This document shows, one piece after another, positions 1 through 55,577 of a stretch of 55,577 nucleotides of DNA (the stretch's first letter is position 1; each line of letters starts with the position of its first letter). The DNA is taken from assembly GCA_029226955.1 (NCBI GenBank), contig JAQXZA010000048.1, forward strand, positions 1 to 55,577, in the 5' to 3' direction. Under the pieces are notes generated by a model that saw only the letters and a list, made by a program, of their open reading frames with translations, did not search any database and was not told where the DNA came from. Origin of the DNA: Clostridia bacterium (GTDB taxonomy: Bacteria; Bacillota; Clostridia; Oscillospirales; Acutalibacteraceae). Both the position numbers and the translations under genes were made by a program.

Positions 1-159
1 TGGAATGTATTATGTAAAGGTCAGACTATTGCATATTTGATTTTTGATGAAAATGCCGAATATAAATGTGAGCTTGCAATACCTGATATGAAAGTATCAG
101 AACTTGCCGAGAAAAAAATATATTGTTATCATCATTATAAAAATCAATTATCTGAATAA
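1..159 (+). CDS. 3' end of a hypothetical protein (partial)
   Basis: Frame 1 is open from the window edge to a TAA at 157-159, giving the last 52 residues of a protein that starts outside the window. The visible part begins WNVLCKGQTIAYL and ends HHYKNQLSE. It has no motif I recognise and no membrane segment. A strong terminator follows 24 bases later, which fits the end of a transcript. Function is unknown; reality of the frame is supported by its codon use and position only. Confidence 0.6.
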   Translation, partial: WNVLCKGQTIAYLIFDENAEYKCELAIPDMKVSELAEKKIYCYHHYKNQLSE

Positions 160-183
160 GTTCTGATTTATATCAAAAATATA

Positions 184-226
184 AACCGCCGAAAACCTTG
201 ATTTTACTGAGGTTTTCGGCGGTTTT
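184..226. terminator. bidirectional rho-independent terminator
   Basis: A 15-bp stem (184-198 with 210-225, core AACCGCCGAAAACC) is followed by a T run on the + strand and an AT-rich tract on the - strand. It lies between the 3' end of the partial gene and the 3' end of the reverse-strand tRNA-Arg, so it can serve both. Confidence 0.85.
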
Positions 227-303
227 TGGCGTTCCCGAGGTGATTCGAACACCCGACCTACCGCTTAGGAGGCGGTCGCTCTATCCAGCTGAGCTACGGA
301 AAC
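227..303 (-). tRNA. tRNA-Arg (anticodon CCT)
   Basis: Reading the reverse strand from 303, the acceptor arm GTTTCCG pairs with CGGGAAC (one G-T pair), followed by discriminator G and an encoded CCA at 229-227. The anticodon arm is ACCGC-CTCCTAA-GCGGT, which places CCT at positions 34-36. The T-arm contains GGTTCGAATC-like consensus (GTGTTCGAATCAC). Length is 77 nt. It decodes AGG. Confidence 0.96.
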
Positions 304-394
304 ATTTATAAATTCAGTTACAATGAATATTTTACATTTTTTATTATCCTTTGTCAAGCGTGAACATTCGCTTAAAAATAATTTTTTGTTCAGT

Positions 395-422
395 TTGATT
401 TTTCGTTGATTTGTGCTATAAT
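395..422 (+). promoter_or_regulatory. sigma-A-type promoter for the kinase-like gene
   Basis: TTGATT (395-400) and a perfect TATAAT (417-422) are separated by 16 bases, about 70 bases upstream of the start codon at 494. Confidence 0.55.
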
Positions 423-493
423 GGAAAATATACAAAATATTGCGTTATTAAATGAAATTATTGTTTTTAAAAACGCAAACGGAGGTATGATTT

Positions 494-1105
494 ATGGTTA
501 TTACAATTGCAAGACAGTTCGGTAGCGGCGGCAGAGAAATAGGAAGAAAACTTGCCGATAAACTTGGAATAAAATTTTATGATAAAGAACTGATTTCACT
601 TGCCGCAAAGGAAAGCGGAATGAGTCCCGAAATTTTTGAAGAAGTTGACGAAAAAGCAACAAACAGCCTTTTGTATGCACTTTCTGTCGGTGCTGTGACA
701 ATAGGTAATAACTTTTCGATTGTTCCGAATGTTCCGATGAATGACCGTCTGTTTCTTTTACAGCACGATATTATAAAAAAAGTGTCGGCTGACCCCTGTG
801 TTATCGTCGGCAGATGTGCAGACTATGTCCTCAAAGACAGAAAAGACTGTGTAAAGCTCTTTATTTATGCGGATTTGCAGAAAAGAATTGAATATGCCGT
901 AAATGTTCACGATGTACCACGTGAAAAAGCACCGTCAGTTATTCAGAAAACCGATAAATCAAGGGCAAATTACTATAACTACTATTCAACGGATAAATGG
1001 GGCGACCCGAAAAACTATGACCTGTGCATAAACAGTGGCAGTCTTGGCAGTGACAAAAGCGTTGAACTGATAGAATTTTATCTTAAACAGCGTGGAATGA
1101 TTTAA
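494..1105 (+). CDS. cytidylate kinase-like family protein
   Basis: This 203-residue cytosolic protein starts with a P-loop-like segment, QFGSGGREIGRKLADK (about residues 8-23), followed by KFYDKELI. This is the arrangement of the AAA_26 / cytidylate-kinase-like family (PF13189), a nucleoside-monophosphate-kinase fold common in Clostridia whose substrate is generally not established. A later segment, CVIVGRCADYVL, fits the second core strand of the fold. The start is set by GGAGGT at 481-486, 7 bases before the ATG. It is not the canonical Cmk, which has GxxGxGKG, so real CMP kinase activity is uncertain. The next gene follows 25 bases later and may be co-transcribed. Confidence 0.85.
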   Translation: MVITIARQFGSGGREIGRKLADKLGIKFYDKELISLAAKESGMSPEIFEEVDEKATNSLLYALSVGAVTIGNNFSIVPNVPMNDRLFLLQHDIIKKVSADPCVIVGRCADYVLKDRKDCVKLFIYADLQKRIEYAVNVHDVPREKAPSVIQKTDKSRANYYNYYSTDKWGDPKNYDLCINSGSLGSDKSVELIEFYLKQRGMI

Positions 1106-1130
1106 TGCATAAAACACGGAGTAAATAAAT

Positions 1131-1598
1131 ATGTTGAAAAAATTATTGATATTGTCTGTTCTTTGTGCCTGTGTTTTATGCTTTACTGCGTGTGGCGGTC
1201 AGGGTGAAAGCGTTATGACTGATGATGAAGTCAGTGGTATTTCCGTCAGTGACAGCTTTACCGACAGCGTAAGCACACTTATAAACGATTATTTTGACGC
1301 ACTGAAAACTCACGACCATAAAAAAATACTTGAAATTACAACAGAGGATTTTCAGTGGAATTATGACCAGACGGACTTTGAAAATTCCGTAAAATACATA
1401 ACAAATACATCAGTTGATGAAATGGAATTTGGAAAGGTTCAGAATGAGGGAAAAGCCTATACTGTTCCTGTAAAATATACGCTTGAATATTCCGAGGAAA
1501 ACAGCAACGGAAAATACAGCTATTATGACTATTTCATAATACAGGAAAATGACGGAATATATAAAATTTCCGCCGTACTACACAAAGGTGAAGGCTGA
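1131..1598 (+). CDS. putative lipoprotein (NTF2/DUF4878-like)
   Basis: The N-terminus is a type II signal peptide: MLKK, a hydrophobic stretch, then lipobox FTAC with the lipid-accepting Cys at residue 21. The mature ~135 residues contain NDYFDALKTHDHKKILEITTEDF, which resembles the helix that opens NTF2-like/DUF4878 domains of Gram-positive lipoproteins; that assignment is inferred from pattern, not proven. It should sit on the outer face of the membrane. No enzyme motif is visible. A Shine-Dalgarno CACGGAG lies upstream of the ATG. Confidence 0.75.
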   Translation: MLKKLLILSVLCACVLCFTACGGQGESVMTDDEVSGISVSDSFTDSVSTLINDYFDALKTHDHKKILEITTEDFQWNYDQTDFENSVKYITNTSVDEMEFGKVQNEGKAYTVPVKYTLEYSEENSNGKYSYYDYFIIQENDGIYKISAVLHKGEG

Positions 1599-1606
1599 AA
1601 AATATA

Positions 1607-1641
1607 ATGCAGAATTAAGAATGCAGAGTGCAGAATTAAAG
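1607..1641. repeat. heptamer array, ATGCAGA/ATTAAGA type
   Basis: Five consecutive 7-bp units can be read: ATGCAGA, ATTAAGA, ATGCAGA, GTGCAGA, ATTAAAG. It lies 8 bases after the lipoprotein stop and ends 11 bases before the next start. It is a relaxed member of the heptamer repeats found throughout the window. Confidence 0.65.
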
Positions 1642-1652
1642 GGGTTTTTAAT

Positions 1653-1904
1653 ATGACGGAATATACATTCTTAGGAAAGTCAAACGGTGTTAAATTCTGT
1701 ATTGAGGGAATAGACGTTTTTCAGTACAAATGGTATGCACAAGGTAAATGTGATATTGTCCTTGAACCGCATACGAAAAAACCATATAGCTTTTCAGTTT
1801 ATGAGATTGACACAGGTAGTAAAAAGATAACATTCCTTGCCGGTAAATTTTCCGACGACAGTTGGGGCTTTTACCAGAAAAAAGGCGAAAACTTTATGTT
1901 TTGA
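1653..1904 (+). CDS. hypothetical protein, 83 aa
   Basis: Small soluble protein with no recognised motif. It is rich in aromatic residues and predicted beta strands (TEYTFLGKSNGVKFCIEG at the start, KGENFMF at the end). AAAGGGG lies at a good distance before the ATG, and the next gene begins 18 bases after the stop behind its own GGGGG, so this is likely a true member of a small operon. Function unknown. Confidence 0.7.
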   Translation: MTEYTFLGKSNGVKFCIEGIDVFQYKWYAQGKCDIVLEPHTKKPYSFSVYEIDTGSKKITFLAGKFSDDSWGFYQKKGENFMF

Positions 1905-1922
1905 TTATTTGGGGGTTAAACT

Positions 1923-2597
1923 ATGTACGACGAATTAAAAATTCAAAATCTTCTTGATATAACAAAAACTATTGCGTCAGAAATTTTTGACGGACTTACT
2001 TATCCTTGGGAGGCTTTGCCGAAAATTTCCGATTTTATTATTAAACTTGGTGCGACACTTCCGAAAGACGAATATGAACAGCGTGGCGAAAATATTTGGA
2101 TTGCCCGTTCAGCAAAGATTGCACCGACAGCGTATCTCAACGGGCCTCTTATTATATGCCCTAATGCTGAAATCCGTCATTGTGCGTTCATCAGGGGCAG
2201 TGCAATAGTCGGTGAGGGTGCAGTTGTCGGAAATTCAACCGAACTCAAAAACTGTATTATTTTCCAGAATGCACAAGTGCCGCATTATAACTATATAGGC
2301 GACTCGATTCTCGGATATAAGTCACATTTGGGTGCAGGTGCAATAACTTCTAATCTTAAATCCGACAAAAGCATTGTAACAATTCCGACTGCTGACGGAA
2401 AAATTGACACAGGACTAAAAAAATTCGGTGCAATAGTCGGCGATAATGTCGAGGTTGGTTGTAATTCGGTGCTTAATCCGGGTACAGTTATCGGCAGAAA
2501 TACAAATGTCTATCCGCTTTCAATGGTCAGAGGAACAATCCCGCAGAACAGCATTTACAAAAAACAAGGCGAAATAGTTGAAAAAATTTCAAAATAA
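1923..2597 (+). CDS. left-handed beta-helix (LbH) nucleotidyltransferase-like protein
   Basis: The 224-residue protein has a helical N-terminal ~50 residues, then hexapeptide-type repeats (for example IAPTAYLNGPLIICP, IRGSAIVGEGAVVGN, GAIVGDNVEVGCNSV, LNPGTVIGRNT) that form a left-handed beta helix. This is the pattern of the C-terminal domain of UDP-N-acetylglucosamine pyrophosphorylase-like proteins. The N-terminal nucleotidyltransferase (Rossmann) domain of GlmU is absent, so the protein may be a stand-alone acyltransferase-like or sugar-nucleotide-binding protein. HLGAGAITSNLK matches the acceptor-binding loop of the family. The start follows TTGGGGGTT. A terminator follows the stop. Confidence 0.8.
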   Translation: MYDELKIQNLLDITKTIASEIFDGLTYPWEALPKISDFIIKLGATLPKDEYEQRGENIWIARSAKIAPTAYLNGPLIICPNAEIRHCAFIRGSAIVGEGAVVGNSTELKNCIIFQNAQVPHYNYIGDSILGYKSHLGAGAITSNLKSDKSIVTIPTADGKIDTGLKKFGAIVGDNVEVGCNSVLNPGTVIGRNTNVYPLSMVRGTIPQNSIYKKQGEIVEKISK

Positions 2598-2603
2598 TAA
2601 TTT

Positions 2604-2638
2604 GCTGTCCGATAAATAAAATGTCGGACAGCTGTTTT
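2604..2638 (+). terminator. rho-independent terminator
   Basis: A 9-bp stem GCTGTCCGA (2604-2612) / TCGGACAGC (2624-2632) is followed by a short T-rich tail. It ends the unit that starts at 494. Confidence 0.75.
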
Positions 2639-2657
2639 ATATGATACGGAGAAAATT

Positions 2658-3155
2658 ATGGAAATATTTGATTTATACGATAAAAACAGAATACCGATAG
2701 GGGAAACCGTTGTGCGTGGCGGAAAATATCGTGTAGTAGTGCATATATGCGTTTTTAATTCAAAAAATGAAATGCTTATACAGCACCGTCAGCCGTTTAA
2801 ACACGGTTGGTCGGATTTGTGGGATATTACTGTCGGCGGTCATATAATCAGCGGCGAAACAAGCAGTCAGGGTGCTGAGCGTGAACTTCTTGAAGAAATC
2901 GGTCTTAATATCAGTCTTGACCGTCCGTCACTTACCGTAAATTTTACATCAGGCTTTGATGATATATATCTTGTTAAAGCAGATGTTGACATAAATACAC
3001 TTTCTTTGCAGTATGAGGAAGTCAAAGAGGTGAAATGGGCAACACTTGACGAAATAATTTCAATGATTGATGACAGCACTTTTATTCCTTACCACAAAAA
3101 TTATATCCGCCTTTTATTTGATATGAAAGACTATATGGGAGTACATAAAAAATAA
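2658..3155 (+). CDS. NUDIX hydrolase
   Basis: A complete NUDIX box is present: G, five residues, E, seven residues, RELLEEIG (about residues 62-83). This Mg-binding loop hydrolyses nucleoside diphosphates linked to another moiety. The start MEIFDLYDKNRIPIGETVVRG and the sequence VHICVFNSKNEMLIQHR place it in the IDI-like/YfcD-like group of NUDIX proteins; the substrate cannot be read from sequence. The start ATG follows ACGGAGAAAATT. The TAA stop (3153-3155) is also the first bases of a TAATTCGTAATGCG heptamer repeat. A second, related NUDIX protein lies at 48739-49260. Confidence 0.88.
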   Translation: MEIFDLYDKNRIPIGETVVRGGKYRVVVHICVFNSKNEMLIQHRQPFKHGWSDLWDITVGGHIISGETSSQGAERELLEEIGLNISLDRPSLTVNFTSGFDDIYLVKADVDINTLSLQYEEVKEVKWATLDEIISMIDDSTFIPYHKNYIRLLFDMKDYMGVHKK

Positions 3156-3172
3156 TTCGTAATGCGTAATTA
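3153..3172. repeat. short ATTACGM heptamer array
   Basis: TAATTCGTAATGCGTAATTA, two to three 7-bp units in the reverse orientation of the ATTACGM family, starting exactly at the stop codon of the NUDIX gene. Confidence 0.7.
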
Positions 3173-3201
3173 TTCAAATCCGAAAGTTCTTGAAATACAG
3201 G

Positions 3202-3240
3202 AAAAATTCCGCCCGATATTTTCGAGCGGAATTTTTGTTT
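3202..3240 (+). terminator. rho-independent terminator
   Basis: Stem AAAAATTCCGC (3202-3212) pairs with GCGGAATTTTT (3226-3236), followed by GTTT. It is bracketed by two heptamer repeats. Confidence 0.85.
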
Positions 3241-3241
3241 A

Positions 3242-3273
3242 GTTTGGAGTTTGGAGTGTGGAGAGTGGAGTTG
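3242..3273. repeat. GWGTGGA heptamer array
   Basis: Units TTGGAGT, TTGGAGT, GTGGAGA, GTGGAGT in tandem, just after the terminator. Confidence 0.8.
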
Positions 3274-3395
3274 TTTTGTCAGTATTTTCACTTTCTGATT
3301 TATATATTGAAAATTATTTTTAGCATTTTTGTATTGAAAAAAGTTCTTGCGGATATTATAATAAATATATCTTAAAAAAGAAAGGAATTTTTATT

Positions 3396-3602
3396 ATGGC
3401 TAAAATTACCAAAGATACTATTATCGGAGATATTCTTGATATTGACAGCACAACAGCACCGCTTTTTTTGGAGATAGGTATGCACTGTCTTGGCTGTCCG
3501 GCATCAAGAGGAGAAACAGTTGAACAGGCTTGCGAGGTTCACGGCGTAGATGCAGACGCACTTGTTGAAAAACTCAACGCTCACATCGAAAACAACAAAT
3601 AA
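3396..3602 (+). CDS. DUF1858 domain-containing protein
   Basis: The 68-residue protein has the complete DUF1858 pattern: a T-x-I-x-x-IL start (TIIGDILDID), then MHCLGCPASRGETVEQAC with a CxxC pair, then a helical end. Such proteins are found next to hybrid-cluster proteins and Ric/ScdA-like iron-sulfur repair factors in anaerobes and are thought to be redox- or metal-related; the exact role is not known. GAAAGGAA precedes the ATG at a good distance. It appears to be a single-gene unit with repeats on both sides. Confidence 0.88.
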   Translation: MAKITKDTIIGDILDIDSTTAPLFLEIGMHCLGCPASRGETVEQACEVHGVDADALVEKLNAHIENNK

Positions 3603-3603
3603 C

Positions 3604-3733
3604 AGAGTGGAGTGTGGAGAGTGGAGTGTGGAGTTGTGCAAACTGCAAAAGTTATCTTTACAAATAACTCAACTCCTCCTTTAAACTTGTGGTATGCACT
3701 AATTACGCATTACGCATTACGAATTACGCATTG
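3604..3733. repeat. composite heptamer element (GWGTGGA array - core - ATTACGM array)
   Basis: The left end (3604-3635) is four to five GWGTGGA-type heptamers. A core of about 65 bases containing TTTAAACTTGTGGT follows. The right end (3701-3733) is ATTACGC, ATTACGC, ATTACGA, ATTACGC in tandem. The same left-core-right order recurs at 41383-41523. Confidence 0.8.
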
Positions 3734-3747
3734 GTACAGAGGGTGGT

Positions 3748-4425
3748 ATGATGTTCAGACTTGATGAAAGACTGGCACTTTGTGCGTCTTTTGTGAGAGA
3801 GGGTACTAAACTTGCCGACATAGGAACAGACCACGCTTATCTTCCTGTATGGCTTGCGAAAAACGGCAGAATAGTTTCAGCCGTTGCCGCAGACATAAGA
3901 CCAAAACCGCTTGAAAATGCAAAAGAAAATATCAGACGCTATAATGCCGAAAATATGGTATCAACCGTACTTTCCGACGGGCTTGACGAGATAGAACCGT
4001 CACAGGCACAGGATATTGTAATTGCAGGAATGGGCGGAGAACTTATCGCAAAAATTATAGACAGACCGCAGTGGCTTTACGACAGCAGCCGAAGACTTAT
4101 TCTTCAGCCTATGACACGTGCCGAGTCACTGCGTTTGTTTTTATGCGAAAAAGGCTTTAAGACGGAACAGGAAAAAGCGTGTATAAGCGGCGGAAAAACA
4201 TATTCCGTTATGGTGTGTTCTTATGATGGAAAAGTGAGAGAGTGCAGTAATGAATTTAAATATGCCGGATTGCTTTTGAATGACAATTCGATTGAGGCAA
4301 AACAATATATATATAATGTAAACGAAAAACTGAAAAAGAAAATAAACGCTTATGACGAAAATTCAACGGAAAGAGCGGAAATTGCGGCACTTATAGAAAA
4401 ATTTGAGAAAATTATAAATACTTAA
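3748..4425 (+). CDS. trmK: tRNA (adenine(22)-N1)-methyltransferase TrmK
   Basis: TrmK methylates N1 of A22 in the D-loop of bacterial tRNAs using S-adenosylmethionine. The SAM-binding motif I, LADIGTDHAYLPVWLA, lies at about residues 22-37; VAADIRPKPLENAKENI follows with the acidic residue for ribose binding; IVIAGMGGELIAKII is the family's MGGxLI signature. Length (225) is normal. Two ATG codons are adjacent (3748, 3751); either can serve GAGGGTGG upstream. The next gene, a Nif3-like protein, starts 13 bases later, which is the usual trmK-nif3 (yqfN-yqfO) pairing of Firmicutes and supports both calls. Confidence 0.93.
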   Translation: MMFRLDERLALCASFVREGTKLADIGTDHAYLPVWLAKNGRIVSAVAADIRPKPLENAKENIRRYNAENMVSTVLSDGLDEIEPSQAQDIVIAGMGGELIAKIIDRPQWLYDSSRRLILQPMTRAESLRLFLCEKGFKTEQEKACISGGKTYSVMVCSYDGKVRECSNEFKYAGLLLNDNSIEAKQYIYNVNEKLKKKINAYDENSTERAEIAALIEKFEKIINT

Positions 4426-4438
4426 CGGCGGTGATATT

Positions 4439-5191
4439 ATGACAACGGTACAGAAAATATATGAATATATCGACAGTATTGCACCGTTTGAAACGGCAAT
4501 GAGTTTTGATAATGTCGGACTTCTTGTGGGAAATCCGCAACAGACTGTTACAAAGGTGCTTGTAACGCTTGATGTTACATCAAAGGTTATTGATGAGGCG
4601 GTGAAAAAGGGAGCGGAACTTATAATAAGTCATCACCCTGTAATTTTTAACCCGATAAAAAATGTTTTGTCCGACAGTGTGCCGTTTCTTGCCGCAAAGA
4701 ATAATATCACAATAATATCGGCTCACACAAACCTTGATGTTGCAAGGGACGGTGTTAATGACAGTCTTGCCGAAAAAATCGGCGTACAGATTGATGAATG
4801 TTTTGATGAAGATTGTGCGGTTTTCGGACATCTTGAAAGTGAGATTGAAAGCGTTGAGTTTGCAGAACAAATCAAAACACGGCTTGAATGTAACGGCTTG
4901 CGTTTTACGAACCGTGACAGCAAAATTAAAAATGTTGTTGTTTCGTGCGGTGCCGGCGGCGACAATATTTTTCTTGCAAAAAAACTTAATGCCGACGCTT
5001 TTGTAACAGGCGAAATAAAGCACCACGAAATTATTTTTGCAAACGAAAACAATATCGCTGTATTCGATTTAGGACACTATCAGTCCGAAAATCACATAAC
5101 GGAAAAATTAACGAAAAAACTCAGTGAAAACTTCCCCGATGTTTATTTTGAAAAATCAGAAGTTTTTACTGACGGAATACAATATATATGA
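4439..5191 (+). CDS. Nif3-like dinuclear metal centre protein (YqfO family)
   Basis: The protein has the Nif3 signatures: AMSFDNVGLLVG near the N-terminus, ELIISHHPVIF with the two metal-ligand His, SAHTNLDVARDGVN, and the C-terminal EIKHHEIIFANENNIAVFDLGHYQSE region with further ligands. Nif3 proteins form hexamers with a two-metal site; a GTP cyclohydrolase-type activity has been suggested for some members but is not general. At 250 residues it lacks the PII-like insert that makes B. subtilis YqfO about 370 residues. GGCGGTGATATT supplies the ribosome-binding site. It is translationally close to trmK. Confidence 0.9.
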   Translation: MTTVQKIYEYIDSIAPFETAMSFDNVGLLVGNPQQTVTKVLVTLDVTSKVIDEAVKKGAELIISHHPVIFNPIKNVLSDSVPFLAAKNNITIISAHTNLDVARDGVNDSLAEKIGVQIDECFDEDCAVFGHLESEIESVEFAEQIKTRLECNGLRFTNRDSKIKNVVVSCGAGGDNIFLAKKLNADAFVTGEIKHHEIIFANENNIAVFDLGHYQSENHITEKLTKKLSENFPDVYFEKSEVFTDGIQYI

Positions 5192-5211
5192 AATTTTAAC
5201 AGGAGAAAAAA

Positions 5212-6951
5212 ATGGCACTTGACGGAGCATTTTTAAGACATATAAAAAAAGAAATTGAAGAAAAACTGCTTAATACAAAGGTTGATAAAATTTATCAGCC
5301 GTCAAAGGACGAAATAATACTCTCAATGCGTTCAAGAGAGGGTACAAACCGCCTTTTGCTGTCGGCAAGGGCAAACAGTCCGAGAATAAATATTACATCT
5401 TATGCCCCCGAAAATCCAAAAGTTCCGCCTATGCTTTGTATGCTTTTAAGAAAAAGACTTTCCGGTGCAAGACTTCGTGCGGTTCGTCAGCCCGAACTTG
5501 AAAGGCTGTTAATGCTTGATTTTGAGGGTACAAACGAACTCGGCGACACGGTTATGATGACTCTTGCCGTTGAAATTATGGGGCAGTACAGCAATATTAT
5601 TTTTATTGACGGCAACGGAAACATAATTGATGCAGTAAAGCGTGTTGACGCAACAATGTCCTCACAAAGACTTGTCTTGCCGGGTATGAAGTACGAAATG
5701 CCGCCTAAACAAAATAAACTTTGTGTTCTTGAAACTGACGCTGATGAAATTGTAAAAGCTGTTGAATTACTCCCGAAAAATCAGCCGCTTTCAAAGGCTT
5801 TATTGTCGGTATTACAGGGATTTTCGCCGATTATATGCCGTGAACTTGAATATCTTACGGGCAGAGGGGCAGATGTTTTTTCGCACGAATTAAATGACGA
5901 ATTTCGTACAAGACTTCTTTATTTTCTTAAAAGAACAATAAACACAATCCGTGACTGTTCAGGCAAACCATATATCATAATCGACCAGAGCAAAAAGCCT
6001 ATTGATTTTACATTTGAGGATATTTCACAATACGGCAGTGGCAGAGCGTTTAATGAAACCGAAACTTTTTGCGAACTGCTTGACAGATATTATTCAAAGC
6101 GTGACTCTATGGAGAGAATGAGGTCAAAGTCAGACGACCTTAACAAACTTCTTTCAAACACAGCGTCAAGACTTTTAAAGAAAATATACGTTCAGAATGA
6201 TGAACTCAAAGCCTGTTCCGACCGTGAACATTACAGAATATGCGGTGATTTGATACAGGCAAATCTCTATCGTATTCCAAAAGGTGCGTCAGAATGTGAA
6301 GTGGAAAACTTCTATGACGAAAACCTTGCAAAAATAAAAATCAAGTTAAACCCTGCACTTTCGGCGGCGGCAAATTCACAGAAATATTACAAAAATTATC
6401 AAAAGGCTAAAACAGCCGAACAAATGTTGAAAATTCAGATACAAAAGGCGGAGGAAGAACTTGACTATGTTTCGTCTGTACTTGACAGCCTTTCAAGAGC
6501 TGAAAGTGAACGTGAACTTGCCGAAATCCGTCTTGAACTTGTCGAACAGGGATATATAAAATCAAAGGGCAAAAAACAGCGTCAGGAGGCAATTATGCCA
6601 CCGCTTGAATTTGTGTCAGAAAGCGGCTTTAAGATACTTGTCGGCAGAAACAACAAACAAAACGATAAACTTACGCTTAAACAGTCCGATAAAAACGACC
6701 TTTGGTTTCATACAAAGGATATTCCGGGTTCACACACCGTTATTGTTACAGAGGGAAAAATTCCTGATGATGAAACAATACTTTTTGCGGCAGAATTAGC
6801 GGCATATCACAGCAAGGCAAAAGAGGCGGGCAAAGTCCCCGTTGACTTTACAAAAATACGCTATGTCAGCAAGCCACAAGGTTCAAAACCCGGTATGGTA
6901 ATATACACAAATCAGCAGACAATATTTGTTGCACCGAAAAATCATCAGTAA
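5212..6951 (+). CDS. rqcH: ribosome quality control factor RqcH (NFACT family)
   Basis: RqcH binds stalled 50S subunits and recruits tRNA-Ala to add C-terminal alanine tails that mark the nascent chain for degradation. The N-terminal NFACT-N domain starts LDGAFLRHIKKEIEEKL and includes IMGQYSNIIFID. A helical coiled-coil middle spans roughly residues 290-450. The NFACT-R domain near the C-terminus has DLWFHTKDIPGSHTVIV. The 579-residue length is typical. The gene was formerly annotated as fibronectin-binding protein FbpA. AGGAGAAAAA precedes the ATG. It lies 20 bases after the Nif3-like gene and is probably part of its operon. Confidence 0.95.
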   Translation: MALDGAFLRHIKKEIEEKLLNTKVDKIYQPSKDEIILSMRSREGTNRLLLSARANSPRINITSYAPENPKVPPMLCMLLRKRLSGARLRAVRQPELERLLMLDFEGTNELGDTVMMTLAVEIMGQYSNIIFIDGNGNIIDAVKRVDATMSSQRLVLPGMKYEMPPKQNKLCVLETDADEIVKAVELLPKNQPLSKALLSVLQGFSPIICRELEYLTGRGADVFSHELNDEFRTRLLYFLKRTINTIRDCSGKPYIIIDQSKKPIDFTFEDISQYGSGRAFNETETFCELLDRYYSKRDSMERMRSKSDDLNKLLSNTASRLLKKIYVQNDELKACSDREHYRICGDLIQANLYRIPKGASECEVENFYDENLAKIKIKLNPALSAAANSQKYYKNYQKAKTAEQMLKIQIQKAEEELDYVSSVLDSLSRAESERELAEIRLELVEQGYIKSKGKKQRQEAIMPPLEFVSESGFKILVGRNNKQNDKLTLKQSDKNDLWFHTKDIPGSHTVIVTEGKIPDDETILFAAELAAYHSKAKEAGKVPVDFTKIRYVSKPQGSKPGMVIYTNQQTIFVAPKNHQ

Positions 6952-6985
6952 TATTTTATTCCGTTAAATTTCTGGGGAGGATAAT

Positions 6986-7900
6986 ATGAGAAGTCAGATT
7001 GTTGAGAGAATTATCCGTTCGGCACAGCCAATAATAAATAAACTCACGCTTGAAAGTCAGCGTTCAGGACAAACAGCTTTTTTCAGAATGAAACCGCACC
7101 CGAAAGGAGTGGAATATACTCCTGTTGATGATTTTTCTATGAAAGCAGAATGGGTTGTTCCCGAAAATGCCGATAAAGACAGGATTATATTTTATACTCA
7201 CGGCGGCGGCTACGGAATGGGCGACCTTGTTTCATCAAGAGCATTGATTGCACCTGTTGCGAAAAAATGCGGAATGAAAGCGTTTTCGTTTGAATACCGT
7301 CTTGCACCCGAAAGTCCGTTTCCGGCGGCACTTGAAGATTCGCTTGCGGCTTATGATTATATTCTTGAATGTGGCTATAAGCCCGAAAATATCGTTATTT
7401 TCGGCGAATCAGCCGGCGGTGGACTCGTGTTTGCGACAATGCTGTCACTCAGAAAACAGGGTAAAACACTTCCGTCTTGTGCAGTTGCGGTTTCACCGTG
7501 GGCAGACCTTACCGAAACAAACCGTTCCTACATAAAAAACGGTGACAAAGACCCCTTGTTATCAGCGGAAAATCTCTCAAAACTTGCGACGGCTTATATC
7601 GGTGATGACTCTCCTTTAAATCCTCTTATTTCACCGGCTTTTGCGACTTATGACGAAAATTATCCGCCTGTGCTTATTCAGGTTGGCGACAAAGAAGTGC
7701 TTTATGATGATTCAATCGCTGTGCGTAATGCACTTGTAAACAGCGGTGTAAATACTGAACTTGAAATTTATGCGGATATGTGGCACGTTTTTCATATATG
7801 GCAGATTGAACAGGCTGACCTTGCAATACAGTCTATCGCCGATTTTATCAACAAAAACAGCGGCAAGCTGCCGCACCCGAATTGCGTTCAAAATTCTTGA
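6986..7900 (+). CDS. alpha/beta hydrolase, HSL-type esterase
   Basis: The oxyanion-hole motif HGGG is at residues 72-75 and the nucleophile elbow GESAG at 140-144 (Ser142), as in hormone-sensitive-lipase family esterases (Abhydrolase_3). The acid is probably the Asp in LIQVGDKEVLYDDS and the base the His in ADMWHVFH. There is no signal peptide, so it acts in the cytosol, most likely on short acyl esters. GGGGAGGATAAT gives a strong ribosome-binding site. The two following genes (condensation-type acyltransferase and DUF6320 protein) run in the same direction; an ester-making and an ester-cleaving enzyme side by side suggests a shared pathway. Confidence 0.9.
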   Translation: MRSQIVERIIRSAQPIINKLTLESQRSGQTAFFRMKPHPKGVEYTPVDDFSMKAEWVVPENADKDRIIFYTHGGGYGMGDLVSSRALIAPVAKKCGMKAFSFEYRLAPESPFPAALEDSLAAYDYILECGYKPENIVIFGESAGGGLVFATMLSLRKQGKTLPSCAVAVSPWADLTETNRSYIKNGDKDPLLSAENLSKLATAYIGDDSPLNPLISPAFATYDENYPPVLIQVGDKEVLYDDSIAVRNALVNSGVNTELEIYADMWHVFHIWQIEQADLAIQSIADFINKNSGKLPHPNCVQNS

Positions 7901-7945
7901 AAACAATAACTTTATTTCCGCACATCAAACTAACAGTACACATAA

Positions 7946-7979
7946 TAATTACGCATTACGAATTACGAATTACGAATTG
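7946..7979. repeat. ATTACGM heptamer array
   Basis: ATTACGC, ATTACGA, ATTACGA, ATTACGA in tandem, directly before the ribosome-binding site of the next gene. Confidence 0.85.
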
Positions 7980-7999
7980 TTTAAGGGTTGGTGCTGATT

Positions 8000-9271
8000 T
8001 TGAAACAAAAGAGATGGTATCGTCTGGATAATGCCGCAAAGATATATCCGGCGGTACGGACTAAAAAATGGTCGGGAAATTTCAGAGTATCGGCAACGCT
8101 TACGGAAAAGGTTGACCCTGAAATTTTGCAACAGGCACTTGATGATGTCAGAAAAAGGATAGTAAATCTTAATCTTGAACTTAAAACAGGATTTTTCTGG
8201 TATTTTTTTGAAGAAACCGACAGGGAAGTATTGGTTGAACCCGACAGTCAGAACCCTTGCGGTCGTATCGGCGGAAAACATAATCGTGATATGCCGTACA
8301 GGGTGAGATATTATGACAGAAGAATTGTTGTTGAAGTTTTTCACACACTTGCTGATGGTACAGGCGGAATGATTTTTTTGAAATCAATCGTTGCACGGTA
8401 TCTTTTTTTGAAATACAGCGTAAAAATTCCGCCCGATGATGAAATTATATCCTGTGACAGTGAGTACGATACAGAAGAAATGGAGGACGCTTACAAGCGT
8501 TACGCAAAATTCCGCACAATGAAAAGCCGAAGTGAAACAAAAGGCTATCATTTCAAAGGAACGGCTTTGCCCGACGAACAGATAAGCGTTATTACAGGAA
8601 TTATTCCTGTTGATGATGTTCTGAAAAAATCGAGGGAATATGGTGTTACGCTGACGGAATTTATCGTTTCGGTTATGATTGAATCGTTTATGAAATGTCA
8701 GGCACAAAGCAAGTCGAAAATTGAACGTCCGATAAAAGTCAGTGTTCCGATAAATCTGAGAAAAATTTATCCGAGTAAAACTATGCGTAATTTTTCGCTT
8801 TATATAAACCCCGGTATTGAACCACGATATGGAGAGTTTACATTCAGGGAAATTACGGAAGAAGTACATCACTTTATGCGTATGAACAACAAGGAAAAAT
8901 ATCTTAATGCGATAATGTGCAAAAATTTAAGTGATGAAATAAATCCGTTTCTCAGAATTGTGCCGCTCGTGTTCAAAAATATCGCAATGGCTACGGCATT
9001 CAGAATGTACGGTGAAACATTGGTGTCGTCAACATTTTCTAATCTTGGTCTTGTGAAAGTGCCGCCCGAAATGGAAAAATATATTGAACGTTTTGAGTTT
9101 ATGCTTGGACGTTTTATGGCGGGAATGCCGAGTGCGGCGGCGGCAAGTTTCAAAGGAAAACTGTACATCAACTGGACAAGCGGCATAAAAGAAAAAGACG
9201 TTGAACGAAACTTTTTCACCTCGCTTGTAAAGTCGGGTATTCACGTTAAAATCGAAAGCAATATGTGCTAA
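8000..9271 (+). CDS. condensation-domain / alcohol acetyltransferase-like protein
   Basis: The protein belongs to the CoA-dependent acyltransferase superfamily: it carries the HxxxDG active-site motif as HTLADG (His115-Gly120), the N-terminal YRLDNAAKIYPAV segment common in the clostridial alcohol-acetyltransferase-like group, and a second half with VSVPINLRKIYPSKT and the DFGWG-region equivalent degenerate. It probably transfers an acyl group, but neither donor nor acceptor can be read. The start is uncertain: TTG at 8000 has the best context (AAGGGTTGGTG upstream) and gives MKQKRWYRLD; TTG 7988 and GTG 7991 are alternatives. Length about 423 residues. DUF6320 follows 12 bases later. Confidence 0.8.
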   Translation: MKQKRWYRLDNAAKIYPAVRTKKWSGNFRVSATLTEKVDPEILQQALDDVRKRIVNLNLELKTGFFWYFFEETDREVLVEPDSQNPCGRIGGKHNRDMPYRVRYYDRRIVVEVFHTLADGTGGMIFLKSIVARYLFLKYSVKIPPDDEIISCDSEYDTEEMEDAYKRYAKFRTMKSRSETKGYHFKGTALPDEQISVITGIIPVDDVLKKSREYGVTLTEFIVSVMIESFMKCQAQSKSKIERPIKVSVPINLRKIYPSKTMRNFSLYINPGIEPRYGEFTFREITEEVHHFMRMNNKEKYLNAIMCKNLSDEINPFLRIVPLVFKNIAMATAFRMYGETLVSSTFSNLGLVKVPPEMEKYIERFEFMLGRFMAGMPSAAAASFKGKLYINWTSGIKEKDVERNFFTSLVKSGIHVKIESNMC

Positions 9272-9283
9272 GGGGGAACAGTG

Positions 9284-9994
9284 ATGTCATACTGTGTAAA
9301 CTGTGGTGTTGAACTCGAAAAAACTCAGAAACGCTGTCCGTTGTGCAACACACCTGTGATAAATCCGAATGAAACGGAAATTACAACTGAAATTCCGCCT
9401 TATCCTACTGACAATGTTGTAGTGGTTGAGCGGAAATTAAGACGAATGACTGCACTGCTTATAACAATAATACTGTTTGTACCGTTTTTATTGTGTCCGC
9501 TTTGTGATTTTCTTATTACAGGCAGACTTACGTGGTCGGTATATACAATGCTGTCAATAGAACTTGGCTGGATATACATTGTGCCGCCTATTCTGTTAAA
9601 ACACAACACTGTAATGAAATGTGCGTGGATAGATTATTTTTCAACCATAATATTTTTATACGGCATAAATATGATATTTGCCCCCGAAAATAACTGGGCA
9701 TTAGAAATAGCTTTTCCGATTTTATCATATCTTATGGCTGTTGTGCTGATTTATGCGGTTCTTGCACGGCGGTTCAATATCAGCGTGCTTGTATATATTG
9801 CAACAGGATTTGTATTTGTTGCGGTTATGAGTCTGCTTATTGAATACATCATCAACTCGTATAACAACATAAGCGGCGGTTTTGTATGGGCAGTTCCAGT
9901 TATGATTTCGTGCCTTGGCGTTGCCTTAATTCTGATTGTAATTTCAAAAATGACCAAACTGAAAGCCCTCATCAAAAAAATAATGCACATTTGA
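9284..9994 (+). CDS. DUF6320 zinc-ribbon membrane protein
   Basis: The N-terminus is a zinc ribbon with two CxxC knuckles (CVNC and CPLC). After a ~35-residue linker come about six hydrophobic segments that span the membrane, ending KALIKKIMHI. This is the DUF6320 layout, a family often found beside acetyltransferase-like proteins of the type encoded just upstream. An in-frame ATG lies one codon earlier (9281); the second ATG at 9284 has the better spacing from AAGGGGGAAC. Role unknown; it may anchor or regulate the neighbouring acyltransferase. Confidence 0.82.
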   Translation: MSYCVNCGVELEKTQKRCPLCNTPVINPNETEITTEIPPYPTDNVVVVERKLRRMTALLITIILFVPFLLCPLCDFLITGRLTWSVYTMLSIELGWIYIVPPILLKHNTVMKCAWIDYFSTIIFLYGINMIFAPENNWALEIAFPILSYLMAVVLIYAVLARRFNISVLVYIATGFVFVAVMSLLIEYIINSYNNISGGFVWAVPVMISCLGVALILIVISKMTKLKALIKKIMHI

Positions 9995-10359
9995 ATCAGA
10001 GTGGAGAGTGGAGTGTGGAGAGTGGAGTTGTTATGAGTGCAGAGTGCAGAATGTAAAATGCGAGTCAGGAATTTGCACAACAAGGTTGCCTTTATCAATA
10101 ACTAAATTCAGCGGAAAACAGTAGTGGTCACAATAACTACACACTCCACTCTCCACACTCCACTCTGTTATGTAAAGTTTGGGTGTGGTTTTTGTGTTTT
10201 GTGTGTAAAAAAACCAAAAAAAAATTTAACTATTAAGCTATTTTGTCGTTTTGACAGAAAAACATAAATTTCTTTAAAAGAATTTTGAAACGGTGACAAT
10301 GTAATATCATTAAAATGTACGGGTTAAAATAGAAAAAGAAAATATCAGGAGGATTTTTT
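9995..10359. repeat. 365-base intergenic region with paired heptamer arrays (9999-10168)
   Basis: A GWGTGGA array lies at 9999-10030, followed by a relaxed GAGTGCA array (10034-10061). The inverted copy, ACTCCAC units at 10139-10168, closes the element. The core next to the right array contains GTGGTCACAATAACTAC, whose reverse complement matches the border of the repeats at 40874 and 21376. The remainder (10169-10359) is A/T-rich leader sequence with possible promoter pieces (TTGACA at 10251-10256) but no open frame that I would call. Confidence 0.75.
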
Positions 10360-12033
10360 ATGTCCCTCGATCAGACTACGGTTTCAAATATTCTTCTTGC
10401 AATGGGCGGTTTGGGACTTTTCCTTTACGGAATGAAGCTTATGGGCGACGGACTTGAACTTGCCGCTGGTTCAAGGCTTCGCAAAATGCTTGAAAAGCTG
10501 ACCACAAACCGTTATCTCGGTGCATTGGTAGGTCTTGTTGTTACAGGTATTATTCAGAGTTCAACGGCAGTATCTGTAATGGTTGTCGGTTTTGTTAATG
10601 CCGAAATTATGACATTAAGTCAGGCAATAGGCGTTATTATGGGTGCAAATATCGGTACAACCGTTACCAGTATTTTGCTTTCGTTCAAAATTTCGACCTA
10701 TGCTCCGATTGCAATTTTCATAGGAGCGTTTATGGTTGTTCTTTGCAAGAAAAATAATCATAAATATGTAGGACAGATTATTGCCGGTTTCGGAATACTT
10801 TTCTTTGGTATGTCAACAATGAGCGGTGGACTTGAACCGCTTGCAGATTCTCCGTTCTTCAAGAATATACTGACTTCCGTAAGTAATCCGTTTATAGGTA
10901 TTCTTGTCGGTGTTATCTTTGCCGCAGCAATCCAGAGTTCGTCAGCGTCGGTAGGTGTCTTACAGGCACTCGGTGCAGTAGGTGCATTATCACTGCCTAA
11001 TGCTGTTTACATTATTTACGGTCTTAATATCGGTGCTTGTTCAACAGCGGTAATTTCATCTATCGGTGCAACAAAAGCCGCAAGACGAACAGCAATGGCA
11101 CACGTTATTTTTAACACACTCGGTACGATGCTGTTCACAATTATTACACTTTTAACACCGTTCATATCCTGGGTTCAGCAGTGTACGGACTATGTACCGC
11201 TGCAAATATCCATTGTGCATATTGTGTTCAATGTTCTTTGTACGGTTTTGTTCCTGCCTATGAGCAATCTTCTTACAAAGCTTGCGTGTATTATCATTCC
11301 CGGCGAGGACAAAACAAAGGAGGCATGCCGTCTGAAATATATAGATTCAAGACTTTTGCAGACGCCGCCTATTGCAGTTGCTCAGGTTACAAAAGAAATT
11401 GAGCGTATGGGAAATCTTGCAAAGAAAAATTTTGCAATGTCTATGGAATCACTGTTGAAAAAAGACTCAGCTCTTATTGAAGAAGTAGAAGAAAATGAAG
11501 AAGTAATAGATTATCTTAATCAGGAAATTACAACCTATCTTGTAAAAATCAACGGACTTAATCTTGAAGACTCAGACCGTGTTATGATAGGTTCGTACTA
11601 TCACGTTGTAAGCGATATGGAACGTATCGGCGACCACTGTGAGAATATATGTGAGCTTGCCGCAATGGAAATTGCAAAAGGTGAATCATTCAGCAAAACC
11701 GCTTTGAATGAAATTGCAGAAATGCAGAAACTTGTTTCATCAATTATCGAAAATTCTCTCTTTATGTTCTCAACACGCAATTATGACAAAAAAATGATAA
11801 AGGTTGTCAGCAATACCGAACAGGAAATTGACAACTGTACAAGCCTTTACAAAGAAAACCATATTGAACGTCTGAGTAACGGCGAATGTGACGCAACAGT
11901 CGGCACTCTGTTTATGGAATTGCTCACTAACCTTGAAAGAATTGCCGACCATAGTACAAATATTGCTTTCTCAATGTACCCGAACCAAAAAGTTCCCGAA
12001 AAAGCACAACTTCCGGAAAACACTAATGCTTAA
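10360..12033 (+). CDS. Na/Pi cotransporter family protein
   Basis: This is the NptA/YjbB-type sodium-phosphate symporter. The two inverted Na_Pi_cotrans repeats are visible, each with the QSS motif (QSSTAVSVMV at about residue 66 and QSSSASVGVL near 190). About eight to nine membrane segments fill residues 10-310. The C-terminal ~220 residues are a PhoU-like helical domain with MIGSYYHVVSDMERIGDHCENI, which can bind metal clusters and may control transport. It should import phosphate with sodium or export excess phosphate. CAGGAGGATTTTTT precedes the ATG. It appears to be a single-gene unit. Confidence 0.93.
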   Translation: MSLDQTTVSNILLAMGGLGLFLYGMKLMGDGLELAAGSRLRKMLEKLTTNRYLGALVGLVVTGIIQSSTAVSVMVVGFVNAEIMTLSQAIGVIMGANIGTTVTSILLSFKISTYAPIAIFIGAFMVVLCKKNNHKYVGQIIAGFGILFFGMSTMSGGLEPLADSPFFKNILTSVSNPFIGILVGVIFAAAIQSSSASVGVLQALGAVGALSLPNAVYIIYGLNIGACSTAVISSIGATKAARRTAMAHVIFNTLGTMLFTIITLLTPFISWVQQCTDYVPLQISIVHIVFNVLCTVLFLPMSNLLTKLACIIIPGEDKTKEACRLKYIDSRLLQTPPIAVAQVTKEIERMGNLAKKNFAMSMESLLKKDSALIEEVEENEEVIDYLNQEITTYLVKINGLNLEDSDRVMIGSYYHVVSDMERIGDHCENICELAAMEIAKGESFSKTALNEIAEMQKLVSSIIENSLFMFSTRNYDKKMIKVVSNTEQEIDNCTSLYKENHIERLSNGECDATVGTLFMELLTNLERIADHSTNIAFSMYPNQKVPEKAQLPENTNA

Positions 12034-12035
12034 TC

Positions 12036-12138
12036 AGTGTGGAGAGTGGAGTGTGGAGAGTGGAGTTGTGTTCAAAACTATTGCTATTTGTGGTATGTTT
12101 CCGCACATTAAATAATTATTCACTATTCATCATTCATT
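12036..12138. repeat. composite heptamer element (GWGTGGA array - core - ATTCATY array)
   Basis: Starting 2 bases after the transporter stop, GWGTGGA units fill 12036-12067. The core holds TTTGTGGTATGTTTCCGCACA, comparable to cores at 3604 and 7900. A third kind of heptamer array, ATTCACT, ATTCATC, ATTCATT, follows at 12118-12138. Confidence 0.75.
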
Positions 12139-12151
12139 AGTAAAAATTTTA

Positions 12152-12186
12152 ATGCCCGTGACCAAAAAAGTCACGGGTATTTTTTC
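12152..12186. terminator. rho-independent terminator
   Basis: Perfect 10-bp stem ATGCCCGTGA / TCACGGGTAT with an A-rich loop and T6 tail on the + strand; the complementary strand also has a T-rich flank. It can end both the transporter transcript and the reverse-strand gene at 12283-12621. Confidence 0.9.
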
Positions 12187-12258
12187 TGTCAGGGTTTCAC
12201 ACGGAAAATTTACCTTTATCAATAACTCTGTTCATCGAAAGCAGCAACAATCATAATA

Positions 12259-12289
12259 ACTCCACACTCCACTCTCAACACTTCACACT
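12259..12289. repeat. inverted GWGTGGA heptamer array
   Basis: ACTCCAC, ACTCCAC, TCTCAAC, ACTTCAC units. It is inverted relative to the array at 12036 and overlaps the 3' end of the reverse-strand gene, providing its last codons and TGA stop (12283-12285). Confidence 0.75.
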
Positions 12290-12621
12290 GATAAAAAGTA
12301 TTCTTTGAGTTCGTCAGCGGTTTTTATGCTTATGAACGGATATTTTTCGCAAAGGTAACGGCAGATTTGTTTTGACTCGTCATTCATTCCACAGTCAAGG
12401 CATATTATCTGTTGGTTTTTGCTGAGATTAAGCCAGCGTGTCTTTGCGATTGCACTACGTACAAGAAATTCGGTTTGATTGCTGTCTTTGCCTATCGGAA
12501 CAATAATGGCAGAATTGTTTATTTTCGGCGAAAAAAGAGCAAGTGACAAAAATTTATAAAAATCAATTATTCCGAATATCGCAAACGAAACAACAGCTAT
12601 TCCGCATACAGTATAAAGCAT
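12283..12621 (-). CDS. hypothetical membrane-anchored protein, 112 aa
   Basis: One or two hydrophobic segments at residues 1-33 (LYTVCGIAVVSFAIFGIID and KFLSLALFS) are followed by a soluble domain with NSAIIVPIGKDSNQTEFLVRSA and NQQIICLDCGMNDESKQICRYL, reminiscent of a small Rossmann-type fold, likely cytosolic. AGGGGCG lies upstream of the ATG on the reverse strand, supporting translation. The final residues LSV and the stop codon lie in a heptamer repeat, so the original C-terminus may have been altered. I do not recognise the family. Confidence 0.65.
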   Translation of the reverse strand: MLYTVCGIAVVSFAIFGIIDFYKFLSLALFSPKINNSAIIVPIGKDSNQTEFLVRSAIAKTRWLNLSKNQQIICLDCGMNDESKQICRYLCEKYPFISIKTADELKEYFLSV

Positions 12622-12707
12622 TTTATAATCGCCCCTGTATATATAATATGCAGTTTTTGGATAATCTGTAATTGCTAAAATATTATGATTTTAGTTATTT
12701 ATATCAA

Positions 12708-12734
12708 TAACTCCACACTCCACTCTCCACACTG
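12708..12734. repeat. inverted GWGTGGA heptamer array
   Basis: ACTCCAC, ACTCCAC, TCTCCAC, ACT units, between the divergent hypothetical gene and spoIIE. Confidence 0.75.
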
Positions 12735-12899
12735 ATTAAGAATTATTTTTCCCGTTCGTTGTTTTGACAAAGATGTATATGAATAATGAGTATAATATAG
12801 ATAACTTAGTAAATTTATCGTGGGATAGTTTATAACTATTGTGGTAAATTGATATATTCCGCATAAAATTACTGAAATTATTATATCGGGGTGGTTTTG

Positions 12900-15227
12900 T
12901 TGAAGGTTCGTGAACTTGCTGCAAAACATTCATACCGCAAAATCAATATTGGCAGCGGTGCAAGAAAAATTCTTGTACAGCTTGTGTACACAGGCTGTGG
13001 ATTTATTATGTCAAACGGCTCAGTTTTCGGAGCCTATGCCCCTTTCGGAATTTCAATGGCTGCGGCAGTACCGTTTCATAATGTGTTTGCGTCTTTTATA
13101 GGTTCGCTGATAGGATATATTGTGTTTTCGGGCAGCGGAAATAATTTTCGCTATATTGCAGCAATGGCGGCGGTAATTGCGATAAGGTGGACGCTTAACG
13201 ATATAAAAAAACTTAACCGACATTCATTTTTTGCCTTTGCGGTGTGCTTTGTTCCGACACTTGCAACAGGTCTTGCAATGATGAGTGTAAGCGGCTTTAC
13301 GGCAAAAGATACAATATTATATATAATTGAGGCACTTATTGGCGGTGCTGGTGCGTATTTTATTTCGAGAACGGTTGTAATGATTAACGGTACAAGAAGT
13401 CTTGGAATGTTAATGCCGCAAGAAGTAGCCTGTCTTGTACTCAGCGGTTGTATTGGGATATTGTCGCTTGCGAATGTCTGTATAGGTTCATTATCGGTAG
13501 GACGAATTTTTGCCGTTGTTGTGGTTCTGATGTCGGCAAGATACGGCGGAATTACAGGCGGTGCTGTTGCCGGAATATCAACAGGAACGGTTTTAGGACT
13601 TTCGTCGGCGACTTTTTCGTTTATAGGAGCGGCTTATGCTTTCGGAGGACTTATGGCGGGACTTTTTGCACCTGTCGGCAGAGTTGCAATGGCTGTTGCG
13701 TTCATATTCAGTAATGCCGTTATTTCAATACAGACAGGGAATATTACTGCTGTAATACAGGGACTTTATGAGGTTACTGCGTCAACGCTGATATTTATTG
13801 TCTTGCCGAAAAATACAGGAAAATTCATTACAGGAGTTTTTACATCAAAAAACAGTGACGAACACTGCGAGGGTTTGCGGCGGTCTGTTATTATGCGGCT
13901 TGACTTTGCGTCAAAGGCTTTGTCAGATGTTTCAAACGACGTTGAGGAAGTTTCTGAAAAGCTGTCACATATTATAACACCGACAATAGAGGGAGTTTAC
14001 TCAAATGCTGTCGAAAATGTCTGTCAGCGTTGTGGTATGCGTGTGTTTTGCTGGGAACACCGTGACGGAGTTACATTGCAGTCATTTGATTATGTCAGCG
14101 AAAAACTGCGTAAAGAGGGTTCAATCACTGAGGAGGATTTTCGTGAAGATTTTCAGAAAAAATGCTGTCGTACAGTTGAAATGGCGGCGGCTGTCAATAA
14201 ATATTATGAAAATTATCTTGCGTCAGAGGCGGCACAGCACCGTGTTGACGAGGTGAGAACGGTTGTTGCAGGTCAGTTTTGCGGACTTGGCGACATACTC
14301 GGAGAAATGGCTGAGGAATACGAAAACTATGAGTTCTTTGACAATAAAAATTCCGAAAAAATATGTATGATGCTGAAAGGTCTTGGACTTGTGCCTGTTG
14401 ATGTAAGCTGTCACATTGATTATATGGGAAGAATGACCGTTGAAATAGAAACGGCTGACATTGACCGCAAAAAAATAAAACGTGCGGTTATTATGAAAGA
14501 AATTTCATCAATATGCGGACGGCGGTTTGATTCACCAAGTGTTACAGCGGCTTATGGACGGTGCAGGATTGTTCTTTGTGAAAGACCGTGCTTTGATGTT
14601 GAAATTGCGGCAAGTCAGCACATCAGCGGTAGTGGACAACTTTGCGGTGACCATTTCAGATATTTTAATGACGGAATGGGCAGAATGATAACCGTACTGA
14701 GTGACGGAATGGGAACAGGCGGTCGTGCGGCTGTTGACGGCGGTATGGCGGTAAGTATTATGTCAAAGCTGATAAAGGCAGGTCTTGGCTTTGACTGTTC
14801 TCTGAAAGTGGTAAATTCCGCCTTGCTTGTAAAATCGGGTGATGAATCCCTTGCAACACTTGATGTCGTTTCGATTGATTTATATTCGGGAGATACGGAT
14901 TTTATGAAAGCGGGTGCGGCACTGTCGTTTATACGTAAGGACGGCGATATGTACCGTGTGGAAACGCCGTCTTTGCCTGTCGGAATACTTCCTGAAATTG
15001 AGTTTACCTATACAGAGGACACATTAAGTGAGGGCGATATTATAGTTATGGTTTCTGACGGTGCAACAGCAACGGGTGAAGAATGGATTGAACACATAAT
15101 AAGCTCTTGGGAGGACAAAAGTATGCAGCAGCTTGCCGACCTTATCACAGACGAGGCGACCGCAAGACGTAATGATGGTCACGACGACGATATAACCGTT
15201 ATTGCTATGCAGATAAAAAAACACTGA
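12900..15227 (+). CDS. spoIIE: stage II sporulation protein E (SpoIIE)
   Basis: SpoIIE is the membrane-bound PP2C phosphatase that dephosphorylates SpoIIAA and so releases sigma-F in the forespore; it also associates with the polar septum. Residues ~25-310 contain about ten hydrophobic segments. The middle region has a Cys-rich stretch (ENVCQRCGMRVFCWEH). The C-terminal PP2C domain shows VLSDGMGTGGRAA and MVSDGATATG with metal-binding Asp residues, and ends NDGHDDDITVIAMQI. Start codon: TTG at 12900 sits 5 bases after GGGGTGG; a GTG at 12891 overlaps that site and is less likely. Full family length, so the sigma-F checkpoint appears intact. Confidence 0.95.
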   Translation: MKVRELAAKHSYRKINIGSGARKILVQLVYTGCGFIMSNGSVFGAYAPFGISMAAAVPFHNVFASFIGSLIGYIVFSGSGNNFRYIAAMAAVIAIRWTLNDIKKLNRHSFFAFAVCFVPTLATGLAMMSVSGFTAKDTILYIIEALIGGAGAYFISRTVVMINGTRSLGMLMPQEVACLVLSGCIGILSLANVCIGSLSVGRIFAVVVVLMSARYGGITGGAVAGISTGTVLGLSSATFSFIGAAYAFGGLMAGLFAPVGRVAMAVAFIFSNAVISIQTGNITAVIQGLYEVTASTLIFIVLPKNTGKFITGVFTSKNSDEHCEGLRRSVIMRLDFASKALSDVSNDVEEVSEKLSHIITPTIEGVYSNAVENVCQRCGMRVFCWEHRDGVTLQSFDYVSEKLRKEGSITEEDFREDFQKKCCRTVEMAAAVNKYYENYLASEAAQHRVDEVRTVVAGQFCGLGDILGEMAEEYENYEFFDNKNSEKICMMLKGLGLVPVDVSCHIDYMGRMTVEIETADIDRKKIKRAVIMKEISSICGRRFDSPSVTAAYGRCRIVLCERPCFDVEIAASQHISGSGQLCGDHFRYFNDGMGRMITVLSDGMGTGGRAAVDGGMAVSIMSKLIKAGLGFDCSLKVVNSALLVKSGDESLATLDVVSIDLYSGDTDFMKAGAALSFIRKDGDMYRVETPSLPVGILPEIEFTYTEDTLSEGDIIVMVSDGATATGEEWIEHIISSWEDKSMQQLADLITDEATARRNDGHDDDITVIAMQIKKH

Positions 15228-15348
15228 CAATAAATGTAAATAAAAATTATATGTATTATAGTAAATAATTGTCAACATTACTGATTAAAAAACGAAAAAT
15301 AATATATTATAATGATTTTTATAGTATAAGAATATCTGAGTCAGGACA

Positions 15349-15378
15349 AAAGTCGGAATATCATTTTCCGACTTTTTG
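15349..15378 (+). terminator. rho-independent terminator after spoIIE
   Basis: Stem AAAGTCGGA (15349-15357) / TCCGACTTT (15367-15375) plus a T tract. It lies only 20 bases before the lipoprotein start at 15398, so it could also act as an attenuator for that gene. Confidence 0.8.
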
Positions 15379-15397
15379 TTTGAGAAAGGAAATGTTT

Positions 15398-15865
15398 ATG
15401 AAAAGAAAAATAATGATGTTCATTACGGCTGTTACGGCGGCTTGTATGCTTTCAGCCTGTTCAGGAGAAGTGAATAATGCAAAACAGGGAACATATTATC
15501 TCAACGGCAATACAAGCAAACCTTATATAGTCATAGGCGAAAATAATACTATGGGATTTTACAATGTTGATTTTTCTGAATTGGAAAAAATGTACGAAGG
15601 TTCTACGATTGGATTGACTAACAGCAAGCGTGAACAAGAGGGCAGTGCGGATTTAACTGATAAGGAAGAACAGGAAATACGGGACAAAATAGACCTTGAT
15701 GGTCAGTTCCTGAATAAGATGAATGAATATACTGTTGAAAAAGAGGAAGGTGCGTTGGGACTTTATATACCTGTAAATAATACTGAATTTTTTATGTATG
15801 TGCAGTATTATCCGTCAGACCAAAAAATAGTGTTTGAAAATTTCATTTATAAGCTGAAAGAGTGA
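15398..15865 (+). CDS. putative lipoprotein upstream of ABC exporter
   Basis: A type II signal peptide ends in lipobox LSAC, with Cys21 the lipid anchor. The mature 135 residues show no known domain; YYLNGNTSKPYIVIGENNTMGFYNVDF suggests a small beta-rich fold. The start is the ATG at 15398, placed 7 bases after GAAAGGA; an upstream in-frame extension crosses a terminator hairpin and lacks a ribosome-binding site. The ABC transporter ATPase begins 4 bases after the stop, so the lipoprotein is probably a partner or immunity-type accessory of the exporter. Confidence 0.82.
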   Translation: MKRKIMMFITAVTAACMLSACSGEVNNAKQGTYYLNGNTSKPYIVIGENNTMGFYNVDFSELEKMYEGSTIGLTNSKREQEGSADLTDKEEQEIRDKIDLDGQFLNKMNEYTVEKEEGALGLYIPVNNTEFFMYVQYYPSDQKIVFENFIYKLKE

Positions 15866-15869
15866 TTTT

Positions 15870-16553
15870 ATGAAAACAATAATTAAAGCGGAAAATATCT
15901 GCAAGACTTTTGGTTCGGGTGAGGCTGAATGTAAAGCACTTGACGGAGTATCGCTTGAAATAAAAGAGGGCGAATTTGTCAGCATAGTAGGACGTTCAGG
16001 CAGTGGAAAATCAACATTTATGCACCTTATCGGAGGACTTGATAAGCCAGACAGCGGCAAAATAACAATAAATGATACGGTTATTACGGATTTAAATTCA
16101 AACAAACTTGCTGATTTCAGATGTAAAAATACAGGATTTGTATTTCAGGCTTTTCATCTTGAACCGAAATATACGGTATATGACAATATTTCTGTTCCGC
16201 TTTTGATTGCAAATACACCGCAAAAGGAAATTAAGGAAAAAGTTAATAATGTTCTTGAACAGGTTGGTTTAACAAAAAAGATAAAAGTAAAGGCGGCTAA
16301 ACTTTCGGGCGGAGAAAAACAGCGTATTGCCATTGCCCGTGCTATTGTAAATAATCCGCCGATAATTTTTGCTGATGAACCTTGCGGAAACCTTGACAGC
16401 ACAAATTCCGATATAATAATGAGTCTGTTTGAAAAACTTAACTCTATGGGAAAAACAATAGTGCTTGTTACACACAATATGTCGGACGCTGAACGCACAA
16501 AGAGAATAATCACCTTTAAGGACGGTAAAAAGACAGATGACAAAAATAACTAA
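15870..16553 (+). CDS. ABC transporter ATP-binding protein (MacB/LolD type)
   Basis: Walker A GRSGSGKST lies at residues 41-49, the Q-loop at FVFQAFHL, the signature LSGGEKQR at 145-152, Walker B IIFADE at 165-170 with EP and the NLDS D-loop, and VLVTHNM with the switch His. The sequence matches the MacB/LolD/BceA-like subfamily that powers FtsX-type permeases. It energises the permeases encoded immediately downstream. The 3' end overlaps the permease start by 17 bases, a sign of translational coupling. Confidence 0.95.
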   Translation: MKTIIKAENICKTFGSGEAECKALDGVSLEIKEGEFVSIVGRSGSGKSTFMHLIGGLDKPDSGKITINDTVITDLNSNKLADFRCKNTGFVFQAFHLEPKYTVYDNISVPLLIANTPQKEIKEKVNNVLEQVGLTKKIKVKAAKLSGGEKQRIAIARAIVNNPPIIFADEPCGNLDSTNSDIIMSLFEKLNSMGKTIVLVTHNMSDAERTKRIITFKDGKKTDDKNN

Positions 16554-17685
16554 TCTTATGAAGTCAGTAAGGCTTGAACTGAAATCCGAAAAAGCGTATG
16601 TGTTTCTCGGTGCATTACTTCTTACTGCTATGCTTGCGTCGGCAATATTCATTGCGTTTATTTCAAATAATATTATGTCGGTGTTTGCGTCTTATGCAAA
16701 CAGTATATGCCCGAACGGTATTTCAGTAAAAATCAGCGGTCTTACTTATGACAATGTTGATATGCTGAATGATATAAACTTTAAAGAAGTGTATGTTGAT
16801 TCACCTGTTTATGTTGATTCGGCTGATTTTTATTTTGGAGATAAAGTGCTTGATGAATGTTCTGTCGGTGCTTATTATTTCAGAGATGAAAATAACAATA
16901 TAACAGAGGGCAAAGGCTATTCTCAAAAAAATAATGTATCATCAGACGGTAAAATCCCTATGTGGATTTCGGAAGATACAGGCAAAAAATACGGCATAAA
17001 AGTCGGTGACGAAATAAAACAGATTATTTCTGATGAACTGACCGTTTCATATTATGTTGAGGGCATATATAACAGCGATAAATTTATGATAGACGACATA
17101 GGCATACCTTTTACGGCATATTATCAGGCTATGTCAGATGTCGGAAGATTTGTTCAACATAATATCTGCGGTGTTATCGGTGACGCAAAGGATTACAGCT
17201 TTATATGCAATCAGGTATCACAAAAAGGACTGACGGCTGGTTCGTCATTTGATGATGTTTTTAATGTTCTTAATATGCTGCGTGGTTTGTTTTTTATACT
17301 CAGTCTGTTTGTTACGGTAATTGCGGCAATAACATTTTCAAATATATGCAATGTTATCTTTAAGCACAGAATGAAACATATTATGCTTGAAAAAATTCTC
17401 GGACGGAAAAATCGTGATACAATGTTCATATACGGATTTATTATAGAATTGACTATAATAATATCATTGATTGCGGCAACGGTTGCGGTCTTGTGTTTAC
17501 AGGGCTATGCGGAAACAGTCATTACAAATACTTTCGGAATAAAAATTGCAAATCTTACAGGCATTACAGCATATTTGCCTGTTGCATTTATTTTGTGCAA
17601 TATAGTACTTATCCGTAGTTTTGTAAGTGTATTTAAAATTACAAGACGGTCTGATATTATTTCCGTCTTTGAGGACAGGGAGTGA
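16537..17685 (+). CDS. ABC transporter permease (FtsX/MacB-like)
   Basis: The 382-residue protein has the FtsX layout: one membrane segment near residues 20-45, a ~200-residue extracellular domain, then three membrane segments (around residues 245-275, 295-325 and 340-365). NVIFKHRMKHIMLEKILGRKNRDTMFIYGF resembles the cytoplasmic coupling region that meets the ATPase. It is the only intact permease of this transporter. Stop codon TGA at 17683-17685 lies within the Shine-Dalgarno region of the next, broken permease gene. Confidence 0.88.
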   Translation: MTKITNLMKSVRLELKSEKAYVFLGALLLTAMLASAIFIAFISNNIMSVFASYANSICPNGISVKISGLTYDNVDMLNDINFKEVYVDSPVYVDSADFYFGDKVLDECSVGAYYFRDENNNITEGKGYSQKNNVSSDGKIPMWISEDTGKKYGIKVGDEIKQIISDELTVSYYVEGIYNSDKFMIDDIGIPFTAYYQAMSDVGRFVQHNICGVIGDAKDYSFICNQVSQKGLTAGSSFDDVFNVLNMLRGLFFILSLFVTVIAAITFSNICNVIFKHRMKHIMLEKILGRKNRDTMFIYGFIIELTIIISLIAATVAVLCLQGYAETVITNTFGIKIANLTGITAYLPVAFILCNIVLIRSFVSVFKITRRSDIISVFEDRE

Positions 17686-17689
17686 TTTT

Positions 17690-19005
17690 ATAAATATAAA
17701 GAATTGCATTTATCTTGCACTGAAAAATATAAAAACATCATCTAAAACTACCCTTAAAGTTATTTCTGCATTTACCGTTGCAACAGTATGTATAATCTGT
17801 TTTTTCAGCTATGTTTTGTCTGTTGATTCACAAATTGATGATATGAAAAACAATATGGCGTCTTATAATTATATCGGCACAAATGACATATCATCAGTTT
17901 CAAAAATTGTTGACAAATACAGCATTATTACCGAAGTAAAACAAAAAGTAGCAGTACAGTTTGATTTTGATGATGATTTGCAGTCAACCGATATTGACAA
18001 TATTGTTATGAAAACCGACAGCGGTGAATATAAAGGCATAAATGACTATTCAAATTATTTTCAGATTGATTTTTCCTATGGAACACCAAAAGATTTTTAT
18101 TCCGTCTGTTTTAATACAGACGCATATAACGAAAATTATTCTGTCTTTACGGCAAGCGACTTAAAGGAATTTAATTCAAAATTCGGCAAAAGTAATTATA
18201 TGCTTTTCGGAAATATGATAAATGGTTCAAAGCAAATTGTTATCAGTGATTATATGTTGGAACATTTCGGAATTAAAAAAGCGGATTTCAATAAACTTAT
18301 TGGCAAAAAACTTTCATTCTACATAAAAGATAATGACAATCCGATTATAGAAAATTACACTCTTGTCGGAATAATTGATTCAGATATTTTTCATACTTCC
18401 TGTAACCGTTACAATTCACAGATTATAGTTTCATACAGTAACACCGAACTGAAATATGACAGTGATAATTATAATATATGCTATTATACTGACAGTTTCA
18501 GCAATACCAACAAACTTTCATTTATGTTTTCAAATGACGGTATAGATTGTGATTCTAATCCGTATTTAAACAGCTATGACAGCATAGAAAAACAGCAGTC
18601 TGTTTCATACAATCTGATATATATTGTTATAGTCTTTTTGATTGTGGCACTTTCGGTAAGCATTATAACTGTTATGTATTTTTATAATACGGAAAAAACA
18701 AAATATTCGGCTATGATGCTTGGATAGGCTTAAAACAGAAAAAACTCTTTTTGATACAGTCGCTTGAAGTTATAATTGACGGAATTATAGCACTGTTAAT
18801 CGGTGGAGTGCTGTCCGTAGGACTTATTGTGTTGTTCAATCTGTATTTTTCAAATACAATAGGTGTTGTTCTGGAATTCAGTGCCGTTAAAATTATAATT
18901 GTTGCCATTATTGTTCTGATTTATATTATTGTACTTTCCCTGATTGTTTCACTTATAGATTTCATCAAATTCAAAAAGAACAGTCTTTCGGAAATACTTC
19001 AATAA
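17690..19005 (+). pseudogene. second ABC permease, frameshifted, no canonical start codon
   Basis: This is a second FtsX-type permease. N-terminal INIKNCIYLALKNIKTSSK and the following membrane segment are typical. The frame stops at TAG 18725-18727 straight after SAMMLG, and the rest of the protein (IGLKQKKLFLIQSLEV then two or three membrane segments, ending LSEILQ at 19005) continues in the -1 frame, as expected if one A was lost near 18724. The expected start is at 17690, 7 bases after GGGAG, but the codon there is ATA; the ATPase gene has the similar context AGTGATTTT followed by ATG. No slippery heptamer is visible at the junction. Two defects point to a decayed gene; sequencing error at the junction is the alternative. 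Confidence 0.8.
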
Positions 19006-19099
19006 TTAACAGTTATTTAAAAAAATAGTATTTGAATATTTTTTTGACAGGTGTTATAATATACAGGCATACAAAATTTTAACGGGGGTTTTATGGAAT

Positions 19100-19672
19100 A
19101 TGGAAAGCCTTTTGAATGATATGAACAATTATTCCGAACAGATTGTAAAAAAGAAATTTTCGCCGTCAACATTTACTATGCTTGTTGTTTCTTTGTGTAT
19201 GATTACGCTTATAGTTTTTGTGAGCGTGTATCTTTCAATGTATTTCGGCTGGCTTGTGCCTGTTGCGATACTGCTGTTTTGTCTTGGAATTTATCTTGCG
19301 TATTATCTTCTGAAAAATTCGGGTATAGAGTATGAATATACCTTTGTACTCGGAGAAATGCGTATTGACAAGATAAAAGGAAAAAACAAGCGTAAAAGAA
19401 TTACTGTTTTTGATGTAAAATCAATAGACAAAATGGGGAAATACATTGACCCCGAAACAAAAAAGAAAAAAATTGATACATCAAAATATTCTTTGGTTCT
19501 TACCGCCTGTGAAAACGAAAACAGCGAAAATACTTATTATATCATAATTCACGATAAAATAAGACAAAAACCGGCACTTCTTCTTTTTACACCTAACGAA
19601 AGAACAATGGAAATGATTCGTCCGTATTTTTCGGTTGAACTTAAAAAACAATTTCTCAAAAACAAAATCTGA
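19100..19672 (+). CDS. DUF6106 family membrane protein
   Basis: The 190-residue protein has two membrane segments (about residues 27-50 and 54-75) and a soluble C-terminal domain with EYEYTFVLGEMRIDKIKGKNKRK and VFDVKSIDKMGKY, the pattern of the DUF6106 family of Clostridia. Function is unknown. The start ATG at 19100 lies 12 bases after AACGGGGG, slightly far; an earlier ATG at 19093 is out of frame and closes quickly. A terminator follows at once, so it is transcribed alone. Confidence 0.82.
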   Translation: MESLLNDMNNYSEQIVKKKFSPSTFTMLVVSLCMITLIVFVSVYLSMYFGWLVPVAILLFCLGIYLAYYLLKNSGIEYEYTFVLGEMRIDKIKGKNKRKRITVFDVKSIDKMGKYIDPETKKKKIDTSKYSLVLTACENENSENTYYIIIHDKIRQKPALLLFTPNERTMEMIRPYFSVELKKQFLKNKI

Positions 19673-19677
19673 CTTTT

Positions 19678-19711
19678 TGATTCCTCCTTGTAAAAGGGGG
19701 AATTTTTTTAT
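19678..19711 (+). terminator. rho-independent terminator
   Basis: Stem ATTCCTCCTT / AGGGGGAAT with a short A-rich loop and T7 tail, directly after the DUF6106 gene. Confidence 0.8.
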
Positions 19712-19845
19712 CTGGATTTTAAAGAAAATATACAATTTTTTACTCAAAAAAATTGAAAAGTTATATAATATATGTTAAAATAATTAAACAGAGGAAAATA
19801 TATTATGTGACTTTTTTAATTCTATCAGATGAGGGTGAAGTATAT

Positions 19846-21378
19846 ATGTTGGTTGTAACAAGTGATGAAATGAGAAATATCGAAAAAAAGGCTGTTGAAA
19901 ACGGCAGTACATACCTTGGACTTATGGAAAAAGCCGGAGGTTTTATTGCTGAAAAGGCGGCAAAGATTATTACCGCAAAAAAACTGAAAAATATTGTAAT
20001 TCTTTGCGGAAAAGGCAATAATGGCGGTGATGGTTTTGTTGCGGCAAGATTTCTTTCGGTGATGTGTGATGTTACTGTTATTCTTGCCGACGGAGAACCG
20101 AAAACAAATGACGCAAAAATGAATTTTAATCTTATGCCGCACAATATAAAAACAATTTCGTATATTGCTGAAAAAGAAGAATGTATCAACAGCATTAACA
20201 ACGCTGAAATACTCATTGACGCAATATACGGCATAGGCTTTAAAGACGCATTAAATCCTGAAATTTACGAACTTTCGGAATATTATAACGAAAACAAAAA
20301 AGCCGTGAAAATTTCTGTTGACTTGCCGAGCGGAATTATGTGCGACACGGGAGAAATAATAAACGGCTGTTTTAACGCTGATTATACCGTTACATTTACT
20401 GCACTTAAACCACTGCATATTTTGTATCCGTCAATGGATTTTTGCGGAGAAGTTTCCGTTGAAAATGTCGGTGTGCCAAAACAAATACTTGACGAATGTT
20501 CATATATTATGAAAACAACCGACGAATATATCTGTGAAAATCCATTAACAAAACGCAGAAAATCCGCCCATAAAGGTACTAACGGAACACTTTTTTCATT
20601 ATGCGGCAGTTACGGAATGGCGGGTGCGGCGGTGCTTTCGGGCAGTGCGGCACTCAGAACAGGAGTAGGACTTTTGCGTATGGCTGTTCCGAAATCAATA
20701 TATGAACTTGTTTCGTCAAAGCTGACAGAGGCAGTATTTATGCCGCTTAAACAGAATGACGACGGCACAGTCAGCATAGAGGAATTTAATAAAATCCTTT
20801 ATGATGTACTTGAAAAATCAAGTGCAATGCTTATCGGCTGTGGTCTTGGAATGAATGACGAGCTGAATGACTTGGTTTCACTGCTTATCGAAAACTCAAC
20901 AAAGCCTATTGTTCTTGACGCTGACGGCATAAATGCGGTTTGTATGAATATAAATGTATTGAAAAGGGCAACAGTTCCTCTTATTCTCACGCCACACCCC
21001 GGCGAAATGGCAAGACTTACAATGTCTGATACAAGAACCGTACAGTGTGACCGCTATAATATTGCAAAAAACTTTGCCGAAGAATACGGTGTAACCCTTG
21101 TGCTGAAAGGTGCAAACACTCTTGTTGCAACCCCTGACGGAAATGTATATGTAAATCTCACAGGCAACAACGGAATGGCAAAAGGCGGCAGTGGTGATGT
21201 TCTTGCCGGAATGATTGCGTCATTTCTTGCACAGGGAATGAGTGCCGAAAAAGCCGCCGTTTACGGTGTATATTATCACGGACTTGTCGGAGATTTATGT
21301 TCCGAAAAATACTCCTCACGTTCAATGCTCCCCTCAGATATGGTCACAGAACTTAAATCAGTATGGAGGAATTTATAA
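19846..21378 (+). CDS. nnr: bifunctional NAD(P)H-hydrate epimerase / ADP-dependent dehydratase
   Basis: Nnr repairs damaged NAD(P)HX. The N-terminal YjeF_N epimerase domain (about residues 1-215) has GKGNNGGDGFVAAR and DAIYGIGF. The C-terminal ribokinase-like dehydratase domain (about 225-510) has KGTNGTLFSLCGSYGMAGAA, ILTPHPGEMARL and NGMAKGGSGDVLAGMIAS, the nucleotide- and substrate-binding loops. Length 510 is normal. The start is ATG 19846, 5 bases after GAGGGTGAAG; an upstream in-frame ATG lacks a ribosome-binding site. A MITE-like repeat begins at the stop codon. Confidence 0.95.
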   Translation: MLVVTSDEMRNIEKKAVENGSTYLGLMEKAGGFIAEKAAKIITAKKLKNIVILCGKGNNGGDGFVAARFLSVMCDVTVILADGEPKTNDAKMNFNLMPHNIKTISYIAEKEECINSINNAEILIDAIYGIGFKDALNPEIYELSEYYNENKKAVKISVDLPSGIMCDTGEIINGCFNADYTVTFTALKPLHILYPSMDFCGEVSVENVGVPKQILDECSYIMKTTDEYICENPLTKRRKSAHKGTNGTLFSLCGSYGMAGAAVLSGSAALRTGVGLLRMAVPKSIYELVSSKLTEAVFMPLKQNDDGTVSIEEFNKILYDVLEKSSAMLIGCGLGMNDELNDLVSLLIENSTKPIVLDADGINAVCMNINVLKRATVPLILTPHPGEMARLTMSDTRTVQCDRYNIAKNFAEEYGVTLVLKGANTLVATPDGNVYVNLTGNNGMAKGGSGDVLAGMIASFLAQGMSAEKAAVYGVYYHGLVGDLCSEKYSSRSMLPSDMVTELKSVWRNL

Positions 21379-21616
21379 TGCGTAATGCGTAATTCGTAAT
21401 GCGTAATTGTTGTGACCGCCACTATATTTGACAAATTCAGTTAATGATAAAGATAACTTTTTTGAAACATTACCTCTGTTCTGATGAACATTATCCCCAA
21501 AAAATAACTTTTCGTACAAATTCTGCATAGAAGTTTTGGTTATAATAAAACTTAAAATCAAAGCGTAAACTTGTGGTTCACACTAATTACGCATTACGCA
21601 TTACGAATTACGAATT
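21376..21616. repeat. MITE-like element with heptamer terminal inverted repeats
   Basis: The left end is TAATGCG/TAATTCG units (21376-21408) and the right end is the inverse, ATTACGC/ATTACGA units (21584-21616). The inverted similarity extends beyond the heptamers: TTGTGACC inside the left end matches GTGTGAACC in the reverse complement of the right end. The ~175-base core has no coding frame I would call. It lies between nnr and a lipoprotein gene. Confidence 0.75.
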
Positions 21617-21634
21617 GATTTTGGTGGTGTTTGG

Positions 21635-22138
21635 GTGAAAAGGCTGTGTGTAATTGTTCTGAGTTTGGCGGTAGTTTTTGTTATGTGTTCGTGTTCGGTA
21701 GCGGAAAAAATACCCGAAGTAATAACAGGTATCGACAAAAACGCAAGCGTGGAATATGACGGAATGAATTATCAGTGTCACATAACACGGCTTACTGACG
21801 GAGTAGTGTCTGTCGGGGTAAATTCGCCCGAAAATCTGTCGGGACTTATGTTTCGTCAGGCTGACGGTAAGTTTTCAGTTTCGTGCGATAACCTTATATG
21901 CAAAACCGACAGCGTGACATTACCTGAAACATCATTTCCTTTTATGATAATAAAAATTCTCTCATCAGCCTCAGTAAAAGAAAATCTGTTGTATTGTTCG
22001 TCAGAAAACGGCAGTTTTAAATTTACGGGCAACAGTGATACGGGTGCATATCAGCTTTTTACCGACAAAGAGGGAAATATTACAAAAATTTGTGACGATA
22101 ACACAGGCTTGAAAGTCAATTTTGAAAAGAATAAATAA
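21635..22138 (+). CDS. putative lipoprotein, 167 aa
   Basis: A type II signal peptide ends in MCSC (Cys20). The mature part has ASVEYDGMNYQCHITRLTDGVVSVGV and SPENLSGLMFRQADGKFSVSC, which resembles the curved beta-sheet fold of LolA-like lipoproteins; this is inference from pattern. The start is GTG at 21635 with GGTGGTG 6 bases upstream. The ribosome-binding site lies just after the repeat element. A terminator follows the stop. Function unknown. Confidence 0.78.
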   Translation: MKRLCVIVLSLAVVFVMCSCSVAEKIPEVITGIDKNASVEYDGMNYQCHITRLTDGVVSVGVNSPENLSGLMFRQADGKFSVSCDNLICKTDSVTLPETSFPFMIIKILSSASVKENLLYCSSENGSFKFTGNSDTGAYQLFTDKEGNITKICDDNTGLKVNFEKNK

Positions 22139-22150
22139 TTTATGCAATTT

Positions 22151-22188
22151 TTCCACTCCTGAAATACAGGGGTGGAATTTTTGTTTTT
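22151..22188 (+). terminator. rho-independent terminator
   Basis: Stem TTCCACTCCTG (22151-22161) / CAGGGGTGGAA (22167-22177) followed by TTTTTGTTTTTG. Confidence 0.9.
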
Positions 22189-22297
22189 GTAAAAAAATCT
22201 TAACGTATTTTTTACTGAAATAATAATGCGGATTTTACTTTTTGAAAATATAATAAGCCTTGTTCAAATAACAAAAATAAAAAAGGAGAAAGAGAAT

Positions 22298-24262
22298 ATG
22301 AGTATTAGTAAGAAAATTATTGCTGCTGCTCTTGCACTCTCTGTTGTGGGAGTTTCCGCAGGAATAACTGCAATCGCAGCAACTGAACACTGGAACGACG
22401 CAACAACAAATACCGCTGTTTCAGCTGAATGGGAAAGCTGGAAAAACGAATGGGAAACAGTTAAAAACAACCACGAACAGATAGTTCTGACACCTGGTGC
22501 AGACGCTACACAGCTTAACTTCGGTTGGTATTCAAAAACAGCCGACGAGGCAAAAGTGAAAATTTCAAAGTCAGAGGATATGAGTGATTCGTCAGAATTT
22601 ACAGGTACAGCAAATGACACTAAGGTAATCGACGGCACTACATATTATTCAAATAAGGTTACTGCAACAGGTCTTGAAGAAAATACAACTTATTACTATC
22701 AGTATCTTCTTGACGGTGAATGGAGCAAAGCCGCAAAATACACAACAAAAGGCACAAAGAACTTTTCTGTATTCTATGTAGGCGACCCACAGATTGGTGC
22801 ATCAAAGGGACAAATTCCTTCAACAAGTACTGAAAAACAAACTGTTGAGCTTGCCGCAAGAAATGACGCTTTCAACTGGAACAAAACTCTTGAAGCAGCA
22901 ACAGCAAAATTCCCTGATGTAAGTTTCTTGCTTTCAGCCGGTGACCAAATTAACCAGACAGATGTAAGCACAGAGGCAAATGAACTTCAACAGGCTTACG
23001 AATATGCCGGTTTTCTTAACGCTGACGCTTTGAAGTCACTTCCTGTTGCTACAACAATCGGTAACCACGACTCAAAGTCAGACAACTACAAAAACCACTT
23101 CAACAACCCGAACTCATTCGTTGAGGAAACAAGCCCGTCTGTTGCCGGCAACGGTTATTACTTCACTTATGGTGATGTACTGTTTATGGTAATCAACACA
23201 AACAACTATAACTGTGCAGACCACGAAAACCTTATTAAAAAGGCTACAACAGAAAATCCTGACGCAAAGTGGAGAATAGTAATGTTCCACCAGGATATTT
23301 ACGGTTCAGGTCTTGACCATTCAGATTCAGACGGTATAGTATTAAGAACTCAGCTTACACCTATATTTGATAAGTATGATATTGACGTTGTACTCCAAGG
23401 TCACGACCACACATATTCAAGAACTTATCAGCTGACAGGCGACGGACAGGCACACACAGCTTATGAACAGGGTGCAGGTATAGGCACAGACCCTGATTAT
23501 CTCACTCAGAACCTTTGCTACAACATTGTTGATAAAACATCAGGTACTGTAACAGACCCAGAAGGCACAATCTATATGGAAGCTAACTCAGCAACAGGCA
23601 GTAAGTTCTATGAGCTTATCGCTGAACAGCAGGATTATATCGCAGCAAGAAGCCAGACCTGGACTCCTACATACTCAGTAATAGATTTCTCTACTGCTGA
23701 TGACGGTTCATCAACAAGCTTTACAATCAATACATACGATGTAACAACAGGCGACAAAATAGACGATTCTTACACAATCACAAAGACTCTTGAAACTCCT
23801 GAGGAACCAAGCGAAGAACCAAGCGAAGAGCCAAGTGAAGAACCAAGCGAAGAACCAAGCGAAGAGCCAAGTGAAGAGCCAAGTGAAGAACCAAGCGAAG
23901 AGCCAAGTGAAGAACCAAGCGAAGAGCCAAGTGAAGAACCAAGCGAAGAGCCAAGTGAAGAACCAAGCGAAGAGCCAAGCGAAGAACCAAGTGAAGAACC
24001 AGGTGAAGAACCAGACAACAACGTTGACGACAACAACAATGACGACAACGGCAACAACAGCAACAACGCTAACAATGGCAACAACAATGCTGGAAACAAC
24101 AACAGCAACAATAATGCCAACAACAGCGGCAAGGGCGACAGCACTAAGAATAATATAGTAAACACAGGTGATACTGACATAGTATTCTTTGTAGCAATCG
24201 CAGTAGTTACATCAGCTGTAATCGCAGTAATCCTCTTCAAAAAGAAAAAAGAAGAAGCATAA
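22298..24262 (+). CDS. cell-wall-anchored purple acid phosphatase-like metallophosphoesterase
   Basis: A signal peptide (residues 1-~28, ending SAGITAIAATEHW) is followed by a fibronectin-III-like purple acid phosphatase N domain (~45-150), then a calcineurin-like metallophosphoesterase domain with YVGDPQIG, LSAGDQIN, TIGNHDSK, MFHQDIYG and LQGHDHTYSR, which carry the metal-ligand Asp, Asn and His residues. Next is a stalk of about sixteen SEEP repeats, an Asn-rich linker, the sorting-like motif NIVNTGDTD, a membrane segment and KKKKEEA. The enzyme should act outside the cell on phosphate esters, anchored by sortase or by its membrane tail. Start: ATG 22298 follows AAAAGGAGAAAG; an upstream in-frame start is poorly placed. 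Confidence 0.92.
   Translation: MSISKKIIAAALALSVVGVSAGITAIAATEHWNDATTNTAVSAEWESWKNEWETVKNNHEQIVLTPGADATQLNFGWYSKTADEAKVKISKSEDMSDSSEFTGTANDTKVIDGTTYYSNKVTATGLEENTTYYYQYLLDGEWSKAAKYTTKGTKNFSVFYVGDPQIGASKGQIPSTSTEKQTVELAARNDAFNWNKTLEAATAKFPDVSFLLSAGDQINQTDVSTEANELQQAYEYAGFLNADALKSLPVATTIGNHDSKSDNYKNHFNNPNSFVEETSPSVAGNGYYFTYGDVLFMVINTNNYNCADHENLIKKATTENPDAKWRIVMFHQDIYGSGLDHSDSDGIVLRTQLTPIFDKYDIDVVLQGHDHTYSRTYQLTGDGQAHTAYEQGAGIGTDPDYLTQNLCYNIVDKTSGTVTDPEGTIYMEANSATGSKFYELIAEQQDYIAARSQTWTPTYSVIDFSTADDGSSTSFTINTYDVTTGDKIDDSYTITKTLETPEEPSEEPSEEPSEEPSEEPSEEPSEEPSEEPSEEPSEEPSEEPSEEPSEEPSEEPSEEPSEEPSEEPGEEPDNNVDDNNNDDNGNNSNNANNGNNNAGNNNSNNNANNSGKGDSTKNNIVNTGDTDIVFFVAIAVVTSAVIAVILFKKKKEEA
23803..24006 (+). 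repeat. 12-bp coding tandem repeat (SEEP stalk)
   Basis: About seventeen 12-bp units of the form GAAGARCCAAGY encode (SEEP)n within the phosphatase gene. Third-position differences (GAA/GAG, AGC/AGT) recur in blocks, which suggests duplication of larger 24-36 bp units. Copy number should vary between strains. Confidence 0.9.
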
Positions 24263-24295
24263 TTGAAAAACAAAAAATCAGATAACTCATAAAAG

Positions 24296-24330
24296 AGCAG
24301 GGGCGGCTGTAATGACCGCTCCTGCTTAAT
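24296..24330 (+). terminator. terminator after the phosphatase
   Basis: An 11-bp stem AGCAGGGGCGG / CCGCTCCTGCT with a 9-base loop; the following TTAATTGT is only moderately T-rich. Confidence 0.7.
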
Positions 24331-24352
24331 TGTATAAAAAGGAATGAAATGA

Positions 24353-25546
24353 ATGTCGGATAAAATAAAGACGGTTTTTTCGGATAAAAAGAAGATTATT
24401 AAAATATCGGTTGCATTGGTTTTCTTTATTGTGTTTGCGGTGTTTTTGTATTTTTTTAATCAGGTTGAAAAGCCCGAACTTGTAAGCACAAACGGAAGAA
24501 CCTTTGAAACCGCTGTTGTTACCGAAATTGTACAGGATAATATTCAGGAGGACGGTTCAAGAATAGGAAACCAATACCTTAAATTAAAAATGCTCAGCGG
24601 TGAACTTGCGGGACAAACAGTAGATGCAACCAGTGCAAACGGACATCTTTTCGGTGCTGAATGTAAAGTAGGTATGAGGGTAGTAACCGTGACAAGCATA
24701 TCGGGAGATGTGACGGTAACATCTGTTTACAGTCAGGACAGACAATATGTGATTTATATTTTTGTCACGATATTTATGCTGATTATGTGTATTATCGGCG
24801 GAAAAAACGGTTTAAAATCCGTACTTGGACTGGTATTTACATTTGTGTGCATAATTTTCCTGTATCTGCCGATGATTTTCAGGGGATTTTCGCCATTCTT
24901 TGCGGCAATAGTTGTAGTTATACTCACGACATTTGTAAGTATGCTGCTTATAGGCGGTTACACAAAAAAGACATTCTGTGCAATAACAGGTACTGTTGCC
25001 GGCGTTGTTATATCGGGACTTTCGGCGGCAATTTTCGGATATTTTGCCGGAATTTCGGGATATAATGTTTCTGACATAGAATCACTGCTTTTCATAGGTC
25101 AGTCAACAAATATTGATATAGGCGGTCTGCTGTTTTCGGGAATACTCATAGCGTCACTCGGTGCGGTTATGGACGTAGGTATGTCCGTTTCATCAACAAT
25201 AAACGAAATTCACCTGAACAGTCCGAATATGACAAGAATACAGCTTTTTAAAAGCGGCATAAATGTCGGTCGTGATATGATGGGAACAATGTCAAACACA
25301 CTTATACTTGCCTTTACAGGAAGTTCACTCAGTACACTTTTGCTTGACTATGCTTATAATCTGCCGTATCTTCAACTCATAAATTCATATTCTATCGGCA
25401 TAGAAATTATGCAAGGTTTGTCGGGAACTATCGGGGTTATTCTTACCGTTCCGATAACATCAGCCGTTACGGCATTTATGATTACAAACAAAAAAACATT
25501 TTCGCTGAAAAAGAATAAAACTACTCAAAATGAAATAACCGAATAA
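24353..25546 (+). CDS. YibE/F family membrane protein
   Basis: The first membrane segment (about residues 19-37) is followed by a ~90-residue extracytoplasmic domain (FETAVVTEIVQDN, KLKMLSGELAGQTVDATS) and then six or seven membrane helices with IIGGKNGLKSVLGLVFTF and SLGAVMDVGMSVSSTINEI, characteristic of the YibE/F family. The family's transport substrate is not established. ATG 24353 is preceded by AAAGGAATGAAATGA. Length (397) is normal. Single-gene unit after a terminator. Confidence 0.9.
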   Translation: MSDKIKTVFSDKKKIIKISVALVFFIVFAVFLYFFNQVEKPELVSTNGRTFETAVVTEIVQDNIQEDGSRIGNQYLKLKMLSGELAGQTVDATSANGHLFGAECKVGMRVVTVTSISGDVTVTSVYSQDRQYVIYIFVTIFMLIMCIIGGKNGLKSVLGLVFTFVCIIFLYLPMIFRGFSPFFAAIVVVILTTFVSMLLIGGYTKKTFCAITGTVAGVVISGLSAAIFGYFAGISGYNVSDIESLLFIGQSTNIDIGGLLFSGILIASLGAVMDVGMSVSSTINEIHLNSPNMTRIQLFKSGINVGRDMMGTMSNTLILAFTGSSLSTLLLDYAYNLPYLQLINSYSIGIEIMQGLSGTIGVILTVPITSAVTAFMITNKKTFSLKKNKTTQNEITE

Positions 25547-25618
25547 AATTATATTTTTCCGTTGTGGACATATAAGCCGTAATATGATAGAATATTAAAA
25601 AAATATGGAGGCTTTTTT

Positions 25619-25870
25619 ATGCTTTGTGAGAGTATTCCCGGAATTGAATGGTTTGCAAACAATAATCCCTACACGGAATCACATATGTTATTTCATTATA
25701 TAATTCTCCCTGATGTAAAGGAAGAAACAATGACCGTCAAAGTATGGGTAGGAAAATACTGCTACGAAAAAAGTATTGATGAAATTGTTGACGAGCGTAC
25801 TTTTCCGCTGACAAAAAGCGGTCTTGCGGAGGCTGTTGAGTACATAAGGGACGAAGATTATAAACTTTAA
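25619..25870 (+). CDS. hypothetical protein, 83 aa
   Basis: Soluble 83-residue protein beginning MLCESIPGIEWFANN and ending EYIRDEDYKL. TMTVKVWVGKYCYEK looks like a beta hairpin followed by a helix. TATGGAGGCTTTTTT gives a convincing ribosome-binding site. No known domain recognised. Confidence 0.7.
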   Translation: MLCESIPGIEWFANNNPYTESHMLFHYIILPDVKEETMTVKVWVGKYCYEKSIDEIVDERTFPLTKSGLAEAVEYIRDEDYKL

Positions 25871-25890
25871 TAATTTTTTGAAAATTTTAC

Positions 25891-25919
25891 TTGCATTTTG
25901 GCTGACGATAATATATAAT
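25891..25919 (+). promoter_or_regulatory. sigma-A promoter for tRNA-Ser
   Basis: TTGCAT (25891-25896), a 17-base spacer and a perfect TATAAT (25914-25919), 33 bases upstream of the tRNA. Confidence 0.75.
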
Positions 25920-25952
25920 AATAAAGTATTCCGCTTTTGCGGACTGCTTTAT

Positions 25953-26045
25953 GGAGAGTTGTCCGAGCTGGCCGAAGGAGCACGATTGGAAATCGTGTAA
26001 ACGGCTACAACCGTTTCAAGGGTTCAAATCCCTTACTCTCCGCCA
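25953..26045 (+). tRNA. tRNA-Ser (anticodon GGA)
   Basis: Acceptor arm GGAGAGT / ACTCTCC, discriminator G and encoded CCA (26043-26045). The anticodon arm is ACGAT-TGGAAAT-CGT-like with GGA at the centre, there is a long variable arm, and the T-arm reads GGGTTCAAATCCC. 93 nt, typical of a class II tRNA. Confidence 0.97.
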
Positions 26046-26046
26046 G

Positions 26047-26085
26047 AATCCGCCGTAATTTTGATGGAATTACGGCGGATTTTTT
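26047..26085 (+). terminator. terminator after tRNA-Ser
   Basis: Stem AATCCGCCGTAATT (26047-26060) / AATTACGGCGGATT (26068-26081) with a T6 tail. Confidence 0.93.
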
Positions 26086-26161
26086 GAAATTAAGAATATA
26101 AAAATTTGTTTATAGCAGTTTTTAATGAAAAAATAAATTGGCAGTTGAGGGAGAAATTCTT

Positions 26162-26338
26162 ATGAAAAAAATAAATAGTACAGGTTGCCTGATTTTAGCT
26201 GTTATATGGTTTTTAATATCATTATATTATTTTTTGGGAATGAAAAATATAGCCATAGGCATTTTATGGCTATTAAGCGGAATTGTAGAATTAGTTATTG
26301 CATTGGTCATGCATTCTAAGGAAAAGAAAGGCAGATAA
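26162..26338 (+). CDS. small two-helix membrane protein, 58 aa
   Basis: MKKINS is followed by two hydrophobic helices (about residues 9-27 and 31-51) and a basic tail HSKEKKGR. The start is ATG 26162, 6 bases after GAGGGAG. The family is not recognised; such small proteins often sit in the inner membrane. It is not clearly tied to a neighbour. Confidence 0.65.
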   Translation: MKKINSTGCLILAVIWFLISLYYFLGMKNIAIGILWLLSGIVELVIALVMHSKEKKGR

Positions 26339-26387
26339 AGTCCATTTTACTGAACTGAATGTTGTTGTGAATATTACAGATTAAAAT

Positions 26388-26429
26388 GAAGTCTAATTAA
26401 CATTGTGTTTTTCAGACTTCCTTTTTTTC
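26388..26429 (+). terminator. terminator
   Basis: Stem GAAGTCT (26388-26394) / AGACTTC (26414-26420) followed by CTTTTTTTC. Confidence 0.65.
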
Positions 26430-26436
26430 GTGTTTC

Positions 26437-26508
26437 AAGTAAAAACTTCTGAAAACAGGGGAGTTTTTTCTGATTTAAAGTAAAAACTTATGAAAACAGG
26501 AAAGTTTT
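26437..26508. repeat. two 31-bp direct repeats upstream of the AAA ATPase promoter
   Basis: Copies at 26437-26467 and 26478-26508 share AAGTAAAAACTT-TGAAAACAGG and end in AGTTTT; they differ at about four positions. The period is 41 bases. Each copy contains the small dyad AAAAC-N7-GTTTT. They lie 22 bases upstream of a -35 box. Confidence 0.8.
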
Positions 26509-26530
26509 CACAAAATTCAGATAAAAATTA

Positions 26531-26559
26531 TTGATAGCAATAATGTTCTTTGGTATAAT
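26531..26559 (+). promoter_or_regulatory. sigma-A promoter of the AAA/DUF4143 gene
   Basis: TTGATA (26531-26536), a 17-base spacer and TATAAT (26554-26559), with the start codon at 26581 after AAGGGGG. Confidence 0.8.
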
Positions 26560-26580
26560 ATTAAGTAAGGGGGCTATGTT

Positions 26581-27780
26581 ATGATTATCAGACCGTATTA
26601 TATGAATATGCTGAAAAAATACCGTGATGTTCCTCTTGTCAAGATACTTGCGGGAATAAGGCGTTGCGGTAAATCCACAATACTTGAAATGTTAAAAGAT
26701 GATTTGATTAAAAGCGGCATTTTGCCTGACCATATTATAAGTATGAGATATACATCAGAAGATTTTGATGACGGAATGACCGACAAGGATATGTACAAAG
26801 GCATAAAGGCACAAATGACCGACACAAAACGTTATTATCTTTTGCTTGATGAGGTTCAGGAAATAAACGGCTGGGAAAAGGCAGTCAACAGTCTGCTTGA
26901 AAATGCGAATACCGACATTTATGTTACAGGCTCAAACTCAAAACTTATGTCGGGCGAAATATCTACCTATCTTACAGGCAGATATATCTCTATTCCGGTT
27001 TTTACTCTGTCATTTTCCGAGTATCTTGAATTTAAAAAATCCGGACACCGCTCGGAAAGGGAGCTTCTGAACGAATATCTGAGAATGGGAGGTTTTCCGA
27101 TAGTTGCACTCGGAAATTTTGATGAACACTCGGCATATCAGATAGTAGAGGGAATTTACAATTCAGTTATTACAAGCGATATTACAAAACGGCACAATAT
27201 AAAAAATTTTGATTTATTCAATCGTGTTGTAAAATATATCGTTGAAAATGTCGGCAAGACTTTTTCGGCAAACTCAATACAAAAATTTCTGAAAAGCGAG
27301 GGACGTTCCCTGTCGGCAGAAAGTGTATATAACTATCTTGAATGGCTTGAAAAGGCTTTTGTGATATATCGGTGTCAAAGATATGATTTACAGGGGAAAT
27401 CCGTTTTAAAAACACAGGAAAAATTCTATCTTGCAGATACTTCACTGAAATATTGCGTTATGGGGTTTAATCCAAAATCTGTTGCCGCAATGCTTGAAAA
27501 TCTTATTTACTTTGAACTTCGCAGAAAGGGTTATGAAGTATATATCGGCAAGAACGAAACAAAAGAGATTGATTTTGTTGCTGTAAGACGTGATGAAAGA
27601 ATTTATGTTCAGGTATGCCGTAATCTTCCTGATGACTCCGACAGGGAAATTGCAAATCTTCTTGAAATAAAAGACCACTATCCGAAATATGTTGTAACGC
27701 TTGATGAACTTGCAACAGGGAATATTAACGGTGTTAAAATCGTTCATCTGGCGGATTTTCTTCTGAAAGAGGAATATTGA
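26581..27780 (+). CDS. ATP-binding protein, AAA_14 / DUF4143 family
   Basis: Walker A GIRRCGKST is at residues 25-33; Walker B YYLLLDEVQEI and sensor YVTGSNSKLM follow. LSFSEYLEF ends the AAA_14 domain, and the C-terminal half is the DUF4143 domain, with a winged-helix-like part and a PD-(D/E)XK-like segment (ENLIYFELRRKGYEVYIG then EIDFVAV). Members are common in anaerobes, often in accessory regions; roles in DNA transactions or toxin-antitoxin-like functions are suggested but unproven. A promoter and two direct repeats lie upstream. Length 399 is normal. Confidence 0.93.
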   Translation: MIIRPYYMNMLKKYRDVPLVKILAGIRRCGKSTILEMLKDDLIKSGILPDHIISMRYTSEDFDDGMTDKDMYKGIKAQMTDTKRYYLLLDEVQEINGWEKAVNSLLENANTDIYVTGSNSKLMSGEISTYLTGRYISIPVFTLSFSEYLEFKKSGHRSERELLNEYLRMGGFPIVALGNFDEHSAYQIVEGIYNSVITSDITKRHNIKNFDLFNRVVKYIVENVGKTFSANSIQKFLKSEGRSLSAESVYNYLEWLEKAFVIYRCQRYDLQGKSVLKTQEKFYLADTSLKYCVMGFNPKSVAAMLENLIYFELRRKGYEVYIGKNETKEIDFVAVRRDERIYVQVCRNLPDDSDREIANLLEIKDHYPKYVVTLDELATGNINGVKIVHLADFLLKEEY

Positions 27781-27801
27781 AATTTGTATTATAAAACAAT
27801 C

Positions 27802-27817
27802 TTGCCGCTATCGGCAA
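27802..27817. promoter_or_regulatory. candidate operator, TTGCCG dyad
   Basis: TTGCCGCTATCGGCAA is a 6-bp inverted repeat around a 4-base centre. A half-site, TTGCCGATAA, recurs at 27854-27863 inside the fic promoter spacer. Confidence 0.5.
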
Positions 27818-27844
27818 AAACATAGAAATATCAGTGCATAATTT

Positions 27845-27897
27845 ATTGATTTCTTGCCGATAATATGTTATAATTATATCACAAGGTGGTGTGATAT
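27845..27897 (+). promoter_or_regulatory. fic promoter and RBS hairpin
   Basis: TTGATT (27845-27850), an 18-base spacer and TATAAT (27869-27874). Just downstream, ATATCAC (27876-27882) and GTGATAT (27891-27897) are inverted repeats that bracket the Shine-Dalgarno AAGGTGG and include the AT of the ATG, so the pair could be an operator or a translation-blocking hairpin. Confidence 0.6.
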
Positions 27898-28801
27898 GAA
27901 GTATTTATCTGTTGCAGAAACGGCTAAAAAATGGAATATATCCGAAAGGACAGTACGAAATTATTGTGCCACAGGAAAAATACCCGACGCTTTTCTGACG
28001 GGCAAGACGTGGAATATTCCAGAAAATGCAAAACGTCCAGAGCGTATCAGTAAAAAGAACGATAAACCAACAAATCTTCTTGAAGTGTTGAAAGCAGAAA
28101 AAAACGGAAAAATCAAAGGCGGTATCTATCATAAAATACAGATAGAACTGACATATAATTCAAATCATATTGAGGGCAGCCGACTTACTCACGAACAGAC
28201 AAGATATATATACGAAACGAATACAATCGGAATAACCGATAAGGCACTTAATGTTGATGATATTGTTGAAACGGCTAATCATTTCAAATGTATTGATATG
28301 GTGATTGACAATGCAAATCAGCCTTTAAGCGAAAAATTCATCAAGCAACTGCACCTTACACTGAAAAGCGGTACAAGTGATTCACGCAAAGATTGGTTTG
28401 CCGTTGGTGATTATAAAAAACTCCCGAATGAAGTCGGCGGTATGGAAACAACACTTCCCGAACAGGTGTCCGAGCGTATGAAAACACTTATTGATTCATA
28501 CAACAGGCAAAAATCAAAAACATTTGATGAACTTATTGAATTTCATTATGCTTTTGAGTCGATTCACCCTTTTCAAGACGGCAACGGGCGAGTGGGACGG
28601 CTTATTCTTTTTAAGGAATGTTTGCGTAATAATATTGTTCCGTTCATTATAGATGATGATTTAAAAATATTTTATTATCGTGGTTTGCACGAATGGAAAA
28701 TGGAAAAAGGCTATCTTATAGATACTGGTCTTACGGCTCAGGATAAGTTTAAAAAATATCTTGATTATTTCCGTGTGCCGTATCAGGACGGCAAAAAATA
28801 A
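27896..28801 (+). CDS. Fic family protein with N-terminal HTH
   Basis: The N-terminal ~45 residues (LSVAETAKKWNISERTVRNYC) are an excisionase/MerR-like helix-turn-helix. The Fic core has the complete motif HPFQDGNGRVGRL at residues 224-236, so AMP- (or other NMP-) transfer to a hydroxyl side chain is likely. S89-NHI-E93-G94 matches the inhibitory (S/T)xxxE(G/N) motif placed N-terminal to the Fic domain, which suggests self-restraint. Start at ATG 27896 with AAGGTGG; an earlier in-frame ATG lies in the promoter. The HTH may bind the dyads in its own promoter. 301 residues. Confidence 0.93.
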   Translation: MKYLSVAETAKKWNISERTVRNYCATGKIPDAFLTGKTWNIPENAKRPERISKKNDKPTNLLEVLKAEKNGKIKGGIYHKIQIELTYNSNHIEGSRLTHEQTRYIYETNTIGITDKALNVDDIVETANHFKCIDMVIDNANQPLSEKFIKQLHLTLKSGTSDSRKDWFAVGDYKKLPNEVGGMETTLPEQVSERMKTLIDSYNRQKSKTFDELIEFHYAFESIHPFQDGNGRVGRLILFKECLRNNIVPFIIDDDLKIFYYRGLHEWKMEKGYLIDTGLTAQDKFKKYLDYFRVPYQDGKK

Positions 28802-28828
28802 AGGCGGCTTTTCAAACCGCCTTTTTAA
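28799..28828 (+). terminator. terminator of fic
   Basis: AAGGCGG / CCGCCTT stem with loop CTTTTCAAA and a T5 tail, starting at the stop codon. Confidence 0.85.
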
Positions 28829-28853
28829 GTAAATTAACCCCAAAAAAGAAAAA

Positions 28854-28882
28854 CACCCCGAACACGATATTCGTGTCGGGGT
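28854..28882 (-). terminator. terminator of the tRNA-Gln/tRNA-Pro transcript
   Basis: A long stem, ACCCCGAACACGA / TCGTGT-CGGGGT with one mismatch, followed on the reverse strand by a T-rich tract (complement of AAAAAAGAAAAAC). It lies just 3' of tRNA-Pro. Confidence 0.85.
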
Positions 28883-28889
28883 AATTTAA

Positions 28890-28966
28890 TGGTCGAGGTG
28901 ACTGGATTCGAACCAGCGGCCTCTACGTCCCGAACGTAGCGCTCCACCAAACTGAGCTACACCTCG
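28890..28966 (-). tRNA. tRNA-Pro (anticodon CGG)
   Basis: Reverse strand: acceptor CGAGGTG / CACCTCG, discriminator A, encoded CCA. The anticodon arm CTACG-TTCGGGA-CGTAG gives CGG; the T-arm is CTGGTTCGAATCCAG. 77 nt. A perfect 10-bp inverted repeat (28975-28984 / 28996-29005) lies between it and the upstream tRNA-Gln and may be a processing hairpin. Confidence 0.96.
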
Positions 28967-29007
28967 ATTTTTAAGTTAAGCCTTAACATAATGTCAAGGC
29001 TTAACAA

Positions 29008-29081
29008 TGGCTGCGGAATAGGGATTCGAACCCCAACAAACAGAGTCAGAGTCTGTCGTGCTACCGTTACACAATTCCGCA
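29008..29081 (-). tRNA. tRNA-Gln (anticodon CTG)
   Basis: Reverse strand: acceptor TGCGGAA / TTCCGCA, discriminator G, encoded CCA. The anticodon arm ACAGA-CTCTGAC-TCTGT gives CTG; the T-arm is GGGGTTCGAATCCCT. 74 nt. Likely first gene of a two-tRNA transcript with tRNA-Pro. Confidence 0.95.
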
Positions 29082-29264
29082 ATATTAACTTTTGAACTGT
29101 TTTCTGTCGAGAACATTATTGATTATACTACCGTGCTTTTGAAATGTCAAGAGTTTTTTTATATTTTTCTGAAATTTTTTACTGTTTTTTCAGAATTTGC
29201 TGAAAATCGTCAGAATGTATAATACCCGAAAAAATTGATATTATACATTCCGGCTTATAAAGGT

Positions 29265-30857
29265 TTAACACAGTGATAATTTCAGAATCATTTCGGCGGC
29301 TTTTATTCCGTCAACGGCGGCTGAAATAATACCTCCGGCAAATCCGGCACCTTCTCCGCAAGGATACAAGCCTTTGAGTGAAACCGACTGCATATTCTCA
29401 TCACGCATAATACGAACAGGTGATGAACTTCTGCTTTCAACCGCCGTAAGAACAGCGTCACCGTCAGCAAAACCGCTTAGTTTTTTGTCCATAAGAATTA
29501 TACCCTCACGCATTGAATCAGTGATATAATCAGGCAAGCACAAATCAAGGCTTGTAAGCTCATATCCCGGCTTGTAGCTTGGAATTACACAGCCGAGAGA
29601 AGTTGATTTTTGCTTTTTCAAAAAATCACATACACGCTGTACAGGTGCATTATAATTTCCGCCGCCTGTTTCAAATGCTCTGTTTTCAAGTTTTCGTTGA
29701 AGTTCAACACCGGCAAGAACATCATCACTCCCGAAATCATCAGGGTTAATTCCGACAAGAAGTGCCGAATTTGCATTTATTTTGTCACGGGTAAACTCAC
29801 TCATTCCGTTTGTGACAAGGCGTTTTTCCTCGCTTGCGGCGGCAACGACACTTCCGCCCGGACACATACAGAATGTATATACTCCACGTCCGTTTTTAAG
29901 ATGTACGGCAAGTTTGTAGTCAGCCGCTGAAAGATAAGGACTGTTCCAGAATTGTCCGTATTGCTGTTTGTTTATATTTTCCTGTAAGTGTTCAATTCTT
30001 GCACCCATTGAAAACGCTTTTTGCTCCATTTTAATACCGCTGTCAGAAAGCATTTTAAACGTATCTCTTGCACTGTGACCTATCGCAAGAATTATATTAT
30101 CAGTCGGTATCGTCTGAATTGTGCCATTGTGTTCCGTCACTGCGGCGGTAACACAGCCGTCCTTTGTCTTAAAGCCTGTCAGTTTTGTTTCAAAAAGCAC
30201 CTCGCCGCCCAAAGATATAATCTTTTTGCGGATATTCTTAACTGTTGTTTTGAGTTTGTCCGTTCCTATATGTGCTTTTGCAAGATAAAGTATTTCTTCG
30301 GGAGCTCCGTTTTCGACAAATTCATTGATAACTTTTCTTGTGCGGCTGTCCTTTGTTCCTGTTGTGAGTTTTCCGTCAGAGAATGTTCCGGCACCGCCCT
30401 CGCCGAACTGAACATTTGATGTTGTGTCAAGTATTCCCGTTGTCCAGAATTTATTTACATCAGAAGTGCGGCTGTCAACATCTCGTCCACGCTCAATCAA
30501 AATCGGCTTTTGTCCCGACTGTGCAAGAATAAGAGCGGCAAAAAGTCCGCAAGGACCACTGCCAACAACAACAGGTCTTTGTGCAAGCGGTTTTGACAGA
30601 GGTAAATCATACTTGTATTCCTCAACAACTGAGGCTGTGCTTACTTTGTCGGAAATATACTGTTCTTTTCCGTCAAGTTTTACATCAACAGTTGCCTGAA
30701 AATGCACATTGTTCTTTTTTCTTGCGTCAACACTGCGTTTGTAGAGTGACGCATATTTTATTTCTGAAACATTTATTTTTAATTTTTTTGCCGCCGCTTT
30801 TTTAATGGTTTCTTCATTGTAATCAAGCGGCAGTGAAATATCGTTTATTCTTATCAT
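29265..30857 (-). CDS. NAD(P)/FAD-dependent oxidoreductase (COG2509-like)
   Basis: The 530-residue protein starts with a ~75-residue ferredoxin-like/THUMP-like domain, then the FAD-binding VVVGSGPCGLFAALILAQSG (about residues 96-115). SNVQFGEGGAGTFSDGKLTT is the family's characteristic loop, and the C-terminus closes the dinucleotide fold with LYPCGEGAGFAGGIISAAVDG. COG2509 proteins are uncharacterised FAD-dependent dehydrogenases of Firmicutes. The gene starts 10 bases after the stop of the next upstream flavoprotein on the reverse strand, so the two are one operon. Confidence 0.92.
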   Translation of the reverse strand: MIRINDISLPLDYNEETIKKAAAKKLKINVSEIKYASLYKRSVDARKKNNVHFQATVDVKLDGKEQYISDKVSTASVVEEYKYDLPLSKPLAQRPVVVGSGPCGLFAALILAQSGQKPILIERGRDVDSRTSDVNKFWTTGILDTTSNVQFGEGGAGTFSDGKLTTGTKDSRTRKVINEFVENGAPEEILYLAKAHIGTDKLKTTVKNIRKKIISLGGEVLFETKLTGFKTKDGCVTAAVTEHNGTIQTIPTDNIILAIGHSARDTFKMLSDSGIKMEQKAFSMGARIEHLQENINKQQYGQFWNSPYLSAADYKLAVHLKNGRGVYTFCMCPGGSVVAAASEEKRLVTNGMSEFTRDKINANSALLVGINPDDFGSDDVLAGVELQRKLENRAFETGGGNYNAPVQRVCDFLKKQKSTSLGCVIPSYKPGYELTSLDLCLPDYITDSMREGIILMDKKLSGFADGDAVLTAVESRSSSPVRIMRDENMQSVSLKGLYPCGEGAGFAGGIISAAVDGIKAAEMILKLSLC

Positions 30858-30867
30858 TATATTGTCC

Positions 30868-32115
30868 TCATTTAATGTATTTTGATGGTATCATTCCGCT
30901 GCCGAAAGCAAAATGAAGATTATAACCTCCGCAGTCGCCGTCAACATCAAGCAATTCTCCGCATACATATAAATTCTTTACTTTTTTTGACATAAGTGTA
31001 ACGGGATTTATATACTCCGAACCTATGCCGCCGGCACTGACCTGTGCTGACTTGTAGCCGTCGGAAATTACAGGTGTAAAGATGAAATTTTTGACCGCAT
31101 TTGCAATTTTTTTAATTTCGTAATCATTAAGCTGACCGCATAGTTTTTTATCAAAATGACAGTATTCGGTTATTGACTGAGAAAGTTTCTTGCTTAATGC
31201 CCCCGAAAGAATATCCTGTGTTTTATTATCCGCAAAAATTCTGCGGCATTTCTTTAAATAATTGCATAAAACATCAAACGAATATTCACTCATAACGTCA
31301 AGAGAAATTTTTATATTATTATATTTCTTGCCGTTTATTGTGCCAAGCATAAAAAACTCATTTACAAAGCGTGAAATTTCAAAGACGCATATTCCCGAAA
31401 TTCCGTAATCGGTAAACTGAATTTCTCCGTCACGTTTTTTTATGGTTTTTCCGTCGGCAATAAGCGACACATTGCCTTTTGCACGAACACCTTTAAGATT
31501 TTTGTATTTTTCTTTGGTGTAAATCGGCGAAAGTGCCGGAAACAGCGGTGTATGTTCAATTCCGAATGAACTCAGAAGTTTATATCCGCTGTCGTCAGAA
31601 CCAAGTAAATTAGACGCCTGTGAACCAGTTGCAAAAATTAAATTTTCGGCTTTAAGCGTAATTTCGGAAGAACTAATAATAAAGATACCGTTTTCACGAT
31701 TTATTGATGTAATATTAAATCCGCATAATTCCTCTATGCCAAGTTTTTCGCACCGCATACGCATACAGTCAAGAACCGTTGTCGCCTGATTGCTGTGCGG
31801 ATAAACTCTGCCCTCCGTATCGTCACGGAACAACACTCCGATTTTGCCGAAAAATTTTTCGGAATCGTCGGGCGAAAATCCAGAAATAACAGAATTTATT
31901 ATCTGTCTGTCACCGTAATAATGTTCAGGGCTGACATTTCTGTTTGTTATGTTACAGCGACCGTTTCCCGTTGCAAGAAGTTTTCTTCCTGTACGGACTT
32001 GTTTTTCGATTATTGCGGTACTGCCCTTTCCGAACCGTTCACCACAGGTAATTGCGGCGGCAAGTCCTGCCGCACCTCCGCCTATGACTGCAATTTTTAC
32101 GCTTTTATTTTTCAT
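30868..32115 (-). CDS. NAD(P)/FAD-dependent oxidoreductase, BaiN/HI0933 family
   Basis: GGGAAGLAAAI (near residues 10-20) binds FAD, and TGRKLLATGNGRCNITN is the hallmark of the BaiN/RdsA/YhiN family; VCGELLDVDGDCGGYNLHFAFGSG near the end is the second family block. BaiN of C. scindens is linked to bile-acid 7-dehydroxylation, but most relatives have unknown substrates, so that role should not be assumed here. Start chosen at the ATG at 32115; a TTG at 32130 is in frame but overlaps the GGAAG ribosome-binding site. First gene of a two-gene reverse operon. 415 residues. Confidence 0.92.
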   Translation of the reverse strand: MKNKSVKIAVIGGGAAGLAAAITCGERFGKGSTAIIEKQVRTGRKLLATGNGRCNITNRNVSPEHYYGDRQIINSVISGFSPDDSEKFFGKIGVLFRDDTEGRVYPHSNQATTVLDCMRMRCEKLGIEELCGFNITSINRENGIFIISSSEITLKAENLIFATGSQASNLLGSDDSGYKLLSSFGIEHTPLFPALSPIYTKEKYKNLKGVRAKGNVSLIADGKTIKKRDGEIQFTDYGISGICVFEISRFVNEFFMLGTINGKKYNNIKISLDVMSEYSFDVLCNYLKKCRRIFADNKTQDILSGALSKKLSQSITEYCHFDKKLCGQLNDYEIKKIANAVKNFIFTPVISDGYKSAQVSAGGIGSEYINPVTLMSKKVKNLYVCGELLDVDGDCGGYNLHFAFGSGMIPSKYIK

Positions 32116-32205
32116 TATAACCACTTCCAAAGCTATGATAACATATATTTATAATTGTATCAACAATAAAAAGTGTTATATTATCGAAATTGACATTTGC
32201 AAAAA

Positions 32206-32235
32206 ATAACATAAACTTGTTAATCTTTATGTTAT
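32206..32235. promoter_or_regulatory. inverted repeat between divergent genes
   Basis: ATAACATAAA (32206-32215) and TTTATGTTAT (32226-32235) form a perfect 10-bp dyad with a 10-base centre. Partial copies (ATAACATTA and TTACATAAAG) lie at 32343-32364. Candidate binding site for the XRE-AbrB regulator encoded downstream. Confidence 0.5.
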
Positions 32236-32368
32236 AGTTGGAATGTTATTGTTTTAAAGTTAATTTTTTCGTAAAATTGTTCTGATAATCTCATTAAGTT
32301 ATTTTATACTTCATTTTGTAAATCATATATGTATAGCAAACATAACATTACTTGTTACATAAAGTTGG

Positions 32369-32397
32369 TTGCAAATAGCCTTGACTGAATATAAAAT
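32369..32397 (+). promoter_or_regulatory. promoter of the XRE-AbrB gene
   Basis: TTGCAA (32369-32374), a 17-base spacer and TAAAAT (32392-32397), 24 bases from the start codon. Confidence 0.55.
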
Positions 32398-32420
32398 ATA
32401 GCTATGGAGGTACGAAAAAT

Positions 32421-32882
32421 ATGAAAAATTCTAAAATTAACATAAGTAAGAATCTTGTATTTCTTAGAAAATCTAATAAGATGTCTATTGAAGATGTTGC
32501 AGAAAAAATCGGTGTTTCAAGACAAGCTATCTCTCGTTGGGAAAACGGAGAGTCTATTCCCGATATTATAAATTGCGATGCATTAGCAGAACTTTATAAC
32601 GTTTCTATTGATGATTTACTTCACTTTTCGCAAGAAGAAACCCCTTTTCCAATAGCACCAAAGGGTAAACATATTTTCGGAACAACCGTTCTTGGAGAGC
32701 GTGGTCAGGTTGTTATTCCGAAAGCTGCACGAAATACTATGAATCTTAAAGCAGGAGATATTCTGCTTGTACTTGGTGATGAAAATCTAGCAACAAGAGG
32801 CATAGCATTGGTTTCTTCTGATACCTTTATGAAACAAATCAAGGAAATTATGGACGCATATTATCCAAACAAGAACGATTGA
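32421..32882 (+). CDS. XRE-AbrB hybrid transcriptional regulator
   Basis: An XRE-type helix-turn-helix fills residues ~10-66 (MSIEDVAEKIGVSRQAISRWENGESIP). It is joined to an AbrB/MazE/SpoVT-type DNA-binding domain at ~88-125 (GERGQVVIPKAARNTMNLKAGDILL). Having two DNA-binding modules in one 153-residue chain is typical of a small group of Firmicute regulators. A tight GGAGG precedes the ATG. The alpha/beta hydrolase gene starts 15 bases after the stop and is presumably controlled by it. Confidence 0.92.
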   Translation: MKNSKINISKNLVFLRKSNKMSIEDVAEKIGVSRQAISRWENGESIPDIINCDALAELYNVSIDDLLHFSQEETPFPIAPKGKHIFGTTVLGERGQVVIPKAARNTMNLKAGDILLVLGDENLATRGIALVSSDTFMKQIKEIMDAYYPNKND

Positions 32883-32897
32883 GTGGAGGATATTAAA

Positions 32898-33989
32898 ATG
32901 GAAACAGTTCAGAAAAAGTCAAAAAAGAAAAGAAAGATCGGAAAAATTATTGCACTGATAATTTTAGGAATAGTAATTATTATAGCAGTTTTAATTTCAA
33001 TATATTTCTATCAGTGTACTCATTATTGGCAAGCAGATATGCAAAGAACGCTTGACGCCGGTTTCGAGGAAAAGAAAATCACTTTATCTGACGGCTCTGT
33101 TATCAATTATGCCGAGGGTCCTGACAATGGAAATGCTCTTTTACTTATTCATGGACAAACAGAGGCGTGGGAAGATTATACCCGTGTTCTTCCTGCACTA
33201 AGCGAAAATTGGCACATATATGCTGTTGACTGCTATGGTCACGGAGAATCCTCACATAACGAAAAAAAATATTATCTCAAAGAAAACGGTGACGATTTAA
33301 TTTGGTTTGTTAATAATGTTATAAAGGAAAATACTGTTGTTTCAGGACATTCCTCAGGAGGACTTCTTGCTTCATATGTTGCCGCATATGGCGGAGACAA
33401 AATCATTGGTGCAGTTCTTGAAGACCCGCCTGTATTTTCAACAGAAAAAGAATATTTTGAAAAATCCTTTGCATATCATGATACATATAAGGTTATGCAC
33501 AAATATCTGCAAAGCGATAAATCAGAATGTTGGGAGTCATATTATATGCGTCACTGTTTATGGGGACAACTATATATGGCAAGCTCTATGGACGGTCTGG
33601 CAAATTATGCACAACAATATCATGAACAGCATCCAAACGAAAATGTTCAATATTTCTTTATGCCTGAATCTATAAACTTTATGTTTATGTATATCAATGA
33701 ATACGATATGCAGTTTGGTGAGCATTTTTATGATTATAGCTGGCACAGTGAAATATCACACGAAAAACTTATGTCAGATATAAAAGTTCCCACAATCTTC
33801 CTGCACGCAAAGGATAATTATACAGATGATGGTATTCTGATGGCTGCCAGCTCTGACGAACAGGCAAGAAAGGCTGTAAGTTTGATTGAAAACTGCGAAT
33901 TGATTGAGCTTGAAAGCAATCACGATATACACCGTTTCAACTCAAAGATATTTATAGATGCAATTAATCAGCTCTCTGAAAAATTGTAA
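32898..33989 (+). CDS. membrane-anchored alpha/beta hydrolase
   Basis: A basic N-terminus (QKKSKKKRKIGK) precedes one membrane helix (residues ~17-38); the remaining ~320 residues lie outside the membrane. The hydrolase fold shows the oxyanion segment LLLIHGQTEAW, nucleophile GHSSGG (Ser152), an acid in LHAKDNYTDD, and the His in ESNHDIHRF. The substrate is unknown; relatives include esterases, lactonases and peptidases. The start is ATG 32898 after GTGGAGG. The preceding XRE-AbrB gene suggests induction by an external signal. Confidence 0.88.
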   Translation: METVQKKSKKKRKIGKIIALIILGIVIIIAVLISIYFYQCTHYWQADMQRTLDAGFEEKKITLSDGSVINYAEGPDNGNALLLIHGQTEAWEDYTRVLPALSENWHIYAVDCYGHGESSHNEKKYYLKENGDDLIWFVNNVIKENTVVSGHSSGGLLASYVAAYGGDKIIGAVLEDPPVFSTEKEYFEKSFAYHDTYKVMHKYLQSDKSECWESYYMRHCLWGQLYMASSMDGLANYAQQYHEQHPNENVQYFFMPESINFMFMYINEYDMQFGEHFYDYSWHSEISHEKLMSDIKVPTIFLHAKDNYTDDGILMAASSDEQARKAVSLIENCELIELESNHDIHRFNSKIFIDAINQLSEKL

Positions 33990-34210
33990 TACTTAAAAAG
34001 AAAATAAAGTCTTACAACGATTTTTATAATTTGATATCCTTTGAAAGTTAATTTTATTTGATTACGTTACAATTTTTATCAAAAGCCTTGATAACAATAG
34101 GATTTTCTTGTTATTTTTTCGGATTTCTCGTATGGTTACCATAGATATTACTGTTGCAATCATAGCAAACAACATATATAATGTAAATTGCGGCTGTATA
34201 TAATGTAAGA

Positions 34211-34240
34211 ACTGCATTTTTCTTTGAAGGAAAATGCAGT
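34211..34240 (+). promoter_or_regulatory. hairpin in the MATE gene leader
   Basis: ACTGCATTTT / AAAATGCAGT, a perfect 10-bp stem with a 10-base loop, lies 34 bases before the MATE start. There is no T run after it, so it is not a plain terminator. The region 33990-34210 has no other feature I can support. Confidence 0.4.
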
Positions 34241-34274
34241 TTGTTGTGAAGAAAATCACGAAAGGAATGATAAA

Positions 34275-35654
34275 ATGGAGAACGATAATCTTAAAAGAAT
34301 GGGTAGTGAACCTGTTTTCAGGCTGATTATGAAAATGTCACTTCCGGCAATGTTTTCAATGGTTGTACAGGCACTGTATAACATTGTTGACAGTATGTTT
34401 GTTTCTTATGTAGGAAAATACGCATTGACTGCCGTATCACTTGCGTTTCCTATGCAGTTCCTTATGATAGGTGTTGCGGTAGGTACTGCAATAGGCATAA
34501 ACTCGCTTATTTCAAGACGTTTAGGCGAAAAGAAAAACGAGGAGGCTGACAAAGCCGCTACCTATGCACTTGTTATAGGTGTAGTTACGTGGATTGTGTT
34601 TGCGTTAATCGGTTTATTCTTTTCGTCGGCAATAATAGGTGCATATACGGACAATCCTTTTGTTTATGAGGCAGGAACACAATATCTTTCCTGTGTGTTT
34701 ATTTTTTCAATCGGTGTATTCGTAGAAATCAATATTGAAAAAACCTTACAGGCAACAGGAAATATGATTTTTCCTATGTTGTTTCAGCTTGTCGGTGCAG
34801 TGCTGAACATTGTGCTTGACCCGATATTCATTTTTGGCTTTGGATTTATTCAGTCCTACGGAACTCTCGGTGCGGGAATTGCAACAGTAGTGGGACAGAT
34901 TATTTCAATGATTTTTGCATTGTGTGTACTTTTCCTCAAAAAGCACAGTGTTAAAATCGACTTCAAATATTTCAGACATTTTGATTTTTCGATTATAAAG
35001 GACATCTATGCGGTAGGTTTTCCGTCAATCATAATGCAGAGTATCGGCTCGGTTATGTTACTCGGTCTTAACGGGATACTTGCCGGAATTTCAGAAACTT
35101 ATGTTGCCGTACTCGGTGTTTATTACAAATTGCAGTCGTTTGTATTTATGCCTGTTTTCGGACTCACTCACGGAGTAATGCCGATTATGGGTTATAACTA
35201 CGGTGCAAAAAACAAAACAAGGCTTTTGCAGTCGCTCAAATACGGCACACTTATTGCACTTGTTGTTATGGGAATAGGTGTAATACTGTTCCAGACAATT
35301 CCTGAACTTTTGCTCGCAATATTCAATGCTGACAGTGAAATGCTTGAAGTAGGTGTTCCGGCAATGAGAATAATAAGTATATGTTTTCTTCCAGCCGCCG
35401 CTGGAATACTTCTTGCAACAATGTTTCAGGCTGTCGGACGTGGAATACGCTCGTTGATTATGTCACTTTTGCGTCAGATTGGAGTTATACTTCCGGCAGC
35501 ATATCTGCTTGTTCTTGTTTCACCGCCGCTTGTATGGTATTCATTCCCGATTGCTGAGGGTGTATCGCTTATTGTGGCATTGCTGTTATTTCTCAATCTG
35601 TACAAAAAAGAGTTAAAACATTTAGGCGAATTATCTCAGCCGTCCAAAAAATAA
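34275..35654 (+). CDS. MATE family efflux transporter
   Basis: The 459-residue protein has the twelve-helix MATE layout in two similar halves. The first half includes MSLPAMFSMVVQALYNIVDSMFV, the usual start of the family, and VGTAIGINSLISRRLGEKK in the first loop; the second half begins near ISETYVAVLGVYYKLQSFVF. It exports cationic drugs or metabolites using a Na+ or H+ gradient. ATG 34275 follows GAAAGGAATGATAAA. An in-frame start upstream at 34224 falls in the leader hairpin and is not used here. Confidence 0.95.
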   Translation: MENDNLKRMGSEPVFRLIMKMSLPAMFSMVVQALYNIVDSMFVSYVGKYALTAVSLAFPMQFLMIGVAVGTAIGINSLISRRLGEKKNEEADKAATYALVIGVVTWIVFALIGLFFSSAIIGAYTDNPFVYEAGTQYLSCVFIFSIGVFVEINIEKTLQATGNMIFPMLFQLVGAVLNIVLDPIFIFGFGFIQSYGTLGAGIATVVGQIISMIFALCVLFLKKHSVKIDFKYFRHFDFSIIKDIYAVGFPSIIMQSIGSVMLLGLNGILAGISETYVAVLGVYYKLQSFVFMPVFGLTHGVMPIMGYNYGAKNKTRLLQSLKYGTLIALVVMGIGVILFQTIPELLLAIFNADSEMLEVGVPAMRIISICFLPAAAGILLATMFQAVGRGIRSLIMSLLRQIGVILPAAYLLVLVSPPLVWYSFPIAEGVSLIVALLLFLNLYKKELKHLGELSQPSKK

Positions 35655-35659
35655 CTTAC

Positions 35660-35702
35660 GTCCACACTAACTCCACACTCCACACTCCACTCTCCACACT
35701 CT
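35660..35702. repeat. inverted GWGTGGA heptamer array
   Basis: ACTCCAC, ACTCCAC, ACTCCAC, TCTCCAC, ACT units (with a TCCACACTA start), immediately after the MATE gene stop. Confidence 0.8.
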
Positions 35703-35711
35703 ATATTGATA

Positions 35712-35768
35712 TTTCCCCTTTTGTCAGCATAATAATTACTGTTATGTTCTGACAGGGGGGATTTTTTT
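35712..35768 (+). terminator. terminator whose 3' arm contains the next gene's Shine-Dalgarno
   Basis: TGTCAG (35722-35727) pairs with CTGACA (35749-35754), extended by CATAA/TTATG inside and CCC/GGG outside; T7 follows. AGGGGGGA in the 3' arm is also the only ribosome-binding site for the TTG start at 35767, so termination or folding and translation initiation compete. Confidence 0.7.
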
Positions 35769-36150
35769 GAATGATTATGAAAAATACGGCACATCAGAAT
35801 TTGATGATGATTATAAAAATAAAAATGAACACCGTAAGCCGAAAAAAGACAAAAAAATTACCGTCAGCAGTCAGCTTTTAATTATAATACAGCTTATTAT
35901 ATGTACGCTTTTGCTGATAAGTGCGTTTGTTATCAGGACAATCGGCGGTTCGCTTTATGCACAGGTCGGAACGTGGTTTTATGACAATTATAATAATTCG
36001 GTTTTTACGGACACAAAAAACAATGTTCTTTCGTTTATTGACAGTACAAAAACTACTGAAAATAAAGATGTTATACCTCAGACCGAAAACAGCACAGAAA
36101 ATTCCGATGTTAAAGATAAAATCACACAGGAAAGGAATACGCACAGATGA
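35767..36150 (+). CDS. short SpoIVFA-like membrane protein (inferred)
   Basis: A hydrophilic, charged N-terminus of ~40 residues precedes a single membrane helix (about residues 41-62, SSQLLIIIQLIICTLLLISAF) and a ~60-residue external tail. There is no recognised domain. The start is TTG at 35767, 7 bases after GGGGGG. It overlaps the M50 protease start by 4 bases (ATGA), as spoIVFA overlaps spoIVFB in bacilli, but the LytM-like domain of SpoIVFA is missing, so the name rests on gene order and topology only. Confidence 0.7.
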   Translation: MNDYEKYGTSEFDDDYKNKNEHRKPKKDKKITVSSQLLIIIQLIICTLLLISAFVIRTIGGSLYAQVGTWFYDNYNNSVFTDTKNNVLSFIDSTKTTENKDVIPQTENSTENSDVKDKITQERNTHR

Positions 36151-36752
36151 CTTTTCATATCGGAAAACTTAATATAGAGTTGAGTTTTCCGCTCGTTGCG
36201 ATTATGACGGCGGTAATTATTTTTGATACAACAATGTCAGTTGTAATATGCTTTATCGCAATAATAATGCACGAAACAGGTCATCTTGCGGCACTGACTT
36301 TTTACGGTTCTTTTCCGAAAACAATAAAACTGACTTTGTTTGATATAGCCATTGTTGACAGCGGAAAATACACGAGAAATACAAAACAGGAGCTTGTAGT
36401 TGTCCTTGCCGGAGTGACGGTGAATTTCGTGTTTGCGGTAATTTTTTATATAATTTTCCGCTGTACAAATATGATATTTTTCAGAAATATGGCTGTTTCA
36501 AATGCAACACTCGGAGTTTTTAATATTCTGCCTGTTGATTCGCTTGACGGCGGTCAGGCACTTTTTATAATTCTCACAAATCATTTTTCAATATACAAGT
36601 CTATGATGATTCTGGACATAATATCATTTATTGTGCTTATACCTGTTGCGTGTGTCGGATTTATTGTACTTTTCCGTTCAAAGTATAATTTCACACTGCT
36701 TTTGACCGCATTGTATCTTATCGCAATTATTCTTTTAAAGCACAGAAAATAA
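36147..36752 (+). CDS. M50 site-2 protease, SpoIVFB-like
   Basis: The HExxH zinc motif is HETGH (about residues 44-48) inside a membrane helix, and the third-ligand motif appears as LPVDSLDGGQAL (Asp near residue 135). Six membrane segments fit a compact site-2 protease. In bacilli SpoIVFB cleaves pro-sigma-K in the mother cell; here the pairing with a small membrane partner supports a like role in a spore-former, but other regulated-proteolysis substrates are possible. 201 residues, shorter than SpoIVFB with its CBS domain, so the CBS domain is absent. Confidence 0.88.
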   Translation: MTFHIGKLNIELSFPLVAIMTAVIIFDTTMSVVICFIAIIMHETGHLAALTFYGSFPKTIKLTLFDIAIVDSGKYTRNTKQELVVVLAGVTVNFVFAVIFYIIFRCTNMIFFRNMAVSNATLGVFNILPVDSLDGGQALFIILTNHFSIYKSMMILDIISFIVLIPVACVGFIVLFRSKYNFTLLLTALYLIAIILLKHRK

Positions 36753-36781
36753 TTGCTAATTATCCGTTATGCTGTTATAAT
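36753..36781 (+). promoter_or_regulatory. sigma-A promoter of ogg
   Basis: TTGCTA (36753-36758), a 17-base spacer and TATAAT (36776-36781), 31 bases before the start codon. Confidence 0.7.
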
Positions 36782-36812
36782 ACAAATTAACAAATGAAAA
36801 AGAAGTGATAAA

Positions 36813-37649
36813 ATGAAGTATAAAATTACAAATCGTGGTGCTGAAATAACGCTTTCTGACGGTTTTGACCTGAAAAACACCTTTGATTGCGGACAATGTT
36901 TCCGCTGGAACGAAAATCCCGACGGTTCTTTTACAGGAATTGTACAAAACAAGGAAACACGAATATTCAAGGACGGCAAAACAATCATTATCGAAAACTG
37001 TAATGAAGATGATTTTCTCAACTTATGGAAAAGCTATCTTGACCTCGATAACGATTATGACAAAATCAGAAGTGAAATTGTCAGTCGCTGTCCCGAACTG
37101 AAATGTGCCGTTGACAGCATTGACGGAATAAGAATTTTAAATCAGGAACCGTGGGAGGCTTTGTGTTCGTTTATAATTTCACAAAATAATAATATTCCAC
37201 GCATAAAAGGCATTGTAACAAGACTTTGCGAAAATTTCGGTGACAAATGCGGAAACGGATATACATTTCCCTCAGCCGATAAAATTGCAGAACTTACCGT
37301 TGATGACCTTGCACCCTTGCGTTCTGGATTTCGTGCAAGATACATTATTGATGCCGCCCAAAAGGTTTCGGACGGCACAGTGAATCTTGATAAAATGAGA
37401 ACAGCACCCATTGACGATTGCCGCAAGGAACTTATGCAGATAACGGGAGTCGGTGCAAAAGTTGCGGAATGTACGTTATTATACGGCTTGCACAGGCTTG
37501 ACGCATTTCCGATTGATGTATGGATGAAAAAAGCACTCAAAACTCTTTTCAGCGGAGTGAATCCCGAAAAAATCGGAAAATATGCCGGAATTGCACAGCA
37601 ATATATTTTTCATTATAGCCGCCTTAATGCTGAGCTTGTCAATTCATAA
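36813..37649 (+). CDS. ogg: 8-oxoguanine DNA glycosylase (OGG1-type)
   Basis: OGG1-type enzymes excise 8-oxoguanine opposite cytosine and cut the strand. The N-terminal domain has FDLKNTFDCGQCFRW. The HhH-GPD core has WEALCSFIISQNNNIPRIKG, the hairpin LMQITGVGAKVAECTLLYG with the catalytic Lys, and DAFPIDVWMKK with the catalytic Asp. 278 residues, normal. A clear promoter lies upstream. Confidence 0.93.
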   Translation: MKYKITNRGAEITLSDGFDLKNTFDCGQCFRWNENPDGSFTGIVQNKETRIFKDGKTIIIENCNEDDFLNLWKSYLDLDNDYDKIRSEIVSRCPELKCAVDSIDGIRILNQEPWEALCSFIISQNNNIPRIKGIVTRLCENFGDKCGNGYTFPSADKIAELTVDDLAPLRSGFRARYIIDAAQKVSDGTVNLDKMRTAPIDDCRKELMQITGVGAKVAECTLLYGLHRLDAFPIDVWMKKALKTLFSGVNPEKIGKYAGIAQQYIFHYSRLNAELVNS

Positions 37650-37656
37650 TATGAAT

Positions 37657-37707
37657 AACTTCCGTAATTGCGGTTAAAATAATACCAAAATTACGGGAGG
37701 TTTTTTT
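37657..37707 (+). terminator. terminator whose 3' arm contains the spoVAD Shine-Dalgarno
   Basis: TCCGTAATT (37661-37669) pairs with AATTACGGG (37689-37697), extended by GGT/ACC inside, and T7 follows at 37701. GGGAGG in the 3' arm is the spoVAD ribosome-binding site, 7 bases before the ATG. Confidence 0.7.
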
Positions 37708-38751
37708 ATGCCGAAAAGAACAGGCAGATATACAATAGAAATAGAAAACAATGTCACGATACACTCATCAGCCGGAATTGTCGGAAAAAAAGAAAGCGAA
37801 GGTCCTCTCGGGAAATTTTTCGACAAAACCTATCAGGACAATAAACTCGGTCAGTCGTCGTGGGAAAAAGCCGAAAGCACACTTCAACAATCCGCCGTCA
37901 GTATTGCACTCAATAAAATATCCCTCTCGCCGCAAAATGTAGATATGATTCTTGCGGGAGATTTGCTTAATCAATGTATTTCGTCAACATTCGGTTTGAG
38001 GGCATTGGATATTCCTTTTTTGGCACAATATGGTGCGTGTTCGACAATGGCACAGACTCTTGCACTCGGTTCAATTCTCGTTGACAGCGGTGCGGCGAAT
38101 AACTGTATTGCCGTTACATCGTCGCATTTCTGTTCTGCGGAAAGACAATTCCGTTTTCCTATTGAATACGGCGGTCAGCGTACACCTACTGCACAATGGA
38201 CTGTAACTGGTGCCGGTGCGGCTGTAATCGACAAAAGCGGAATAGGCTGTTCGGTTCGTGCCGTAACCGTCGGCAAAATAAACGACCTCGGAATAAAAGA
38301 CGCAAACAATATGGGGGCGGCTATGGCACCGGCGGCGGCAGACACAATCAGAAATTTCTTTAAAGATACTAATTTCCGTCCTGATGATTTTGATTTAATT
38401 CTCACGGGCGACCTCGGAAAAGTCGGCTCTGTACTTCTTCTTGAATTACTCGAAAAAGACGGTATTAAACTCGGCAAAAAGCACAACGACTGCGGACTTA
38501 TGATTTATGATATTGACGGTCAGGACGTTCATTCAGGCGGTTCAGGTTGTGGGTGTTCGGGTTCGGTGTTTTGTTCGTATATAATGCAAAAGTTAAACAG
38601 TGGCGAACTTAACAATATACTTTTTGTAGCAACAGGTGCGTTGATGTCGCCTACTTCATCACAACAGGGCGAGAGTATTCCCGGAATTGCACATCTTCTT
38701 CATATATGCAGCGGTGTTCCGCAAAAATCAAATCATATAGGAAAACTTTAA
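37708..38751 (+). CDS. spoVAD: stage V sporulation protein AD (SpoVAD)
   Basis: SpoVAD is a thiolase-fold protein that binds dipicolinic acid and helps load it into the forespore through the SpoVA channel. The sequence has IAGDLLNQCISSTFGLR, PFLAQYGACSTMAQ, SSHFCSAERQFRFPIEYGGQRTP split over the expected span, and a Gly-rich SGGSGCGCSGSVFC near the C-terminus, all typical. Length 347 is normal. Unlike the bacillus spoVA operon, the channel genes spoVAC and spoVAE are not adjacent. The Shine-Dalgarno lies within a terminator-like hairpin. Confidence 0.94.
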   Translation: MPKRTGRYTIEIENNVTIHSSAGIVGKKESEGPLGKFFDKTYQDNKLGQSSWEKAESTLQQSAVSIALNKISLSPQNVDMILAGDLLNQCISSTFGLRALDIPFLAQYGACSTMAQTLALGSILVDSGAANNCIAVTSSHFCSAERQFRFPIEYGGQRTPTAQWTVTGAGAAVIDKSGIGCSVRAVTVGKINDLGIKDANNMGAAMAPAAADTIRNFFKDTNFRPDDFDLILTGDLGKVGSVLLLELLEKDGIKLGKKHNDCGLMIYDIDGQDVHSGGSGCGCSGSVFCSYIMQKLNSGELNNILFVATGALMSPTSSQQGESIPGIAHLLHICSGVPQKSNHIGKL

Positions 38752-38755
38752 AATC

Positions 38756-38793
38756 TTGTCAGGCAGAAAAAAACTGTCTGACAAATTTTTTTT
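38756..38793 (+). terminator. terminator of spoVAD
   Basis: TTGTCAGGCAG / CTGTCTGACAA stem with an A7 loop and T8 tail. Confidence 0.93.
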
Positions 38794-38819
38794 GAAATTT
38801 TTTAAAAATCTTTTGTTTT

Positions 38820-38858
38820 TGTCAGTAAGTTGTCATAGTGTCTGTGTTATTATATATA
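38820..38858 (+). promoter_or_regulatory. promoter with upstream box, DUF4177 gene
   Basis: TGTCAGTAAGTTGTCATAGT (38820-38839) contains TTGTCA (38830-38835); a 17-base spacer leads to TATATA (38853-38858). The 20-base box recurs with one difference at 39116-39135. Confidence 0.7.
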
Positions 38859-38895
38859 CATAATAAAAAACAAAACACAAAGGAGTTTGATTACA

Positions 38896-39090
38896 ATGAA
38901 AAAATACGAATACGTTAAACTTAATATGAAAGTTGGCTTGTTAAGCACAAAAAACAAATCATATCAGAAAGTAATTGACGAATATGCCGCAAAAGGTTAT
39001 CGCTATGTAGGTTGGATTCCGGGCAGTACAAGCAATTTGTTAAGTGGTGTACCGGAAGAAATAGACCTGATTTTTGAAATTGATGTTTGA
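38896..39090 (+). CDS. DUF4177 domain-containing protein, 64 aa
   Basis: MKKYEYVKL followed by a helix (YQKVIDEYAAKGYRYVGWIPG) and a final strand (IDLIFEI) is the DUF4177 pattern, a small alpha/beta protein of unknown function. The ATG at 38896 lies 8 bases after AAAGGAG. It has its own promoter, shared in sequence with the microprotein gene 280 bases downstream. Confidence 0.85.
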   Translation: MKKYEYVKLNMKVGLLSTKNKSYQKVIDEYAAKGYRYVGWIPGSTSNLLSGVPEEIDLIFEIDV

Positions 39091-39115
39091 TTTTTATATA
39101 AATCAATTTCAAGTC

Positions 39116-39154
39116 TGTCAGTAATTTGTCATAGTCGGTATGATATGATAAATA
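39116..39154 (+). promoter_or_regulatory. matching promoter, microprotein gene
   Basis: TGTCAGTAATTTGTCATAGT (39116-39135) with TTGTCA at 39126-39131 and TAAATA at 39149-39154, spacing 17. It differs from the promoter at 38820 by one base in the 20-base box. Confidence 0.65.
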
Positions 39155-39179
39155 CAGAAAACACGAAAGGAGAATGAAA

Positions 39180-39236
39180 ATGCAATCAATAATTGATTTC
39201 TTTATCAGATTATGCTATGCAGATGTAATTGACTGA
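39180..39236 (+). CDS. 18-residue microprotein
   Basis: The frame encodes MQSIIDFFIRLCYADVID and stops at TGA 39234-39236. AAAGGAG (39166-39172) is 7 bases from the ATG at 39180; another ATG at 39174 is too close to be used. A promoter lies directly upstream and a strong terminator 12 bases downstream, so the transcript seems dedicated to this peptide (or is an sRNA containing it). The peptide is amphipathic with a hydrophobic face (IIDFFIRLCY) and one Cys. No family recognised; membrane-active, regulatory or signalling peptide are all possible. Confidence 0.55.
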   Translation: MQSIIDFFIRLCYADVID

Positions 39237-39247
39237 TATAATAATTC

Positions 39248-39280
39248 AAAGGTCGGGATTTTATAATTCCCGACCTTTTA
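39248..39280 (+). terminator. terminator of the microprotein transcript
   Basis: AAAGGTCGGGA (39248-39258) / TCCCGACCTTT (39268-39278) with a T-rich end. Confidence 0.92.
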
Positions 39281-39303
39281 TTATTGCCGAAAAATGCTTT
39301 TTT

Positions 39304-39372
39304 TATGCGAATTTCAGAAGAATTTATGCGAAAATAGCTGGATTTTATAAGAATTTTTTAAAACTATGCGAA
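39304..39372. repeat. three phased TATGCGAA boxes (candidate operator)
   Basis: TATGCGAA occurs at 39304-39311, 39325-39332 and 39365-39372, each in an A/T-rich context (TTTATGCGAATTT). The spacings of 21 and 40 bases are close to two and four helical turns, so the boxes face the same side of the DNA. They lie 65-130 bases upstream of the AlbA_2 gene. Confidence 0.65.
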
Positions 39373-39436
39373 TTTTTCTATAAATTTCTTGCAAAATTCT
39401 TATAAACAGAGTAGAATAAAATCAGGAGGTGTTTAT

Positions 39437-40873
39437 ATGCTTGAAACCGAATTATTAAAGCTGATTGAAGATATACGCATAAAAAAAGCAGAAAGCAACT
39501 ATATTGAGGTCAAATCCGCAAAAAACGGCTGTCCGAAAATTTTTGATACACTGTCATCATTTTCAAATCAACAAAATGGCGGAATTATAATTTTTGGTGT
39601 TGATGAAAATGATGATTATAATATATGCGGAGTTTATAATGCTGCTGATTTACAGAAAAAAATAATGGAACAGAGTATGCAGATGGAACCTGTTGTACGT
39701 CCGCTTTGTACGGTTGCGGTAATTGACGGTAAAACCGTTGTAAGTGCTGAAATTCAGGAAACAGATAACTTTCAGAAACCTTGTTTTTATAAGGGTGCGG
39801 GCAGACTCAGGGGTTCTTATGTTCGTGTTGCGGACGGCGACAGACTTATGACTGAATATGAAGTTTACAGCTATGAGGCGTTTAAAAAGGATATACACGA
39901 TGAACTCAGGACTAATGAACGCTCAGAACTGAATGATATAAACACTGATGAATACCAGTTGTATCTTATTCAATTAAGAAAAAGCAAACCGCACCTTGCA
40001 ACGCTTAAAGAAACGGAAATCAATCGTTTACAGGGGGTTGTTATTGAAAATAAGCCTACTATTGCGGCACTTATGCTTTTTTCTGTTTATCCACAGGCTT
40101 ATTTTCCGCAACTTTGTATTACTGCTGTTTCCGTACCGGGTAAAGAAAAAAGTTCAGTCGGAAGTGTAGGAGAAAGATTTATTGACAACAGAAGAATTGA
40201 AGGCTCTATAACTCAAATGCTTAACGATACTTTAATTTTTATCAGAAAAAATATGAAAGTAAAAACAATAATAGACCAAAATACAGGTATGAGAAAAGAC
40301 AAAACGGAATATCCTGTTATTGCCGTAAGAGAACTTGTGCTTAATGCACTTGTTCACCGTGATTACAGTATTCACACAGAGTCAGCACCAATTACTGTTA
40401 CTATGTATTCCGACAGAATGGAAATTGAAAATCCCGGAGGACTGTACGGCAGAATGACGCTTGATAATTTAGGCTATGTTTCAGCCGATACCCGAAATCC
40501 GTATATTGCAAATGCACTTGAAGTTATGGGAGAAACCGAAAACCGTTACAGCGGTATTCCGACAATAAGAAGTGCTATGAAAAATGCAAAACTTCCGCCG
40601 CCCGTTTTTGAAAATAACAGGGGAGTATTCAAAGCAATACTTTACAATGAAAATTCACTCACAAAAGACAAAACAGACATTAAAAGTCAGATTCTTGATT
40701 TTTGCACCGTTCCTAAAAGCCGTGGTGAGCTTGAAGAAAAATTCAAAGACAATATAACAATAGCATACCTTATGAATAAATATATGAAACCTCTTATATC
40801 CGAAAACAAAATTGCTCTTACCAAACCAGAATCTCCCAAAAGCAAAGACCAGCAATATTACACAGTATCATAA
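39437..40873 (+). CDS. AlbA_2/Schlafen-domain ATP-binding protein (RecG C-terminal-like)
   Basis: The N-terminal AlbA_2 (Schlafen-like nucleic-acid-binding) domain has YIEVKSAKNGCPKIFDTLSSFSNQQNGGIIIFGVDE. The C-terminal half is an HATPase_c_4 domain with VIAVRELVLNALVHRDYS and EIENPGGLYGRMTLDNL, and a final winged-helix-like part (QILDFCTVPKSRGELEEKF). Such proteins are frequent in accessory regions and are treated as transcriptional regulators or defence-related factors; neither is proven. The start is ATG 39437, 6 bases after AGGAGGTG. The phased boxes upstream may be its own binding sites. 478 residues. Confidence 0.9.
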   Translation: MLETELLKLIEDIRIKKAESNYIEVKSAKNGCPKIFDTLSSFSNQQNGGIIIFGVDENDDYNICGVYNAADLQKKIMEQSMQMEPVVRPLCTVAVIDGKTVVSAEIQETDNFQKPCFYKGAGRLRGSYVRVADGDRLMTEYEVYSYEAFKKDIHDELRTNERSELNDINTDEYQLYLIQLRKSKPHLATLKETEINRLQGVVIENKPTIAALMLFSVYPQAYFPQLCITAVSVPGKEKSSVGSVGERFIDNRRIEGSITQMLNDTLIFIRKNMKVKTIIDQNTGMRKDKTEYPVIAVRELVLNALVHRDYSIHTESAPITVTMYSDRMEIENPGGLYGRMTLDNLGYVSADTRNPYIANALEVMGETENRYSGIPTIRSAMKNAKLPPPVFENNRGVFKAILYNENSLTKDKTDIKSQILDFCTVPKSRGELEEKFKDNITIAYLMNKYMKPLISENKIALTKPESPKSKDQQYYTVS

Positions 40874-40907
40874 TAATGCGTAATTCGTAATGCGTAATGC
40901 GTAATTA
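40874..40907. repeat. ATTACGM heptamer array
   Basis: TAATGCG, TAATTCG, TAATGCG, TAATGCG, TAATT in tandem one base after the stop codon, followed by the conserved border TTGTGACCGCTA. From 40915 to 41078 I see only A/T-rich leader of the SASP gene. Confidence 0.88.
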
Positions 40908-41078
40908 TTGTGACCGCTATTTTGTGCGTTAAGTTTGAATAAATTGCACTAAAAGTTTACAAAAATTTTTATAATAAATTTCTTGCTATATATTATGTGT
41001 AAATGATAATAATATTATTGCAAACGCCAATAAACAAAAAATCAAATAAAAATTATTATTTAAAAGGAGAAATTTATT

Positions 41079-41273
41079 ATGTCAAACAACTCAAACTCAA
41101 TCAACGTACCTGAGGCAAGACAGGCTATGGAACAGTTCAAGATGGAATGTGCCAACGAAGTAGGCGTAAATCTCAAACAGGGCTATAACGGTGATATTAC
41201 TGCCCGTCAGGCCGGTTCTGTCGGTGGACAGATGGTCAAGAAAATGATTGAGGCTTACGAAAGAAATATGTAA
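41079..41273 (+). CDS. alpha/beta-type small acid-soluble spore protein (SASP)
   Basis: SASPs coat and protect spore DNA and are degraded by the GPR protease at germination. This 64-residue protein has the family layout: NVPEARQAMEQFKMECANEVG with the GPR cleavage region (EVG), then the DNA-binding helix pair with GDITARQAGSVGGQMVKKMIE. AAAAGGAGAAATTTATT precedes the ATG. Expected to be made in the forespore under sigma-G; I could not identify a confident sigma-G promoter by eye. Confidence 0.96.
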   Translation: MSNNSNSINVPEARQAMEQFKMECANEVGVNLKQGYNGDITARQAGSVGGQMVKKMIEAYERNM

Positions 41274-41303
41274 TCCGTTTCAGATAATATGACGGATTTT
41301 CTC
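41272..41303 (+). terminator. weak terminator after SASP
   Basis: AATCCGT (41272-41278) / ACGGATT (41292-41298) followed by TTCTC; short stem. A further GC-rich hairpin with T7 ends near 41380. Confidence 0.55.
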
Positions 41304-41382
41304 ACAACAGGTCAGTTCATAAACACTGACAATTAAATACAGCGGTGACAGGTGCAAAAGTATCTGCCGCCGCCTTTTTTTC

Positions 41383-41523
41383 AGAGTGGAGTGTGGAGTG
41401 TGGAGAGTGGAGAGTGGAGTTAGAAATGAGGAATTATTTATGTTGCGGAAAATAACTTCAAATCAGCCGTTAAACTTATGGTAAACACTAATTACGCATT
41501 ACGCATTACGAATTACGCATTAT
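41383..41523. repeat. composite heptamer element (GWGTGGA array - core - ATTACGM array)
   Basis: GWGTGGA units at 41383-41421, a core with TTAAACTTATGGT, and ATTACGC/ATTACGA units at 41489-41523. Same order and orientation as 3604-3733. It overlaps the 3' end of the reverse-strand Crp/Fnr gene and supplies its last codons and stop. Confidence 0.82.
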
Positions 41524-42141
41524 TATGACTTTTGTGCTTTTGGAGGAGATTAGTTTTTCGTCGTTCATTTTTTTTAGTTCACGCATCATTGCACTTCTGT
41601 CAACAGCAAGATAATCGGCAAGGTCAGACAGCGGCAAGGGCAGTATAATAGTTTTGCTGTCGCTTTGTGCGGATATAAATTCAAAATACATAAGCAATTT
41701 GTTTCTTATTTTTCGCTGGGAAAGAATATTTATATGTAAACGGTATTTTGAAGATGTTGAAAAAATAATGTTATTTATAAATTTTAGGTGATTTTGACAA
41801 TTTTTTTTGCACTGTGATATGACTGAGTCGTATCTGAAAAATTTTACTGTACAATTTTTTTTTGCAAGAAGATAGTATAAATTTTCATTGGTATCAGGCG
41901 AAAATCTGTTTCCGAATATGTTTCCGGGTTCATAATATTCTATGATGCTTTTTTCTCCGTCGGTATTAACACTCATAAGATATGCCAGTCCGTCGTACAT
42001 TATACCGACGTTTTCTGACATTGATGTGAAACGCATTATTATGTCACCTTTTTTATATTTTTTCTCTCCGGAATTAAGACAAGCAAGCGTATCACTTATT
42101 TCCTTTTCAGTCATATCACAAAAAACTGAATATTTATTCAT
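41506..42141 (-). CDS. Crp/Fnr family transcriptional regulator
   Basis: A cyclic-nucleotide-binding-like beta-roll (KKGDIIMRFTSMSENVGIMYDG then EYYEPGNIFGN) is followed by a long helix and a winged HTH with LPLSDLADYLAVDRSAMMRELKKM. The 211 residues match the family. There is no clear Fnr-type N-terminal Cys cluster, so the effector is unknown. The start is the ATG at 42141 after GGAGGGCATAAA; a 32-residue upstream extension covers promoter sequence. The final codons MRNS-stop come from a heptamer repeat. It is divergent from nrdDG and likely controls it and itself. Confidence 0.9.
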   Translation of the reverse strand: MNKYSVFCDMTEKEISDTLACLNSGEKKYKKGDIIMRFTSMSENVGIMYDGLAYLMSVNTDGEKSIIEYYEPGNIFGNRFSPDTNENLYYLLAKKNCTVKFFRYDSVISQCKKNCQNHLKFINNIIFSTSSKYRLHINILSQRKIRNKLLMYFEFISAQSDSKTIILPLPLSDLADYLAVDRSAMMRELKKMNDEKLISSKSTKVIIMRNS

Positions 42142-42197
42142 TTTATGCCCTCCTATATAATGTAGAATATTTTTGTGCAAAACGCTATATATTGTAT

Positions 42198-42225
42198 TGT
42201 AACATATATATGTTGCAAATGCAAC
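42198..42225. promoter_or_regulatory. overlapping palindromes (Crp/Fnr-like operators)
   Basis: TGTAACATATATATGTTGCA (42198-42217) is a 20-base palindrome with one mismatch pair, similar in form to Crp/Fnr sites. GTTGCAAATGCAAC (42212-42225) is a perfect palindrome overlapping it. They lie 57 bases upstream of the regulator start. Confidence 0.65.
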
Positions 42226-42283
42226 AGACAAATTCATTGTTTTAAGCTAAAATGTATATCGTACTTCAAAATTCGGATTTACC

Positions 42284-42300
42284 GTAAATATTATATTTAC
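42284..42300. promoter_or_regulatory. palindrome upstream of nrdD
   Basis: GTAAATATTATATTTAC is a perfect 17-base palindrome followed by ATTATAAAC, 68 bases before the nrdD start. It may be an operator over the nrdDG promoter. Confidence 0.5.
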
Positions 42301-42367
42301 ATTATAAACTGATTTCAACAATACAAATTGATAATACAGAAAATAATTAAATTCAGGAGTGACATTG

Positions 42368-44527
42368 ATGAAAATAATCAAAAGAAACGGCTCGGAAGAA
42401 AACTTTAACGGCACAAAAATTATTGCCGCTGTTACAAAGGCAAACAATGCCTCTGACAAGAAGTATCTTTCAAACGAACAAATCACGGATATTGCGGAAT
42501 ATGTGGAATACAAATGTATGAAAATGAATCGTGCCGTATCCGTTGAGGAAATTCAGGATATGGTTGAAGATCAGATTATGGCAAAGGGTGCTTTTGAGCT
42601 TGCAAGAAACTATGTAAAATACCGCTACAACCGCTCTCTTGTAAGACGTTCAAACACAACCGACAACAAAATCCTCAGCCTTATTGAGTGCAATAATGAG
42701 GAAGTAAAACAGGAAAACTCAAACAAAAATCCTACCGTAAACAGCGTTCAGCGTGACTATATGGCGGGTGAAGTCAGCAGAGACCTGACAAAGCGTATTC
42801 TTCTCCCACAGGATATTGTTGAGGCACACGAAAAGGGTATTATTCATTTTCACGATTCGGACTATTTTGCACAACATATGCACAACTGCGACCTTGTAAA
42901 CCTTGAAGATATGCTGCAAAACGGCACTGTCATCAGTGAAACTCTTATCGAAAAACCACACAGCTTTTCAACAGCCTGTAACATAGCTACACAGATTATC
43001 GCACAGGTTGCAAGTAATCAGTACGGCGGTCAGAGCATAAGCCTTGCACATCTTGCTCCGTTTGTACAGATTTCAAGAGAAAAAATTAAGCGTGAATTTT
43101 TGCACGAACTTGAAGAAATGGACTGCATTATTCCACAGGAGAAAATTGACTATATAGTTGAAGAAAGACTCAAAAAAGAAATTACAAAGGGTGTTCAGAC
43201 AATTCAGTATCAGGTTGTGACGCTTCTTACAACAAATGGTCAGGCACCTTTTGTTACGGTATTTATGTATCTTAACGAGGCGAAAAACGAGCGTGAGAAA
43301 AAAGACCTTGCTATGATTATCGAGGAAACTCTGCGTCAGCGTTACACAGGTGTAAAAAATGAGGCTGGTGCGTGGGTTACACCGGCTTTCCCGAAACTCA
43401 TTTACGTTCTTGAAGAGGATAATATACACGAGGGCGACCCTTATTACTATCTTACCGAGCTTGCCGCAAAATGCACATCAAAGAGAATGGTTCCCGACTA
43501 TATTTCAGAAAAGAAAATGAAGGAACTCAAAGAGGGCAACTGTTTCCCAGTTATGGGTTGCAGAAGTGCTTTAAGTCCGTGGAAAGACGAAAACGGCAAT
43601 TACAAATTCTATGGCAGATTCAATCAGGGTGTCGTAACGATTAACCTTGTTGATGTCGCACTTTCATCAGGCGGTGATTTTGATAAATTCTGGAAAATCT
43701 TTGACGAAAGACTTGATTTGTGCTATCGTGCATTGATGTGCCGTCACAACAGACTTAAAGGCACATTGTCTGACGCTGCACCTATTCTTTGGCAGTACGG
43801 TGCAATTTCAAGACTTAAAAAAGGAGAACCGATTGACAAACTGCTTTACGGTGGATATTCAACGATTTCACTCGGATATGCCGGTCTTTGCGAATGTGTA
43901 AGATATATGACAGGTAAGTCACACACAGACCCCGACGCAACGCCTTTTGCACTTGATGTTATGAAATATATGAATAATGCCTGTGAAAAATGGAAAGAGG
44001 AAACAGACATTGCATTCGGTATATACGGCACACCGCTTGAAAGCACAACCTACAAATTCTCTAAATGTCTGCAAAAGCGTTTCGGCATAATCAAGGGTGT
44101 TACCGACAAAAACTACATCACAAACAGCTATCACGTTCACGTTACTGAGGACATCAACGCTTTTGAAAAGCTGAAATTTGAGTCACAGTTTCAGGCACTT
44201 TCAACAGGCGGTGCAGTAAGCTATATTGAAGTTCCGAATATGCAGGATAATATTCCGGCGGTTTTACAGGTTATCAAATTTATCTATGATAACATTATGT
44301 ATGCTGAACTTAACACAAAGAGTGATTTTTGTCAGGTTTGCGGTTACAGCGGCGAAATACAGATTGTCAAAGATGAGGACAACAAACTTGTATGGGAATG
44401 TCCAAAGTGTCACAACCGTGACCAAGCAAAGATGAATGTTGCAAGAAGAACTTGCGGATATATCGGCACTCAGTACTGGAATCAGGGTCGCACACAGGAA
44501 ATTCAGGAAAGGGTAATGCATCTTTAA
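42368..44527 (+). CDS. nrdD: anaerobic ribonucleoside-triphosphate reductase NrdD
   Basis: NrdD makes dNTPs from NTPs by a glycyl-radical mechanism in the absence of oxygen. Residues ~1-95 are the ATP-cone (MKIIKRNGSEENFNGTKI). The barrel carries GIIHFHDSDYF, QSISLAHLAPFV and the substrate-site Cys in VMGCRSALSPW. Two CxxC pairs near the C-terminus (CQVCGYSGE and CPKCHNR) bind zinc; the glycyl radical residue is the Gly in RTCGYIG (about residue 700). The start is ATG 42368, 8 bases after AGGAG; the GTG at 42359 overlaps that site. 719 residues. nrdG follows after 2 bases. Confidence 0.97.
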   Translation: MKIIKRNGSEENFNGTKIIAAVTKANNASDKKYLSNEQITDIAEYVEYKCMKMNRAVSVEEIQDMVEDQIMAKGAFELARNYVKYRYNRSLVRRSNTTDNKILSLIECNNEEVKQENSNKNPTVNSVQRDYMAGEVSRDLTKRILLPQDIVEAHEKGIIHFHDSDYFAQHMHNCDLVNLEDMLQNGTVISETLIEKPHSFSTACNIATQIIAQVASNQYGGQSISLAHLAPFVQISREKIKREFLHELEEMDCIIPQEKIDYIVEERLKKEITKGVQTIQYQVVTLLTTNGQAPFVTVFMYLNEAKNEREKKDLAMIIEETLRQRYTGVKNEAGAWVTPAFPKLIYVLEEDNIHEGDPYYYLTELAAKCTSKRMVPDYISEKKMKELKEGNCFPVMGCRSALSPWKDENGNYKFYGRFNQGVVTINLVDVALSSGGDFDKFWKIFDERLDLCYRALMCRHNRLKGTLSDAAPILWQYGAISRLKKGEPIDKLLYGGYSTISLGYAGLCECVRYMTGKSHTDPDATPFALDVMKYMNNACEKWKEETDIAFGIYGTPLESTTYKFSKCLQKRFGIIKGVTDKNYITNSYHVHVTEDINAFEKLKFESQFQALSTGGAVSYIEVPNMQDNIPAVLQVIKFIYDNIMYAELNTKSDFCQVCGYSGEIQIVKDEDNKLVWECPKCHNRDQAKMNVARRTCGYIGTQYWNQGRTQEIQERVMHL

Positions 44528-44529
44528 TT

Positions 44530-45066
44530 ATGAATTACGGTGAAATAAAAAAATGCGATATTGCAAACGGTGAGGGTGTGAGAGTTTCATTATTTGTTTC
44601 GGGCTGTACTCATCACTGCAAAGGCTGTTTTAACAGTGAAACTTGGGATTTTAACTACGGAAAGCCGTTTACAGACGATATACAAAAGGAAATAATAAAC
44701 GCACTGTCACACGAATATATAAACGGTTTGTCACTTCTCGGCGGCGAACCGTTTGAAATACAAAATCAGCGTGTTCTTTTGCCTTTTATTCAGAAAGTCA
44801 GGAATATTTTTCCCGACAAGACAATATGGTGCTACACGGGTTACACTCTCGACAAAGACCTCATAAAAGGTGGAAAGGCTTATTGCGAATGTACGGACGG
44901 TATGCTTGAATGTATTGACATTCTTGTTGACGGCGAGTTTATCGAAAATCTGAAAGATATATCCCTTGCTTTTAAAGGTTCATCAAATCAGCGTATTATC
45001 GACATAAAAAAATCCGCTGAAACAAACACTATCGTCCTTTGGCAGAACAAAAGCAGACAAATTTAA
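44530..45066 (+). CDS. nrdG: anaerobic NrdD-activating radical SAM enzyme NrdG
   Basis: NrdG installs the glycyl radical on NrdD using SAM and a [4Fe-4S] cluster held by Cys26, Cys30 and Cys33 (CTHHCKGC). SLLGGEPFE is the SAM-binding GGE motif. 178 residues. The ATG at 44530 begins 2 bases after the nrdD stop, so translation is coupled; a longer upstream frame lies inside nrdD and is discarded. A terminator follows directly. Confidence 0.95.
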   Translation: MNYGEIKKCDIANGEGVRVSLFVSGCTHHCKGCFNSETWDFNYGKPFTDDIQKEIINALSHEYINGLSLLGGEPFEIQNQRVLLPFIQKVRNIFPDKTIWCYTGYTLDKDLIKGGKAYCECTDGMLECIDILVDGEFIENLKDISLAFKGSSNQRIIDIKKSAETNTIVLWQNKSRQI

Positions 45067-45067
45067 G

Positions 45068-45112
45068 AAAATCCCCGACGTATTGAAAATTATCAATAGT
45101 CGGGGATTTTTT
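45068..45112 (+). terminator. terminator of nrdDG
   Basis: AAAATCCCCGAC (45068-45079) / GTCGGGGATTTT (45099-45110) with a continuing T run. Confidence 0.93.
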
Positions 45113-45285
45113 GAATTATTTTTTGTTTTTTACTGAATTTTGTTGCACATTTGTTACACTTTGAAGAGTATAATAATAAATAGACATAAAATTTAGCTAT
45201 TTTTTATTTAAAATACACTGTTAAATTGTATTGTTTGTATGCTATAATAATATAAAATAAAATTTTTATCTTCGGAGGAATTACT

Positions 45286-45594
45286 ATGGAAATCAAAACT
45301 AACATCAGCAATCAGAACCTTATCGTTTCTTTGAGTGGCAGACTTGACACTATCACATCTTCTCAGCTTGAAGACGAAATCAAAAGCTTTAACCTTGAAG
45401 ACTTTGAAACCGTTACGCTTAATATGCGTGAACTCGAATATATTTCGAGTGCCGGACTGCGTGTTGTCCTTAAAATACATAAAAAGGTGTCAAAACTCGG
45501 ACATAAACTGGTACTTGAAAATGTCAGCAATATGGTAATGGAAATCTTTAAGATGACGGGAATGGCTGATTTTCTCAACATTAAAAAAGAATAA
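45286..45594 (+). CDS. STAS-domain anti-sigma factor antagonist
   Basis: The 102 residues form one STAS domain: LIVSLSGRLDTITSSQLEDEI, then TLNMRELEYISSAGLRVVLKIHK, in which a Ser of YISSAGL is the usual phosphorylation site. Proteins of this SpoIIAA/RsbV type bind anti-sigma kinases and free a sigma factor. No anti-sigma kinase or sigma gene is adjacent, so this is not a spoIIA operon; it may serve another partner switch. An extended -10 (TGCTATAAT at 45240-45248) and CGGAGGAATTACT precede the gene. Confidence 0.92.
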   Translation: MEIKTNISNQNLIVSLSGRLDTITSSQLEDEIKSFNLEDFETVTLNMRELEYISSAGLRVVLKIHKKVSKLGHKLVLENVSNMVMEIFKMTGMADFLNIKKE

Positions 45595-45650
45595 TATTTT
45601 CAATGGCAAACGAGGACAAAATAAGATCTATGTTATTAACTGTGCTGATA

Positions 45651-45680
45651 AAAAGCCCGACAATTTCGTTGGGCTTTTTG
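45651..45680 (+). terminator. terminator after the STAS gene
   Basis: AAAAGCCC (45651-45658) / GGGCTTTTT (45671-45679). Confidence 0.85.
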
Positions 45681-45743
45681 AATTTGATGTATATTTTGAA
45701 AAATAAGTGTGATATAATAGATTTTGAAAAGGAGTGTTTCTAA

Positions 45744-46325
45744 ATGATTTTGTATATAGACGGAGCTGTGAGAGAAAAGTCGAGAACAAGAGAACTTGCG
45801 GATTATCTTGTCAGCAAATTTCCCGATAATACCGAAATTGAATATGTAAGGCTAAACGAGGAAAATATTTTACCGCTGAACGATAAAACACTTTTTATGC
45901 GTGAGGAATTATGCAGAAGTGGCGATTTTAACAACGATTATTTTAAGTATGCAAAGCAGTTTGCAAGAGCTGATGAAATAATATTCGTTTCACCTTACTG
46001 GGATTTATCGTTTCCGTCCGTTATAAAGACTTATCTTGAAAATATATGTGTTGTCGGTCTTACTTTTTCTTATTCGGATAAGGGAATACCCGTCAGTATG
46101 TGTAAAGCAAAAAGATTGTATTATGTTACAACTGCTGGCGGTATAATTACAGATGATTCTTTCGGGTATGGATATGTTAAAACCCTGTTGCAGAAAATGT
46201 TCGGCGTAAAAGAGTCATTTCTTATCAAGGCGGAAAACCTTGATGTTTTCGGCAGTGACCAAAATAAAATAATGTCAGATACAAAAAGAAAAATAGACGC
46301 TTTATTGGCTGAAAATAATATTTGA
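45744..46325 (+). CDS. flavodoxin-like NAD(P)H-dependent oxidoreductase
   Basis: The 193-residue protein has the flavodoxin_2 pattern: an N-terminal strand and basic turn (LYIDGAVREKSRTRELADYL) for FMN phosphate binding, then EIIFVSPYWDLSFPSVIKTYLENI and LYYVTTAGG for the isoalloxazine site. This is close to azoreductase/quinone reductase families. Likely FMN-bound and cytosolic. Context: 21 bases before a thioredoxin-like gene, which suggests a shared role in thiol or quinone redox balance. Confidence 0.88.
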   Translation: MILYIDGAVREKSRTRELADYLVSKFPDNTEIEYVRLNEENILPLNDKTLFMREELCRSGDFNNDYFKYAKQFARADEIIFVSPYWDLSFPSVIKTYLENICVVGLTFSYSDKGIPVSMCKAKRLYYVTTAGGIITDDSFGYGYVKTLLQKMFGVKESFLIKAENLDVFGSDQNKIMSDTKRKIDALLAENNI

Positions 46326-46346
46326 ATTTTGATTGGAGAGTTTAAT

Positions 46347-46667
46347 ATGAATGACGATATAATACCTGTTGATTCCTATGATTTTGACGAGAGAATAGAA
46401 AAAGGCATTGTAATTGTTGATTTTTATTCCGAATGGTGCGTACACAGCAAGGGCATTGAACCTATTATTGAGGAAATAGCCGACCAGTATTATGACAGCA
46501 TAAGGGTTCTTGCACTTGATGTTGAACAGTCGCCCGATGTTGCAATGCACTATGAAATAGAAACAACACCGACAATAATAATTTTCAAGGACGGCAAAAT
46601 TGTACACCGCATAACAGGTGCAAATCCGCCGAGTACATATTCTGACGCACTCGACGAATTACTGTAA
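46347..46667 (+). CDS. thioredoxin-like protein with a CVHS active site
   Basis: The 106-residue thioredoxin fold is complete: IVIVDFYSEWCVHSKGIEPIIEEIA, then VEQSPDVAMHYEIETTPTIIIFKDGK with the cis-Pro (TTP). The active site is W-C-V-H-S (Cys31-Ser34) rather than CGPC, so the resolving Cys is replaced by Ser. It can form mixed disulfides but should be poor at standard dithiol reduction. Start: ATG 46347 with GGAGAG 6 bases upstream. Confidence 0.9.
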   Translation: MNDDIIPVDSYDFDERIEKGIVIVDFYSEWCVHSKGIEPIIEEIADQYYDSIRVLALDVEQSPDVAMHYEIETTPTIIIFKDGKIVHRITGANPPSTYSDALDELL

Positions 46668-46697
46668 GATAACAAATTAAACAAATTAACCATTTTG

Positions 46698-47954
46698 TCA
46701 GCTTAACATATTTTTTGAGTATTTCCACGAGATTATTCTCATAACAGCGTGGTCAATAAGGCTTTCGTCAATTATGCCATCATTTACCGCCTGTTTTATA
46801 TCGTTAAAGGACGATTCAATGTCGCTTATCGTAAGCATATCATTTCCGGCAAGAACCGCCGTAACAACAGGGGAATAATCTCCGCTGTACTGCTTTATTG
46901 CGTCCATAGCAAGGTCATCTGTAACGATAATTCCCGTAAAGCCGAGCTTGTCACGAAGAATATTATGAACATCTGCCGAAATTGACGACGGTTTTGTGCT
47001 GTCCATACAGTTTACTATATTGTGGCTCACCATAACGAGATTTGCACCGCTGTCTATACCGGCTTTGAATGGAACAAAATCGTTGTTTTCAAAGGTTTCA
47101 TAGTTACGGTCATCAATGGCAATTCCCGTATGTGTATCCGCATTGCTTGCATAGCCCGGAAAATGCTTTAATGTTACGGAAACACCATTTTGCTGACTGA
47201 TTTTTGTTACTGCACTGACATATTCGGCGGTTGTCTGAGCGTTTTCACCGAGTGAACGGTCATATATAAAATCCGATTCGTTTGTTGAAATATCGCATAC
47301 GGGTGCAAAATTCGTATCAATCATAAGTGAAGAAATCAAGTCGGCTTTTTCTTTGGCGTCAGATTTTATTGCGTCCATACCGCCCGATTCATAAAGCGAG
47401 CGTGGGGATTGAAATTTGTGTTCCGCAAGATTTTCATTGTTGCTTATGCGTACAACTGTTCCGCCTTCCTCATCAACTGATATTGTCATAGGGATTTTTT
47501 GTGAATTTTTATATGAAGTCACATCGGCAATAACTTCATCTTTTGTTTTGCCCTCAAAATCTCGTCCGAAAAGTACATATCCGCCGAGATGATATTGTTG
47601 TGCGGTTTCGACGGCATTTTCCGACGGACAGCGGGCATAAAGCATTTGACCGATTTTTTCGTCCAATGTCATCATTTTTACCAGTTTATATGCGTCCTCA
47701 TAGTATTCAGAAAAAATACCGTTATCCTGCCACTGTTGAGGTATGGCTGTAACAGGTTTGCTGTTTTCAGAAATATCAGCGGAACTGTCAGGGGAATTTT
47801 CCGACTGTTCGCTTATTTGTGAGGATTGCAGAGAACTTTCCTGTTGAGAAGAAGTGTTTTTTGTATTATCACTGTTTGAACAGGCACCAAGTACCATTAT
47901 AAGTGCCGCCGTAAGTAAAATTGCTGTCGGACGTTTTAAATATTTCAACTGCAT
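46698..47954 (-). CDS. GH3 beta-N-acetylhexosaminidase-like lipoprotein
   Basis: The signal peptide ends in LGAC with Cys25 lipidated, followed by a Ser-rich linker of ~45 residues. The GH3 barrel has MTISVDEEGGTVVRIS, TLKHFPGYASNADTH (general acid/base region of the NagZ type), LVMVSHNIVN and GIIVTDDLAMDAI with the Asp nucleophile. It likely removes GlcNAc from muropeptides or host glycans outside the membrane. Third gene of a reverse-strand unit with the PHP and NUDIX genes; it starts 14 bases after the PHP stop behind CGGAGGAAAATT. Confidence 0.93.
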   Translation of the reverse strand: MQLKYLKRPTAILLTAALIMVLGACSNSDNTKNTSSQQESSLQSSQISEQSENSPDSSADISENSKPVTAIPQQWQDNGIFSEYYEDAYKLVKMMTLDEKIGQMLYARCPSENAVETAQQYHLGGYVLFGRDFEGKTKDEVIADVTSYKNSQKIPMTISVDEEGGTVVRISNNENLAEHKFQSPRSLYESGGMDAIKSDAKEKADLISSLMIDTNFAPVCDISTNESDFIYDRSLGENAQTTAEYVSAVTKISQQNGVSVTLKHFPGYASNADTHTGIAIDDRNYETFENNDFVPFKAGIDSGANLVMVSHNIVNCMDSTKPSSISADVHNILRDKLGFTGIIVTDDLAMDAIKQYSGDYSPVVTAVLAGNDMLTISDIESSFNDIKQAVNDGIIDESLIDHAVMRIISWKYSKNMLS

Positions 47955-47968
47955 AATTTTCCTCCGAT

Positions 47969-48742
47969 TTATATTGTGTCAATAACATTAAGATTCAGTT
48001 CTTTTGCCATTTCTCTTGCAAGCTGTACATAGCTGTCATTTACCTGTTCAGGCTGATGATTGTCCGAACCGATAAGCACTCTTATATTACGTTTTGAAAC
48101 CTTTTCCCAAAAGGCTTTATGCGGATAAGGATAACGAACTCCGTCAGGGTACATTCTTTGTTCACGTCTTAAACCGTTTGCATTAAATTCAAGAATCATA
48201 TTGTTTTCTTCGGCACAGTCAATTATCATATCACAGGCTTTTTCGCTATTTTCGTCCGGCTTTAAGTCGTTTATGAACATAAGGTCGGGGTGTGCGACAA
48301 AAGCAAACAAACCTGTCTTTATCGCCTCGCATACGGCACTTGCATAACTTACATAATCTTTTGTTGAATCCGCAAAAAAGATGTTGTTCATAATTCCCTG
48401 TGAGTTGTTATATGTGTGTTCGCCAAGTGCAAGATAATCAAGTCCACGATTTTCAAGCAGTTCTTTATAGTATGAAAGATATTCAGGGTAATATTCAGTT
48501 TCAAGACCTTTGAGGATTTTGATTTTGTCGCCGTAAACATTTTTAAGTCGTTCAAGTTCATTCAGATAATCGTCAAGTTCATCATATTTCATTCTAAGAC
48601 CGTAATCGTGGTCGGGGAAAGGTGCGTGGTCAGAAAATCCGAGAATTTGTACTCCCTGATTTATTGCGGCTTTTACATAATCTTCTTCTGTGCCTTGTGC
48701 GTGCATACAGCGATAGGTGTGTGTATGAAAATTTGTAATCAT
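47969..48742 (-). CDS. PHP-family histidinol-phosphatase-like phosphoesterase
   Basis: The PHP metal motif HTHTYRC (His6, His8) opens the protein; GFSDHAPFP, GLETEYYPEY, ALGEHTY, FVAHPDLM and IGSDNHQPEQV carry the remaining metal ligands. This is the HisK-type histidinol phosphatase fold (257 residues). No other his genes are nearby, so the substrate may differ. Its ATG overlaps the NUDIX stop by 4 bases (ATGA). Confidence 0.9.
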   Translation of the reverse strand: MITNFHTHTYRCMHAQGTEEDYVKAAINQGVQILGFSDHAPFPDHDYGLRMKYDELDDYLNELERLKNVYGDKIKILKGLETEYYPEYLSYYKELLENRGLDYLALGEHTYNNSQGIMNNIFFADSTKDYVSYASAVCEAIKTGLFAFVAHPDLMFINDLKPDENSEKACDMIIDCAEENNMILEFNANGLRREQRMYPDGVRYPYPHKAFWEKVSKRNIRVLIGSDNHQPEQVNDSYVQLAREMAKELNLNVIDTI

Positions 48743-49260
48743 AAAATCATCTCCAAAACTTTTTTAAATTCTTCATATTTAATACAATAATTTTTGTCGC
48801 CGTTTCTGAGTTTTTCTGACAGCGTGTTTATGTCAATCCATACAAGCTCGTCAATTTCTTCTTGCTGAAACGAAAGCTCAGAGTTTTCAACACGTCGGTT
48901 GATTAAATATACATCATTAAATTCATTGCTGATGAATTTATCGTGATGAATACATAATTTTTGTCTGAAAAGAAATATCAGTTCATCTGATTTTATTTTC
49001 AGACCAATTTCTTCACCTATTTCACGTATGGCGGCAGACAATGAGTTTTCGCCCGAATCAATATGTCCCGTACAAGCTGCATCAAAACACAGCGGAAACG
49101 AGTCCTTATCCTTGCAACGCTTTTGCAAGAGGACTTTGTTGTCCTGTACAATCCATATATGAACGCTTCCGTGCCAGTCGCCGTCAGTATGAACGGCAGA
49201 ACGTTCTTTTTTTGTGCCTGTAAAATTACCGTTTTCATCAAGTACATCAAACAATTCCAT
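48739..49260 (-). CDS. NUDIX hydrolase (IDI-like)
   Basis: The NUDIX box runs from GHIDSGE to REIGEEIG with correct spacing. The first residues ELFDVLDENGNFTGTKKER and GSVHIWIV place it in the same IDI-like subgroup as the protein at 2658, and DEYEEF-type C-terminus is helical. Substrate unknown. Start: the ATG at 49260 after GTGAGGGAT; four further residues upstream overlap this site. First gene of the NUDIX-PHP-GH3 unit. Confidence 0.9.
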   Translation of the reverse strand: MELFDVLDENGNFTGTKKERSAVHTDGDWHGSVHIWIVQDNKVLLQKRCKDKDSFPLCFDAACTGHIDSGENSLSAAIREIGEEIGLKIKSDELIFLFRQKLCIHHDKFISNEFNDVYLINRRVENSELSFQQEEIDELVWIDINTLSEKLRNGDKNYCIKYEEFKKVLEMIL

Positions 49261-49375
49261 AATATCCCTCACTTTTCCTTTTACAGTCTAATATTAGCAT
49301 AAATTGTTCAGAAATACAATGACTATGCAAGGCTCAAAAAAATACTATAATGATAATTTTACAATAAAACTTGTA

Positions 49376-49519
49376 TTTACAAACGGCAAAAAATATAGTA
49401 TATTATCGATGGATGGTATTTGTAAAAAACCGTACCTTAAATATAAAGATATTTTGTCAGTATTAAGAACGAATACCATATTTTCTGTATATTTTTGGAA
49501 AATATGGATTTTTTATTTT
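49376..49519 (+). promoter_or_regulatory. panB promoter and structured leader with terminator
   Basis: Promoter TTTACA (49376-49381), 17 bases, TATATT (49399-49404). The expected transcript starts near 49411. An 11-bp stem is possible between ATGGTATTTGT (49413-49423) and ACGAATACCAT (49469-49479). A terminator, CCATATTTTC (49476-49485) / GAAAATATGG (49498-49507) with a T-rich tail, shares CCAT with that stem, so the two cannot both form fully. panB starts 60 bases further on. Confidence 0.6.
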
Positions 49520-49580
49520 GGGAAGTATTGACAGTACAGTTTTCTATCCGAATTTTTAAAAAATACAGGAGAATGATTTT

Positions 49581-50423
49581 ATGAAAAATACGGTGACAAC
49601 TTTTTTACAGGCAAAACAAAAAGGAATAAAACTCTCAATGCTTACTGCATACGATTATTCAACGGCAAAACTTATCAGCAATTCGGGAATAAACGCAATA
49701 CTGGTTGGTGATTCTCTCGGAAATGTAATACTCGGCTATGAGGATACTGTATCAGTAACAATGGAGGATATGATTCATCACAGCCGTGCGGTTGCAAGAG
49801 GCTCGTCCGACAGCCTTGTTGTAACGGATATGCCTTTTATGTCTTATCAGACATCAGTATATGACGCACTTGTAAACGCAGGACGTCTTATGAAAGAGGG
49901 CAGAGCAAATGCCGTTAAACTTGAAGGCGGAAAAAGCGTTTGCCCACAGATTGAGGCGATAGTTTCGGCTGGTATTCCTGTAATGGCTCATTTAGGTTTG
50001 ACACCGCAGTCCGTCAATGCTTTTGGTGGTTATAAAATACAGGGCAAAACAGAACAGTCGGCAAAACAGCTTGTTGAAAATGCTCTTGCGGTTGAAAAGG
50101 CTGGTGCTTTTGCACTTGTGCTGGAATGTGTTCCTGAAAAACTTGCGTCGTTTATAACATCAAAGTTAAGTATTCCGACAATAGGAATAGGTGCCGGTTC
50201 AGGCTGTGACGGACAGATTCTTGTGTATCAGGATATGCTCGGAATGTTTTCAGATTATGTGCCGAAATTTGTCAGACAATTTTCAAATGTCGGAGAAATA
50301 ATGGTACAGGCATTCAAAGACTATGACAACAGTGTAAAAAACGGAGAATTTCCAACGGCTGAACACAGTTATTCAATAGATGATGAAGTAATACAGAATG
50401 TAATAAACGAATATAAAGATTGA
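49581..50423 (+). CDS. panB: ketopantoate hydroxymethyltransferase PanB
   Basis: PanB transfers a hydroxymethyl group from methylene-THF to ketoisovalerate. Family motifs are present: [76 protein letters not shown] and [23 protein letters not shown] with the Mg ligands. 280 residues. First gene of panB-panC-panD'-'coaBC, behind CAGGAGAATGATTTT. Confidence 0.97.
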
Positions 50424-50442
50424 TATTGAGAAAGGAAGTACA

Positions 50443-51291
50443 ATGATGAAAGTAACAACAACTATAAATGAAACAAGAAGCATAATTTCAGAGTGGAAAA
50501 AACAAGGACTTACAGTGGGTTTTGTTCCTACAATGGGTTATCTTCACGAGGGACATCAGAGTCTTATCAAAAAAGCGGTACAGGAAAACGACAGGGTTGC
50601 GGTAAGTATATTTGTAAATCCTATGCAGTTTTCACCGAATGAAGACCTTGACAAATATCCACGTGATTTTGCCGCAGATACAAAACTTTGTTCGGAGAGC
50701 GGTGTTGATTTGATATTTCACCCCGAACCCGAAGAAATGTATTGTGACGGATTTTGTTCGTTTGTCGATATGACAGGTTTGACAGCAGAGCTTTGCGGCA
50801 AAAGCAGACCGATACATTTCAGGGGAGTATGCACAGTTGTAAATAAACTGTTTAACATAATACAACCCGACAGGGCATATTTCGGTCAGAAGGACGCACA
50901 ACAGCTTTCAGTAATACGCAGAATGGTAAAAGACCTTAATATACCGACAGAAATTATCGATTGTCCGATAATCCGTGAGGCTGACGGACTTGCAAAAAGT
51001 TCAAGAAATAAATATCTTAATCCCGAGGAACGAAAAGCCGCACTGATACTCAGCAAGACTATATTTCTAGGTGAACGTTTGATAAAAGACGGTGAAAAAA
51101 ACGTCAGTGTAATTCTTGACAAAATGAAGAAAAACATTGAAACAGAACCGCTTGCAAAGATTGATTATGTTGAGGCGGTTGATTTTGACAGTGTTCAGAA
51201 AATTGATGAAATAAAAGGAAAAGTTCTCTTTGCAATAGCCGTATATATCGGCAAAACAAGACTGATAGACAACTTTATATTTGAGGCTTAA
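50443..51291 (+). CDS. panC: pantothenate synthetase PanC
   Basis: PanC joins pantoate and beta-alanine with [22 protein letters not shown] contains the HxGH nucleotide motif, [10 protein letters not shown] and [23 protein letters not shown] the pantoate and ATP sites, and [10 protein letters not shown] the KMSKS-like loop. 282 residues, normal. ATG 50443 follows AAAGGAAG; ATG 50446 is a possible alternative. 19 bases after panB. Confidence 0.97.
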
Positions 51292-51307
51292 TTACGGAGG
51301 AAATTCA

Positions 51308-51508
51308 ATGCTGAGAAATATGTTAAAAGGAAAAATTCATCGTGCTGTTGTAAAACAGGCAGAACTTAATTATGTCGGTTCAATAACCGTTGATGAAGAA
51401 CTGATGGAACTTGCCGATATTAACGAATATGAACAGGTTCAGATTGTTGATATAGATAATGGTAACCGTTTTGAAACGTATGTTATTGCCGGAAAACGTA
51501 ACATTTGA
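51308..51508 (+). pseudogene. panD: aspartate 1-decarboxylase PanD, C-terminus deleted
   Basis: PanD makes beta-alanine from aspartate. The first ~63 residues are good Pan[21 protein letters not shown], the self-cleavage site YVGSIT (Gly-Ser) that generates the pyruvoyl group, and VQIVDIDNG then [12 protein letters not shown]. The family is normally ~127 residues; here the frame stops at 66, straight after GKR, where coaBC sequence begins in another frame. The Asn72-Gly-Ala region and the rest of the barrel are missing, so activity is unlikely. GGAGGAAATTC precedes the ATG. Confidence 0.85.
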
Positions 51509-52559
51509 AACGCTTACGGGGAATAAATGCCTTACTGATACTTTTGACAGGAATTTTCAGTTTAATGTCACACACGTTTCTTTGTCACAGAAAGCCGACG
51601 TATTTATTATTGCACCGGCTTCGGCTGATGTTATCGGAAAAATGGCAAACGGAATTGCCGACGATATGCTGACAACAATGGTTCTTGCGGCAAGCTGTAA
51701 AATTATTGTTGCTTTGGCAATGAATACAAATATGTACAATAACAGGATTGTTTCGGAAAATCTCGAAAAGCTGAAAAACTATAATTTTGAAATAATAGAA
51801 CCGGCTGTCGGACGGCTTGCCTGTAACAGTGTCGGAGCCGGAAAACTTCCCGACGAGTCAGTTCTTATGGCATATATAAAGCGTGAAATTGAAAGCGAAA
51901 AGGATTTATCAGGCTTGAATATAATGATTACGGCTGGCCCTACGTCAGAACCGATAGACCCGGTACGATACATTACAAATCATTCGACAGGCAAAATGGG
52001 CTATGCACTTGCTGAGGCGGCTGTAAACAGAGGTGCAGATGTAACGCTTGTCAGTGGACAGGTTAATATAAAGTCGCCTTTTTTTGCAAATGTATTGTCG
52101 GTGAAAACAGCGGAGGATATGTATAATACCGTTGCAGAAAATTTTGATTCTTGTGATATTCTCATTATGTCGGCGGCGGTTGCAGACTATACCCCTGAAC
52201 ATACAGAAAGTCACAAGATAAAAAAGAGTGACGGCAATATGCAGCTTTCATTGAAACGGACAAGGGACATTCTTGCCTATGCGAGAAAAAATAAAAGACC
52301 TGACCAGTTTATATGCGGATTTTCTATGGAAACTGAAAATCTCATTGAAAATTCGGCGGCAAAACTGAAATCCAAAAATTGCGATATGATTGTCGCAAAT
52401 AATCTTAACGAAAAAGGTGCCGGCTTTGGAACGGATACCAACAAAATAACAATTATTTCAGAAAATAATATACAAAGTTTTGAACTTATGAGCAAAAAAG
52501 ATGCCGCCGAAAAAATCCTTGACAGCATACTGAAAATAAAACCGGAATTAAAAAGCTGA
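51459..52559 (+). pseudogene. coaBC: CoaBC (phosphopantothenoylcysteine decarboxylase/synthetase), N-terminus deleted
   Basis: CoaBC normally has ~400 residues. Here the recognisable part starts at [12 protein letters not shown], so about 55 residues of the CoaC flavoprotein, including the GITGGIAAYK-type FMN loop, are absent. The CoaC His remains (FNVTHVSL), but PAMN reads ALAMN and the active Cys segment is RLACNSVGAGKLPDE. The CoaB synthetase half is intact: LNIMITAGPTSEPIDPVRYITNHS-type start and STGKMGYALAEAA, SAAVADYTP. Translation could begin at ATG 51459 or 51480 within panD. CoaB activity may survive; CoaC activity is doubtful unless another copy exists. Confidence 0.82.
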
Positions 52560-52813
52560 CAATTCTTTATAGAACCTCCGTATAACCTTAAAAATTTTCA
52601 ATAAAACAATAATATGCACACATAACTTAAAATAACGGTATTACGGGTGTATTTTTGCACAATCATAATACTGAAAATTATAAAATCTTTAAAAAGTTTA
52701 AGGAAGAGTTAATAATTTATTATCACATAAACTTAAATAATGGGTTATAATAAAATCATCAAAGGAAAACAAATTAAATCAAGCAAATAAAAATAAATTC
52801 GGAGGTCTTAAAA

Positions 52814-54385
52814 ATGGACGAAAACAACTTCAATAACGAACAGAACAGAACTAATGGTACTTATGAAAACACACCGGCTGATTATAATGACGGATATAAC
52901 GATATTTCATCAAATTCATCTGAAACCGATACTCATCAGCCTGAAAACATTTATTCGTCAAGTCAGCCGCAACAGCCGTCACAGGCAATCAACACACAGC
53001 CTGTACATTACAGTTCAACTCAGGAAACCCAGACTATAAATCTTCCGCAGTACAATGCCGCAAATCAGCAGAATTACACAGTTCCGCAGTATCATAACGC
53101 AAATCCGCAGTATAATTCAGTAAACCAACAGCCGCCGAAAAAATCAAAAAACGGCAAAAAGGTTGCACTAATTGTCGGTGCATTGGCACTCACGCTTTGT
53201 GTAGGTTTAGGCGGAGGCTTGCTCGGTGCATATCTTCTCGGTAATAACGGCGGTGTTTCCGTTGCGACTAATACTTCAAATCCCGAAAATTCCAAAACGG
53301 AAAACAGCAATTCAGGACTTACCATTATTCAGGCAAGCGACGACGAGGTTAAACCTACAACAACACAGGAGGTTGCCGAAAAAACTCTTGATTCAGTCGT
53401 TGAAATTACAACCGAATCTACCGAATACGACAGCTTTTACGGACAGTATGTTGCAAAGGGTGCCGGCAGCGGTGTAATTATTTCGGCTGACGGCTACATT
53501 ATCACAAATAACCACGTAGTTGAGGGTGCAACAAGCGTAAAAGTCAGACTTACAAACGAAAAAAGCTATGACGCTAAGGTTATCGGCACAGACTCAACAC
53601 TTGATGTTGCACTTATCAAAATAGAGGAAACCAATCTTAAACCGGCAACTTTTGGTGACTCGTCAAAACTTAAAGTCGGTCAGACTGCAATAGCAATAGG
53701 CAATCCTCTCGGCAAGCTCGGCGGAACTGTTACAGACGGTATTATCAGTGCTTTGGACAGAGAAATTGAACTTGACGGCAAAACTATGACGCTTTTACAG
53801 ACTAATGCCGCAATCAATCCGGGCAACTCGGGCGGCGGACTCTTTGACTCAAACGGCAATCTTATAGGTATCGTTGTTGCAAAATCCACAAGTTCATCAA
53901 ACGGTACATCTGTTGAAGGTCTTGGCTTTGCAATTCCTGTAAATAACATAACAGATATTCTTGATGACCTCAGAACAAGCGGATATGTAACAGGTCGTCC
54001 GACTCTTGGTGTTACACTCGTTGACGTAGATACAGAACAAAAGCAGTTTATGTACAGGGTTGACAAACTCGGTGCTTATGTTTCATCTCTTGTAAGCGGC
54101 GGTGCTGCCGAAAAAGCTGGCATTAAGGTGGGCGACTGCATAACAAAAATCGGCGACAAAGAAGTTTCAACTTCATCAGAAATAAAAGCTGAGCTTACAA
54201 AACATAAAGCAGGCGAAAAGATAAAAATAACCGTTGACCGTGACGGCAAAGAAAAAATCTTCGATGTAACTCTTGGTGAAAGCATTCCCGAAGAAAGCAG
54301 TACAGAGGAAAGCAGCAGTTATTTCGGAAATGACCCTGACGACATTTTCAGATATTATTTCGGTAACGGCGGTTCACTCGGCTGA
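52814..54385 (+). CDS. HtrA-like serine protease (S1C) with PDZ domain
   Basis: A long Asn/Gln-rich cytosolic N-terminus (residues 1-~112) precedes one membrane helix (~116-140). The trypsin-like domain outside has the triad His in IITNNHVVEG, Asp in TLDVALIKI and Ser in AINPGNSGGGLFD. A PDZ domain (~410-500) includes GAAEKAGIKVGDCITKIG and ends before a Ser/Glu-rich tail. HtrA degrades or refolds damaged envelope proteins. CGGAGGTCTTAAA precedes the ATG. The 254 bases upstream (52560-52813) hold a possible TATAAT at 52746-52751 and no other feature. Confidence 0.95.
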   Translation: MDENNFNNEQNRTNGTYENTPADYNDGYNDISSNSSETDTHQPENIYSSSQPQQPSQAINTQPVHYSSTQETQTINLPQYNAANQQNYTVPQYHNANPQYNSVNQQPPKKSKNGKKVALIVGALALTLCVGLGGGLLGAYLLGNNGGVSVATNTSNPENSKTENSNSGLTIIQASDDEVKPTTTQEVAEKTLDSVVEITTESTEYDSFYGQYVAKGAGSGVIISADGYIITNNHVVEGATSVKVRLTNEKSYDAKVIGTDSTLDVALIKIEETNLKPATFGDSSKLKVGQTAIAIGNPLGKLGGTVTDGIISALDREIELDGKTMTLLQTNAAINPGNSGGGLFDSNGNLIGIVVAKSTSSSNGTSVEGLGFAIPVNNITDILDDLRTSGYVTGRPTLGVTLVDVDTEQKQFMYRVDKLGAYVSSLVSGGAAEKAGIKVGDCITKIGDKEVSTSSEIKAELTKHKAGEKIKITVDRDGKEKIFDVTLGESIPEESSTEESSSYFGNDPDDIFRYYFGNGGSLG

Positions 54386-54435
54386 TTTTTAACAAGCGTA
54401 TTCCTTACTTCTTTTCATAATTTTTTTCTCCTCAG

Positions 54436-54483
54436 AAACTGGCTGTCATTTTCACTATACGAAAACGGCAGCTGGTTTTTTTT
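54436..54483 (+). terminator. terminator of htrA-like gene
   Basis: AAACTGGCTG / CAGCTGGTTT stem (with two G-T pairs), extended by TTTTC/GAAAA, followed by T8. Confidence 0.8.
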
Positions 54484-54516
54484 AATTCGTAATTCGTAAT
54501 TCGTAATGCGTAATTA
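54483..54516. repeat. ATTACGM heptamer array
   Basis: TAATTCG, TAATTCG, TAATTCG, TAATGCG, TAATT in tandem with border TATTGTTCGG; it directly follows the terminator and abuts the region of the IS element. Confidence 0.88.
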
Positions 54517-54635
54517 TTGTTCGGACAGAGAATTTGTATGGTGATTTTATATTTGTTTGCATTAAGTCGAATTTAGTATAAAACAGTAATCAAAAATGAT
54601 GTTTCAGAATATAATGACGTGAGTTCGACCGAAAA

Positions 54636-55519
54636 TCAAAGAATAGAGAGAGCATTATTATTACAAATATTAAGAGCAGGCTTTTTAGGAATAAAAGAAT
54701 ATGCAACAAGAGCAGAAAGAAGATTAACAAAGAAATTGTCAACGGAACGATGACGGGAGTGTTCAATTTGGCAGATATTCTTTAAGAAGTCATTAACGGA
54801 TTCGATAACAGCTCTTTTCCTCAAAAGCAGCTTATCCGAAAAAGAAACTAACTTGTTTTCATGTTTTTTTTGATTTTTGTAATCAAAGTGATATTTTCGT
54901 CAAAAAGTTTCTCGAATAATTTTTGAGATAAATAACCTCTGTCAGCGAACAACTTTCCATAAATTTGCTTTGTCAAACGGGAAATGACATTCCAATCCCT
55001 GTCATCAACATTACCTGATGTAAGACAAACGGACAGTATTTCTCCCATATCATTGATTATCAGATGAAGTTTAAAACCATAAAACCAACCAGTAGAACTT
55101 TTGCCACGCTTAGCGAGGTCTTTAAATACCTTATGAGAATAAATTCTGTGTTGGTCGCAGACATCTAAGGTTGTAGAATCAATAAAACTTATTCCAGTAC
55201 ACTTGCCAACACGGTACTTCATGAGGTATAATGTTAATGGAACTATTGACATTTTCATAATTTCTACAAAACGGTTATAGCTGACCAATTTAGGAAAATA
55301 TGGTTTTAATGTTATGCATACGAATTTAAGATAATACCACTTGAATGTTCTGTAATTAGATAAATGAAAATATATAACTATTGTCATTATCTCACTTAAA
55401 GACATTGAGGTTTTAGGAATGATTTGTTCCTTATCTACAAGCAAATATGTTTTACAATACTCCTCGTATGCATTACAAAAGTCATCTACATCACAAAATA
55501 TTGCTAATAGTTCTTCCAT
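54636..55519 (-). pseudogene. IS982-family transposase, frame interrupted
   Basis: The first 223 residues (55519 to 54848) match IS982 transposases: ELLAIFCDVDDFCNAY, a DDE core with ISFIDSTTLDVCD, GWFYGFKLHLIINDMGEI and FADRGYLS. The frame ends KIKKNMKTS-stop. The last part, LVSFSDKLLLRKRAVIES, QIEHSRHRSVDNF and FIPKKPAL, is in the -1 frame down to 54636; together they give ~294 residues, the normal size. One A is missing in the run after ATG (AAAAC instead of AAAAAC), or a -1 frameshift occurs at A-AAA-AAC just upstream. Confidence 0.85.
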
Positions 55520-55557
55520 GAAAATCTGTCCTTTCTTTTGGTTAGTGTTTGCTGGGT
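54636..55557 (-). mobile_element. IS982-family insertion sequence
   Basis: The element includes the transposase and, at the window's right edge, ACCCAGCAAACACTAACC (reverse strand, 55557-55540), which looks like its terminal inverted repeat. I could not find a matching inverted copy on the left between 54517 and 54635, so the left end may be decayed or lie elsewhere in that stretch. A TATAAT lies just outside the right end on the reverse strand. Confidence 0.7.
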
Positions 55558-55577
55558 AACTTCATTATACCAAATTC

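Follow-up and report, generated by a model that had tools for sequence, protein, structure and literature searches.

Tandem heptamer arrays at gene 3' ends of a clostridial genome point to a little-understood means by which bacteria disperse seven-base repeats

Along a 55,577-nucleotide stretch from the genome of a Clostridia bacterium, a gut-dwelling relative of Ruminococcus (Acutalibacteraceae; contig JAQXZA010000048.1, positions 1 to 55,577, hereafter the window), short tandem arrays recur whose unit changes from site to site at a constant period of seven bases, raising the question of what copies them and sets them in place. A preliminary description had reported such arrays at thirteen or more intergenic sites, and Tandem Repeats Finder gave period-7 rows at the places it named (1606, 3153, 3241, 3604/3607, 3702, 7947, 9998, 10035, 10136, 12036/12039, 12259, 12710, 21376, 21585, 35670, 40874, 41383/41386, 41491 and 54483). 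The row at 35670 is the site earlier given as 35660, that at 3153 is weak (2.7 copies), and an ATTCATY-type array at 12118..12141 (-) has no row at score 30 yet is readable in the sequence. Intergenic placement is not clean at every site, as the array at 3241 is flagged within an ORF called by a crude ORF caller.

The preference for seven bases is pronounced. Strict period-7 arrays numbered 64 in 445 kb of the same genome (the window plus 20 stretches, 19 of which lie on contigs with listed array matches, so that array density is biased upward), while arrays of period 4, 5, 8, 10 and 13 numbered zero and those of periods 6, 9, 11, 12 and 15 numbered 3, 2, 2, 10 and 7, respectively. Markov-shuffled sequence produced no strict array at any period from 4 to 15. 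Genome-wide, GTGGAGNGTGGAGNGTGGAG gave 175 overlapping matches (101+74) and three successive ATTACGM units gave 174 (91+83), compared to 0 for the reversed-pattern control of the former and 4 for the control of the latter. A period-7 excess is thus present, and the arrays extend through the genome rather than being limited to the window.

In the window, arrays repeatedly begin at or just behind stop codons. The first TAA of the short TAATTCG/TAATGCG array at 3153..3171 (+) is the stop codon of a Nudix-like ORF (2658-3155), and TAATGCG units lie immediately past the stop of ORF 39389-40873 (40874..40905, +). An AGTGTGG array (12036..12065, +) follows the stop of a Na/Pi cotransporter-like ORF (10360-12033) by 2 nt, a mixed AATGCAG/AATTAAG array (1606..1636, +) follows that of ORF 1131-1598 by 7 nt, and a degenerate AGTGTGG array (12259..12289, -) overlaps the stop of ORF 12283-12621 (-). 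Three inward-facing pairs stand out: AGAGTGG/AGTGTGG units at 3604..3634 (+), 1 nt past a stop codon, with AATGCGT/AATTCGT units (ATTACGM on the plus strand) at 3702..3732 (-), 15 nt ahead of ORF 3748-4425; TAATGCG units at 21376..21407 (+), the first TAA of which ends ORF 19753-21378, with AATTCGT/AATGCGT units at 21585..21616 (-), 18 nt ahead of ORF 21635-22138; and AGAGTGG units behind a T-tract at 41383..41420 (+), with AATGCGT units at 41491..41522 (-) overlapping the 3' end of ORF 41506-42237 (-). The array at 21376 adjoins an inner core (21408..21464, +). A further AGAGTGG array (9998..10027, +), 3 nt past the stop of ORF 9281-9994, has an AGTGCAG/AATGCAG array layered just inward of it (10035..10060, +), and the AGAGTGG array at 10136..10166 (-) is an inward-facing right end, with the shared core motif (TTRTTGTGACC...AGTTATTGATAAAG-like, 10076..10135, -) in its inner flank, adjoining the array end. 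The remaining arrays are AGTTTGG/AGTGTGG at 3241..3272 (+), AGTGTGG at 12710..12733 (-), TAATTCG/TAATGCG behind a T-tract at 54483..54515 (+), an AATTCGT-type array at 7948..7978 (-), 9 nt ahead of ORF 7988-9271, for which the crude gene caller supplied a wrong neighbour ORF, and AGTGTGG at 35670..35701 (-), which breaks the usual polarity, the stop of ORF 34224-35654 lying 15 nt away on its inner side. Rfam at gathering thresholds matched only three tRNAs in the window.

These arrays are not free microsatellites. Array length peaks at 31-32 bp (44 of 82 arrays), variant units recur in constant order among arrays, and just two sequences account for 14 of 41 GTGGAG arrays. The units are contiguous direct heptamers, with neither the unique spacers of CRISPR nor the palindromic unit of REP sequences, and one array may directly adjoin another (L107 at 8352/8383, L106 at 14608/14647). 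One genome holds at least six unit types with differing last three bases. When set in phase, nearly all units fit the format A-R-W-K-N-N-N, with variable columns common to the types; the phase rule itself favours A-R-W-K, so this likeness suggests, at most, that the types, which are not clearly unrelated, may be related. The preliminary description had read several heptamer families with one architecture as the product of a common copying mechanism, not of descent from one sequence. The architecture is indeed independent of the unit, even to the point that close relatives carry differing units at one and the same stop, and a common copying mechanism behind constant period and changing unit is possible. 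Within one type, however, arrays are copies of each other, as the two recurrent GTGGAG sequences illustrate, so descent by dispersal contributes.

The diversity of units also bears on explanations tied to a particular sequence. GG is absent from 9 of 13 listed units, the GTGGAG type having only two-G tracts, and AGTGTGG, AGAGTGG, AATGTGC, AATGCAG and AATGTTC hold no stop codon on the sense strand; hence neither G-quadruplexes nor fail-safe stop codons can be common to all types. The omega repressor of pSM19035 binds contiguous 7-bp sites, and a period of 7 over ~31 bp (about three helical turns) would suit a helical protein array. Four-heptamer elements of Geobacter metallireducens have moreover been annotated as putative global regulatory elements (PMC2700814, in excerpt). 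Nevertheless, a single sequence-specific protein would hardly read at least six types with unlike last three bases, and tandem sites for an oligomeric DNA-binding protein are a highly improbable explanation.

Placement is equally structured. Among 57 arrays with a stop codon on the outer side, 20 overlap the stop, 22 lie 0-5 nt from it, none lies at 6-21 nt and 15 lie farther away (P ~7e-12 against a uniform spread over 0-21 nt in array-free gaps, arrays taken as independent), and no inner-side stop was closer than 15 nt (0 of 49). Convergent intergenic regions carry 31 arrays in 55, codirectional regions 42 in 294 and divergent regions 3 in 52, with a density of 4.45 per kb in convergent gaps versus 0.31 per kb in divergent gaps. 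Array pairs less than 300 bp apart are '+-' (inward) in 17 cases, '-+' in none, '++' in 5 and '--' in 2. The gene-based counts rest on a crude caller of longest non-overlapping ORFs, which makes some neighbours wrong, and the orientation rule probably misassigned the strand of one array (L107, 8477). The genome contains many near-identical dispersed copies with inward polarity and a preference for stop codons. Random insertion into short operon gaps was rejected as a full account, as it predicts arrays 6-21 nt from stops. Short-gap insertion accounts for part of the placement, and an 11 bp gap was seen in G025.

In close relatives some sites are empty, some lineages show bursts of arrays, and the unit next to a given stop codon can differ. 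Matches to AATTAGCAATTAGCAAT numbered 86 in G011, 23 in G022, 7 in G004 and none in G025 or G028. At L117, G004 lacks a pair together with its core as one unit, and so does G022 at L118, the whole-element presence or absence expected of a MITE; a single array is missing at L127 in G004. At 16 scored sites chosen in G011 only and classed by eye, G004 had no array at 7, another unit at 5 and the same unit or a variant at 4. Arrays also occur at 8 of 49 other gene 3' ends of G004. The sites with another unit may reflect either a switch of unit in place or a separate insertion at a favoured spot. Twenty AATTAGC sites were fetched in G011. Flanks of 13 were queried (7 were omitted without a fixed rule), and 11 of these could be scored, the other 2 giving no two-flank match; among 13 GTGGAG sites, 2 lacked a two-flank match and 3 gave alignments too short for scoring. 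Presence, abundance and unit therefore differ between lineages while period and place stay constant. No target-site duplication was seen by eye at empty sites, where divergence of the flanks prevents junctions from being placed exactly.

Copy number differs as well, with ~4.5 versus 7 units at the orthologous L162 site and a run of ~15 units of another type at the L121 site in G004. Such variation would be expected had polymerase slippage, favoured at period 7, enlarged every array where it stands. This idea goes back to a previous survey of simple sequence repeats (reported in excerpts of PMC4679880 and PMC4692102) in which heptanucleotides were the commonest class in most genomes (PMC4679880). 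Slippage does not predict polarity, inward pairs or stop adjacency, and it is at odds with an identical ~31 bp sequence and variant order at many sites and with the absence of pair and core as a unit from relatives; we regard it as very unlikely to have built the arrays.

A more serious contender gives the arrays a function in the 3' UTR or as RNA elements: whatever their origin, selection would keep them just past stop codons to protect mRNA 3' ends or to aid pausing or termination. Their closeness to stops and their sense orientation fit this explanation, as does the transcription of most similar heptamer arrays in Xanthomonas (PMC4692102, in excerpt). In six orthologous GTGGAG comparisons, 2 of 184 array positions differed compared to 61 of 538 flank positions, although these loci were fetched via an exact 20-mer and are biased towards conservation. 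In contrast, at L159 and L166 the AATTAGC-type arrays of relatives are strongly different, G004 has no array or another unit at most of the sites chosen in G011, and in codirectional gaps 19 of the 43 arrays point at the downstream start, antisense to it. Given also that some unit types are without GG and others without stop codons, selection on 3' ends seems unlikely as the primary explanation.

We instead favour, with a probability of roughly 0.55, the reading that the arrays are the ends of short non-autonomous interspersed elements, MITE- or REP-like, set at gene 3' ends by a putative activity. Such an element would comprise, inward from the gene 3' end, about four heptamers plus 3 nt (~31 bp), sometimes a degenerate core and often a second, inverted array. 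A core model at 10 bits recognized 23 of 82 inner flanks, whereas none of the 82 outer flanks and none of 410 shuffled ones reached that score; 16 of the scored inner flanks had seeded the model, so only about seven were found beyond the seed, and 59 of 82 inner flanks fell below the threshold. Arrays are much more uniform than the cores they adjoin, and simple co-transposition therefore falls short as an explanation. Looked at as terminal inverted repeats, the paired ends face inward, with units that differ in 10 of 17 pairs. We infer that a trans-acting enzyme, or a replication or repair process, would copy and insert the elements, that this process would prefer gene 3' ends (stop codons, sometimes terminator T-tracts) and thereby fix polarity, and that arrays could later shift copy number and unit through slippage, conversion or re-insertion.

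Neither of two candidate mobilisers fits. For the Y1 transposase of RAYT type (PF01797), G000 gave a match over just 37 positions, and G011, G022 and G004 (82-91% complete) gave none; the reverse transcriptase RVT_1 (PF00078) matched once each in G011 and G004 and not in G000 (listed 100% complete) or G022. This last result weighs against a telomerase-like reverse transcriptase writing heptamers from a template, which would account for constant period, changing unit and layered arrays. The recurring variant order, too, suggests copying of whole arrays rather than reiteration of a short template, leaving templated writing an extremely remote prospect. We likewise doubt, less strongly, that a unit-agnostic activity common to several phyla recognises gene 3' ends and lays ~4 heptamers (~31 bp) there in fixed polarity, a changeable template or seed determining the unit, so that lineages rewrite different heptamers at the same places.

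The preliminary description regarded several heptamer families with one architecture as unusual in a clostridial chromosome. Heptamer arrays do occur in other clostridia as well. Among 299 genomes from the phylum, 65 (this one among them) contain a degenerate heptamer pattern, some of them no more often than its reversed control, and named Clostridium records also contain arrays. In 80 named clostridial loci (965 kb) we found 6 period-7 arrays versus 1 each for periods 4, 5, 8, 10, 11 and 13. The strict scan yielded 2 period-7 arrays across 20 other species of the genus (306 kb) and none across 20 genomes from other families of the order (315 kb). Beyond the genus, arrays are only weakly tied to stops: of 56 arrays, 10 adjoin one on the outer side and 4 on the inner side, while 12 more fall inside called ORFs. 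The loci behind these counts were taken from the first places listed, and palindromic units make some arrays match both strands. G312 also deviates; we therefore rejected stop adjacency as a general rule for heptamer arrays.

The persistence of period, polarity and place through changes of sequence means that single-sequence explanations (quadruplexes, fail-safe stops, one binding protein) are not general. Many unit types in one genus, with comparable sites in related species, some of them empty or holding another unit, make the question of heptamer dominance among long-unit bacterial repeats testable, and the arrays provide a search image for a putative mobiliser that prefers gene 3' ends.

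Parts of this picture are familiar. E. coli REP sequences lie close to stop codons. REP, BIME and REPIN elements with their RAYT enzymes also exist as many short extragenic copies, with inverted doublets proposed to be mobile as a unit (PMC3116915, in excerpt); their ends are palindromes rather than heptamer arrays, and Y1 is absent or fragmentary in the genomes searched here. Geobacter metallireducens GGGACCG elements likewise disperse four tandem heptamers as a unit (49 copies), in their case also inside genes (PMC2700814). As described in excerpt, the TAACTGA repeats of marine Beggiatoaceae, cyanobacteria and Bacteroidetes form intergenic, dispersed, strain-specific arrays of two to six copies; they differ in centring on one unit plus related heptamers, mainly sense upstream of starts in the main genome rather than stop-bound (PMC4679880). 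Cyanobacterial STRR sequences are tandem heptamers with several types per genome, three in Calothrix (cited in PMC4692102). The array geometry itself is already known from the GGGAATC repeats of Xanthomonas and, with GGGGA(C/T)T, from Nostoc: in the available excerpts these too prefer ~4 units, lie on the sense strand near stops and antisense upstream of ORFs, form convergent inverted pairs (70 + 75 in two Xanthomonas, few in Nostoc), are scarce between divergent ORFs and generally lack insertion-sequence association (PMC4692102). The arrays described here share the strict period 7, the ~4 units and this placement. Those systems, however, have one G-rich unit per genome, read as G-quadruplexes, at loci stabler than controls (PMC4692102), whereas this genome combines many unit types, of which several lack GG, with abundances that vary by lineage and units that differ between close relatives at the same site.

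Tandem 7-bp arrays of several unit types had been described in the preliminary description as scattered through the intergenic regions of the window, which spans one entire contig (C48) of a draft genome totalling 2.60 Mb over 150 contigs, and TRF rows bore out the period-7 arrays at the window sites it quoted. The predicted excess of this period, and its extension beyond the window, also held: a strict-array scan of the window and 20 further stretches of the same genome (445 kb) found 64 arrays of period 7, none of periods 4, 5, 8, 10 or 13, and 3, 2, 2, 10 and 7 of periods 6, 9, 11, 12 and 15, respectively, with no strict arrays at any period in the Markov-shuffled control. Looser settings gave totals of 85 and 82 over the same 445 kb, the 82 comprising 41 GTGGAG, 27 CGTAAT and 14 other arrays (AATTAGG, AGAGTGC, AATTCAT, AAAATTG and AATCAGG among the units). 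Abundance is patchy, since we found only 2 strict period-7 arrays in 306 kb from 20 other species of the genus and none in 315 kb from 20 genomes of other families. The window also holds a 12/24-bp tandem repeat (GAACCAAGCGAA) at 23804-24013, a low-complexity protein segment within ORF 22226-24262, and a 41-bp tandem repeat of two to three copies between ORFs at 26423-26531.

The arrays are copies of one another rather than independent microsatellites. Array length was 31-32 bp in 44 of 82, and 14 of the 41 GTGGAG-type arrays were either of two sequences one position apart, whose later units vary in the same order (T, A, T). Fixed columns within arrays were mostly 80-100% conserved; past the array ends most columns dropped to about 30-65%, with few exceptions (for example 0.89 in the CGTAAT type).

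The arrays are polar and prefer stop codons. We defined the forward strand as the one reading A-R-W-K-N-N-N, the outer flank preceding the array start and the inner flank following its end, and assigned gene neighbours with a crude ORF caller. For 57 arrays the outer neighbour was a stop codon, with 20 arrays overlapping it, 22 starting 0-5 nt past it, none at 6-21 nt and 15 farther (with uniform placement in array-free gaps as the null and arrays taken as independent, P is about 5e-19 overall and about 7e-12 within 0-21 nt). No inner-side stop codon was nearer than 15 nt (49 arrays). Convergent intergenic regions carried 31 arrays in 55, codirectional regions 42 in 294 and divergent regions 3 in 52. 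In the CGTAAT type the stop codon often comes from the array itself, and 17 of 32 GTGGAG-type arrays with an outer stop begin 1-5 nt past it, by eye usually after a spacer of A/T letters and a C; a few GTGGAG arrays appear instead to follow a terminator-like T-tract. Also by eye, a small ORF at about 41080-41274 of the window, between the arrays at 40874 and 41383, resembles an alpha/beta small acid-soluble spore protein. At about 1010-1045 of L125, a locus of the relative G011, a gene that resembles thiamine pyrophosphokinase (by eye) may use the array's GGAG for ribosome binding, its possible GTG start codon lying immediately 3' of the array.

Neighbouring arrays less than 300 bp apart formed 17 inward-facing pairs, 10 of them with different units at their ends, no outward-facing pairs, and 5 and 2 tandem pairs on the forward and reverse strands. 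Arrays were stacked directly on each other at L107 8352/8383 and L106 14608/14647. Some inner flanks contain a degenerate core resembling TTRTTGTGACCG..AGTT-TTGATAAA. After iteration, 23 of the 82 inner flanks matched the core model at 10 bits, against none of the 82 outer flanks and none of 410 shuffled ones; because 16 inner flanks had seeded the model, it gained only about 7, among which L107 8352 matches by reading into its neighbour's core. A terminator-like hairpin (CCCGTGAC..GTCACGGG then T) recurs by eye between inward-facing arrays (window about 12150-12190, L096, L097 and others).

Across 60 genomes searched, GTGGAG triples occurred in 11, own genome included and all within the genus, and ATTACGM triples in the own genome alone. 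The AATTAGC pattern numbered 86, 23 and 7 in the relatives G011, G022 and G004, with no matches in G025 and G028. G011, G022 and G004 are mutually close (about 78-92% identity over shared stretches), permitting site-by-site comparison at 13 AATTAGC sites (11 scorable in at least one relative) and 13 GTGGAG sites, with classes assigned by eye. At 16 scorable sites of both types, G004 by eye had the same or a variant unit at 4 (L158, L159, L166, L118), a different unit at 5 (L154, L165, L116, L121, L122) and no array at 7 (L157, L162, L163, L164, L117, L125, L127). After the TAA at L163, G011 has AATTAGC units, G022 AATTGAA-type units and G004 no array. At L116 and L122 the G004 arrays are of a different type at both pair ends, and at L117 an entire 140-bp pair with its core is absent from G004. 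The L125 array is common to the more distant G010, yet absent from G004. At L164 the G011 array lies upstream of the native stop site and introduces a stop codon of its own. By eye, one G022 array contains an ORF's stop codon where the counterpart ORFs in G004 and G025 lack an array, and at another G022 array site G025 has an 11-bp stop-start gap and G004 a different, hairpin-like insert.

Presence or absence and unit turn over across species, and the relatives show what appears to be mobility of the arrays. Conservation is mixed across types: six orthologous GTGGAG arrays differed at 2 of 184 positions versus 61 of 538 in their flanks, although their loci had been fetched via an exact 20-mer, which favours conserved sites, and AATTAGC-type arrays, picked in one genome only, varied freely between relatives. 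Arrays occur at 8 of 49 other gene 3' ends in G004 and 8 of 45 in G022, so different units at the same site can be accounted for by independent insertions into a preferred place; in-place conversion may contribute but is not needed. A further hairpin-like insert, rich in G, immediately follows a stop codon at places that hold a heptamer array in a relative: at the L164 site in both G022 and G004 (L181, L176), and in G004 at L091, opposite L093 2211-2286. Other repeats may therefore share the arrays' target.

We infer that a trans-acting insertion process favouring gene 3' ends would place the arrays. Searches for two candidate families, Y1 transposase and RVT_1, yielded no mobiliser. Y1 transposase matched over 37 positions in the own genome and was present in G027, G017 and G018, with no match in G012 or in G011, G022 and G004. 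RVT_1 had one match each in G011 and G004 and none in the own genome or in G022. G011, G022 and G004 are 82-91% complete, so a gene scored as absent there may have been missed.

Across the phylum, 65 of 299 genomes, own included, contain matches to a degenerate pattern of three ARTKNNR heptamers followed by ARTK. The pattern far exceeded its reversed control in a scattered minority (157 versus 1 in G334, 80 versus 0 in G268, 141 versus 7 in G204) and did not elsewhere (120 versus 102 in G320, 2 versus 76 in G255). Loci from 13 pattern-bearing genomes showed weak stop adjacency: of 56 arrays, 10 were next to a stop on the outer side and 4 on the inner side, with another 12 within called ORFs. 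Sharp placement is therefore a feature of this genus, not of heptamer arrays generally. In three Clostridium loci (L255, L259, L261), stop-overlapping arrays lie at what by position and flank is apparently the same gene end, with the L255 unit differing from the other two (by eye). At L266 9873-9980 (Hathewaya massiliensis), about 15 heptamers run from a stop codon, the unit drifting along the array at a constant period of 7.

In general, repeat units of 4-11 nt are reported as normally or weakly over-represented (PMC4060949). Searches of the openly accessible literature on heptamer repeats turned up nothing on this lineage among the matches listed. Published cases include 49 four-heptamer elements in Geobacter (PMC2700814) and TAACTGA arrays, in a paper that also reports the slippage idea (PMC4679880). 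The GGGAATC heptamers of Xanthomonas have four units, lie in sense near stop codons and in antisense before ORFs, form convergent pairs, are few between divergent genes, and are interpreted via G-quadruplexes (PMC4692102); the arrays reported here share that geometry and differ in unit.
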